Shown piece by piece: positions 1-64,000 of a stretch of DNA of 64,000 nt. Position 1 is the stretch's first letter, and the number at the start of each line of letters is the position of its first letter. The stretch is from Diplolepis rosae (lineage: Eukaryota; Arthropoda; Insecta; Hymenoptera; Diplolepididae). The notes under the pieces were generated by a model. The model did not search any database and had not been told where the DNA came from. It worked only from the letters and a program-made list of their open reading frames with translations. The stretch is taken from NCBI GenBank assembly GCA_030998225.1, contig JAPYXD010000724.1, forward strand, positions 671,564-735,563, in the 5' to 3' direction. The position numbers were made by a program, and so were the translations under genes.

Positions 1-701
1 TTTAAACTCGTTATAATCGACCTTTCGATTCGATTATTAACGAGTACTGTGATTGGATCATCACAGCCATATTGAAGTGCTGCCCTCATTCAGCCCTGTC
101 CGACTAAAAACAAAATGGCGGTTCATTAGTGATTATAGTTTCTATGTGCGAAGTTTTCTCACCAGAGCGGCGCTGCACGCGGCACGCTCTACAAAAGCAT
201 TATTCTAATAGACAAATATTTTTAAAAATTTAAATAATTAAGTTTGTGAACAATATGAAAAGAAAAATGTTCCTATATAAAATGATTCTAGGACATAAAA
301 TACACATTTTCCATAAATGAATTAATACAAAATAAAAAAAAGAACACATTAAACTTCGTAAAATATATACTGTGGATACGTAGGAAGAATTCTTGAGACC
401 CTGAACAAAATTTTTTTTATGTTATCCCCATATAACTGAAAATATATTTAAAAATAAATAAAAAGCTTAAGCTTCTAAATAGAAGTATTTTCCATTTTTA
501 TTTTCCAGCTTCAAACGAATGAAATGAAAAATAATTATTTTGTTAAGCCTTGTGTTCAACATAAAAAACCGTGTCAAGGGAAATATATACTCAATTAAAA
601 ATTTGTAAATGTAACAAAAAATATTCATTACTATAAAATTTGCTAGTACATATTTTCAACACATTTTAAATTTTTAACATGTACAGATCGATGATGACTA
701 G
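1..701. other. A+T-rich noncoding stretch
   Basis: No convincing coding region or RNA gene is visible. The first 40 bases hold an imperfect inverted repeat (CTCGTTA near 7, TAACGAG near 38). A slightly more G+C-rich patch lies at about 60-190. The rest is low-complexity A/T sequence. Confidence 0.5.
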
Positions 702-1330
702 TTAAGTGTCGCAAAGCTTGGCTGCTTTTTTCTTCAAGACGCTAACTTTTGTAATCTCAGCCATTTCCTGTGTTACGAATTGTCTCATCCGTATTTGGAG
801 ATAACATAGAATTATATATGCTAACATCTCCACAGCTTCATTGGCATGTTCTTTGCATTGAAAACTAAATTTTGTTTCAGATGAAATTAAATCGTCTAGA
901 ATTAGATCAAAAGAATTGCTAGACCGGCAATGTTTTGTTAAATAGATATTCGACAAATGTGATAAGCTTGTATAACTTAACATTTGGACGTATGAAATCT
1001 TTATTTATTTTTGCAAATCTACTCAAACTTTCAGGTAACTGATCACAAGAAAAAAATATCGTATCTGCATGAATTTCAGACGTAGTCAAAAATGCAATTA
1101 AGCATGTCGAACACTGATGAGTGTGCTGTTTAATGTAAGCAGTTATACGACCAGTTGTGTAAAAAATCAAACGATCTCTAACAGCTGGTAAAGCATATAA
1201 TAGTGCGCTACTGCATCTACAAAATCACTAAAATCAGTGTCTTCACAATCGATTATTGCTTTCAACTTTTCTCGAATTTCTTCAAATGCGCTTTTACTAT
1301 TCGACTGATGTAATTCTTTCAATTTTGAAA
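702..1330 (-). pseudogene. P-element/THAP9-like transposase C-terminal remnant
   Basis: Read on the minus strand, three segments in different frames join into what looks like the C-terminal end of a P-element/THAP9-type transposase. The first (about 1330-1180) is an acidic helical segment. The second (1170-919) contains IFYTTGRITAYIK, then a Cys-x2-Cys pair (QCSTC) and a segment ending RPNVKLYKLITFVEYLF. The third (983-702) contains CKEHANEAVEMLAYI, then RMRQF and a lysine-rich tail KKKAAKLC just before the stop. The 'TG(Y/R)...CxxC' block followed by a 'CxxHA' block and a basic tail is the pattern I associate with this family; that assignment is from memory of the family and was not searched. 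At least two frameshifts (near 1175 and 960) break it. The N-terminal THAP domain and catalytic core are not visible. Confidence 0.4.
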
Positions 1331-1339
1331 TTGTTATTA

Positions 1340-1454
1340 AGGGCTGTGGAGGGTTGCCATCGAAAGTACTACAATTTCAAAGCTTTGCAGGTTTAAAAAT
1401 GCTAAAGGCAGCTAATATCTTGTATATTTGCGAGAAGGTTGGGGTACATTCTCA
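1340..1454. other. Unassigned A+T-rich sequence
   Basis: Lies between the transposase remnant and the dispersed repeat. It may be further decayed transposase sequence, but no frame is readable. Confidence 0.3.
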
Positions 1455-1817
1455 GTTTTATGTTAGAAATATTTTCATCTCACATTTTTGTAGCTTAAGC
1501 ACAGACTTTTCATTAAAAAAATGAAATCGTCTATGGAAAGGAAAAATTTTCTAACAGATGTGGATAAATTAAAAAGCTAAGATATATGTGTTCATTAATA
1601 TCTTCATATGAACATGTAAATATTTATCGATATTAAATTTTACATCAAAATTTTTGTCCGAAGTATTCAAATCTTGTTACAATATGACAAGATCATATGG
1701 ACGAGTTCAATTTCTTTAATGAAATATTTTGTAATTTTTAATTTGTCTGTTCTTCTGAAATCGGAGGAAGATTTGAACAGTAAACAACAAATTTTCCAAT
1801 GGAATTCAAGGTCAATA
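1455..1817. repeat. Dispersed repeat, copy 1 (pairs with 15060-15424)
   Basis: This segment aligns by eye along its whole length, in the same orientation, with 15060-15424. Shared landmarks in order are ATGTTAGAAATATTTTCATC, a TTTTTGTAGC block, AAATTAAAAAGCTAA, TTCAAATCTTGTTACAAT and GATTTGAACAGTAAACAACA. The copies differ by many substitutions and small indels, so they are old. No terminal inverted repeats or target duplication were seen. Both copies could be pieces of a larger element. Confidence 0.65.
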
Positions 1818-1913
1818 AATGCTTAAAGTTTTATATTAAAATTTTAATTACAAAATTTTGAAGCATTGTAACTATAACATTTTTTGGAATTTACATCTTC
1901 TACATGACAATTT

Positions 1914-1942
1914 GTATATATATATATATATGTATATATAAA
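1914..1942. repeat. (TA)n microsatellite
   Basis: A run of alternating T and A interrupted once by G. Simple-sequence repeat with no further context. Confidence 0.8.
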
Positions 1943-2729
1943 CTACCATCGGAAATTACAGGTAGACCTAGAGTTTCAACTTTCGTTATAAAGTGATTTA
2001 TTTTATAGAAAGATATTACAAAAGAAATTTTAATTTAGATCTCTTTGAAGGAAATTAATAAGTATGTAAAAAAATTAAAATTTAAAAAAATTTTTTTACT
2101 GTCTTCATAGTGTTTTTTTTACCTAATTAAAATATTTTTAGAAAGTCTTTTCTGGATTCTATATGCTGGGGTTGAAAATGTTACAAAAAGTCGTGTAATT
2201 TAAAAAATGTGTATACCCATACGAATGAAATCTTAAAGTGTGCTGTTCGATAAAATATTAGATATAATATATTTTACTTTTGGATAATCAAAACTTTTAT
2301 TTATATTTATATATTGAAATTTTCATTTAAAATATGTTATGTACTCTGAAAGTTTTTTCAAAATGTTTTATTCTAAAGGATTTATTTTCAATTTTACTCC
2401 ATACCAAATTAAAGTTAGTGTACGATTTCGTGTGCTAATTTTGATATGATTTATGTATTTTTCAATTATTTAAACCTTTAATACTCAAACATTCAGAATT
2501 ATTTTAAAGTCAAAATGTTTTAATAAATTGCATTGGGCTTTAGGGTCCATAAATGAAGAAGTCTATTATGAATTAAATCAAGTGTCATTACAATCTACTA
2601 TTTTAATTGTTTTAATAAAACATTGAATAATTTAAAAACATTAAAATATAGTTTAAACATATAGTTCATAGTTACATACTGAAGTTTAAAGAATTTGAAA
2701 ATCTTTCTGTTGAAAAAAAGACGTTTTCG
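1943..2729. other. A+T-rich noncoding stretch
   Basis: No open frame, splice-consistent exon or structured RNA was recognised. Long A and T runs dominate. Confidence 0.5.
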
Positions 2730-2780
2730 AATGCACCGGGATTCGAGCCCGGGTATTTCGATTGCCGGTCGACTGCATGT
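2730..2780 (-). repeat. tRNA-like T-arm fragment, possibly from a tRNA-derived SINE
   Basis: On the minus strand 2752-2736 reads CCGGG-CTCGAAT-CCCGG: a five-base-pair stem with a seven-base loop, as in a tRNA T-arm. It is one mismatch from the Pol III B-box consensus GGTTCGANTCC. No acceptor stem, anticodon arm or A-box could be assembled around it, so it is not called a tRNA gene. It could also be a chance G+C-rich hairpin. Confidence 0.35.
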
Positions 2781-3120
2781 ACATTCATGTAAAAATATTA
2801 AATATTTTGAAAATTTTTTTTCAAGTATTTTACTTTATAGTAATGATTTGTCGAATTTACTTCACACCGCATAAATCTCAAAGTGCAAATTCGCATGCGA
2901 ATTCAAATACAATTTATGCTTTTTTGTAACATTTGAAGCCTTTCTTTACACAGACACTTCCATCGGAAATTAGAGGTTCATATGTTATTTAAGCTATTGT
3001 TAAAGTATAACTTAATTTTTATGATAAAAGGTTAACATTTTTTCCTGATGCTAAAATAAAAGTGAACACAGTTTTGCTTCTAATAAGCCCAAGTTAAGAG
3101 CAAAATATTAATTTTGTAAA
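2781..3120. other. A+T-rich noncoding stretch
   Basis: No supported gene or repeat was seen here. Confidence 0.5.
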
Positions 3121-3124
3121 AATA

Positions 3125-3240
3125 TACTACAAAAAATCTGCCCGCTTCGTGGGCACATTCTCATCGCGCGCTTCGCTTGCAAGTTTGAGCGCGCCTGGGG
3201 CGCGCGATTCGATCGTCGCACTCGGTCTTGTATTCTTCGG
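3125..3240. other. Isolated G+C-rich island
   Basis: About 110 bases rich in GCGC (for example GCGCGCTTCGCTTGC and GGGGCGCGCG) sit inside otherwise A+T-rich DNA. A shorter related motif (GCGCTTCGCGCTCG) occurs at about 7587-7600, just outside the far end of the 3450-7545 element. It is probably a fragment of a dispersed repeat; no coding signal. Confidence 0.4.
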
Positions 3241-3474
3241 ACCCTAAAGCCAACTAAGACCATCAACAATATTTGAATATTAATACTAAGGGTCGATATA
3301 AGTCCTGTTTCATTATTATTTAAATTTATTACTTGTAATTTGATACTTAAGTTCAAGTCAATTGTATAATATTATCGATGTGAATTACATTTTCTCAAAG
3401 TTACTAAATTTGTTTTTGATTTCAAATGAAAAAACAAATTCAATTTACTCAGGGTTGCCACAAGTTTCAGTATC

Positions 3475-3525
3475 CTAATTTCCCTGACTTTTCCCTGACT
3501 TTTCCCTGACTTTTCCCTGACCAAA
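3475..3525. repeat. Subterminal TTCCCTGACT repeats, left end
   Basis: About four copies of TTCCCTGACT/TTTCCCTGAC follow the left terminal repeat directly. The same unit, in the same orientation and not inverted, precedes the right terminus at about 7474-7533. Confidence 0.75.
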
Positions 3526-3817
3526 ATCTATTGTAAGAGGACTCATCTCGGTGGAACTATATTCCTATAATAGAATATTTGCGTGTTTTTCCCTGTTATT
3601 TTTCAACAGAGAGGATGTTAAATAAGAGAAGGTAAGATAGAAACAACGTATTTTTATTTATTCATTTTTTGTCAAAACTTAAAAGGAAACGAACTGGTAT
3701 GCCATAACTTGCATGTTGCTATCGAACGTTAAATATAAAAAATGGCATCATAGGGAATTTATAAATTTTTGGTTATATCAATCACAGCGGGGTCAACTTA
3801 AAGAGATCAATCTTACA

Positions 3818-4033
3818 TATTAGTAGTTTCATTGTTTAAACAATTTTCGCATGTTTGACCCCTCAGTGAAAAAATGTGAAAAAATATTTAATATCTTCCG
3901 ATTTAATTGAGTCTCTACTTTCATTAAATATGCGCTAGTTGCATTGTGACATAGCGCATATGATACTTCTTTTTCCACATTTTTTCACTGAGGGGGCAAA
4001 CATGCGAAAATTTTTTAAACAATTAAACTAATA
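3818..4033. mobile_element. Hairpin MITE-like element with ~55-bp inverted repeats
   Basis: The left arm (about 3818-3879) contains GTTTAAACAATTTTCGCATG and CCCTCAGTGAAAAAATGTG. The right arm (about 3976-4033) is its reverse complement with few mismatches. The roughly 95-base spacer is A+T-rich. There is no coding capacity and no unambiguous target duplication. Confidence 0.6.
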
Positions 4034-4789
4034 ATATCTGTATTTAATTAACAAAATAAAAATTATATAAATATTTATCTGAAACCTAACGTAATAAGCT
4101 AAAAAATGAAACAAACCTAAAATCGATTTAATTATTTCAACCGGAGATAATGAATTTTAAGCACAAGAGACTTTAGCATTTTGTCCAATTTTATCAAAAG
4201 TTTAAATTAATATATCTCTCAAAAAAAAATTTTCTTTCGAAAATCCTGATATATGTGTCGATTAAATTAATAAAAAGATGCCACAGAATAAAATTTAAGA
4301 CTTAAAAATGTGAACAATCTTTTTTTTTTGAAATCCGTACGATTTGCAAAGGAATGTCCCATATAAGTTACAATAAAAGTTTATGTAATATTATTTTTTT
4401 TTTTAAAGTTATCATTTCATAATTAGTTTATACATGCTTGTTCTGCAATATCAATTTGACAGAATAGAATAATAAAGATTCGTTGTTCTTATTTCCAAAT
4501 TACTTTACAGATATTTATTCTTTTTATAGCTACTTTTCTTTTGAAAAAAAGTATTCCAGAACGTCATCCTTCAAAAATTTTCGCCAATAACAGAGTAAAT
4601 AACGAATTACCAGTTTTGCTGCCGATTTACCGAATTACGGTAAGAAATTACCAGTGACCAAAAAATGTCGGTATCGGCACATCACTAGTCCAGAAGCAAA
4701 GGCCGAACCATGTTTGCCTAGCAAGAGGAGCACTTACTGTCACTTAGCCGTAAGCATGTGAAACCACGCGAGTATACACAGAACGTGGA

Positions 4790-5045
4790 CGTTTTCGGCC
4801 TCCACCACTGACCCGTGTGGATCTGCACACAATCAAACTTCGTTCAAACGTAGCGCGAAGCAGACGGCATATTTAAAATTACTAAATAGATAATTTAAGA
4901 AATTACCCTCCTTTTTTAGATATTTTAAAAAACCTTCACCTAAAATCAATATCTAAAAGATTTTTTTCGAATTTTAGGATGATTTAAACACTTGAGAAAA
5001 AAAATGTTCAGTAAAATGTGTAGTTCAATAAATGTTAAAAGCTTC
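4790..5045. repeat. Dispersed repeat, copy 1 (pairs with 14503-14930)
   Basis: The segment starting CAGAACGTGG, followed by TTCGGCC, CCACCAC and then GCGCGAAGCAGACG, recurs in the same order and orientation at 14503-14930. The second copy carries about 130 extra bases in the middle. Both end near AATAAATGT. Divergence is high. A shorter related 'GGGGGCCGAAAAG' block occurs at about 7329-7341. Confidence 0.55.
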
Positions 5046-5113
5046 AAAACAAAATATAGATTTATATATTTTTTAGTATTGTAAATAAACTTTTTCAAAT
5101 AAAAAATTATGCC

Positions 5114-5423
5114 TAAGGTAGCGTTTACATAATACGTCACACAGTTTATGGGACGGGGGGGTCTGCAAATTGTGACGTGGTGTGACATGTCGGGAGGGGG
5201 GTCTGCCCTATGCGTTACGTCACACATTAAATGTGTACCCACGAAATTTTTTACTGGATTTTGCACGCGTTAACGAAAATTTTTTTATAAAATTAAGAGG
5301 TGTGACGTGACATCGAGGGGGGGGGGCTGAGGTTTGCGACCGGGTGTGACATGGGGGGACGGGGGGGGGGGCGGTAAAAAATAGCTAAAAAAACGCGTGA
5401 CGTATTATGTGAACGGCCCCTAA
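5114..5423. mobile_element. PIF/Harbinger-type MITE flanked by TAA
   Basis: The element runs from 5117 to 5420 (304 bp). Its left terminus reads GGTAGCGTTTACATAATACG and its right terminus, reverse-complemented, reads GGGGCCGTTCACATAATACG; both continue into TCAC. TAA lies directly outside each end (5114-5116 and 5421-5423), matching the 3-bp TWA target duplication of PIF/Harbinger elements. The inside has repeated GTGTGACRTG motifs next to long G runs. No coding region. Confidence 0.75.
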
Positions 5424-5565
5424 AATACTTTACATTAAAACGTTATAAATATAAAAAACATAAATTGTATTTAAATTTACACACAAAATTAGACAATAAG
5501 ATTTTTTTGATAGAAAGCAACATGAAAAAACATTAAATTCCAATAAAATATTTTTTAAAGTTTTT

Positions 5566-7319
5566 GAAATATGTAACATTTTTTATGAAATGTCGTTTTC
5601 GAATCCCAAGTGCGAATAAAAGGTTTCATTGTTTGAAAAGAAATCATGCCTAAATTTGGATACGAAATTACTTCATAAGATTTCTGTGCTGTGAAGGAAA
5701 GTTGAAGAATATTTCGTTCAAATAAAGTGCTTCGAAACAAATTTTATAATATATATTCTATTATATTTTGTCAATATATTAGTGTAAATAAAGGGTTAAA
5801 ATATTTGATAAATATATACATATACACTATATTTAAATATGCATACAAAATAAAACTGAAATTTCTTTGGTATGAAGCAAAATTATTAATTATTTAACGC
5901 ACTTTTTTGAATGATAGTTTTATCTATAAACATTACGGAAATCCCTGTTAAAATTAACATTGTGAAGAAAATTTCTTATTTTATTAGTTTAACAGGCATT
6001 CCTTAGCGAATTTATAAGTTGAACACGCAGAAAAAAATTCTAGTAAAATTTACAGAAAGTTCAGTACTTATTTTTACAAATTGAATTTTGAGTATATATA
6101 TTACCAGAAATCTGGTCCAATTAACAGTTTTTTTGTACAGTCCACTTAACTTCCAGTGAAATCTACCAAACTTAATTTTTTCGTATCTGATAGATTTCAC
6201 TCGATACTAAGGGAAACGTACAGAAAATATGTATACATGCACATGCATCAACTTTTGTTTTCAAAATTTTGGAAATGGTAAAGAAGATAGAAACGGACAT
6301 AGATAGATTACTTTTGGTTTTGACAATGAAACGAAATTTTCTGATACATATTTTTTTTTTAATTCAACTTTTTTTAATTTCGAAACCGCAGTAGTCTATC
6401 TGCGTCCGTTTTTATCGTCTTTATCATTTCGCAAATTTTGAGCAAAAAATACCTAGCTCTTAAATACTTCAATACATTTCCTAAAAAGCTTATTTTTTCC
6501 CTTTCTATAGAGTTTTTGAATTTTCAAATTAAGAGTCTCTGCATATACAACAAAAACACAATGTTTATTTTAAACTTGAACCTCATATTTATTGTAAAAC
6601 ACAATTTTGTGCATAATTTTTAAATTACAATATTAGATTTAAAAGCTACATAAAGTTTAAATCGATATATTTTTTTTTAATTATTAACATTTATTGACTT
6701 TCAAATGTTAATGCAAAATCATATTTCAAGTGTCTAAGTCATTCTAAAAATTTAACAATATTTTTCAGGTATTTCTTTTGGGCAAATATTTTTCAAAATA
6801 TATGAAATCAAATAATTTAAGTTATTATTAAATAATTTAAATTTAAATTAAATATTCCATAAATAATGAATTGGCGTGCCTTTTGCGCTTTTTTCGCGCG
6901 GAGTCAGGAAAAACATACATAATTTTACCGATTCAACAATTTTAAATAGTTATAGCACAAAATTTTTGCAAATTTAGTAGATATTTTAATACAATTTACC
7001 GCTTTTTGGAAAGTATAATACATTTGCTGATAATCATTACCAAAATGCAAGTAAAATTAATAAAATAAGCAATTTTCTTCAAAATATTGATTTTAACAGG
7101 CATTTCCTTAATATTTATCGACAAAACTATTATTTAAACAAAATTTGTTTCAAAGCATTTTATTCAAACGAAACAGTCTTCAACTTTACTTTATAGTAGA
7201 GAAATCTCATGATGTAATTTCGTATCCAAATTCAGGCATGATTTCTTTTTAAACAATGATACTTTTTATTCGCACTTGGGATTCGAAAAGGACATTTCAT
7301 AAAAAATGTTACATATTTC
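5566..7319. repeat. Large foldback (inverted repeat) inside the CAGGG element
   Basis: Positions 5566-5745 match the reverse complement of 7140-7319 nearly end to end; an example landmark is TTTTCGAATCCCAAGTGCGA. After about 165 unmatched bases in the left arm, pairing resumes: 5914-5992 matches the reverse complement of 7052-7134. The centre holds a second hairpin: 6262-6311 (GAAACGGACATAGATAGA) against 6391-6440. The arms diverge by roughly 10-20% by eye. The element that carried the arms is not identified. Confidence 0.65.
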
Positions 7320-7473
7320 AGTCAGTAGTGGGGGCCGAAAAGTTCCACGATCTGAGAACACTTTTGCTAGCCTGTGTCTGCTGCGGCGAGTTAACCGAGC
7401 AAGAAGGAAGAAGAGTTGGAAGAACTGACCGCGGCACAGTGAAACGCAGTAACGCACGATCTGGCCACAGCGA

Positions 7474-7533
7474 TTCCCTGACTAAACCTTAAATTCCCTG
7501 ACTTTTCCCTGACTTCCCTGACTTCCCTGACTT
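7474..7533. repeat. Subterminal TTCCCTGACT repeats, right end
   Basis: Four to five partly spaced copies of TTCCCTGACT lead into the right terminal inverted repeat CTTGTGGCAACCCTG. They have the same orientation as the left set. Confidence 0.75.
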
Positions 7534-7724
7534 GTGGCAACCCTGTTACTTAAAGCTCCAAAGAACACATTCTTATCATGACACTTGCGCTTCGCGCTCG
7601 ATTTTCTGTATACATTTCTGTAACTTTCTAATAAATTACATGATTAAAATAATTTATTTTCTTTCAAATCTCTCAAAAAGAAAAAACAATTGTAGACTTT
7701 ATTTAAGGAAACGATTTTGAAGGA

Positions 7725-8335
7725 CAACTCTTATTTCGTATCTCACATATTTTGGTGAAAAAAATCGAATTTTTTTAATATTAAAAATCAAAACATAAAA
7801 TATACATCCTGTCCCGAAATGTCTTGATGGGAATTTATAGACCTCATTTAGGCAAACAATTTTCCATTTAAACGTTTTTTTTTGTATCTCACATATTTTG
7901 TCTAAAAAATGTAATTCTTGAATTCTAATCGTATTTTTTGGAATTGAAACGAAAATATATGTTTTTTCAGAAACTGTGTGAGACAAAATTTGTAGATCTT
8001 TTTGAAACGAACAACTTTGTATTCTTACGTTTTTTTTCTCATTTCGAATATTATTGTTAAAAATTGAATTTTGGATTTTCAATAGTTTTTTTTTTGAATT
8101 AAAAAGAAAAATATGCATCTTATGAAAAAATGTTACAATTCAAATTTGAAGGAATTTATGTAGAAAATAATATTGTATCATAACGTTTTTTCGTATCTCG
8201 TATAATTTAACTGGAAAATGAAATTTTGATATTGACTTTTTTCGAATTTGAATATGCTGTAACATTTCTAATTTTGATTTAATCAAAAAATGTTATCAGG
8301 ATAATTTGTAGAGATTTATGAGCACTATCAAAAAC
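7725..8335. repeat. Degenerate tandem repeat, ~150-bp period
   Basis: A motif like TTCGTATCTCACATATTTTG recurs at about 7734 and 7881, and in more decayed form near 8028 and 8190. Each is followed by a GAAAAATGAAATTTTT-like segment and a 'TTTGTAGATCT/TTTATAGACC' block. That gives about four diverged copies. The 139-residue minus-strand frame over this region is composed of the repeat and is not taken as a gene. Confidence 0.55.
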
Positions 8336-8640
8336 CAGTATTGGAATTTTTGATTTTTTCAAAAAGTTATTTTCAAAAACACAAAAGTAGTGCTCAATCC
8401 CTCAATTTTGATTGGATGTGGCTGGTTAACGAACTTGTCCTTACTTTTTCAGCTCCGATAAAGTGTGCCAAAGCTCAATTCAATCTGATAATTCTGTCGA
8501 GAGTTATGCCGCACACGACCTACAGACAGACAGACAGACGGACAGACAGACAGAAACTTTCGTAAAAACCCTTTTTTCTGACTCAGGGGGTCTCAAAACG
8601 TAAAGATTTGATGAAAATTTCGAAAGTCATTTTTCACATA
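8336..8640. repeat. Dispersed-repeat tail with (GACA)n microsatellite
   Basis: A (CAGA/GACA)n run lies at 8522-8554. It is followed by a CTCAGGGGGTCTCAAAACGT segment that I recall as a common ending of insect interspersed repeats. The tract follows the degenerate tandem repeat directly, so both may belong to one element. No coding evidence. Confidence 0.5.
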
Positions 8641-8734
8641 AAACCAATACCTTCCCATCCATGATGAGAATGTATAAAAAACAAACAAAAATTCTGGCCT
8701 GTTGTTTACAAATTTCTAAGTTTTTCGTTCATTT

Positions 8735-8985
8735 TATCCGGTTTTCTATATACAGTGAATTCTACATATTTTTTCCAATTCGTGTTGTTGCTTACTGGAC
8801 TTCTTCATTTTGAATTGCAAGCAATGAGATAAGTTTTTGAGTTTCATTATTATCCTTATTTTAACTATCTTCTACATTTTTATCTTTTACGAAAATTTTG
8901 AATTAATCTTTTAATTTATGGCACTGAAGAGGGCCCCCGCATATGTAGCCGAAACGTTTGCCTTCTCTCTTTTTTTGCGTTTTTT
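8735..8985 (+). mobile_element. Solo copy of the hammerhead-bearing element
   Basis: This segment is a diverged homologue of the first third of the satellite monomer. Shared blocks in order include ATCCGGTTTT, TACAGTGAA, TACTGGACT-TCTTCATTTTG, TTGCAAGC, GAGATAAGTTTTTGA, TTTTGAATTAATCTTT and TTTATGGCACTGAAGAGGGC. It is not followed by the other two thirds of the monomer (about 760 bp), so this part exists as a dispersed element by itself. No reverse transcriptase frame lies nearby. Penelope-like retroelements are known to carry such ribozymes in their terminal repeats; assignment to that class is inference. Confidence 0.65.
8920..8962 (+). ncRNA. Hammerhead ribozyme-like motif, solo copy
   Basis: Reading 5' to 3': GGCA (stem I, 5' strand), CTGAAGA (C3 to A9; position 7 is free in hammerheads), a stem II region beginning GGGCC and ending GCC, GAAA (12-15.1), CGTT, then TGCC (stem I, 3' strand). 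Stem I pairs fully. Stem II is weaker than in the other copies because the array's GGCC is AGCC here. Stem III would be the self-complementary ACGU with no loop, so activity would need pairing between two copies. Confidence 0.5.
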
Positions 8986-9014
8986 ATCGTAAGCCAATAA
9001 AAAATTTACAACGG

Positions 9015-9590
9015 GCGCGGTACTGCGCCCGTACTGGCAAGTACGGGCGCAGTGCTGGCAGACAGTACTGGTTCCCGTACTGGCATATGTCGGGGATGAT
9101 AACGATGTTCTGCACTTGTCTGCCAGTGCTGGTCCCGTACTGGTTGTCGGTGCTGGCATTTGGTACTGGTGCAGTACTGGCATATGTCGGGCATGATAAC
9201 GAATTTTAGCACTGGCAGACCACTGCTGGTCCCGTACTGGTTTTCGGTGCTGGCATTTGGTACTGGTGCAGTACTGGCATATGTCGGGCATGATAACGAA
9301 TTTTAGCACTGGCAGACCAGTGCTGGTCCCGTACTGGTTTTCGGTGCTGGCATTTAGTAATGTCGCAGTACTTGTATATCCGGGGGTGATAACGAATTTT
9401 AGCACTGGCAGACCAGTGCTGGTCCCGTACTGGTTTTCGGTGCTGGCATTTAGTAATGTCGCAGTACTTGTATATCCGGGGGTGATAACAATGTTCTGCA
9501 GTAGCAAAACAGTGCTTGTCTCGTACAGGTTGTTGGTGCTGGCATTTAGTACTGGTGGGCGGTATTGGTATATGTGGGGGACTGTAAATT
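9015..9590. repeat. Minisatellite, 96-97 bp period, about 6 copies
   Basis: The landmark GATAACGA(A/T) recurs at spacings of 97, 97, 96 and about 96 bases (about 9104, 9201, 9298, 9394 and 9490 for the following base). Each unit is built from smaller GTACTGG, CAGTGCTGG and GGCATTTGGTACTGGTG pieces and is far richer in G+C than its surroundings. It begins about 30 bases after the solo hammerhead element ends. Stop codons are scarce on both strands, which produces long open frames, but these track the repeat and are not called as genes. Confidence 0.85.
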
Positions 9591-9624
9591 TTCTGCATTG
9601 ATGGTTTACGTTTAGAATCCTGTT

Positions 9625-9842
9625 GAATATAGTAGAATATACTTGGAATTGGAATGAATAATTCAATTCTATAAAATTCACTTAAATTCAATACACCAAA
9701 ACAATTCATGTTAGTGATAAGAATTTTAGTTGAAATAGTCGAAGTTTTTTACATGTATTTAAATGAAGCGGATTTCAGAAATTTCAAGTGAATTCCATAA
9801 AATTCAATTATTCATTTCGTATCCAAGTCGAAGTATATATTC
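9625..9842. mobile_element. Short inverted-repeat (MITE-like) element
   Basis: Positions 9625-9690 and the reverse complement of 9778-9842 align with several mismatches. Shared blocks are GAATATA, ACTTGGA, GAATGAATAATT(C/G)AATT and AATTCACTT. The spacer is about 85 bases. No target duplication is evident. Confidence 0.5.
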
Positions 9843-9849
9843 ATTTCAA

Positions 9850-10158
9850 TGAAATAGGTCAAATTCATCATATTTTTCTTTAAAATACTTCATATAAATT
9901 AAGGTCTGTTGAATTGTAAAGAATATTCAGTAATTTAAGTAAATTACAGTGAAATCATACACTAAACTGTGAAATTTGCAACTTTGCGGAATGATATGGA
10001 TTCTTTGCATTGGAAGGCACAGAAAATAATTATAATTTAAAAAATTGTAATTAAATGATTTTAAAAAGTGAATATATTTTCATAACTTTATTTATAAAAA
10101 TTATTTAAAAACTAATGCTAAAGTAAAGTAATATTCAAGTACATCAGAGTTCATTTAC
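9850..10158. other. A+T-rich noncoding, downstream of the minus-strand gene
   Basis: Probable 3' flank of the gene ending at 10159. No clear polyadenylation site was singled out; AATAAA-like hexamers are too frequent here to be informative. Confidence 0.4.
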
Positions 10159-12388
10159 TTATTCTTCAGGTTCCAGTACTCTCAATAGATTTTTGGATAC
10201 TCGTGCTCTCTTTCCACCTTCTCGGTCCCTTGCTCCCGAAAACCAGCGGCTAAATTGAGTGTTTATTTCGTTACATTTAAGGTTCGTGCATTTAGTAGCC
10301 ACAACTTCTGAAATAAAAATAAAAGTGTGTATATTATATGTATACATTAGTCCTGGAAAAGTTATACAATAAATTATTTGTATGAACGATAATAATGATA
10401 AAAGTAAGATTAGTTTACCTCGTAAGTATTTATATGTTTGCGTTTTAGAAATATCTAGTTTTTTAACTCCGTTTGTTTCTCTTCCGTATGCTGTGTACAG
10501 CATTTGGACATTTTCTGTTATGATTGCAGGAATAACGGCAGTTAAATTGTCGGCTAATTTTACTGTGCTTTTTATATTAAGCACCATAAAGCATTTCTGA
10601 AAAAAGGCGGAATAGTGAATAACTGAATACAATTAAAATTAAATGAAAATAATTATACAGATTGTGAAGCAATTCTGACAAGTTTTTTCACTAATTCTAC
10701 ATCTTTCGTCAACTCATCTTCAAACTTTAGGAAGCTTTGTAAAACAGTTTTCGGTAAATTTTCGATACTGCATTCTTGTAATATATCCCCGATTTGTGCA
10801 GAGTTACTGCTCGCCGCTACAACTGCTCTAGTTTTCTGTCCTTCTTCGCGAATACGATATTCTATGCTTCATCTCATGGACTCCAGAAAACTTTTTGTTA
10901 CTTGAACTTCATTAGCACTGTGTCCGCATGTTGGACAAGGTTTATTTTGTTTAATTTGAGGCGTTTCGACTGGAATAGAAAATTAACAAAAACTACAAAC
11001 TTTTGTGAATAACAATATTTTAAAAATTAGGAATTTTGAAGGTCCAAAAATGTAGAGAACGAAAAACATAAATTCAGAAAAGTTACCATTGTTACATTAA
11101 TCTACGATATACAAACGTTACCTCTTTTTTTTTCTTTTCACTAGCCGACTTTACGATCACAGTTTCCAGGAACGTTGGTTTCTTTACAAACTTGGGCTTT
11201 GCAGCTTTCTTTGATAAAATGCAACTTTTTGACAATCCTGTTTCCTCCTCCGACGATAAGGAAATAGAATCTGCTCGTTGAAGACTGTTATTTGATAACT
11301 GCCTTTTTTGTCTTTTAAACAGCTGGGATGATGAACAGGATGGTTCACGGTCTTTATCAATCCTTCTAATGCCATCTAAAATCATAATTTATGAAAAGAT
11401 TACATTAAATTAATTGTAAAAATCAAATTAAAAGACCAGGAGTTTAGTTTTTGCAGATGAATAGTCAAGTTTAATCTAATGCACACTTTAAACATGATGT
11501 TGAGTGACCGTACTGCTTTTGTCAAACTTTATAACATTTTTTACATTTTACAAACCTTTGTTTCGACTGATGGCAACCTTTGTTGACGGCGATGATGATG
11601 ATACTTTTTCATCATCGATGTATTCTTCTTCTTCACTATAAATTTCGGACTCTAAACTTTCATCGTCACCTATTTTGGACATAATTGAGTAATATTTATA
11701 AGGATACTGATTTGAAAACATGTATTAAATTTACGCTTCTTTGAAGAAAATTACCATCTCTATTTTTGTCATCTACAGTTATATAATTCAACTGAAGATG
11801 ATTAAGAGAAGGAACGCTTTGCAAAGATTTTTCTAGTTCATTTCCATGTAGTTGTAGAGGGTCCTGCTCCTCTTCTGAACTATCGTTCTCAACAATATTG
11901 CTTGATTGAATTACAGCATCAGAAAATGCCCTGTTCATTCGCCGTAAACCCTGTTCATAGTTTCCTAAAACATAATAAATGAAACTGAATGTGATAACAA
12001 TTTTAACCGGAAAATTAGCGATAAATTATACGTGTCATTTTAATGCGTTTATAATATTTCATATACCTACAATCCATTAATTTTTTATATTCTAATAAAG
12101 TATTTATTAATACAGAATATCATTATTCATTAGACTGTTAAATTATAAACTTACGAGCTTCTTTTACCGCACTAATTTCGAAAGCTTTCCAAGCGCTCCA
12201 GGTTCTGAAGACGTTTTGCTTAACTTTTCCATTCTTTTGTAGTCCTTCTTGTCAGGATATTTGCAATATAATTTTCCATTATCTGTATAGATCCACGTTA
12301 TAGGTACCAGATCGATGCTTTCTTTGCCATTTGCAGCTTTCTTGTTAAATTTAATTACCACGTGAGTGCTATCTTTTTCGAAGTCCAT
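10159..12388 (-). pseudogene. Seven-exon uncharacterised gene, damaged (transposon-associated type)
   Basis: Seven minus-strand exons with GT-AG borders can be assembled: 12388-12155, 11964-11755, 11669-11556, 11375-11122, 10969-10659, 10596-10419 and 10307-10159. Phases agree at five of six junctions. The fourth junction agrees only if the donor near 11107 is used instead of 11121. Exon 1 encodes a small domain with VPITWIY and, in the downstream frame, TWSAWKAFEI. Exons 2-4 are acidic then lysine/serine-rich and look disordered. Exon 5 has a CPTCGH motif and a helical FLKFEDELTKD segment. The last exon ends with RWFSGARDREGGKRAR. The arrangement recalls the large insect set of DUF4806-type proteins, but this was not searched. 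Two lesions stand out: a one-base loss near 12204 (GAACCTGG) that shifts frame before TWSAW, and an in-frame TGA in exon 5 near 10876. Either could be an assembly error. Confidence 0.55.
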
Positions 12389-12522
12389 GTTCACTGCTCG
12401 CTACAACATACAATAATAGCACGAATATGTCGATAAAAAATTTCAATTCAGTACATTTTTTTATAAATGATCTTGCGGGAGTGTCACAAGAAAAACCAAG
12501 AAGCTTTACTCGAAATGTTTTT

Positions 12523-12666
12523 TTCATAGCGCCTCCTTTGAAAATCCGATTTTCGGTACCTATAGAGCGGGTTGAAACTACGATTTTCCACCCTAGGGTT
12601 GAAAGTCGCTGTTTCAACCCGCTCCACAGTTACAGCCAATCAGATTCTCAAAAGAGTTGCTATGAA
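12523..12666. mobile_element. Foldback MITE, near-perfect palindrome, inserted in the transposase-like gene
   Basis: The two halves mirror around CCCTAGGG (12591-12598). The left arm starts TTCATAGC, then CTCCTTTGA and AGAGCGGGTTGAAAC. The right arm ends GTTTCAACCCGCT, then TCAAAAGAGTTGCTATGAA. There is no spacer to speak of. It lies directly against a second MITE, so the pair forms one insertion. Confidence 0.75.
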
Positions 12667-12667
12667 A

Positions 12668-12799
12668 AATAGTATACATTACTCGAAACAAAACAGAGCG
12701 AAAGCATTTCGTGTGATTGCAGCCCTCGTTTCACTCGGGCAGAGCAAACTTCACACTCATGCAATCGCTCTATTTCACCCCTTGTAATGTAATATACTA
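12668..12799. mobile_element. Second MITE with imperfect inverted ends, adjacent to the foldback
   Basis: The left end reads AATAGTATACATTAC and the right end, reverse-complemented, reads AATAGTATATTACATTAC. A further inner match is AGAGCGA...TGATTGCA against TGCAATCGCTCT. It enters the transposase-like frame exactly after NGVTIGQ and supplies the TAG stop at 12797-12799. Confidence 0.6.
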
Positions 12800-13670
12800 T
12801 TGTCCAATAGTTACACCATTTCGAACTAGATTACTTATTTCCACAATAAAATCTTTTGAATAATCGTCAACACTTTGTGGTTTAGAATCGCCACTAAATA
12901 CCGCTACGATAAGTGGTTGCGATTCGTATTTATCATGATGAACAAGTCCTAAGCTAGTCCAAAATTGTTGGTTAGAACCATTGTATAATGGCAAGCCATC
13001 AATGTCGAATAATAGGGATATTGCGTCCTCAATGTATTCATCAGTAATAATCCCTTTTAAGCCTTCTTCTATACCAAAATACGCATAAGATCCATTTGTG
13101 TTCTTTGAGCTTTTTATAGTCATTATATTTTTATCCGACGTGGTACATAATAAAGTAGCTGCTGATTTCAGTACATTTGGCAAATTTTCAGCTCGACAGA
13201 TCTCTAGCATCGCCTCTATATTCCATTGTAAGATTATTTCTAAATTTTACAGCCCATTCTTGCAATTTATCACGAAAGGAAGGTGCTACAGCATTAGCAA
13301 CATTATCGACAATTCCAGGAGATAAGCTTGCATCTGAGTTTAATGAATTTTGTGAAGAAGAAGACAGACGAGTTTGAGAATCTGCCGAACTGTAATCTGG
13401 AGATCTGTTCGAGTACTCGAAAGACGAGTTGCTGCCATTTGACTGATTATCGTTATTATCATGTGAACTATCGATAAGTTCATCAGCATCATCGCGTAAA
13501 TCATCGTCACTATCATGATAACTGGCATTTTCCATAGGCACACTTAAAGAAAAATCTACATTTTGGAATCGACATTTCTTAGCATCGAGTGAATCACTTG
13601 ATGAATGTACTTCTTCAACAACTCGTTTCAATTGACGATATTTTTTTAAACGATAATATGCACTATTCAT

Positions 13671-14502
13671 TTTTTATGAATTTCTGAAACAATCCGATTC
13701 AATTCGAATGAGACTTTCAAGTTATTTAATTTTGCACGACCAAAATTTTAAATTAATAAATTATTACGACTTTCGATTTAAAATTTGGGAACATTTCACA
13801 ATTTTAATACTGTCATTGGTAAGCATGTAATACGAAAAATTAATTTTTTCACATTTATCTGTCAAAAATCCTACAATTTTAAATTTCAAGTTTCTCACCT
13901 TTGTTACATTCAAAATAAAACTTTAAAAATTATGCACTTCTATAATGAAAACGTTTCTGACTATAAATTTTGAAATTAAAGATCTTTGACATTTTCCAGT
14001 TGAAGTTAAAAACTTCATAATTGAACAGGTTTCAATTTGCGACTTTTTAAGTAGAAAATTTCTAAATAATTTAACTATTTAAGTGTTTAATAACTTCAAA
14101 TTAGATCACGCCAAACTTTAAATTTCCAAATAAGTTTATTTTATAAATTCGGAAAAGTACATTTCAACATTCTACATTATAATGTGATGATTTGATGAAT
14201 GTGAGGACTGATATATATGTCTAACACGTGGTCGTTGATAAAGTATAATATATATTATTTATATAACCTCAATTTTTATGCTTCTTTTGCATCATTAAAC
14301 AATAATACCATAAATTGAACTTACCGTGGACAGCGAAGAATATTTAATTTTTCCCTGGACAAGACGAAACTCGACGAAACAAACTTGCAAAAATAATCAC
14401 GCCGTGATAGCAAATATCTTGCAACAGCAAAACATAAACGAAAGTATAGTGAGCACAGATCGGATACCGACGCAGTCACAACTACAGAACAGTGTCTCCA
14501 GA
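13671..14502. other. A+T-rich noncoding stretch
   Basis: No supported coding or RNA feature. The weak open frame at 14326-14832 runs into the dispersed repeat and has no recognisable protein features. Confidence 0.5.
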
Positions 14503-14930
14503 ACGTGGGATTTTTCGGCCCCCACCACGTTCCCATCTGGGATAAACACATGCAAACGTGGCGTGTCAGTGTGTCGGCTCTGCTACACGCTGCGGTCACC
14601 AGCTTCGTGTAAAGCCGAAGGTGCACGAAGACGGACTTCGTTACAATGCTTGAGTTTTCAAGTTATTTTTAGATTTCACGCTTTCGTTTATCGAGTCGAA
14701 ATTAAGAATTGTATTTTTCTCGAGTACGTGCAAAAGAGGCGCGAAGCAGACGACGAATTTGAATTTACGAAGTATATAGTTCAAGAAATAACACTTTTCT
14801 TCAATTTCTTGAAGAAAGTCTGCATGAAATAAACATCAGTATGATCTTGGAAAATTTCATGAGGATTTCAACACTTCAAAAATAAACTTTCAGTAAAATT
14901 TAGTGACAATAAATGTATAAAATTTGAATC
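14503..14930. repeat. Dispersed repeat, copy 2 (pairs with 4790-5045)
   Basis: It shares CAGAACGTGG, TTCGGCCCCCACCAC and GCGCGAAGCAGACGAC in order with 4790-5045. About 130 bases between the two halves (14590-14730) have no counterpart there, so one copy has an insertion or the other a deletion. Confidence 0.55.
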
Positions 14931-15059
14931 AATATATAATTTTCCATTCAAATTTATATACTTACTACTAATTTTGTACATTTAACAATTTTTCAATTAG
15001 AACAATATTTTCTATCAAGATAAAATGAACATAAAATTCAAGTTCATAATTTATATTTT

Positions 15060-15424
15060 CAGTTATATGTTAGAAATATTTTCATCTCACATTTTTGTAG
15101 CCTAAGCACAAACTTTTCATTCCAAAACTTAAAATCTCTACGGAAATGGAAAATTGTCTAATAGCAGTAGATAAATTAAAAAGCTAAAATATGTGTTTAT
15201 TGGTATTTCCATATTAACATATACATATCAATCAACTTTAAATTTTACATAAAAATGTTCGTTCGAAGTGTTCAAATCTTGTTACAATTTGACAAGATTT
15301 TATGGAGGAGTGCAATCTTTTGGATGAAATATTTTGTAGTTCTTAATTTGTCTGTCCGTCTGAAATCGTAGTAAGATTTGAACAGTAAACAACAAATTTT
15401 CCAATAGAATTCCGGATCAATAAT
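15060..15424. repeat. Dispersed repeat, copy 2 (pairs with 1455-1817)
   Basis: It aligns collinearly with 1455-1817, including ATGTTAGAAATATTTTCATC, TTCAAATCTTGTTACAAT and GATTTGAACAGTAAACAACA. Two copies about 13.6 kb apart in the same orientation show this is an interspersed family and not unique sequence. Confidence 0.65.
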
Positions 15425-16744
15425 AATTGATTCAGGAAATACTTCAACTCTGTAGAGCATTTTTGTATTTCGAATTCAAAATGTGTGCTTAAGCCACAAA
15501 AAAGTAAGCTGAAAATGTAGATATAAAACTAATTACGTCATGTTTATGTCTTCTTAACGGAAAATACTTTGCATATAATTCTCTAATTCGATATTTTTTT
15601 AATGTACGAACATTCAAGAAATTGATAAATATTCCATCTTTTTATAGGAACTAAAAATTTTCGGATAATGCTTTGATTGAGAAAGCTAAAAATTTGTCAA
15701 ATATTGATATAAATTGCAATTTTACAATTGCATTATTTTTCAAATATTTTAACATCTCTTCAATCTTGATAATTCTTACAGAAGTTTATTTCATGTGAGT
15801 GACTTTTTCTTTTTCTAATGAAAGATTTCGTAATTCTAAATTCGGCTCAATTCGTAACATTGTAAAAAGATTTTAAAACTTCATAAAAATTTTTTTTCTG
15901 TTTTATTCAAAGTCAATAAATATTCAATGTTTGGAATCGAAATATTAAGTAAATGATTTTTAATTTCTGGGAATAAACTGCTTTAATAAGACAATCTTTC
16001 TTCTTTGTGAGAAATCTCAATTTTAAAATTAAAATTCTACGCATAGGATACAAAAACATAATATGAAAATACTTTTATTACAGAATTTTGAAATATACAA
16101 GTTGACCAATTTTTAATCGAGTAAATCGGCTACTTTAAGCAAAAAATTATGTTAAAAATTTTTTTTCAAAACAAATAAGACACATTAAATTACGGTTTAA
16201 AATCCACATTCATAGATTGATGGTAAAAGCAATTTAAAGTTTTTTAATCTTACGTTTTAGTGACGTATGCACAGACTTTTAATCAGATAAATGAAATGCT
16301 TTATAGAAAGTCAAAATTTTCTTATTACTGCACTTAATCAAATTTATAAAGTAAAAATATTTTTTAATTGATGCTTTCACTCAATTCTTTAAACATTCAT
16401 TAATTGAAAATTGTACTCAAAATTTAATCTTGCAGCGTTCCAATATTCCCACAATGTTACAAAATCTTATTAATCATTATTTTAATCGAATTATTTTCAA
16501 AATATTTAAAAAATAAATGTAAATATTTTGATTAAATACTCTGTCAAATTTTGCATTTAACTGATCTTGCAAAATTGTTGAAAGTTTTGAATACCGATAG
16601 AAGAAACATTAAATGAAATTTTATGTCCATAAATGCTTAAAGTTCTATATAGAAATATCAACTACAACATTCTCAAATTTGATAAATAAACTACTAAATT
16701 CAAAAAGTTTCGGATTTTTTTAAAAACTGTACAAATTTCAAATA
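15425..16744. other. A+T-rich noncoding stretch
   Basis: No gene seen. Scattered similarity to the A+T-rich tracts near 1820-1900 suggests old repeat material, but no borders can be set. Confidence 0.45.
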
Positions 16745-16943
16745 TGAATCAGTCAAAATCTACTGATTATCAGTGAAATTTGACTGATTTAAATAACTAA
16801 AAACAGGTTACTGTGAATCAGTCAAATTTCACTGATTACTTCAGTGAAAAGTAACTGATTTAACAGTGAAAAATATTGTTTCCACTGATGATTCAATGAA
16901 AAGGCAAATCACTGATTCAATCAGTGAAAATTTGACTGATTCA
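16745..16943. mobile_element. Inverted-repeat element built of AATCAGT/ACTGATT motifs
   Basis: The ends are TGAATCAGTCAAA (16745-16757) and its exact reverse complement TTTGACTGATTCA (16931-16943), giving a 199-bp MITE-like unit. Inside, AATCAGT and its complement ACTGATT recur many times in both orientations, mostly linked to TTTCACTGATT or AATCAGTCAAATTTC. No target duplication was identified. Confidence 0.65.
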
Positions 16944-18249
16944 GATTTAGAGTGTATACAAATTTCAAATATAAAGTGTACTCTGTACATTAATGAAACA
17001 AATTTAGAAGATGAATATTTTAATAAATATTCCTAAATATTATTGGAATATGATACATATCGATTTAGAAAAACTTCTTCAAAGTACTCAGACATTTTTC
17101 TTATTTTACGACATTTTTGCACCATGTTTGACCTTTGGGTAGGATTCAAGAAAACAATTGTAGACATACTTTCATTACTTAGTAAAATACTATGAAGACT
17201 TGCTTTTTAAATTAAAGCGAAAACTTTTAAAACCTTTAACAATCGGTTGCATAGATTCTGCTCTAATCTTGGACGCAATTAGAGAAATAGGTTTTTTTGC
17301 TTTTTTTAGATCTAGTTTTTGCCTTAAACATAAAAGAAAGAAAACACATTTGAAATATTAAAATAAAAAAGCTGGTTCATTCTTAGAGAATCCCAAATAT
17401 TCTGAAATAAAACTCCTTTCCACACCACCACGGAGGTAGAGTTTACTAGTAATAGTTCAATAAATTTTATGTACTCTAAATAAATTTTTTCGTAATTGCA
17501 GAAAACTTATTCCAAATACAAAAATTGTATTTTATACAGGATAATTAATTATAAAAATCGTTCGAATTTGAATTTCAAGGACTTGTACACACTTTCAAGG
17601 CACATCGTTTTTCCTTTTGCAAAAATTTTTAAAACTTCTAATTTTTCAAGTAATTGGGAGAAGTACATTTAAAAAAAAAATTGTTTTCTCTACTTCCACT
17701 CGCGCTAGCTTAACAAATTTTCAGAATTTTACGATTTTATTAATATTGTATTAAGTGTCTACATTTTCTGAAACTATCTACAGGAGAAAAATTTTAATAC
17801 TTTAGTAAAGAAAGTTTTCTGAAAAGTTGTAGCTCAATCAGATTAACAGCCAAAAAGTTACCAATGTTTTAAATCGCAAACGAACGGTATAGAGGTCAAA
17901 TTGGAGACGAAAACAAATAATAATAGCAATCTTCTTTTGTTTTCTTCTAAGATATACTTGATTCTCGCTTTATGCGTTATTTGAGAAGGCAAGAGTGTGG
18001 ATTCTTCATATTTTATCGTGATTCCTTATTGAAAACGGCAAAAGTAAGAATATTATATTATTATTTGGTGATACGTGAGTGCTCTTACGTACGTTATTGT
18101 TTGATGCTTGTGGGTAAGTTTATTTTGTGAAACTTAATTTGTGTGCAGATTACAAATTATTCACATTCGCTCAATTTTATCGACTTTTCATCTTATTAAT
18201 TTTTTTCAAATAATTCTGTTTTCCTTCGTCGTATAATTTATTGTTCACA
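16944..18249. other. A+T-rich noncoding, upstream of the hAT transposase
   Basis: No coding region recognised. It should contain the left end of the hAT element, but no terminal inverted repeat could be matched with the downstream side. The 5' leader of the transposase may start in this stretch. Confidence 0.4.
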
Positions 18250-20360
18250 ATGAGTAATCCGGTTGACCCAAATTTGAGTGTTTTGAAGGACAGCCAGGTT
18301 CAAACGAAGGTTGACCACCGTTTGAACTCTGGTTCAAACGAATGTCAACCCGCTAGAAAAGTCATGAAAAATGCAAAAAACTTTCAGTTGGGATGGTTTG
18401 AGGAATTTCCGTCGTGGAGAGAGTGGGTGGTTACATTAGCAGATGAAACAAGATTTCATTGCAAAATTTGCAATAAAACGTTGCTATGTGGCAAATCGGA
18501 AATTGAAAAGCATGAAGCATCTTTATCACACAGAAAGAAGCAAGAGTTTTCAAATAAATTAGAATGTTATGGAGTAGTAAGTGAAAATTCTTCTAATGTA
18601 ACTGCCAATTCTTACAGTGTTGAACCTTGTGTAGCAAGTTCTTCTGCTTCAGAATTCACAAATTCCACGATTCCGGAAAGTGTTACTTTCAAACAGAAAG
18701 TACAAGAAGCAGAGTTTAGGATTAGTACATTTTTCGTAGAGCATAATTTACCATTCGCGATTTCATCAGAATTGATAGGACTTTTCCAAGATATGGAATC
18801 TTCGGTTTTAAAAGACGTTAGATTGAGCCACACTAAAATGGTCCTAGTTGTAAATAACGTCGTATGTGCTGCTGAAACTGATCGCATGGCAAATATTTTG
18901 CGTAAGCAATCATTTTCAGTGTACGAAGACGAAACGACCGACAGGACTCTAGAAAAGTGGCTGTCATTAATGGTTCGATATGTGGAGCCAACGACATTTT
19001 CTGTCAGGGTGGAATTGCTCCAGCTTATTAATGTAAATGCTTCGGATTGTTCTGCCTCTAAAATTTTTGATGCGTTCGAAAAAGCATTGTCCGGGCAGAA
19101 AATCCCTTTATCTAATATCTGTGCTTTAGCTTGTGATAATGCACAGGTGATGGTCGGCAATAGGTCCTCATTTAAGACAAAATTAAAGGAAAAAAGTCCC
19201 CGTTTAATTGTTTTCCCGTGTGTCTCGCATTCGTCGGCAATTGTAGCAAAATATGCTTGTGCCACAATCCCAGATGTAGAGGATTTAATCAAAGATTTGC
19301 CAGCTTTTCTTAATGCTAGCTCCAAGCGAACGGCTATTTTTCGATCGATTGTTTTGGAATTAGGAAATGACTATCAAAAAATTCCTAGTCATTCTGAAAC
19401 TCGCTGGCTTGTCCGCTATCGATGCATAGATATTATAATAAAGAATTGGGAAGTTATTCTTCAGTATCTTATGGTCCTCGTATCTGAGAAGGTAGAGAAG
19501 GCCAAAGACTTGTTCAGGAACTCCAGCCAAACTCGGCTAAATTCTTCGTATGGATTCTTAGCAGTTATTTGAAAGAGGGTCTTCTTCAACCGAATTTATT
19601 CTTTCAAATCATTAGAAATGTTAACTTTGCAGATCCTAGTAATCAAAAGCCGCTTCAAGACATTGACGTTGGTAAGGAAACGCGAGAATATTTCCAGCAG
19701 CACTTACAAACAAGAAATTGCAAATAGTAGAAGTTGATCTATTTCTTCGTAATTGCTTGAAATTTTATGTCACAGCAAGCGAAGAAATTCGCAATCGACT
19801 TCCTTTTGATGACATCTTATTGTCTTGCGTTGCTGTTTTCCGGCCTCAAGTAGCTTTCTATGCTGATCGAAGCGAAACTTTTCCTAGGGTCTGGAAAGTT
19901 TGTCAAGATTTAGGGTCGTTTGATAGAATATGTGTACGAAAAAAAGTCGGATTCTTTACTCAAAATCAAACAGGAACTCAAAGAAAAGAGGTCGAATTTA
20001 TCTTTTAACGAAATGTGGTCTAGTATCGGTGTATCTTCGACGAGTACAGGAGAAAAACTTTTTCCAAATTTGACCTCAGTATTGAATCATGTTCGGAGTC
20101 TTCCTCATTCAAATGCTGAGGCGGAGCGAGGTTTCTCCATGCTCACGGACGCGAAAACTCCCAAAAGGAATCGCTTAGGAAACAGGACGGTCAACTCAAT
20201 TTGTGTTACTCGATCAGCCCTAAAGGCGAGAGCTGAAACAGCCAGAACAACGAGCATCACTTCGAAGCATTTGCAATTAATGACCGAAAATCTATATGAG
20301 ATGGCAGAAAGTGATAGGGAAAGTGGTTTGTTGCTCTTCGCTCACGAAGGAGAGGATTAA
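18250..20360 (+). pseudogene. hAT-superfamily transposase with BED-type zinc finger, frameshifted
   Basis: The ATG at 18250 opens a 440-residue frame ending at 19572. It begins with a zinc finger (FHCKICNKTLLCGKSE...HEASLSH, residues about 70-100). This is followed by the hAT catalytic-domain features YEDETTDR, then CDNAQVMVGNRSSFKTKLK, PCVSHSSAIVAKYAC and SHSETRWLVRY. Homologous sequence continues in a second frame (about 19515-19715, VWILSSYLKEGLLQPN), a third (19718-19918, RLPFDDILLSCVAVFRPQ) and back again (19920-20360). The last part holds the C-terminal hAT dimerisation motif LPHSNAEAERGFSML with KTPKRNRL. At least three frameshifts (near 19510, 19715 and 19918) prevent one full-length protein of about 700 residues. 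hAT transposases cut and paste DNA in the nucleus as dimers; this copy should be inactive unless the shifts are sequencing errors. Terminal repeats were not found. Confidence 0.8.
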
Positions 20361-20402
20361 TTCTAATGGCCAAGGCATGGCGTTAATCAATTTCAAACCC
20401 CT

Positions 20403-20523
20403 TTCTTACTCACAAAATAATGACATTTTATTTCTTATATCAGAGATGCGTTCTTTATTCCTTTCTTCGCGTGCCTCGGGTATGGAAATTGTTTAATTTT
20501 AAATATTATTTTGTGAGTAAGAA
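20403..20523. repeat. 19-bp perfect inverted repeat (hairpin)
   Basis: TTCTTACTCACAAAATAAT at 20403-20421 is exactly reversed and complemented at 20505-20523, with an 83-base loop. It lies between the transposase stop and the satellite array. It could be a small MITE; it does not look like hAT termini. Confidence 0.65.
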
Positions 20524-20610
20524 AACATACTGAAATTGAGTAATATCACGCTTTGGGCATAAGTGAGAGGCAAGGAGACTCACAATAATCAAGCACCCCA
20601 AATCATCCCG

Positions 20611-20945
20611 AAATACTCGAAAAGAGCGAGGCAAACGTTTCGGCCACATATGGGCCTCTTCAGTGCCATAAATTCAAAGATTAATTCACAATTTCTGTAA
20701 AACATTAGAATATAGGAGATAATGAAATTAAGGATTATCATAGAATTAGAAAACTTATCTCAAAGCTTGCAATTCAAAATGAAGTAGTCCAGTATGCAGC
20801 ATCACGATTCGAAAAAATATTTAGAGTTCACTGTAAATAAAAAAACCGGATAACAATTAAACCGGAAACATAAAAAATTTCCACACGAAATTGACCGCAA
20901 TTTAAAAAAATTTCTTATTAAGATACAATGCCAAATTGCTCATCA
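20611..20945 (-). mobile_element. Inverted copy of the hammerhead element at the array's left edge
   Basis: Read on the minus strand, this segment matches the first ~340 bases of the satellite monomer, from TTGATGAGCAATTTGGCATT to CTTTTCGAGTATTT. Only scattered differences occur, for example AATTTCG for GGTTCG near 20897. It stops where the solo copy at 8735-8985 also stops resembling the monomer. It faces the first forward monomer head to head, giving a roughly 320-base palindrome with almost no spacer. Confidence 0.8.
20630..20667 (-). ncRNA. Hammerhead ribozyme-like motif, inverted copy with clean stem II
   Basis: On the minus strand: GGCA, CTGAAGA, then GGCC-CATATGT-GGCC, GAAA, CGTT, TGCC. 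Stem II pairs GGCC with GGCC directly, without the extra G present in the array copies. Stem I pairs fully (GGCA/TGCC). All invariant core bases (C3, U4, G5, A6, G8, A9, G12, A13, A14, and U16.1 with U17 as H17) are present. Of the motifs in the window this has the best-formed stem II. Confidence 0.6.
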
Positions 20946-21208
20946 ATTCTTTTTTAATAAGAAATTTTTTTAAATTGCGGTCGGTTCGTGTGGAAATTTT
21001 TTTATGTTTCCCGGTTTAATTGTTATCCGGTTTTTTTATTTACAGTGAACTCTAAATATTTTTTCGAATCGTGATGCTGCATACTGGACTACTTCATTTT
21101 GAATTGCAAGCTTTGAGATAAGTTTTTGAATTCTATGATAATCCTTAATTTCATTATCTCCTATATTCTAATGTTTTACAGAAATTTTGAATTAATCTTT
21201 GAATTTAT

Positions 21209-21249
21209 GGCACTGAAGAGGGCCCCCATATGTGGCCGAAACGTTTGCC
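21209..21249 (+). ncRNA. Hammerhead ribozyme-like motif in monomer 1 (representative of 36 copies)
   Basis: Order: GGCA (21209-21212), CTGAAGA (21213-21219), stem II region GGGCC...TGGCC, GAAA, CG, TT, TGCC (ending 21249). This fits the hammerhead plan: stem I GGCA/UGCC (4 bp), stem II GGCC/GGCC with one extra G and a CCCATATGT loop, and stem III A15.1-C15.2/G16.2-U16.1. Cleavage would follow U17, before UGCC. Stem III has no loop, so a single molecule cannot form it; two cores must pair. Small hammerhead variants of this kind from Penelope-like elements have been reported to cleave as dimers. The same 41 bases recur at offset 278 of every monomer except those starting at 34109, 38424, 49324 and 52543. 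Activity is predicted, not shown. Confidence 0.65.
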
Positions 21250-22026
21250 TTGCTTTCTTTTCGAGTATTTTTATATGTAATAGTGAAAATTTTATTCGAA
21301 GGAAATAAAAAGAATCTGACCCTATGCCGAAATAACGAGAAATGAACATAAAATTCTATGAATTATGGGTCAATATAATAGCAGACATGTTATCGAACAT
21401 GTCACTTTAAAATTTTAAAATGGCACATTTAGTATAAAGGTTGACTATCTCATAGTTCTGACCATTTTCAGAACAAACTAAATCTATTAATACTTCCTAA
21501 AATGTGATACTTGATATCACGAATACTAAAATTGCATTTTTGTTATTTTTTAAAGATAAATGTAGTATTTTTCACAAAATCTCAGAATAAATCTGAATGC
21601 AGTAATAAACAACATTCAATTTTTTTTTTATTTATTGCTTAACATACTCAAATAATATTGAGTGGAAGTACATGTCTAGATATTATAATAATTTATGTTT
21701 TTGTAATGCCTTGCTTGCCAATTCAATGTTAAATGGATTGTCCGTGAAGCTGATATAAAAAAATCGTTTCTTCAAAAATACACGCCTTCCTCCACTCGTG
21801 AAAATCACCATAATCGTTTCGAATTTCTTTACTAGGTTTAGGACAATAGTCTTCTCAAGGAGCAAAAGAACCTCTCAGGATTTCTTATATAAAAAAATTT
21901 TCGGTCAGCAAAGCCACATGTCTTGAGTCGGTTTTTAAAACAGTTCAGATCATTCTGTGAGAGACTCCGGTAACAAAGTCTTCACGAAAAGTTTAAAAAT
22001 GTAAACCTTGTTCGCGTTCTGCCATT

Positions 22027-25000
22027 GATGAGCAATTTGGCATTCTTTTTTAATAAGAAATTTTTTTAAATTGCGGTCGGTTCGTGTGGAAATTTTTTTA
22101 TGTTTCCCGGTTTAATTGTTATCCGGTTTTTTTATTTACAGTGAACTCTAAATATTTTTTCGAATCGTGATGCTGCATACTGGACTACTTCATTTTGAAT
22201 TGCAAGCTTTGAGATAAGTTTTTGAATTCTATGATAATCCTTAATTTCATTATCTCCTATATTCTAATGTTTTACAGAAATTTTGAATTAATCTTTGAAT
22301 TTATGGCACTGAAGAGGGCCCCCATATGTGGCCGAAACGTTTGCCTTGCTTTCTTTTCGAGTATTTTTATATGTAATAGTGAAAATTTTATTCGAAGGAA
22401 ATAAAAAGAATCTGACCCTATGCCGAAATAACGAGAAATGAACATAAAATTCTATGAATTATGGGTCAATATAATAGCAGACATGTTATCGAACATGTCA
22501 CTTTAAAATTTTAAAATGGCACATTTAGTATAAAGGTTGACTATCTCATAGTTCTGACCATTTTCAGAACAAACTAAATCTATTAATACTTCCTAAAATG
22601 TGATACTTGATATCACGAATACTAAAATTGCATTTTTGTTATTTTTTAAAGATAAATGTAGTATTTTTCAAAAAATCTCAGAATAAATCTGAATGCAGTA
22701 ATAAACAACATTCAATTTATTTTTCTTTATTTATTGCTTAACATACTCAAATAATATTGAGTAAAAGTACATGTCTAGATATTATAATAATTTATGTTTT
22801 TGTAATGCCTTGCTTGCCAATTCAATGTTAAATGGATTGTCCGTGAAGCTGATATAAAAAAATCGTGTCTTCAAAAATACACGCCTTCCTCCACTCGTGA
22901 AAATCACCATAATCGTTTCGAATTTCTTTACTAGGTTTAGGACAATAGTCTTCTCAAGGAGCAAAAGAACCTCTCAAGATTTCTTATATAAAAAAATATT
23001 CGGTCAGCAAAGCCACATGTCTTGAGTCGGTTTTTAAAACAGTTCAGATTATTCTGTGAGAGACTCCGGTAACAAAGTCTTCACGAAAAGTTTAAAAATG
23101 TAAACCTTGTTCGCGTTCTGCCATTGATGAGCAATTTGGCATTCTTTTTTAATAAGAAATTTTTTTAAATTGCGGTCGGTTCGTGTGGAAATTTTTTTAT
23201 GTTTCCCGGTTTAATTGTTATCCGGTTTTTTTATTTACAGTGAACTCTAAATATTTTTTCGAATCGTGATGCTGCATACTGGACTACTTCATTTTGAATT
23301 GCAAGCTTTGAGATAAGTTTTTGAATTCTATGATAATCCTTAATTTCATTATCTCCTATATTCTAATGTTTTACAGAAATTTTGAATTAATCTTTGAATT
23401 TATGGCACTGAAGAGGGCCCCCATATGTGGCCGAAACGTTTGCCTTGCTTTCTTTTCGAGTATTTTTATATGTAATAGTGAAAATTTTATTCGAAGGAAA
23501 TAAAAAGAATCTGACCCTATGCCGAAATAACGAGAAATGAACATAAAATTCTATGAATTATGGGTCAATATAATAGCAGACATGTTATCGAACATGTCAC
23601 TTTAAAATTTTAAAATGGCACATTTAGTATAAAGGTTGACTATCTCATAGTTCTGACCATTTTCAGAACAAACTAAATCTATTAATACTTCCTAAAATGT
23701 GATACTTGATATCACGAATACTAAAATTGCATTTTTGTTATTTTTTAAAGATAAATGTAGTATTTTTCAAAAAATCTCAGAATAAATCTGAATGCAGTAA
23801 TAAACAACATTCAATTTATTTTTCTTTATTTATTGCTTAACATACTCAAATAATATTGAGTAAAAGTACATGTCTAGATATTATAATAATTTATGTTTTT
23901 GTAATGCCTTGCTTGCCAATTCAATGTTAAATGGATTGTCCGTGAAGCTGATATAAAAAAATCGTGTCTTCAAAAATACACGCCTTCCTCCACTCGTGAA
24001 AATCACCATAATCGTTTCGAATTTCTTTACTAGGTTTAGGACAATAGTCTTCTCAAGGAGCAAAAGAACCTCTCAAGATTTCTTATATAAAAAAATATTC
24101 GGTCAGCAAAGCCACATGTCTTGAGTCGGTTTTTAAAACAGTTCAGATTATTCTGTGAGAGACTCCGGTAACAAAGTCTTCACGAAAAGTTTAAAAATGT
24201 AAACCTTGTTCGCGTTCTGCCATTGATGAGCAATTTGGCATTCTTTTTTAATAAGAAATTTTTTTAAATTGCGGTCGGTTCGTGTGGAAATTTTTTTATG
24301 TTTCCCGGTTTAATTGTTATCCGGTTTTTTTATTTACAGTGAACTCTAAATATTTTTTCGAATCGTGATGCTGCATACTGGACTACTTCATTTTGAATTG
24401 CAAGCTTTGAGATAAGTTTTTGAATTCTATGATAATCCTTAATTTCATTATCTCCTATATTCTAATGTTTTACAGAAATTTTGAATTAATCTTTGAATTT
24501 ATGGCACTGAAGAGGGCCCCCATATGTGGCCGAAACGTTTGCCTTGCTTTCTTTTCGAGTATTTTTATATGTAATAGTGAAAATTTTATTCGAAGGAAAT
24601 AAAAAGAATCTGACCCTATGCCGAAATAACGAGAAATGAACATAAAATTCTATGAATTATGGGTCAATATAATAGCAGACATGTTATCGAACATGTCACT
24701 TTAAAATTTTAAAATGGCACATTTAGTATAAAGGTTGACTATCTCATAGTTCTGACCATTTTCAGAACAAACTAAATCTATTAATACTTCCTAAAATGTG
24801 ATACTTGATATCACGAATACTAAAATTGCATTTTTGTTATTTTTTAAAGATAAATGTAGTATTTTTCAAAAAATCTCAGAATAAATCTGAATGCAGTAAT
24901 AAACAACATTCAATTTTTTTTCCTTTATTTATTGCTTAACATACTCAAATAATATTGAGTAAAAGTACATGTCTAGATATTATAATAATTTATGTTTTTG

Positions 25001-28000
25001 TAATGCCTTGCTTGCCAATTCAATGTTAAATGGATTGTCCGTGAAGCTGATATAAAAAAATCGTGTCTTCAAAAATACACGCCTTCCTCCACTCGTGAAA
25101 ATCACCATAATCGTTTCGAATTTCTTTACTAGGTTTAGGACAATAGTCTTCTCAAGGAGCAAAAGAACCTCTCAAGATTTCTTATATAAAAAAATATTCG
25201 GTCAGCAAAGCCACATGTCTTGAGTCGGTTTTTAAAACAGTTCAGATTATTCTGTGAGAGACTCCGGTAACAAAGACTTCACGAAAAGTTTAAAAATGTA
25301 AACCTTGTTCGCGTTCTGCCATTGATGAGCAATTTGGCATTCTTTTTTAATAAGAAATTTTTTTAAATTGCGGTCGGTTCGTGTGGAAATTTTTTTATGT
25401 TTCCCGGTTTAATTGTTATCCGGTTTTTTTATTTACAGTGAACTCTAAATATTTTTTCGAATCGTGATGCTGCATACTGGACTACTTCATTTTGAATTGC
25501 AAGCTTTGAGATAAGTTTTTGAATTCTATGATAATCCTTAATTTCATTATCTCCTATATTCTAATGTTTTACAGAAATTTTGAATTAATCTTTGAATTTA
25601 TGGCACTGAAGAGGGCCCCCATATGTGGCCGAAACGTTTGCCTTGCTTTCTTTTCGAGTATTTTTATATGTAATAGTGAAAATTTTATTCGAAGGAAATA
25701 AAAAGAATCTGACCCTATGCCGAAATAACGAGAAATGAACATAAAATTCTATGAATTATGGGTCAATATAATAGCAGACATGTTATCGAACATGTCACTT
25801 TAAAATTTTAAAATGGCACATTTAGTATAAAGGTTGACTATCTCATAGTTCTGACCATTTTCAGAACAAACTAAATCTATTAATACTTCCTAAAATGTGA
25901 TACTTGATATCACGAATACTAAAATTGCATTTTTGTTATTTTTTAAAGATAAATGTAGTATTTTTCAAAAAATCTCAGAATAAATCTGAATGCAGTAATA
26001 AACAACATTCAATTTTTTTTTCTTTATTTATTGCTTAACATACTCAAATAATATTGAGTAAAAGTACATGTCTAGATATTATAATAATTTATGTTTTTGT
26101 AATGCCTTGCTTGCCAATTCAATGTTAAATGGATTGTCCGTGAAGCTGATATAAAAAAATCGTGTCTTCAAAAATACACGCCTTCCTCCACTCGTGAAAA
26201 TCACCATAATCGTTTCGAATTTCTTTACTAGGTTTAGGACAATAGTCTTCTCAAGGAGCAAAAGAACCTCTCAAGATTTCTTATATAAAAAAATATTCGG
26301 TCAGCAAAGCCACATGTCTTGAGTCGGTTTTTAAAACAGTTCAGATTATTCTGTGAGAGACTCCGGTAACAAAGACTTCACGAAAAGTTTAAAAATGTAA
26401 ACCTTGTTCGCGTTCTGCCATTGATGAGCAATTTGGCATTCTTTTTTAATAAGAAATTTTTTTAAATTGCGGTCGGTTCGTGTGGAAATTTTTTTATGTT
26501 TCCCGGTTTAATTGTTATCCGGTTTTTTTATTTACAGTGAACTCTAAATATTTTTTCGAATCGTGATGCTGCATACTGGACTACTTCATTTTGAATTGCA
26601 AGCTTTGAGATAAGTTTTTGAATTCTATGATAATCCTTAATTTCATTATCTCCTATATTCTAATGTTTTACAGAAATTTTGAATTAATCTTTGAATTTAT
26701 GGCACTGAAGAGGGCCCCCATATGTGGCCGAAACGTTTGCCTTGCTTTCTTTTCGAGTATTTTTATATGTAATAGTGAAAATTTTATTCGAAGGAAATAA
26801 AAAGAATCTGACCCTATGCCGAAATAACGAGAAATGAACATAAAATTCTATGAATTATGGGTCAATATAATAGCAGACATGTTATCGAACATGTCACTTT
26901 AAAATTTTAAAATGGCACATTTAGTATAAAGGTTGACTATCTCATAGTTCTGACCATTTTCAGAACAAACTAAATCTATTAATACTTCCTAAAATGTGAT
27001 ACTTGATATCACGAATACTAAAATTGCATTTTTGTTATTTTTTAAAGATAAATGTAGTATTTTTCAAAAAATCTCAGAATAAATCTGAATGCAGTAATAA
27101 ACAACATTCAATTTTTTTTTTATTTATTGCTTAACATACTCAAATAATATTGAGTAAAAGTACATGTCTAGATATTATAATAATTTATGTTTTTGTAATG
27201 CCTTGCTTGCCAATTCAATGTTAAATGGATTGTCCGTGAAGCTGATATAAAAAAATCGTGTCTTCAAAAATACACGCCTTCCTCCACTCGTGAAAATCAC
27301 CATAATCGTTTCGAATTTCTTTACTAGGTTTAGGACAATAGTCTTCTCAAGGAGCAAAAGAACCTCTCAAGATTTCTTATATAAAAAAATATTCGGTCAG
27401 CAAAGCCACATGTCTTGAGTCGGTTTTTAAAACAGTTCAGATTATTCTGTGAGAGACTCCGGTAACAAAGTCTTCACGAAAAGTTTAAAAATGTAAACCT
27501 TGTTCGCGTTCTGCCATTGATGAGCAATTTGGCATTCTTTTTTAATAAGAAATTTTTTTAAATTGCGGTCGGTTCGTGTGGAAATTTTTTTATGTTTCCC
27601 GGTTTAATTGTTATCCGGTTTTTTTATTTACAGTGAACTCTAAATATTTTTTCGAATCGTGATGCTGCATACTGGACTACTTCATTTTGAATTGCAAGCT
27701 TTGAGATAAGTTTTTGAATTCTATGATAATCCTTAATTTCATTATCTCCTATATTCTAATGTTTTACAGAAATTTTGAATTAATCTTTGAATTTATGGCA
27801 CTGAAGAGGGCCCCCATATGTGGCCGAAACGTTTGCCTTGCTTTCTTTTCGAGTATTTTTATATGTAATAGTGAAAATTTTATTCGAAGGAAATAAAAAG
27901 AATCTGACCCTATGCCGAAATAACGAGAAATGAACATAAAATTCTATGAATTATGGGTCAATATAATAGCAGACATGTTATCGAACATGTCACTTTAAAA

Positions 28001-31000
28001 TTTTAAAATGGCACATTTAGTATAAAGGTTGACTATCTCATAGTTCTGACCATTTTCAGAACAAACTAAATCTATTAATACTTCCTAAAATGTGATACTT
28101 GATATCACGAATACTAAAATTGCATTTTTGTTATTTTTTAAAGATAAATGTAGTATTTTTCAAAAAATCTCAGAATAAATCTGAATGCAGTAATAAACAA
28201 CATTCAATTTTTTTTTTATTTATTGCTTAACATACTCAAATAATATTGAGTAAAAGTACATGTCTAGATATTATAATAATTTATGTTTTTGTAATGCCTT
28301 GCTTGCCAATTCAATGTTAAATGGATTGTCCGTGAAGCTGATATAAAAAAATCGTGTCTTCAAAAATACACGCCTTCCTCCACTCGTGAAAATCACCATA
28401 ATCGTTTCGAATTTCTTTACTAGGTTTAGGACAATAGTCTTCTCAAGGAGCAAAAGAACCTCTCAAGATTTCTTATATAAAAAAATATTCGGTCAGCAAA
28501 GCCACATGTCTTGAGTCGGTTTTTAAAACAGTTCAGATTATTCTGTGAGAGACTCCGGTAACAAAGTCTTCACGAAAAGTTTAAAAATGTAAACCTTGTT
28601 CGCGTTCTGCCATTGATGAGCAATTTGGCATTCTTTTTTAATAAGAAATTTTTTTAAATTGCGGTCGGTTCGTGTGGAAATTTTTTTATGTTTCCCGGTT
28701 TAATTGTTATCCGGTTTTTTTATTTACAGTGAACTCTAAATATTTTTTCGAATCGTGATGCTGCATACTGGACTACTTCATTTTGAATTGCAAGCTTTGA
28801 GATAAGTTTTTGAATTCTATGATAATCCTTAATTTCATTATCTCCTATATTCTAATGTTTTACAGAAATTTTGAATTAATCTTTGAATTTATGGCACTGA
28901 AGAGGGCCCCCATATGTGGCCGAAACGTTTGCCTTGCTTTCTTTTCGAGTATTTTTATATGTAATAGTGAAAATTTTATTCGAAGGAAATAAAAAGAATC
29001 TGACCCTATGCCGAAATAACGAGAAATGAACATAAAATTCTATGAATTATGGGTCAATATAATAGCAGACATGTTATCGAACATGTCACTTTAAAATTTT
29101 AAAATGGCACATTTAGTATAAAGGTTGACTATCTCATAGTTCTGACCATTTTCAGAACAAACTAAATCTATTAATACTTCCTAAAATGTGATACTTGATA
29201 TCACGAATACTAAAATTGCATTTTTGTTATTTTTTAAAGATAAATGTAGTATTTTTCAAAAAATCTCAGAATAAATCTGAATGCAGTAATAAACAACATT
29301 CAATTTATTTTTCTTTATTTATTGCTTAACATACTCAAATAATATTGAGTAAAAGTACATGTCTAGATATTATAATAATTTATGTTTTTGTAATGCCTTG
29401 CTTGCCAATTCAATGTTAAATGGATTGTCCGTGAAGCTGATATAAAAAAATCGTGTCTTCAAAAATACACGCCTTCCTCCACTCGTGAAAATCACCATAA
29501 TCGTTTCGAATTTCTTTACTAGGTTTAGGACAATAGTCTTCTCAAGGAGCAAAAGAACCTCTCAGGATTTCTTATATAAAAAAATTTTCGGTCAGCAAAG
29601 CCACATGTCTTGAGTCGGTTTTTAAAACAGTTCAGATTATTCTGTGAGAGACTCCGGTAACAAAGTCTTCACGAAAAGTTTAAAAATGTAAACCTTGTTC
29701 GCGTTCTGCCATTGATGAGCAATTTGGCATTCTTTTTTAATAAGAAATTTTTTTAAATTGCGGTCGGTTCGTGTGGAAATTTTTTTATGTTTCCCGGTTT
29801 AATTGTTATCCGGTTTTTTTATTTACAGTGAACTCTAAATATTTTTTCGAATCGTGATGCTGCATACTGGACTACTTCATTTTGAATTGCAAGCTTTGAG
29901 ATAAGTTTTTGAATTCTATGATAATCCTTAATTTCATTATCTCCTATATTCTAATGTTTTACAGAAATTTTGAATTAATCTTTGAATTTATGGCACTGAA
30001 GAGGGCCCCCATATGTGGCCGAAACGTTTGCCTTGCTTTCTTTTCGAGTATTTTTATATGTAATAGTGAAAATTTTATTCGAAGGAAATAAAAAGAATCT
30101 GACCCTATGCCGAAATAACGAGAAATGAACATAAAATTCTATGAATTATGGGTCAATATAATAGCAGACATGTTATCGAACATGTCACTTTAAAATTTTA
30201 AAATGGCACATTTAGTATAAAGGTTGACTATCTCATAGTTCTGACCATTTTCAGAACAAACTAAATCTATTAATACTTCCTAAAATGTGATACTTGATAT
30301 CACGAATACTAAAATTGCATTTTTGTTATTTTTTAAAGATAAATGTAGTATTTTTCAAAAAATCTCAGAATAAATCTGAATGCAGTAATAAACAACATTC
30401 AATTTTTTTTTTTTATTTATTGCTTAACATACTCAAATAATATTGAGTAAAAGTACATGTCTAGATATTATAATAATTTATGTTTTTGTAATGCCTTGCT
30501 TGCCAATTCAATGTTAAATGGATTGTCCGTGAAGCTGATATAAAAAAATCGTGTCTTCAAAAATACACGCCTTCCTCCACTCGTGAAAATCACCATAATC
30601 GTTTCGAATTTCTTTACTAGGTTTAGGACAATAGTCTTCTCAAGGAGCAAAAGAACCTCTCAAGATTTCTTATATAAAAAAATATTCGGTCAGCAAAGCC
30701 ACATGTCTTGAGTCGGTTTTTAAAACAGTTCAGATTATTCTGTGAGAGACTCCGGTAACAAAGACTTCACGAAAAGTTTAAAAATGTAAACCTTGTTCGC
30801 GTTCTGCCATTGATGAGCAATTTGGCATTCTTTTTTAATAAGAAATTTTTTTAAATTGCGGTCGGTTCGTGTGGAAATTTTTTTATGTTTCCCGGTTTAA
30901 TTGTTATCCGGTTTTTTTATTTACAGTGAACTCTAAATATTTTTTCGAATCGTGATGCTGCATACTGGACTACTTCATTTTGAATTGCAAGCTTTGAGAT

Positions 31001-31910
31001 AAGTTTTTGAATTCTATGATAATCCTTAATTTCATTATCTCCTATATTCTAATGTTTTACAGAAATTTTGAATTAATCTTTGAATTTATGGCACTGAAGA
31101 GGGCCCCCATATGTGGCCGAAACGTTTGCCTTGCTTTCTTTTCGAGTATTTTTATATGTAATAGTGAAAATTTTATTCGAAGGAAATAAAAAGAATCTGA
31201 CCCTATGCCGAAATAACGAGAAATGAACATAAAATTCTATGAATTATGGGTCAATATAATAGCAGACATGTTATCGAACATGTCACTTTAAAATTTTAAA
31301 ATGGCACATTTAGTATAAAGGTTGACTATCTCATAGTTCTGACCATTTTCAGAACAAACTAAATCTATTAATACTTCCTAAAATGTGATACTTGATATCA
31401 CGAATACTAAAATTGCATTTTTGTTATTTTTTAAAGATAAATGTAGTATTTTTCAAAAAATCTCAGAATAAATCTGAATGCAGTAATAAACAACATTCAA
31501 TTTTTTTTTCTTTATTTATTGCTTAACATACTCAAATAATATTGAGTAAAAGTACATGTCTAGATATTATAATAATTTATGTTTTTGTAATGCCTTGCTT
31601 GCCAATTCAATGTTAAATGGATTGTCCGTGAAGCTGATATAAAAAAATCGTGTCTTCAAAAATACACGCCTTCCTCCACTCGTGAAAATCACCATAATCG
31701 TTTCGAATTTCTTTACTAGGTTTAGGACAATAGTCTTCTCAAGGAGCAAAAGAACCTCTCAGGATTTCTTATATAAAAAAATTTTCGGTCAGCAAAGCCA
31801 CATGTCTTGAGTCGGTTTTTAAAACAGTTCAGATTATTCTGTGAGAGACTCCGGTAACAAAGTCTTCACGAAAAGTTTAAAAATGTAAACCTTGTTCGCG
31901 TTCTGCCATT
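22027..31910 (+). repeat. Array block of homogeneous subfamily A monomers (units 2-10)
   Basis: Nine consecutive monomers carry the A-type markers: GCCGAAATAACG, GAACATAAAATTC, TTATCGAACATG, AATCGTGTCTTC and GAGTAAAAG. They differ mainly in the T-tract and in AAAGTCTTC versus AAAGACTTC (units 4 and 5 at their right ends, and unit 9). Such uniformity suggests recent amplification or conversion. Confidence 0.8.
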
Positions 31911-34108
31911 GATGAGCAATTTGGCATTCTTTTTTAATAAGAAATTTTTTTAAATTGCGGTCGGTTCGTGTGGAAATTTTTTTATGTTTCCCGGTTTAAT
32001 TGTTATCCGGTTTTTTTATTTACAGTGAACTCTAAATATTTTTTCGAATCGTGATGCTGCATACTGGACTACTTCATTTTGAATTGCAAGCTTTGAGATA
32101 AGTTTTTGAATTCTATGATAATCCTTAATTTCATTATCTCCTATATTCTAATGTTTTACAGAAATTTTGAATTAATCTTTGAATTTATGGCACTGAAGAG
32201 GGCCCCCATATGTGGCCGAAACGTTTGCCTTGCTTTCTTTTCGAGTATTTTTATATGTAATAGTGAAAATTTTATTCGAAGGAAATAAAAAGAATCTGAC
32301 CCTATGCCGAAATAACGAGAAATGAACATAAAATTCTATGAATTATGGGTCAATATAATAGCAGACATGTTATCGAACATGTCACTTTAAAATTTTAAAA
32401 TGGCACATTTAGTATAAAGGTTGACTATCTCATAGTTCTGACCATTTTCAGAACAAACTAAATCTATTAATACTTCCTAAAATGTGATACTTGATATCAC
32501 GAATACTAAAATTGCATTTTTGTTATTTTTTAAAGATAAATGTAGTATTTTTCAAAAAATCTCAGAATAAATCTGAATGCAGTAATAAACAACATTCAAT
32601 TTTTTTTTCTTTATTTATTGCTTAACATACTCAAATAATATTGAGTAAAAGTACATGTCTAGATATTATAATAATTTATGTTTTTGTAATGCCTTGCTTG
32701 CCAATTCAATGTTAAATGGATTGTCCGTGAAGCTGATATAAAAAAATCGTTTCTTCAAAAATACACGCCTTCCTCCACTCGTGAAAATCACCATAAACGT
32801 TTCGAATTTCTTTACTAGGTATAGGACAATAGTCTTCTCAAGGAGCAAAAGAACCTCTCAGGATTTCTTATATAAAAAAATATTCGGTCAGCAAAGCCAC
32901 ATGTCTTGAGTCGGTTTTTAAAACAGTTCAGATTATTCTGTGAGAGACTCCGGTAACAAAGTCTTCACGAAAAGTTTAAAAATGTAAACCTTGTTCGCGT
33001 TCTGCCATTGATGAGCAATTTGGCATTCTTTTTTAATAAGAAATTTTTTTAAATTGCGGTCGGTTCGTGTGGAAATTTTTTTATGTTTCCCGGTTTAATT
33101 GTTATCCGGTTTTTTTATTTACAGTGAACTCTAAATATTTTTTCGAATCGTGATGCTGCATACTGGACTACTTCATTTTGAATTGCAAGCTTTGAGATAA
33201 GTTTTTGAATTCTATGATAATCCTTAATTTCATTATCTCCTATATTCTAATGTTTTACAGAAATTTTGAATTAATCTTTGAATTTATGGCACTGAAGAGG
33301 GCCCCCATATGTGGCCGAAACGTTTGCCTTGCTTTCTTTTCGAGTATTTTTATATGTAATAGTGAAAATTTTATTCGAAGGAAATAAAAAGAATCTGACC
33401 CTATGCCGAAATAACGAGAAATGAACATAAAATTCTATGAATTATGGGTCAATATAATAGCAGACATGTTATCGAACATGTCACTTTAAAATTTTAAAAT
33501 GGCACATTTAGTATAAAGGTTGACTATCTCATAGTTCTGACCATTTTCAGAACAAACTAAATCTATTAATACTTCCTAAAATGTGATACTTGATATCACG
33601 AATACTAAAATTGCATTTTTGTTATTTTTTAAAGATAAATGTAGTATTTTTCAAAAAATCTCAGAATAAATCTGAATGCAGTAATAAACAACATTCAATT
33701 TTTTTTTCTTTATTTATTGCTTAACATACTCAAATAATATTGAGTAAAAGTACATGTCTAGATATTATAATAATTTATGTTTTTGTAATGCCTTGCTTGC
33801 CAATTCAATGTTAAATGGATTGTCCGTGAAGCTGATATAACAAAATCGTGTCTTCAAAAATACACGCCTTCCTCCACTCGTGAAAATCACCATAATCGTT
33901 TCGAATTTCTTTACTAGGTTTAGGACAATAGTCTTCTCAAGGAGCAAAAGAACCTCTCAAGATTTCTTATATAAAAAAATATTCGGTCAGCAAAGCCACA
34001 TGTCTTGAGTCGGTTTTTAAAACAGTTCAGATTATTCTGTGAGAGACTCCGGTAACAAAGTCTTCACGAAAAGTTTAAAAATGTAAACCTTGTTCGCGTT
34101 CTGCCATT

Positions 34109-35129
34109 GATGAGCAATTTGGCATTCTTTTTTAATAAGAAATTTTTTTAAAATGCGGTCGGTTCGTGTGGAAATTTTTTTATGTTTCCCGGTTTAATTG
34201 TTATCCGGTTTTTTTATTTACAGTGAACTCTAAATATTTTTTCGAATCGTGATGCTGCATACTGGACTACTTCATTTTGAATTGCAAGCTTTGAGATAAG
34301 TTTTTGAATTCTATGATAATCCTTAATTTCATTATCTCCTATATTCTAATGTTTTACAGAAATTCGAGTATTTTTATATCTAATAGTGAAAATTTTATTC
34401 GAAGGAAATAAAAAGAATCTGACCCTATGCCAAAATAACGAGAAATGAACAAAAAATTCTATGAATTATGGGTCAATATAATAGCAGACATGTTATCAAA
34501 CATGTCACTTTAAAATTTTAAAATGGCACATTTAGTATAAAGGTTGACTATCTCATAGTTCTGACCATTTTCAGAACAAACTAAATCTATTAATACTTCC
34601 TAAAATGTGATACTTGATATCACGAATACTAAAATTGCATTTTTGTTATTTTTTAAAGATAAATGTAGTATTTTTCAAAAAATCTCAGAATAAATCTGAA
34701 TGCAGTAATAAACAACATTCAATTTTTTTTTTATTTATTGCTTAACATACTCAAATAATATTGAGTGGAAGTACATGTCTAGATATTATAATAATTTATG
34801 TTTTTGTAATGCCTTGCTTGCCAATTCAATGTTAAATGGATTGTCCGTGAAGCTGATATAAAAAAATCGTTTCTTCAAAAATACACGCCTTCCTCCACTC
34901 GTGAAAATCACCATAAACGTTTCGAATTTCTTTACTAGGTATAGGACAATAGTCTTCTCAAGGAGCAAAAGAACCTCTCAGGATTTCTTATATAAAAAAA
35001 TATTCGGTCAGCAAAGCCACATGTCTTGAGTCGGTTTTTAAAACAGTTCAGATTATTCTGTGAGAGACTCCGGTAACAAAGTCTTCACGAAAAGTTTAAA
35101 AATGTAAACCTTGTTCGCGTTCTGCCATT
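34109..35129 (+). repeat. Monomer 13: hammerhead core deleted
   Basis: Length 1,021. The junction ACAGAAATT|CGAG lies at 34374/34375. Relative to full monomers 75 bases are missing, covering all of GGCA to TGCC. The TT before CGAG is shared by both edges, a 2-bp microhomology. It also has AAAATGCGGTC where others read AAATTGCGGTC, a marker shared with monomer 17. Confidence 0.9.
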
Positions 35130-38100
35130 GATGAGCAATTTGGCATTCTTTTTTAATAAGAAATTTTTTTAAATTGCGGTCGGTTCGTGTGGAAATTTTT
35201 TTATGTTTCCCGGTTTAATTGTTATCCGGTTTTTTTATTTACAGTGAACTCTAAATATTTTTTCGAATCGTGATGCTGCATACTGGACTACTTCATTTTG
35301 AATTGCAAGCTTTGAGATAAGTTTTTGAATTCTATGATAATCCTTAATTTCATTATCTCCTATATTCTAATGTTTTACAGAAATTTTGAATTAATCTTTG
35401 AATTTATGGCACTGAAGAGGGCCCCCATATGTGGCCGAAACGTTTGCCTTGCTTTCTTTTCGAGTATTTTTATATGTAATAGTGAAAATTTTATTCGAAG
35501 GAAATAAAAAGAATCTGACCCTATGCCGAAATAACGAGAAATGAACATAAAATTCTATGAATTATGGGTCAATATAATAGCAGACATGTTATCGAACATG
35601 TCACTTTAAAATTTTAAAATGGCACATTTAGTATAAAGGTTGACTATCTCATAGTTCTGACCATTTTCAGAACAAACTAAATCTATTAATACTTCCTAAA
35701 ATGTGATACTTGATATCACGAATACTAAAATTGCATTTTTGTTATTTTTTAAAGATAAATGTAGTATTTTTCAAAAAATCTCAGAATAAATCTGAATGCA
35801 GTAATAAACAACATTCAATTTTTTTTTCTTTATTTATTGCTTAACATACTCAAATAATATTGAGTAAAAGTACATGTCTAGATATTATAATAATTTATGT
35901 TTTTGTAATGCCTTGCTTGCCAATTCAATGTTAAATGGATTGTCCGTGAAGCTGATATAAAAAAATCGTGTCTTCAAAAATACACGCCTTCCTCCACTCG
36001 TGAAAATCACCATAATCATTTCGAATTTCTTTACTAGGTTTAGGACAATAGTCTTCTCAAGGAGCAAAAGAACCTCTCAAGATTTCTTATATAAAAAAAT
36101 ATTCGGTCAGCAAAGCCACATGTCTTGAGTCGGTTTTTAAAACAGTTCAGATTATTCTGTGAGAGACTCCGGTAACAAAGACTTCACGAAAAGTTTAAAA
36201 ATGTAAACCTTGTTCGCGTTCTGCCATTGATGAGCAATTTGGCATTCTTTTTTAATAAGAAATTTTTTTAAATTGTGGTCGGTTCGTGTGGAAATTTTTT
36301 TATGTTTCCCGGTTTAATTGTTATCCGGTCTTTTTATTTACAGTGAACTCTAAATATTTTTTCGAATCGTGATGCTGCATACTGGACTACTTCATTTTGA
36401 ATTGCAAGCTTTGAGATAAGTTTTTGAATTCTATGATAATCCTTAATTTCATTATCTCCTATATTCTAATGTTTTACAGAAATTTTGAATTAATCTTTGA
36501 ATTTATGGCACTGAAGAGGGCCCCCATATGTGGCCGAAACGTTTGCCTTGCTTTCTTTTCGAGTATTTTTATATGTAATAGTGAAAATTTTATTCGAAGG
36601 AAATAAAAAGAATCTGACCCTATGCCAAAATAACGAGAAATGAACAAAAAATTCTATGAATTATGGGTCAATATAATAGCAGACATGTTATCAAACATGT
36701 CACTTTAAAATTTTAAAATGGCACATTTAGTATAAAGGTTGACTATCTCATAGTTCTGACCATTTTCAGAACAAACTAAATCTATTAATACTTCCTAAAA
36801 TGTGATACTTGATATCACGAATACTAAAATTGCATTTTTGTTATTTTTTAAAGATAAATGTAGTATTTTTCACAAAATCTCAGAATAAATCTGAATGCAG
36901 TAATAAACAACATTCAATTTTTTTTTTATTTATTGCTTAACATACTCAAATAATATTGAGTGGAAGTACATGTCTAGATATTATAATAATTTATGTTTTT
37001 GTAATGCCTTGCTTGCCAATTCAATGTTAAATGGATTGTCCGTGAAGCTGATATAAAAAAATCGTTTCTTCAAAAATACACGCCTTCCTCCACTCGTGAA
37101 AATCACCATAAACGTTTCGAATTTCTTTACTAGGTATAGGACAATAGTCTTCTCAAGGAGCAAAAGAACCTCTCAGGATTTCTTATATAAAAAAATATTC
37201 GGTCAGCAAAGCCACATGTCTTGAGTCGGTTTTTAAAACAGTTCAGATTATTCTGTGAGAGACTCCGGTAACAAAGTCTTCACGAAAAGTTTAAAAATGT
37301 AAACCTTGTTCGCGTTCTGCCATTGATGAGCAATTTGGCATTCTTTTTTAATAAGAAATTTTTTTAAATTGCGGTCGGTTCGTGTGGAAATTTTTTTATG
37401 TTTCCCGGTTTAATTGTTATCCGGTTTTTTTATTTACAGTGAACTCTAAATATTTTTTCGAATCGTGATGCTGCATACTGGACTACTTCATTTTGAATTG
37501 CAAGCTTTGAGATAAGTTTTTGAATTCTATGATAATCCTTAATTTCATTATCTCCTATATTCTAATGTTTTACAGAAATTTTGAATTAATCTTTGAATTT
37601 ATGGCACTGAAGAGGGCCCCCATATGTGGCCGAAACGTTTGCCTTGCTTTCTTTTCGAGTATTTTTATATGTAATAGTGAAAATTTTATTCGAAGGAAAT
37701 AAAAAGAATCTGACCCTATGCCGAAATAACGAGAAATGAACATAAAATTCTATGAATTATGGGTCAATATAATAGCAGACATGTTATCGAACATGTCACT
37801 TTAAAATTTTAAAATGGCACATTTAGTATAAAGGTTGACTATCTCATAGTTCTGACCATTTTCAGAACAAACTAAATCTATTAATACTTCCTAAAATGTG
37901 ATACTTGATATCACGAATACTAAAATTGCATTTTTGTTATTTTTTAAAGATAAATGTAGTATTTTTCAAAAAATCTCAGAATAAATCTGAATGCAGTAAT
38001 AAACAACATTCAATTTTTTTTTCTTTATTTATTGCTTAACATACTCAAATAATATTGAGTAAAAGTACATGTCTAGATATTATAATAATTTATGTTTTTG

Positions 38101-38423
38101 TAATGCCTTGCTTGCCAATTCAATGTTAAATGGATTGTCCGTGAAGCTGATATAAAAAAATCGTGTCTTCAAAAATACACGCCTTCCTCCACTCGTGAAA
38201 ATCACCATAATCGTTTCGAATTTCTTTACTAGGTTTAGGACAATAGTCTTCTCAAGGAGCAAAAGAACCTCTCAAGATTTCTTATATAAAAAAATATTCG
38301 GTCAGCAAAGCCACATGTCTTGAGTCGGTTTTTAAAACAGTTCAGATTATTCTGTGAGAGACTCCGGTAACAAAGTCTTCACGAAAAGTTTAAAAATGTA
38401 AACCTTGTTCGCGTTCTGCCATT

Positions 38424-39445
38424 GATGAGCAATTTGGCATTCTTTTTTAATAAGAAATTTTTTTAAAATGCGGTCGGTTCGTGTGGAAATTTTTTTATGT
38501 TTCCCGGTTTAATTGTTATCCGGTTTTTTTATTTACAGTGAACTCTAAATATTTTTTCGAATCGTGATGCTGCATACTGGACTACTTCATTTTGAATTGC
38601 AAGCTTTGAGATAAGTTTTTGAATTCTATGATAATCCTTAATTTCATTATCTCCTATATTCTAATGTTTTACAGAAATTCGAGTATTTTTATATCTAATA
38701 GTGAAAATTTTATTCGAAGGAAATAAAAAGAATCTGACCCTATGCCAAAATAACGAGAAATGAACAAAAAATTCTATGAATTATGGGTCAATATAATAGC
38801 AGACATGTTATCAAACATGTCACTTTAAAATTTTAAAATGGCACATTTAGTATAAAGGTTGACTATCTCATAGTTCTGACCATTTTCAGAACAAACTAAA
38901 TCTATTAATACTTCCTAAAATGTGATACTTGATATCACGAATACTAAAATTGCATTTTTGTTATTTTTTAAAGATAAATGTAGTATTTTTCAAAAAATCT
39001 CAGAATAAATCTGAATGCAGTAATAAACAACATTAAATTTTTTTTTTTATTTATTGCTTAACATACTCAAATAATATTGAGTGGAAGTACATGTCTAGAT
39101 ATTATAATAATTTATGTTTTTGTAATGCCTTACTTGCCAATTCAATGTTAAATGGATTGTCCGTGAAGCTGATATAAAAAAATCGTTTCTTCAAAAATAC
39201 ACGCCTTCCTCCACTCGTGAAAATCACCATAAACGTTTCGAATTTCTTTACTAGGTTTAGGACAATAGTCTTCTCAAGGAGCAAAAGAACCTCTCAAGAT
39301 TTCTTATATAAAAAAATATTCGGTCAGCAAAGCCACATGTCTTGAGTCGGTTTTTAAAACAGTTCAGATTATTCTGTGAGAGACTCCGGTAACAAAGTCT
39401 TCACGAAAAGTTTAAAAATGTAAACCTTGTTCGCGTTCTGCCATT
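38424..39445 (+). repeat. Monomer 17: hammerhead core deleted
   Basis: Length 1,022. It has the same ACAGAAATT|CGAG junction (38679/38680) and the same AAAATGCGGTC marker as monomer 13, four units away. The two are therefore copies of one deleted ancestor. Confidence 0.9.
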
Positions 39446-42400
39446 GATGAGCAATTTGGCATTCTTTTTTAATAAGAAATTTTTTTAAATTGCGGTCGGT
39501 TCGTGTTGAAATTTTTTTATGTTTCCCGGTTTAATTGTTATCCGGTTTTTTTATTTACAGTGAACTCTAAATATTTTTTCGAATCGTGATGCTGCATACT
39601 GGACTACTTCATTTTGAATTGCAAGCTTTGAGATAAGTTTTTGAATTCTATGATAATCCTTAATTTCATTATCTCCTATATTCTAATGTTTTACAGAAAT
39701 TTTGAATTAATCTTTGAATTTATGGCACTGAAGAGGGCCCCCATATGTGGCCGAAACGTTTGCCTTGCTTTCTTTTCGAGTATTTTTATATGTAATAGTG
39801 AAAATTTTATTCGAAGGAAATAAAAAGAATCTGACCCTATGCCGAAATAACGAGAAATGAACATAAAATTCTATGAATTATGGGTCAATATAATAGCAGA
39901 CATGTTATCGAACATGTCACTTTAAAATTTTAAAATGGCACATTTAGTATAAAGGTTGACTATCTCATAGTTCTGACCATTTTCAGAACAAACTAAATCT
40001 ATTAATACTTCCTAAAATGTGATACTTGATATCACGAATACTAAAATTGCATTTTTGTTATTTTTTAAAGATAAATGTAGTATTTTTCAAAAAATCTCAG
40101 AATAAATCTGAATGCAGTAATAAACAACATTCAATTTTTTTTTTATTTATTGCTTAACATACTCAAATAATATTGAGTAAAAGTACATGTCTAGATATTA
40201 TAATAATTTATGTTTTTGTAATGCCTTGCTTGCCAATTCAATGTTAAATGGATTGTCCGTGAAGCTGATATAAAAAAATCGTGTCTTCAAAAATACACGC
40301 CTTCCTCCACTCGTGAAAATCACCATAATCGTTTCGAATTTCTTTACTAGGTTTAGGACAATAGTCTTCTCAAGGAGCAAAAGAACCTCTCAAGATTTCT
40401 TATATAAAAAAATATTCGGTCAGCAAAGCCACATGTCTTGAGTCGGTTTTTAAAACAGTTCAGATTATTCTGTGAGAGACTCCGGTAACAAAGTCTTCAC
40501 GAAAAGTTTAAAAATGTAAACCTTGTTCGCGTTCTGCCATTGATGAGCAATTTGGCATTCTTTTTTAATAAGAAATTTTTTTAAATTGCGGTCGGTTCGT
40601 GTGGAAATTTTTTTATGTTTCCCGGTTTAATTGTTATCCGGTTTTTTTATTTACAGTGAACTCTAAATATTTTTTCGAATCGTGATGCTGCATACTGGAC
40701 TACTTCATTTTGAATTGCAAGCTTTGAGATAAGTTTTTGAATTCTATGATAATCCTTAATTTCATTATCTCCTATATTCTAATGTTTTACAGAAATTTTG
40801 AATTAATCTTTGAATTTATGGCACTGAAGAGGGCCCCCATATGTGGCCGAAACGTTTGCCTTGCTTTCTTTTCGAGTATTTTTATATGTAATAGTGAAAA
40901 TTTTATTCGAAGGAAATAAAAAGAATCTGACCCTATGCCGAAATAACGAGAAATGAACATAAAATTCTATGAATTATGGGTCAATATAATAGCAGACATG
41001 TTATCGAACATGTCACTTTAAAATTTTAAAATGGCACATTTAGTATAAAGGTTGACTATCTCATAGTTCTGACCATTTTCAGAACAAACTAAATCTATTA
41101 ATACTTCCTAAAATGTGATACTTGATATCACGAATACTAAAATTGCATTTTTGTTATTTTTTAAAGATAAATGTAGTATTTTTCAAAAAATCTCAGAATA
41201 AATCTGAATGCAGTAATAAACAACATTCAATTTTTTTTTCTTTATTTATTGCTTAACATACTCAAATAATATTGAGTGGAAGTACATGTCTAGATATTAT
41301 AATAATTTATGTTTTTGTAATGCCTTACTTGCCAATTCAATGTTAAATGGATTGTCCGTGAAGCTGATATAAAAAAATCGTTTCTTCAAAAATACACGCC
41401 TTCCTCCACTCGTGAAAATCACCATAAACGTTTCGAATTTCTTTACTAGGTATAGGACAATAGTCTTCTCAAGGAGCAAAAGAACCTCTCAGGATTTCTT
41501 ATATAAAAAAATATTCGGTCAGCAAAGCCACATGTCTTGAGTCGGTTTTTAAAACAGTTCAGATTATTCTGTGAGAGACTCCGGTAACAAAGTCTTCACG
41601 AAAAGTTTAAAAATGTAAACCTTGTTCGCGTTCTGCCATTGATGAGCAATTTGGCATTCTTTTTTAATAAGAAATTTTTTTAAATTGCGGTCGGTTCGTG
41701 TGGAAATTTTTTTATGTTTCCCGGTTTAATTGTTATCCGGTTTTTTTATTTACAGTGAACTCTAAATATTTTTTCGAATCGTGATGCTGCATACTGGACT
41801 ACTTCATTTTGAATTGCAAGCTTTGAGATAAGTTTTTGAATTCTATGATAATCCTTAATTTCATTATCTCCTATATTCTAATGTTTTACAGAAATTTTGA
41901 ATTAATCTTTGAATTTATGGCACTGAAGAGGGCCCCCATATGTGGCCGAAACGTTTGCCTTGCTTTCTTTTCGAGTATTTTTATATGTAATAGTGAAAAT
42001 TTTATTCGAAGGAAATAAAAAGAATCTGACCCTATGCCGAAATAACGAGAAATGAACATAAAATTCTATGAATTATGGGTCAATATAATAGCAGACATGT
42101 TATCGAACATGTCACTTTAAAATTTTAAAATGGCACATTTAGTATAAAGGTTGACTATCTCATAGTTCTGACCATTTTCAGAACAAACTAAATCTATTAA
42201 TACTTCCTAAAATGTGATACTTGATATCACGAATACTAAAATTGCATTTTTGTTATTTTTTAAAGATAAATGTAGTATTTTTCAAAAAATCTCAGAATAA
42301 ATCTGAATGCAGTAATAAACAACATTCAATTTTTTTTCATTTATTGCTTAACATACTCAAATAATATTGAGTAAAAGTACATGTCTAGATATTATAATAA

Positions 42401-45400
42401 TTTATGTTTTTGTAATGCCTTGCTTGCCAATTCAATGTTAAATGGATTGTCCGTGAAGCTGATATAAAAAAATCGTGTCTTCAAAAATACACGCCTTCCT
42501 CCACTCGTGAAAATCACCATAATCGTTTCGAATTTCTTTACTAGGTTTAGGACAATAGTCTTCTCAAGGAGCAAAAGAACCTCTCAAGATTTCTTATATA
42601 AAAAAATATTCGGTCAGCAAAGCCACATGTCTTGAGTCGGTTTTTAAAACAGTTCAGATTATTCTGTGAGAGACTCCGGTAACAAAGTCTTCACGAAAAG
42701 TTTAAAAATGTAAACCTTGTTCGCGTTCTGCCATTGATGAGCAATTTGGCATTCTTTTTTAATAAGAAATTTTTTTAAATTGCGGTCGGTTCGTGTGGAA
42801 ATTTTTTTATGTTTCCCGGTTTAATTGTTATCCGGTTTTTTTATTTACAGTGAACTCTAAATATTTTTTCGAATCGTGATGCTGCATACTGGACTACTTC
42901 ATTTTGAATTGCAAGCTTTGAGATAAGTTTTTGAATTCTATGATAATCCTTAATTTCATTATCTCCTATATTCTAATGTTTTACAGAAATTTTGAATTAA
43001 TCTTTGAATTTATGGCACTGAAGAGGGCCCCCATATGTGGCCGAAACGTTTGCCTTGCTTTCTTTTCGAGTATTTTTATATGTAATAGTGAAAATTTTAT
43101 TCGAAGGAAATAAAAAGAATCTGACCCTATGCCAAAATAACGAGAAATGAACAAAAAATTCTATGAATTATGGGTCAATATAATAGCAGACATGTTATCA
43201 AACATGTCACTTTAAAATTTTAAAATGGCACATTTAGTATAAAGGTTGACTATCTCATAGTTCTGACCATTTTCAGAACAAACTAAATCTATTAATACTT
43301 CCTAAAATGTGATACTTGATATCACGAATACTAAAATTGCATTTTTGTTATTTTTTAAAGATAAATGTAGTATTTTTCAAAAAATCTCAGAATAAATCTG
43401 AATGCAGTAATAAACAACATTCAATTTTTTTTTCTTTATTTATTGCTTAACATACTCAAATAATATTGAGTGGAAGTACATGTCTAGATATTATAATAAT
43501 TTATGTTTTTGTAATGCCTTGCTTGCCAATTCAATGTTTAATGGATTGTCCGTGAAGCTGATATAAAAAAATCGTTTCTTCAAAAATACACGCCTTCCTC
43601 CACTCGTGAAAATCACCATAAACGTTTCGAATTTCTTTACTAGGTATAGGACAATAGTCTTCTCAAGGAGCAAAAGAACCTCTCAAGATTTCTTATATAA
43701 AAAAATATTCGGTCAGCAAAGCCACATGTCTTGAGTCGGTTTTTAAAACAGTTCAGATTATTCTGTGAGAGACTCCGGTAACAAAGTCTTCACGAAAAGT
43801 TTAAAAATGTAAACCTTGTTCGCGTTCTGCCATTGATGAGCAATTTGGCATTCTTTTTTAATAAGAAATTTTTTTAAATTGCGGTCGGTTCGTGTGGAAA
43901 TTTTTTTATGTTTCCCGGTTTAATTGTTATCCGGTTTTTTTATTTACAGTGAACTCTAAATATTTTTTCGAATCGTGATGCTGCATACTGGACTACTTCA
44001 TTTTGAATTGCAAGCTTTGAGATAAGTTTTTGAATTCTATGATAATCCTTAATTTCATTATCTCCTATATTCTAATGTTTTACAGAAATTTTGAATTAAT
44101 CTTTGAATTTATGGCACTGAAGAGGGCCCCCATATGTGGCCGAAACGTTTGCCTTGCTTTCTTTTCGAGTATTTTTATATGTAATAGTGAAAATTTTATT
44201 CGAAGGAAATAAAAAGAATCTGACCCTATGCCGAAATAACGAGAAATGAACATAAAATTCTATGAATTATGGGTCAATATAATAGCAGACATGTTATCGA
44301 ACATGTCACTTTAAAATTTTAAAATGGCACATTTAGTATAAAGGTTGACTATCTCATAGTTCTGACCATTTTCAGAACAAACTAAATCTATTAATACTTC
44401 CTAAAATGTGATACTTGATATCACGAATACTAAAATTGCATTTTTGTTATTTTTTAAAGATAAATGTAGTATTTTTCAAAAAATCTCAGAATAAATCTGA
44501 ATGCAGTAATAAACAACATTCAATTTATTTTTTATTTTTTGCTTAACTTACTCAAATAATATTGAGTAAAAGTACATGTCTAGATATTATAATAATTTAT
44601 GTTTTTGTAATGCCTTGCTTGCCAATTCAATGTTAAATGGATTGTCCGTGAAGCTGATATAAAAAAATCGTTTCTTCAAAAATACACGCCTTCCTCCACT
44701 CGTGAAAATCACCATAAACGTTTCGAATTTCTTTACTAGGTATAGGACAATAGTCTTCTCAAGGAGCAAAAGAACCTCTCAGGATTTCTTATATAAAAAA
44801 ATATTCGGTCAGCAAAGCCACATGTCTTGAGTCGGTTTTTAAAACAGTTCAGATTATTCTGTGAGAGACTCCGGTAACAAAGTCTTCACGAAAAGTTTAA
44901 AAATGTAAACCTTGTTCGCGTTCTGCCATTGATGAGCAATTTGGCATTCTTTTTTAATAAGAAATTTTTTTAAATTGCGGTCGGTTCGTGTGGAAATTTT
45001 TTTATGTTTCCCGGTTTAATTGTTATCCGGTTTTTTTATTTACAGTGAACTCTAAATATTTTTTCGAATCGTGATGCTGCATACTGGACTACTTCATTTT
45101 GAATTGCAAGCTTTGAGATAAGTTTTTGAATTCTATGATAATCCTTAATTTCATTATCTCCTATATTCTAATGTTTTACAGAAATTTTGAATTAATCTTT
45201 GAATTTATGGCACTGAAGAGGGCCCCCATATGTGGCCGAAACGTTTGCCTTGCTTTCTTTTCGAGTATTTTTATATGTAATAGTGAAAATTTTATTCGAA
45301 GGAAATAAAAAGAATCTGACCCTATGCCGAAATAACGAGAAATGAACATAAAATTCTATGAATTATGGGTCAATATAATAGCAGACATGTTATCGAACAT

Positions 45401-48400
45401 GTCACTTTAAAATTTTAAAATGGCACATTTAGTATAAAGGTTGACTATCTCATAGTTCTGACCATTTTCAGAACAAACTAAATCTATTAATACTTCCTAA
45501 AATGTGATACTTGATATCACGAATACTAAAATTGCATTTTTGTTATTTTTTAAAGATAAATGTAGTATTTTTCAAAAAATCTCAGAATAAATCTGAATGC
45601 AGTAATAAACAACATTCAATTTTTTTTTCTTTATTTATTGCTTAACATACTCAAATAATATTGAGTAAAAGTACATGTCTAGATATTATAATAATTTATG
45701 TTTTTGTAATGCCTTGCTTGCCAATTCAATGTTAAATGGATTGTCCGTGAAGCTGATATAAAAAAATCGTGTCTTCAAAAATACACGCCTTCCTCCACTC
45801 GTGAAAATCACCATAATCGTTTCGAATTTCTTTACTAGGTTTAGGACAATAGTCTTCTCAAGGAGCAAAAGAACCTCTCAAGATTTCTTATATAAAAAAA
45901 TATTCGGTCAGCAAAGCCACATGTCTTGAGTCGGTTTTTAAAACAGTTCAGATTATTCTGTGAGAGACTCCGGTAACAAAGTCTTCACGAAAAGTTTAAA
46001 AATGTAAACCTTGTTCGCGTTCTGCCATTGATGAGCAATTTGGCATTCTTTTTTAATAAGAAATTTTTTTAAATTGCGGTCGGTTCGTGTGGAAATTTTT
46101 TTATGTTTCCCGGTTTAATTGTTATCCGGTTTTTTTATTTACAGTGAACTCTAAATATTTTTTCGAATCGTGATGCTGCATACTGGACTACTTCATTTTG
46201 AATTGCAAGCTTTGAGATAAGTTTTTGAATTCTATGATAATCCTTAATTTCATTATCTCCTATATTCTAATGTTTTACAGAAATTTTGAATTAATCTTTG
46301 AATTTATGGCACTGAAGAGGGCCCCCATATGTGGCCGAAACGTTTGCCTTGCTTTCTTTTCGAGTATTTTTATATGTAATAGTGAAAATTTTATTCGAAG
46401 GAAATAAAAAGAATCTGACCCTATGCCGAAATAACGAGAAATGAACATAAAATTCTATGAATTATGGGTCAATATAATAGCAGACATGTTATCGAACATG
46501 TCACTTTAAAATTTTAAAATGGCACATTTAGTATAAAGGTTGACTATCTCATAGTTCTGACCATTTTCAGAACAAACTAAATCTATTAATACTTCCTAAA
46601 ATGTGATACTTGATATCACGAATACTAAAATTGCATTTTTGTTATTTTTTAAAGATAAATGTAGTATTTTTCAAAAAATCTCAGAATAAATCTGAATGCA
46701 GTAATAAACAACATTCAATTTTTTTTCTTTATTTATTGCTTAACATACTCAAATAATATTGAGTAAAAGTACATGTCTAGATATTATAATAATTTATGTT
46801 TTTGTAATGCCTTGCTTGCCAATTCAATGTTAAATGGATTGTCCGTGAAGCTGATATAAAAAAATCGTGTCTTCAAAAATACACGCCTTCCTCCACTCGT
46901 GAAAATCACCATAATCGTTTCGAATTTCTTTACTAGGTTTAGGACAATAGTCTTCTCAAGGAGCAAAAGAACCTCTCAAGATTTCTTATATAAAAAAATA
47001 TTCGGTCAGCAAAGCCACATGTCTTGAGTCGGTTTTTAAAACAGTTCAGATTATTCTGTGAGAGACTCCGGTAACAAAGTCTTCACGAAAAGTTTAAAAA
47101 TGTAAACCTTGTTCGCGTTCTGCCATTGATGAGCAATTTGGCATTCTTTTTTAATAAGAAATTTTTTTAAATTGCGGTCGGTTCGTGTGGAAATTTTTTT
47201 ATGTTTCCCGGTTTAATTGTTATCCGGTTTTTTTATTTACAGTGAACTCTAAATATTTTTTCGAATCGTGATGCTGCATACTGGACTACTTCATTTTGAA
47301 TTGCAAGCTTTGAGATAAGTTTTTGAATTCTATGATAATCCTTAATTTCATTATCTCCTATATTCTAATGTTTTACAGAAATTTTGAATTAATCTTTGAA
47401 TTTATGGCACTGAAGAGGGCCCCCATATGTGGCCGAAACGTTTGCCTTGCTTTCTTTTCGAGTATTTCTATATCTAATAGTGAAAATTTTATTCGAAGGA
47501 AATAAAAAGAATCTGACCCTATGCCAAAATAACGAGAAATGAACAAAAAATTCTATGAATTATGGGTCAATATAATAGCAGACATGTTATCAAACATGTC
47601 ACTTTAAAATTTTAAAATGGCACATTTAGTATAAAGGTTGACTATCTCATAGTTCTGACCATTTTCAGAACAAACTAAATCTATTAATACTTCCTAAAAT
47701 GTGATACTTGATATCACGAATACTAAAATTGCATTTTTGTTATTTTTTAAAGATAAATGTAGTATTTTTCAAAAAATCTCAGAATAAATCTGAATGCAGT
47801 AATAAACAACATTCAATTTTTTTTTTTATTTATTGCTTAACATACTCAAATAATATTGAGTGGAAGTACATGTCTAGATATTATAATAATTTATGTTTTT
47901 GTAATGCCTTACTTGCCAATTCAATGTTAAATGGATTGTTCGTGAAGCTGATATAAAAAAATCGTTTCTTCAAAAATACACGCCTTCCTCCACTCGTGAA
48001 AATCACCATAAACGTTTCGAATTTCTTTACTAGGTTTAGGACAATAGTCTTCTCAAGGAGCAAAAGAACCTCTCAAGATTTCTTATATAAAAAAATATTC
48101 GGTCAGCAAAGCCACATGTCTTGAGTCGGTTTTTAAAACAGTTCAGATTATTCTGTGAGAGACTCCGGTAACAAAGTCTTCACGAAAAGTTTAAAAATGT
48201 AAACCTTGTTCGCGTTCTGCCATTGATGAGCAATTTGGCATTCTTTTTTAATAAGAAATTTTTTTAAATTGCGGTCGGTTCGTGTGGAAATTTTTTTATG
48301 TTTCCCGGTTTAATTGTTATCCGGTTTTTTTATTTACAGTGAACTCTAAATATTTTTTCGAATCGTGATGCTGCATACTGGACTACTTCATTTTGAATTG

Positions 48401-49323
48401 CAAGCTTTGAGATAAGTTTTTGAATTCTATGATAATCCTTAATTTCATTATCTCCTATATTCTAATGTTTTACAGAAATTTTGAATTAATCTTTGAATTT
48501 ATGGCACTGAAGAGGGCCCCCATATGTGGCCGAAACGTTTGCCTTGCTTTCTTTTCGAGTATTTTTATATGTAATAGTGAAAATTTTATTCGAAGGAAAT
48601 AAAAAGAATCTGACCCTATGCCGAAATAACGAGAAATGAACATAAAATTCTATGAATTATGGGTCAATATAATAGCAGACATGTTATCGAACATGTCACT
48701 TTAAAATTTTAAAATGGCACATTTAGTATAAAGGTTGACTATCTCATAGTTCTGACCATTTTCAGAACAAACTAAATCTATTAATACTTCCTAAAATGTG
48801 ATACTTGATATCACGAATACTAAAATTGCATTTTTGTTATTTTTTAAAGATAAATGTAGTATTTTTCAAAAAATCTCAGAATAAATCTGAATGCAGTAAT
48901 AAACAACATTCAATTTTTTTTTCTTTATTTATTGCTTAACATACTCAAATAATATTGAGTAAAAGTACATGTCTAGATATTATAATAATTTATGTTTTTG
49001 TAATGCCTTGCTTGCCAATTCAATGTTAAATGGATTGTCCGTGAAGCTGATATAAAAAAATCGTGTCTTCAAAAATACACGCCTTCCTCCACTCGTGAAA
49101 ATCACCATAATCGTTTCGAATTTCTTTACTAGGTTTAGGACAATAGTCTTCTCAAGGAGCAAAAGAACCTCTCAAGATTTCTTATATAAAAAAATATTCG
49201 GTCAGCAAAGCCACATGTCTTGAGTCGGTTTTTAAAACAGTTCAGATTATTCTGTGAGAGACTCCGGTAACAAAGTCTTCACGAAAAGTTTAAAAATGTA
49301 AACCTTGTTCGCGTTCTGCCATT

Positions 49324-50345
49324 GATGAGCAATTTGGCATTCTTTTTTAATAAGAAATTTTTTTAAATTGCGGTCGGTTCGTGTGGAAATTTTTTTATGT
49401 TTCCCGGTTTAATTGTTATCCGGTTTTTTTATTTACAGTGAACTCTAAATATTTTTTCGAATCGTGATGCTGCATACTGGACTACTTCATTTTGAATTGC
49501 AAGCTTTGAGATAAGTTTTTGAATTCTATGATAATCCTTAATTTCATTATCTCCTATATTCTAATGTTTTACAGAAATTCGAGTATTTTTATATCTAATA
49601 GTGAAAATTTTATTCGAAGGAAATAAAAAGAATCTGACCCTATGCCAAAATAACGAGAAATGAACAAAAAATTCTATGAATTATGGGTCAATATAATAGC
49701 AGACATGTTATCAAACATGTCACTTTAAAATTTTAAAATGGCACATTTAGTATAAAGGTTGACTATCTCATAGTTCTGACCATTTTCAGAACAAACTAAA
49801 TCTATTAATACTTCCTAAAATGTGATACTTGATATCACGAATACTAAAATTGCATTTTTGTTATTTTTTAAAGATAAATGTAGTATTTTTCAAAAAATCT
49901 CAGAATAAATCTGAATGCAGTAATAAACAACATTCAATTTTTTTTTTTATTTATTGCTTAACATACTCAAATAATATTGAGTGGAAGTACATGTCTAGAT
50001 ATTATAATAATTTATGTTTTTGTAATGCCTTACTTGCCAATTCAATGTTAAATGGATTGTTCGTGAAGCTGATATAAAAAAATCGTTTCTTCAAAAATAC
50101 ACGCCTTCCTCCACTCGTGAAAATCACCATAAACGTTTCGAATTTCTTTACTAGGTTTAGGACAATAGTCTTCTCAAGGAGCAAAAGAACCTCTCAAGAT
50201 TTCTTATATAAAAAAATATTCGGTCAGCAAAGCCACATGTCTTGAGTCGGTTTTTAAAACAGTTCAGATTATTCTGTGAGAGACTCCGGTAACAAAGTCT
50301 TCACGAAAAGTTTAAAAATGTAAACCTTGTTCGCGTTCTGCCATT
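49324..50345 (+). repeat. Monomer 27: hammerhead core deleted
   Basis: Length 1,022, with the same junction as 13 and 17 (49579/49580). It keeps the usual AAATTGCGGTC, so it is a recombinant or a different descendant of the deleted lineage. It is otherwise B-type, with GGATTGTTCGTG in place of GGATTGTCCGTG, as in monomer 25. Confidence 0.9.
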
Positions 50346-52542
50346 GATGAGCAATTTGGCATTCTTTTTTAATAAGAAATTTTTTTAAATTGCGGTCGGT
50401 TCGTGTGGAAATTTTTTTATGTTTCCCGGTTTAATTGTTATCCGGTTTTTTTATTTACAGTGAACTCTAAATATTTTTTCGAATCGTGATGCTGCATACT
50501 GGACTACTTCATTTTGAATTGCAAGCTTTGAGATAAGTTTTTGAATTCTATGATAATCCTTAATTTCATTATCTCCTATATTCTAATGTTTTACAGAAAT
50601 TTTGAATTAATCTTTGAATTTATGGCACTGAAGAGGGCCCCCATATGTGGCCGAAACGTTTGCCTTGCTTTCTTTTCGAGTATTTTTATATGTAATAGTG
50701 AAAATTTTATTCGAAGGAAATAAAAAGAATCTGACCCTATGCCGAAATAACGAGAAATGAACATAAAATTCTATGAATTATGGGTCAATATAATAGCAGA
50801 CATGTTATCGAACATGTCACTTTAAAATTTTAAAATGGCACATTTAGTATAAAGGTTGACTATCTCATAGTTCTGACCATTTTCAGAACAAACTAAATCT
50901 ATTAATACTTCCTAAAATGTGATACTTGATATCACGAATACTAAAATTGCATTTTTGTTATTTTTTAAAGATAAATGTAGTATTTTTCAAAAAATCTCAG
51001 AATAAATCTGAATGCAGTAATAAACAACATTCAATTTTTTTTTCTTTATTTATTGCTTAACATACTCAAATAATATTGAGTAAAAGTACATGTCTAGATA
51101 TTATAATAATTTATGTTTTTGTAATGCCTTGCTTGCCAATTCAATGTTAAATGGATTGTCCGTGAAGCTGATATAAAAAAATCGTGTCTTCAAAAATACA
51201 CGCCTTCCTCCACTCGTGAAAATCACCATAATCGTTTCGAATTTCTTTACTAGGTTTAGGACAATAGTCTTCTCAAGGAGCAAAAGAACCTCTCAAGATT
51301 TCTTATATAAAAAAATATTCGGTCAGCAAAGCCACATGTCTTGAGTCGGTTTTTAAAACAGTTCAGATTATTCTGTGAGAGACTCCGGTAACAAAGTCTT
51401 CACGAAAAGTTTAAAAATGTAAACCTTGTTCGCGTTCTGCCATTGATGAGCAATTTGGCATTCTTTTTTAATAAGAAATTTTTTTAAATTGCGGTCGGTT
51501 CGTGTGGAAATTTTTTTATGTTTCCCGGTTTAATTGTTATCCGGTTTTTTTATTTACAGTGAACTCTAAATATTTTTTCGAATCGTGATGCTGCATACTG
51601 GACTACTTCATTTTGAATTGCAAGCTTTGAGATAAGTTTTTGAATTCTATGATAATCCTTAATTTCATTATCTCCTATATTCTAATGTTTTACAGAAATT
51701 TTGAATTAATCTTTGAATTTATGGCACTGAAGAGGGCCCCCATATGTGGCCGAAACGTTTGCCTTGCTTTCTTTTCGAGTATTTTTATATGTAATAGTGA
51801 AAATTTTATTCGAAGGAAATAAAAAGAATCTGACCCTATGCCGAAATAACGAGAAATGAACATAAAATTCTATGAATTATGGGTCAATATAATAGCAGAC
51901 ATGTTATCGAACATGTCACTTTAAAATTTTAAAATGGCACATTTAGTATAAAGGTTGACTATCTCATAGTTCTGACCATTTTCAGAACAAACTAAATCTA
52001 TTAATACTTCCTAAAATGTGATACTTGATATCACGAATACTAAAATTGCATTTTTGTTATTTTTTAAAGATAAATGTAGTATTTTTCAAAAAATCTCAGA
52101 ATAAATCTGAATGCAGTAATAAACAACATTCAATTTTTTTTTCTTTATTTATTGCTTAACATACTCAAATAATATTGAGTAAAAGTACATGTCTAGATAT
52201 TATAATAATTTATGTTTTTGTAATGCCTTGCTTGCCAATTCAATGTTAAATGGATTGTCCGTGAAGCTGATATAAAAAAATCGTGTCTTCAAAAATACAC
52301 GCCTTCCTCCACTCGTGAAAATCACCATAATCGTTTCGAATTTCTTTACTAGGTTTAGGACAATAGTCTTCTCAAGGAGCAAAAGAACCTCTCAAGATTT
52401 CTTATATAAAAAAATATTCGGTCAGCAAAGCCACATGTCTTGAGTCGGTTTTTAAACAGTTCAGATTATTCTGTGAGAGACTCCGGTAACAAAGACTTCA
52501 CGAAAAGTTTAAAAATGTAAACCTTGTTCGCGTTCTGCCATT

Positions 52543-53570
52543 GATGAGCAATTTGGCATTCTTTTTTAATAAGAAATTTTTTTAAATTGCGGTCGGTTCG
52601 TGTGGAAATTTTTTTATGTTTCCCGGTTTAATTGTTATCCGGTCTTTTTATTTACAGTGAACTCTAAATATTTTTTCGAATCGTGATGCTGCATACTGGA
52701 CTACTTCATTTTGAATTGCAAGCTTTGAGATAAGTTTTTGAATTCTATGATAATCCTTAATTTCATTATCTCCTATATTCTAATGTTTTACAGAAAATCG
52801 AGTAGTATTTCTATATCTAATAGTGAAAATTTTATTCGAAGGAAATAAAAAGAATCTGACCCTATGCCAAAATAACGAGAAATGAACAAAAAATTCTATG
52901 AATTATGGGTCAATATAATAGCAGACATGTTATCAAACATGTCACTTTAAAATTTTAAAATGGCACATTTAGTATAAAGGTTGACTATCTCATAGTTCTG
53001 ACCATTTTCAGAACAAACTAAATCTATTAATACTTCCTAAAATGTGATACTTGATATCACGAATACTAAAATTGCATTTTTGTTATTTTTTAAAGATAAA
53101 TGTAGTATTTTTCAAAAAATCTCAGAATAAATCTGAATGCAGTAATAAACAACATTCAATTTTTTTTTCTTTATTTATTGCTTAACATACTCAAATAATA
53201 TTGAGTGGAAGTACATGTCTAGATATTATAATAATTTATGTTTTTGTAATGCCTTGCTTGCCAATTCAATGTTTAATGGATTGTCCGTGAAGCTGATATA
53301 AAAAAAATCGTTTCTTCAAAAATACACGCCTTCCTCCACTCGTGAAAATCACCATAAACGTTTCGAATTTCTTTACTAGGTTTAGGACAATAGTCTTCTC
53401 AAGGAGCAAAAGAACCTCTCAAGATTTCTTATATAAAAAAATATTCGGTCAGCAAAGCCACATGTCTTGAGTCGGTTTTTAAAACAGTTCAGATTATTCT
53501 GTGAGAGACTCCGGTAACAAAGTCTTCACGAAAAGTTTAAAAATGTAAACCTTGTTCGCGTTCTGCCATT
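52543..53570 (+). repeat. Monomer 30: hammerhead core deleted, different junction
   Basis: Length 1,028. The junction reads CAGAAAATCGAGTAGTATTTC (positions 52791-52811), not CAGAAATTCGAGTATTTT. It therefore arose by a separate event or was altered later. This unit also has CCGGTCTTTTT and one extra A in the A-tract before TCGTTTC. Confidence 0.85.
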
Positions 53571-56500
53571 GATGAGCAATTTGGCATTCTTTTTTAATAA
53601 GAAATTTTTTTAAATTGCGGTCGGTTCGTGTGGAAATTTTTTTATGTTTCCCGGTTTAATTGTTATCCGGTTTTTTTATTTACAGTGAACTCTAAATATT
53701 TTTTCGAATCGTGATGCTGCATACTGGACTACTTCATTTTGAATTGCAAGCTTTGAGATAAGTTTTTGAATTCTATGATAATCCTTAATTTCATTATCTC
53801 CTATATTCTAATGTTTTACAGAAATTTTGAATTAATCTTTGAATTTATGGCACTGAAGAGGGCCCCCATATGTGGCCGAAACGTTTGCCTTGCTTTCTTT
53901 TCGAGTATTTTTATATGTAATAGTGAAAATTTTATTCGAAGGAAATAAAAAGAATCTGACCCTATGCCGAAATAACGAGAAATGAACATAAAATTCTATG
54001 AATTATGGGTCAATATAATAGCAGACATGTTATCGAACATGTCACTTTAAAATTTTAAAATGGCACATTTAGTATAAAGGTTGACTATCTCATAGTTCTG
54101 ACCATTTTCAGAACAAACTAAATCTATTAATACTTCCTAAAATGTGATACTTGATATCACGAATACTAAAATTGCATTTTTGTTATTTTTTAAAGATAAA
54201 TGTAGTATTTTTCAAAAAATCTCAGAATAAATCTGAATGCAGTAATAAACAACATTCAATTTTTTTTCTTTATTTATTGCTTAACATACTCAAATAATAT
54301 TGAGTAAAAGTACATGTCTAGATATTATAATAATTTATGTTTTTGTAATGCCTTGCTTGCCAATTCAATGTTAAATGGATTGTCCGTGAAGCTGATATAA
54401 AAAAATCGTGTCTTCAAAAATACACGCCTTCCTCCACTCGTGAAAATCACCATAATCGTTTCGAATTTCTTTACTAGGTTTAGGACAATAGTCTTCTCAA
54501 GGAGCAAAAGAACCTCTCAAGATTTCTTATATAAAAAAATATTCGGTCAGCAAAGCCACATGTCTTGAGTCGGTTTTTAAAACAGTTCAGATTATTCTGT
54601 GAGAGACTCCGGTAACAAAGTCTTCACGAAAAGTTTAAAAATGTAAACCTTGTTCGCGTTCTGCCATTGATGAGCAATTTGGCATTCTTTTTTAATAAGA
54701 AATTTTTTTAAATTGCGGTCGGTTCGTGTGGAAATTTTTTTATGTTTCCCGGTTTAATTGTTATCCGGTTTTTTTATTTACAGTGAACTCTAAATATTTT
54801 TTCGAATCGTGATGCTGCATACTGGACTACTTCATTTTGAATTGCAAGCTTTGAGATAAGTTTTTGAATTCTATGATAATCCTTAATTTCATTATCTCCT
54901 ATATTCTAATGTTTTACAGAAATTTTGAATTAATCTTTGAATTTATGGCACTGAAGAGGGCCCCCATATGTGGCCGAAACGTTTGCCTTGCTTTCTTTTC
55001 GAGTATTTTTATATGTAATAGTGAAAATTTTATTCGAAGGAAATAAAAAGAATCTGACCCTATGCCGAAATAACGAGAAATGAACATAAAATTCTATGAA
55101 TTATGGGTCAATATAATAGCAGACATGTTATCGAACATGTCACTTTAAAATTTTAAAATGGCACATTTAGTATAAAGGTTGACTATCTCATAGTTCTGAC
55201 CATTTTCAGAACAAACTAAATCTATTAATACTTCCTAAAATGTGATACTTGATATCACGAATACTAAAATTGCATTTTTGTTATTTTTTAAAGATAAATG
55301 TAGTATTTTTCAAAAAATCTCAGAATAAATCTGAATGCAGTAATAAACAACATTCAATTTTTTTTTTTATTTATTGCTTAACATACTCAAATAATATTGA
55401 GTAAAAGTACATGTCTAGATATTATAATAATTTATGTTTTTGTAATGCCTTGCTTGCCAATTCAATGTTAAATGGATTGTCCGTGAAGCTGATATAAAAA
55501 AATCGTGTCTTCAAAAATACACGCCTTCCTCCACTCGTGAAAATCACCATAAACGTTTCGAATTTCTTTACTAGGTTTAGGACAATAGTCTTCTCAAGGA
55601 GCAAAAGAACCTCTCAAGATTTCTTATATAAAAAAATATTCGGTCAGCAAAGCCACATGTCTTGAGTCGGTTTTTAAACAGTTCAGATTATTCTGTGAGA
55701 GACTCCGGTAACAAAGACTTCACGAAAAGTTTAAAAATGTAAACCTTGTTCGCGTTCTGCCATTGATGAGCAATTTGGCATTCTTTTTTAATAAGAAATT
55801 TTTTTAAATTGCGGTCGGTTCGTGTGGAAATTTTTTTATGTTTCCCGGTTTAATTGTTATCCGGTTTTTTTATTTACAGTGAACTCTAAATATTTTTTCG
55901 AATCGTGATGCTGCATACTGGACTACTTCATTTTGAATTGCAAGCTTTGAGATAAGTTTTTGAATTCTATGATAATCCTTAATTTCATTATCTCCTATAT
56001 TCTAATGTTTTACAGAAATTTTGAATTAATCTTTGAATTTATGGCACTGAAGAGGGCCCCCATATGTGGCCGAAACGTTTGCCTTGCTTTCTTTTCGAGT
56101 ATTTTTATATGTAATAGTGAAAATTTTATTCGAAGGAAATAAAAAGAATCTGACCCTATGCCGAAATAACGAGAAATGAACATAAAATTCTATGAATTAT
56201 GGGTCAATATAATAGCAGACATGTTATCGAACATGTCACTTTAAAATTTGAAAATGGCACATTTAGTATAAAGGTTGACTATCTCATAGTTCTGACCATT
56301 TTCAGAACAAACTAAATCTATTAATACTTCCTAAAATGTGATACTTGATATCACGAATACTAAAATTGCATTTTTGTTATTTTTTAAAGATAAATGTAGT
56401 ATTTTTCAAAAAATCTCAGAATAAATCTGAATGCAGTAATAAACAACATTCAATTTTTTTTCTTTATTTATTGCTTAACATACTCAAATAATATTGAGTA

Positions 56501-59055
56501 AAAGTACATGTCTAGATATTATAATAATTTATGTTTTTGTAATGCCTTGCTTGCCAATTCAATGTTAAATGGATTGTCCGTGAAGCTGATATAAAAAAAT
56601 CGTGTCTTCAAAAATACACGCCTTCCTCCACTCGTGAAAATCACCATAATCGTTTCGAATTTCTTTACTAGGTTTAGGACAATAGTCTTCTCAAGGAGCA
56701 AAAGAACCTCTCAAGATTTCTTATATAAAAAAATATTCGGTCAGCAAAGCCACATGTCTTGAGTCGGTTTTTAAAACAGTTCAGATTATTCTGTGAGAGA
56801 CTCCGGTAACAAAGTCTTCACGAAAAGTTTAAAAATGTAAACCTTGTTCGCGTTCTGCCATTGATGAGCAATTTGGCATTCTTTTTTAATAAGAAATTTT
56901 TTTAAATTGCGGTCGGTTCGTGTGGAAATTTTTTTATGTTTCCCGGTTTAATTGTTATCCGGTTTTTTTATTTACAGTGAACTCTAAATATTTTTTCGAA
57001 TCGTGATGCTGCATACTGGACTACTTCATTTTGAATTGCAAGCTTTGAGATAAGTTTTTGAATTCTATGATAATCCTTAATTTCATTATCTCCTATATTC
57101 TAATGTTTTACAGAAATTTTGAATTAATCTTTGAATTTATGGCACTGAAGAGGGCCCCCATATGTGGCCGAAACGTTTGCCTTGCTTTCTTTTCGAGTAT
57201 TTTTATATGTAATAGTGAAAATTTTATTCGAAGGAAATAAAAAGAATCTGACCCTATGCCGAAATAACGAGAAATGAACATAAAATTCTATGAATTATGG
57301 GTCAATATAATAGCAGACATGTTATCGAACATGTCACTTTAAAATTTTAAAATGGCACATTTAGTATAAAGGTTGACTATCTCATAGTTCTGACCATTTT
57401 CAGAACAAACTAAATCTATTAATACTTCCTAAAATGTGATACTTGATATCACGAATACTAAAATTGCATTTTTGTTATTTTTTAAAGATAAATGTAGTAT
57501 TTTTCAAAAAATCTCAGAATAAATCTGAATGCAGTAATAAACAACATTCAATTTTTTTTTTATTTATTGCTTAACATACTCAAATAATATTGAGTAAAAG
57601 TACATGTCTAGATATTATAATAATTTATGTTTTTGTAATGCCTTGCTTGCCAATTCAATGTTAAATGGATTGTCCGTGAAGCTGATATAAAAAAATCGTG
57701 TCTTCAAAAATACACGCCTTCCTCCACTCGTGAAAATCACCATAATCGTTTCGAATTTCTTTACTAGGTTTAGGACAATAGTCTTCTCAAGGAGCAAAAG
57801 AACCTCTCAAGATTTCTTATATAAAAAAATATTCGGTCAGCAAAGCCACATGTCTTGAGTCGGTTTTTAAAACAGTTCAGATTATTCTGTGAGAGACTCC
57901 GGTAACAAAGTCTTCACGAAAAGTTTAAAAATGTAAACCTTGTTCGCGTTCTGCCATTGATGAGCAATTTGGCATTCTTTTTTAATAAGAAATTTTTTTA
58001 AATTGCGGTCGGTTCGTGTGGAAATTTTTTTATGTTTCCCGGTTTAATTGTTATCCGGTTTTTTTATTTACAGTGAACTCTAAATATTTTTTCGAATCGT
58101 GATGCTGCATACTGGACTACTTCATTTTGAATTGCAAGCTTTGAGATAAGTTTTTGAATTCTATGATAATCCTTAATTTCATTATCTCCTATATTCTAAT
58201 GTTTTACAGAAATTTTGAATTAATCTTTGAATTTATGGCACTGAAGAGGGCCCCCATATGTGGCCGAAACGTTTGCCTTGCTTTCTTTTCGAGTATTTTT
58301 ATATGTAATAGTGAAAATTTTATTCGAAGGAAATAAAAAGAATCTGACCCTATGCCGAAATAACGAGAAATGAACATAAAATTCTATGAATTATGGGTCA
58401 ATATAATAGCAGACATGTTATCGAACATGTCACTTTAAAATTTTAAAATGGCACATTTAGTATAAAGGTTGACTATCTCATAGTTCTGACCATTTTCAGA
58501 ACAAACTAAATCTATTAATACTTCCTAAAATGTGATACTTGATATCACGAATACTAAAATTGCATTTTTGTTATTTTTTAAAGATAAATGTAGTATTTTT
58601 CAAAAAATCTCAGAATAAATCTGAATGCAGTAATAAACAACATTCAATTTTTTTTCTTTATTTATTGCTTAACATACTCAAATAATATTGAGTAAAAGTA
58701 CATGTCTAGATATTATAATAATTTATGTTTTTGTAATGCCTTGCTTGCCAATTCAATGTTAAATGGATTGTCCGTGAAGCTGATATAAAAAAATCGTGTC
58801 TTCAAAAATACACGCCTTCCTCCACTCGTGAAAATCACCATAATCGTTTCGAATTTCTTTACTAGGTTTAGGACAATAGTCTTCTCAAGGAGCAAAAGAA
58901 CCTCTCAAGATTTCTTATATAAAAAAATATTCGGTCAGCAAAGCCACATGTCTTGAGTCGGTTTTTAAACAGTTCAGATTATTCTGTGAGAGACTCCGGT
59001 AACAAAGACTTCACGAAAAGTTTAAAAATGTAAACCTTGTTCGCGTTCTGCCATT

Positions 59056-62000
59056 GATGAGCAATTTGGCATTCTTTTTTAATAAGAAATTTTTTTAAAT
59101 TGTGGTCGGTTCGTGTGGAAATTTTTTTATGTTTCCCGGTTTAATTGTTATCCGGTCTTTTTATTTACAGTGAACTCTAAATATTTTTTCGAATCGTGAT
59201 GCTGCATACTGGACTACTTCATTTTGAATTGCAAGCTTTGAGATAAGTTTTTGAATTCTATGATAATCCTTAATTTCATTATCTCCTATATTCTAATGTT
59301 TTACAGAAATTTTGAATTAATCTTTGAATTTATGGCACTGAAGAGGGCCCCCATATGTGGCCGAAACGTTTGCCTTGCTTTCTTTTCGAGTATTTTTATA
59401 TGTAATAGTGAAAATTTTATTCGAAGGAAATAAAAAGAATCTGACCCTATGCCAAAATAACGAGAAATGAACAAAAAATTCTATGAATTATGGGTCAATA
59501 TAATAGCAGACATGTTATCAAACATGTCACTTTAAAATTTTAAAATGGCACATTTAGTATAAAGGTTGACTATCTCATAGTTCTGACCATTTTCAGAACA
59601 AACTAAATCTATTAATACTTCCTAAAATGTGATACTTGATATCACGAATACTAAAATTGCATTTTTGTTATTTTTTAAAGATAAATGTAGTATTTTTCAA
59701 AAAATCTCAGAATAAATCTGAATGCAGTAATAAACAACATTCAATTTTTTTTTCTTTATTTATTGCTTAACATACTCAAATAATATTGAGTAAAAGTACA
59801 TGTCTAGATATTATAATAATTTATGTTTTTGTAATGCCTTGCTTGCCAATTCAATGTTTAATGGATTGTCCGTGGAGCTGATATAAAAAAATCGTTTCTT
59901 CAAAAATACACGCCTTCCTCCACTCGTGAAAATCACCATAAACGTTTCGAATTTCTTTACTAGGTTTAGGACAATAGTCTTCTCAAGGAGCAAAAGAACC
60001 TCTCAAGATTTCTTATATAAAAAAATATTCGGTCAGCAAAGCCACATGTCTTGAGTCGGTTTTTAAAACAGTTCAGATTATTCTGTGAGAGACTCCGGTA
60101 ACAAAGTCTTCACGAAAAGTTTAAAAATGTAAACCTTGTTCGCGTTCTGCCATTGATGAGCAATTTGGCATTCTTTTTTAATAAGAAATTTTTTTAAATT
60201 GCGGTCGGTTCGTGTGGAAATTTTTTTATGTTTCCCGGTTTAATTGTTATCCGGTTTTTTTATTTACAGTGAACTCTAAATATTTTTTCGAATCGTGATG
60301 CTGCATACTGGACTACTTCATTTTGAATTGCAAGCTTTGAGATAAGTTTTTGAATTCTATGATAATCCTTAATTTCATTATCTCCTATATTCTAATGTTT
60401 TACAGAAATTTTGAATTAATCTTTGAATTTATGGCACTGAAGAGGGCCCCCATATGTGGCCGAAACGTTTGCCTTGCTTTCTTTTCGAGTATTTTTATAT
60501 GTAATAGTGAAAATTTTATTCGAAGGAAATAAAAAGAATCTGACCCTATGCCGAAATAACGAGAAATGAACATAAAATTCTATGAATTATGGGTCAATAT
60601 AATAGCAGACATGTTATCGAACATGTCACTTTAAAATTTTAAAATGGCACATTTAGTATAAAGGTTGACTATCTCATAGTTCTGACCATTTTCAGAACAA
60701 ACTAAATCTATTAATACTTCCTAAAATGTGATACTTGATATCACGAATACTAAAATTGCATTTTTGTTATTTTTTAAAGATAAATGTAGTATTTTTCAAA
60801 AAATCTCAGAATAAATCTGAATGCAGTAATAAACAACATTCAATTTTTTTTTCTTTATTTATTGCTTAACATACTCAAATAATATTGAGTAAAAGTACAT
60901 GTCTAGATATTATAATAATTTATGTTTTTGTAATGCCTTGCTTGCCAATTCAATGTTAAATGGATTGTCCGTGAAGCTGATATAAAAAAATCGTGTCTTC
61001 AAAAATACACGCCTTCCTCCACTCGTGAAAATCACCATAATCGTTTCGAATTTCTTTACTAGGTTTAGGACAATAGTCTTCTCAAGGAGCAAAAGAACCT
61101 CTCAAGATTTCTTATATAAAAAAATATTCGGTCAGCAAAGCCACATGTCTTGAGTCGGTTTTTAAAACAGTTCAGATTATTCTGTGAGAGACTCCGGTAA
61201 CAAAGTCTTCACGAAAAGTTTAAAAATGTAAACCTTGTTCGCGTTCTGCCATTGATGAGCAATTTGGCATTCTTTTTTAATAAGAAATTTTTTTAAATTG
61301 CGGTCGGTTCGTGTGGAAATTTTTTTATGTTTCCCGGTTTAATTGTTATCCGGTTTTTTTATTTACAGTGAACTCTAAATATTTTTTCGAATCGTGATGC
61401 TGCATACTGGACTACTTCATTTTGAATTGCAAGCTTTGAGATAAGTTTTTGAATTCTATGATAATCCTTAATTTCATTATCTCCTATATTCTAATGTTTT
61501 ACAGAAATTGTGAATTAATCTTTGAATTTATGGCACTGAAGAGGGCCCCCATATGTGGCCGAAACGTTTGCCTTGCTTTCTTTTCGAGTATTTCTATATC
61601 TAATAGTGAAAATTTTATTCGAAGGAAATAAAAAGAATCTGACCCTATGCCAAAATAACGAGAAATGAACAAAAAATTCTATGAATTATGGGTCAATATA
61701 ATAGCAGACATGTTATCAAACATGTCACTTTAAAATTTTAAAATGGCACATTTAGTATAAAGGTTGACTATCTCATAGTTCTGACCATTTTCAGAACAAA
61801 CTAAATCTATTAATACTTCCTAAAATGTGATACTTGATATCACGAATACTAAAATTGCATTTTTGTTATTTTTTAAAGATAAATGTAGTATTTTTCAAAA
61901 AATCTCAGAATAAATCTGAATGCAGTAATAAACAACATTCAATTTATTTTTTATTTTTTGCTTAACTTACTCAAATAATATTGAGTAAAAGTACATGTCT

Positions 62001-64000
62001 AGATATTATAATAATTTATGTTTTTGTAATGCCTTGCTTGCCAATTCAATGTTTAATGGATTGTCCGTGGAGCTGATATAAAAAAATCGTTTCTTCAAAA
62101 ATACACGCCTTCCTCCACTCGTGAAAATCACCATAAACGTTTCGAATTTCTTTACTAGGTTTAGGACAATAGTCTTCTCGAGGAGCAAAAGAACCTCTCA
62201 AGATTTCTTATATAAAAAAATATTCGGTCAGCAAAGCCACATGTCTTGAGTCGGTTTTTAAAACAGTTCAGATTATTCTGTGAGAGACTCCGGTAACAAA
62301 GTCTTCACGAAAAGTTTAAAAATGTAAACCTTGTTCGCGTTCTGCCATTGATGAGCAATTTGGCATTCTTTTTTAATAAGAAATTTTTTTAAATTGCGGT
62401 CGGTTCGTGTGGAAATTTTTTTATGTTTCCCGGTTTAATTGTTATCCGGTGTTTTTATTTACAGTGAACTCTAAATATTTTTTCGAATCGTGATGCTGCA
62501 TACTGGACTACTTCATTTTGAATTGCAAGCTTTGAGATAAGTTTTTGAATTCTATGATAATCCTTAATTTCATTATCTCCTATATTCTAATGTTTTACAG
62601 AAATTTTGAATTAATCTTTGAATTTATGGCACTGAAGAGGGCCCCCATATGTGGCCGAAACGTTTGCCTTGCTTTCTTTTCGAGTATTTTTATATGTAAT
62701 AGTGAAAATTTTATTCGAAGGAAATAAAAAGAATCTGACCCTATGCCGAAATAACGAGAAATGAACATAAAATTCTATGAATTATGGGTCAATATAATAG
62801 CAGACATGTTATCGAACATGTCACTTTAAAATTTTAAAATGGCACATTTAGTATAAAGGTTGACTATCTCATAGTTCTGACCATTTTCAGAACAAACTAA
62901 ATCTATTAATACTTCCTAAAATGTGATACTTGATATCACGAATACTAAAATTGCATTTTTGTTATTTTTTAAAGATAAATGTAGTATTTTTCAAAAAATC
63001 TCAGAATAAATCTGAATGCAGTAATAAACAACATTCAATTTATTTTTTATTTATTGCTTAACATACTCAAATAATATTGAGTAAAAGTACATGTCTAGAT
63101 ATTATAATAATTTATGTTTTTGTAATGCCTTGCTTGCCAATTCAATGTTAAATGGATTGTCCGTGAAGCTGATATAAAAAAATCGTGTCTTCAAAAATAC
63201 ACGCCTTCCTCCACTCGTGAAAATCACCATAATCGTTTCGAATTTCTTTACTAGGTTTAGGACAATAGTCTTCTCAAGGAGCAAAAGAACCTCTCAAGAT
63301 TTCTTATATAAAAAAATATTCGGTCAGCAAAGCCACATGTCTTGAGTCGGTTTTTAAAACAGTTCAGATTATTCTGTGAGAGACTCCGGTAACAAAGTCT
63401 TCACGAAAAGTTTAAAAATGTAAACCTTGTTCGCGTTCTGCCATTGATGAGCAATTTGGCATTCTTTTTTAATAAGAAATTTTTTTAAATTGCGGTCGGT
63501 TCGTGTGGAAATTTTTTTATGTTTCCCGGTTTAATTGTTATCCGGTTTTTTTATTTACAGTGAACTCTAAATATTTTTTCGAATCGTGATGCTGCATACT
63601 GGACTACTTCATTTTGAATTGCAAGCTTTGAGATAAGTTTTTGAATTCTATGATAATCCTTAATTTCATTATCTCCTATATTCTAATGTTTTACAGAAAT
63701 TTTGAATTAATCTTTGAATTTATGGCACTGAAGAGGGCCCCCATATGTGGCCGAAACGTTTGCCTTGCTTTCTTTTCGAGTATTTTTATATGTAATAGTG
63801 AAAATTTTATTCGAAGGAAATAAAAAGAATCTGACCCTATGCCGAAATAACGAGAAATGAACATAAAATTCTATGAATTATGGGTCAATATAATAGCAGA
63901 CATGTTATCGAACATGTCACTTTAAAATTTTAAAATGGCACATTTAGTATAAAGGTTGACTATCTCATAGTTCTGACCATTTTCAGAACAAACTAAATCT
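59056..64000 (+). repeat. Array right part, units 36-40, alternation resumes and runs off the edge
   Basis: Units 36 and 38 are B-type; 37 and 39 are A-type; 40 is incomplete. Unit 36 shares AATTGTGGTCGG and CCGGTCTTTTT with unit 15 (36229), which links distant parts of the array. The array has no right boundary in the window. Confidence 0.75.

Follow-up and report, generated by a model that had tools for sequence, protein, structure and literature searches.

A minimal hammerhead-like core resembling the Penelope-like type in a satellite array of Diplolepis rosae

The satellite array and its core

The right-hand part of the window, by which we mean the whole stretch of 64,000 nucleotides of Diplolepis rosae DNA that was analysed, is occupied by a satellite array of 40 head-to-tail units (Table 1). 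Thirty-nine units are complete and measure 1021-1099 bp, and the fortieth is cut at position 64000, the array continuing past the window edge. The array is highly uniform, with only 40 of the 1099 positions of the unit consensus variable by substitution among the 39 complete units, and no open reading frame of at least 70 amino acids is present in an array unit. A long, head-to-tail, non-coding array of 40 near-identical units is satellite DNA in the usual sense. The first-pass annotation of this DNA had placed a hammerhead-like ribozyme core in 36 of the 40 monomers, and this was confirmed by exact matches of the 41-mer GGCACTGAAGAGGGCCCCCATATGTGGCCGAAACGTTTGCC, which is identical in these 36 units and begins at 21209 in its first copy. 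The 36 cores represent a single amplified event and not 36 independent occurrences.

Four units lack the core. The alignment gap that spans it measures 75 bp in three of them, with identical ends in all three, and 72 bp in the fourth, where the junction is different. Spacings of 4 and 10 units separate the three that share their gap ends, indicating that units spread within the array without the core. As core-less units coexist with the others, growth of the array is possible in the absence of the core.

Table 1. Positions of the array, the parts of its first core, the core-less units and the additional copies in the window
Feature	Positions	Strand	Basis
Satellite array, 40 head-to-tail units of ~1.1 kb (39 complete)	20946..64000	+	unit starts and alignment
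Hammerhead-like core, first of 36 identical array copies	21209..21249	+	exact matches
Stem I, 5' strand GGCA	21209..21212	+	paired to 21246-21249 at minimum energy
Conserved core CUGAAGA (C3-A9)	21213..21219	+	sequence
Stem-loop II, GGGCC..GGCC, one G unpaired	21220..21237	+	fold and pair count
GAA (12-14) and self-complementary ACGU replacing stem III	21238..21244	+	sequence; pairing with a second core predicted
U17, predicted cut 3' of U17, then stem I 3' strand UGCC	21245..21249	+	predicted from hammerhead numbering
Core-less unit, 75-bp gap	34128..35148	+	alignment gap
Core-less unit, 75-bp gap	38443..39464	+	alignment gap
Core-less unit, 75-bp gap	49343..50364	+	alignment gap
Core-less unit, 72-bp gap, other junction	52562..53589	+	alignment gap
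Dispersed copy covering unit positions 27-349 (core 8920-8962)	8689..9008	+	80% identity; match to model built from it
Inverted copy facing the array head to head, covering unit positions 1-325 (core 20630-20667)	20611..20929	-	95% identity

Two further copies of the core, at 8920-8962 on the plus strand and at 20630-20667 on the minus strand, are not mentioned in the first-pass annotation. The inverted copy forms an inverted repeat with the array that has 226-nt arms with 96% complementarity. Given these two extra copies in the window and the 17 predicted proteins, encoded on other contigs, that read through the element (see below), we regard the unit as part of a dispersed repeat. A model built from the three loci (R1) gave no further copy in positions 1-22045, where the next best match scored 8.7 bits; the copies themselves score 64-71 bits, by construction as the model is their own, and the best of 30 control loci reached 23.9 bits. 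When the rest of the unit was compared with the left flank, best scores of 629-650 stood against a top score of 606 from 12 shuffles; these alignments are gap-rich and AT-rich and nothing is claimed from them.

All thirteen residues required of a type I hammerhead (C3 U4 G5 A6 N7 G8 A9 G12 A13 A14 A15 U16 H17), as listed in a 2011 survey (PMC3088659), are present at all three loci, and pairs 1.1-2.1 are formed at each. The annotated TGCC following the predicted cut lies where it was placed, at 21246 in monomer 1. Of the two stems claimed to be complementary, stem I holds with 4 bp, whereas in stem II of the array copy GGGCC faces GGCC and leaves one surplus G. Four contiguous stem II pairs adjoin the core in the inverted copy only; there are two in the array and 8920 copies. 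Stem III is absent from the array core. As a single core offers only the self-complementary ACGU in its place, a second core would be needed to complete the stem, and pairs 15.1-16.1 are possible only between two cores. At minimum energy the array and inverted cores fold into stems I and II; the fold of the 8920 core is not a hammerhead. The palindromic loop II sequence CAUAUG is kept at all three loci. An ATG sits just before the core.

Control loci, Rfam models and known hammerheads

A descriptor composed after the motif was seen, demanding 4 bp in stem I and 4 bp with no more than one bulge in stem II, was found 6 times when 930 Mb of first-order random sequence were scanned. The 8920 copy misses its stem II part, having 3 bp with a bulge. 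As a negative control we used 30 loci with a loose core, 27 from viral contigs and three from genome contigs. A 4-bp stem I was found at none of the 30, versus three of three loci here, and four contiguous stem II pairs at two, both with the same sequence. Since the array core itself has just two bulge-free stem II pairs, it is stem I that separates the copies from the controls. Other searches for DNA relatives gave no match in viral contigs and none in genome contigs; a 20-mer from upstream of the core matched three viral contigs, with no hammerhead-like motif near any of the matches.

The first-pass annotation had called for a search with the Rfam hammerhead models and had named the lack of any such match as one half of the case against it, an outcome that was closely approached. 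No match to any Rfam family reached threshold over the whole window, although the hammerhead models may miss minimal Penelope-type cores, and at E values up to 10 no hammerhead model matched the array core or the 8920 core. The inverted copy alone gave a weak match to the type III hammerhead model (13.1 bits versus a threshold of 48.5, E 2.2). Other matches at lax thresholds (microRNA, sRNA, snoRNA and similar) are likewise below threshold, many of them over the inverted repeat, and were taken as chance. ARAGORN predicted no tRNA genes.

Motifs of the Penelope type are minimal type I hammerheads lacking helix III, according to two reviews (PMC7761336, PMC6155905). With these the present core shares the type I order, CUGANGA together with GAAA, the lack of a proper stem III and the need for a dimer, and the hammerhead of the Penelope-like element PAc likewise adjoins a start codon (PMC11167929). 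In contrast to Penelope-like hammerheads, this core lies in a long non-coding satellite with no Penelope-like protein in the scanned reading frames, and it carries the surplus G in stem II. Metazoan retrozymes, as outlined in PMC7229834, are also AT-rich tandem repeats with one type I hammerhead each, but have units of 150-450 bp, canonical type I motifs and loop contacts; with a unit of 1.02-1.10 kb and a minimal core devoid of stem III, the array falls outside this class. Animal satellites with a hammerhead, for which cutting by two cores has been described or proposed, include Dolichopoda pDo500 and newt satellite 2. In contrast to the present array, pDo500 has stem III in a single core and newt units measure ~330 bp, and cutting was demonstrated for both (PMC2837043, PMC6155905, PMC7229834). 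The W elements of Schistosoma mansoni, too, comprise satellite-like units, some families having hammerheads and mobile-looking dispersed copies; the hammerheads of W25.2, W26.2, W27.2 and W36.2 are three-stem junctions (PMC8490949), of which three tested candidates cut, in contrast to the core without stem III described here.

Penelope-like elements encode a telomerase-like reverse transcriptase, canonically with a GIY-YIG endonuclease. Neither domain was found by Pfam in the 17 scanned of 44 open reading frames of at least 70 amino acids in positions 1-23145, and the proposed descent therefore rests on resemblance; what we put forward is likeness to the hammerhead of these elements, and the satellite is not placed among them. 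Minimal hammerheads of type I from such elements were reportedly described by Cervera and de la Pena in 2014 and by Lunse et al. in 2017.

Origin and possible activity of the motif

The core could be no ribozyme at all but a chance or DNA-level feature of the repeat, such as a binding site or part of an open frame starting at the ATG, and its conservation is compatible with this: when the array is compared with the 8689 copy, the best-conserved block of 43 columns (42/43 identical) begins 27 columns before the core, and of 288 windows 36 equal or exceed the core window (40/43). Folding energy is also ordinary, since of 2000 shuffled sequences per core, 678 (array core) and 313 (inverted core) reach an equal or lower energy. 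Against chance stands an expectation of 2.8e-4 descriptor occurrences per 44 kb, and the differences among the three loci are confined to stem and loop II, with catalytic residues and stem I unchanged; in one test, the core was distinguished from the rest by conservation (Fisher p = 0.014). An open frame does cross the core in the 17 predicted proteins, 13 of which keep the core peptide. However, downstream of the core the frame is not constant from copy to copy, with P0048 and P0049 matching the unit in two frames. Stop-free frames in the unit extend over 40-63 amino acids, and minus-strand substitutions relative to the 8689 copy (10, 8 and 4 by codon position over 158 columns) are not concentrated in one position. 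On the differing frames and the lack of such concentration we reject the coding explanation, if weakly. That there is no ribozyme at all we consider quite improbable. Proteins found through the frame at 8914-9681 match its 97-bp minisatellite part, without the core, and were set aside.

The first-pass annotation had read the core as a minimal dimer-type hammerhead by which a transcript of the array could be self-cleaved to RNAs of 1.1 kb. A minimal type I core of the Penelope-like kind agrees with the anatomy and the two reviews; self-cutting of array transcripts stays hypothetical. Extended to a retrozyme-like cycle, self-processing by paired cores would release RNAs of 1.1 kb that end in 5'-OH and cyclic phosphate and that might be circularised and reverse transcribed. 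The tandem layout with 36 intact cores, whose ACGU could pair from core to core, is suited to this, and in other animals hammerhead repeats undergo transcription, cutting and circularisation (PMC7229834). In unit-length context, mean pair probabilities are 0.94 for stem I and 0.98 for the inner pairs of stem II. In shorter contexts, however, these values drop to as little as 0.57 and 0.60 (200 nt on each side), and two cores combine at minimum energy into an extended duplex (-33.6 kcal/mol), as opposed to a dimer hammerhead that leaves the G unpaired (-23.3 kcal/mol) or has the canonical stem II (-14.3 kcal/mol). When 10.1 is paired with 11.1, the penalty for the surplus G is 4.3 kcal/mol (-7.9 versus -12.2). 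The one Penelope-like hammerhead tested in vitro required its protein for cutting, and its cut site was not marked by read ends (PMC11167929). With core-less units persisting in the array as well, we regard self-processing as unlikely. A more elaborate scheme would have the 1.1-kb unit move as a non-autonomous element by means of a Penelope-like enzyme, with paired minimal hammerheads cutting tandem transcripts, aided by kissing of the CAUAUG loops II and perhaps by a Penelope-like protein, and kilobase-size circular RNAs returning as tandem, inverted and dispersed copies. This scheme, which would link Penelope hammerheads to retrozymes, we think very unlikely.

We favour as probable that the core is a hammerhead-derived motif, descended from the Penelope-like kind and passively carried along by amplification of the satellite at the DNA level. 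A dispersed non-coding repeat would have carried a minimal type I motif, and the satellite would have been amplified from that repeat by unequal exchange or a similar process, the motif being copied as a passenger because of its location in the unit. Set against passivity is the retention of the core in 36 of 40 units, although the array is too uniform for this to indicate selection. On a transcript, an active site that cuts after U17 would require two cores paired via ACGU; if the array is transcribed, such cutting is probably slow or protein-dependent.

The type of motif is already known from Penelope-type minimal hammerheads, and this satellite is a new instance of it. No description of the satellite appeared among the titles and abstract openings listed from the open-licence literature, an absence of little weight. 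With 36 intact and four naturally deleted cores, the uniform array offers a test bed for cutting in vivo in which the deleted units serve as internal controls. If the cores do not cut, the array would plainly exemplify a ribozyme motif that multiplied as a passenger of a growing satellite.

Array structure and sequence of the core

When cut at a shared anchor, the head-to-tail array yielded 40 units, 39 of them complete (1021-1099 bp) and one truncated at position 64000. The first-pass annotation had described the array and its coordinates correctly. A core of 41 nt is identical in 36 of the 40 units. The complete units deviate from the 1099-bp consensus by 0-17 substitutions each, and among them 40 consensus positions vary by substitution, none of which lies within the core. 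The remaining four units are devoid of the core owing to a gap, which spans 75 bp and has identical ends in three of them, and spans 72 bp with another junction in the fourth.

Fit of the core to the hammerhead fold

The core RNA is ordered GGCA, CUGAAGA, stem-loop II, GAA, ACGU, U and UGCC and contains all positions demanded in a 2011 survey (PMC3088659). There is no stem III, and a pairing partner for ACGU can come only from another core. When the array and inverted cores were folded in isolation, their minimum-energy structures contained stems I and II. The mean pair probability ranged from 0.57 (200 nt on each side) to 0.94 (unit length) for stem I and, in the same contexts, from 0.60 to 0.98 for the two inner pairs of stem II. 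The full descriptor (4-bp stem I and 4-bp stem II with at most one bulge) occurred six times in 930 Mb of first-order random sequence of window composition, i.e. 2.8e-4 per 44 kb. A 4-bp stem I was present in none of 30 public contigs in which the literal motif occurs by chance versus all three loci in the window. Between the array and the copy at 8689, 40 of 43 core columns are identical, compared with 78% of 287 columns elsewhere (Fisher p = 0.014, one test). We consider it probable that the core is a real hammerhead-derived motif.

Several results count against this assignment, among them the comparison with the Rfam covariance models, which the first-pass annotation had proposed as a check. 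No family reached its threshold in the window, and the array and 8920 cores gave no hammerhead match at E up to 10. Solely the inverted core, with its perfect stem II, weakly matched the type III model (13.1 bits versus a threshold of 48.5, E 2.2). In the array core, one G of stem II is left over and is placed between A9 and the stem in the best fold (-12.2 kcal/mol); forming the obligatory 10.1-11.1 pair takes another register, at a penalty of 4.3 kcal/mol. The 8920 core showed no hammerhead fold at minimum energy. Upon co-folding of two array cores, an extended duplex at -33.6 was favoured; the dimer hammerhead reached -23.3 when the surplus G stayed unpaired and -14.3 with canonical stem II. 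Folding energies were ordinary: out of 2000 shuffles per core, 678 for the array core and 313 for the inverted core had an energy equal to or below that of the core itself. Furthermore, the block best conserved between the array and the 8689 copy starts 27 columns upstream of the core, and 36 of 288 windows are conserved at least as well as the core.

Dispersed copies and the left flank

Features of the array and its left flank
Feature	Position	Strand	Remarks
Copy of unit positions 27-349	8689-9008	+	80% identity; contains core
97-bp minisatellite	9052-9581		5.5 copies; within long open frames
hAT transposase remnant	18214-20360	+	at least two frames; Dimer_Tnp_hAT, E 7.8e-08; beside array
Copy of unit positions 1-325	20611-20929	- (inverted)	95% identity; contains core
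Inverted repeat, head-to-head	20652-21224		226-nt arms, 96% complementary, 121 nt between
Array	20946-64000		reaches right edge of window

Since unit positions 1-325 recur in inverted orientation, the left edge of the array is an inverted repeat. If transcription read through this repeat, the RNA would form an extended hairpin and might supply small-RNA pathways.

A 63-aa stop-free stretch crossing the core was used as query for a protein search (E up to 10) and matched 17 of 18 candidate predicted proteins, 13 with E values of 2e-10 or below and four with 0.003-0.18. All 17 matched the unit in tblastn. The core-spanning peptide LKR...GRNVC is kept in 13 of them and absent from P0037, P0038, P0039 and P0045. 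The predicted protein P0035 reads through the element's reverse strand followed by its forward strand, a second inverted arrangement. Because of the 8689 and inverted copies and these 17 proteins, we conclude from sequence comparison that the unit is part of a dispersed repeat. The 97-bp minisatellite is common to 11 predicted proteins and is therefore also a dispersed repeat. On the minus strand, a short segment at 2228-2368 is similar to unit positions 428-470 (77%, 43 columns) and to the tail of P0037; it may be a degenerate relative of the element to which the unit belongs. The 20-mer CTTCATTTTGAATTGCAAGC, at unit positions 147-166 (in unit 1, the 21147-21169 region), does not differ between the array and the 8689 copy; a promoter role for it is speculation. 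Among 21 relatives of the flanking hAT transposase, the nine with species names stem from Hymenoptera (ants, a bee and wasps); the closest ones are not among these nine. Judged from this mobile gene, the host is probably an insect.

Amplification, activity and origin

The three units that share the 75-bp gap are spaced 4 and 10 units apart, which shows that units have multiplied inside the array in the absence of the core; array growth thus most likely takes place at the DNA level. The core probably rides passively with the array, and weak or protein-assisted cutting is possible; we regard any cutting by the array form as somewhat less likely than not. Two reviews (PMC7761336, PMC6155905) attribute to Penelope-like elements a minimal type I hammerhead that has no helix III and possibly cuts as a dimer, and the core matches this form. 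For one such element, in vitro cutting by the hammerhead is described only with protein, and loss of the hammerhead left insertion unaffected (PMC11167929). A scan of 17 of 44 ORFs revealed no Penelope-like protein, and descent of the core from a Penelope-like element is suggested by resemblance only.

The first-pass annotation had proposed that array transcripts could cut themselves into ~1.1-kb monomer RNAs, with neighbouring cores pairing as a dimer. This interpretation is supported in part: the core fits the minimal dimer-type motif, but Rfam gave no match at threshold and the extended duplex is favoured. Units of metazoan hammerhead repeats measure 150-450 bp according to an earlier study (PMC7229834), and the unit found here is longer. 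The satellite carries a minimal, dimer-type hammerhead motif of an already known kind.
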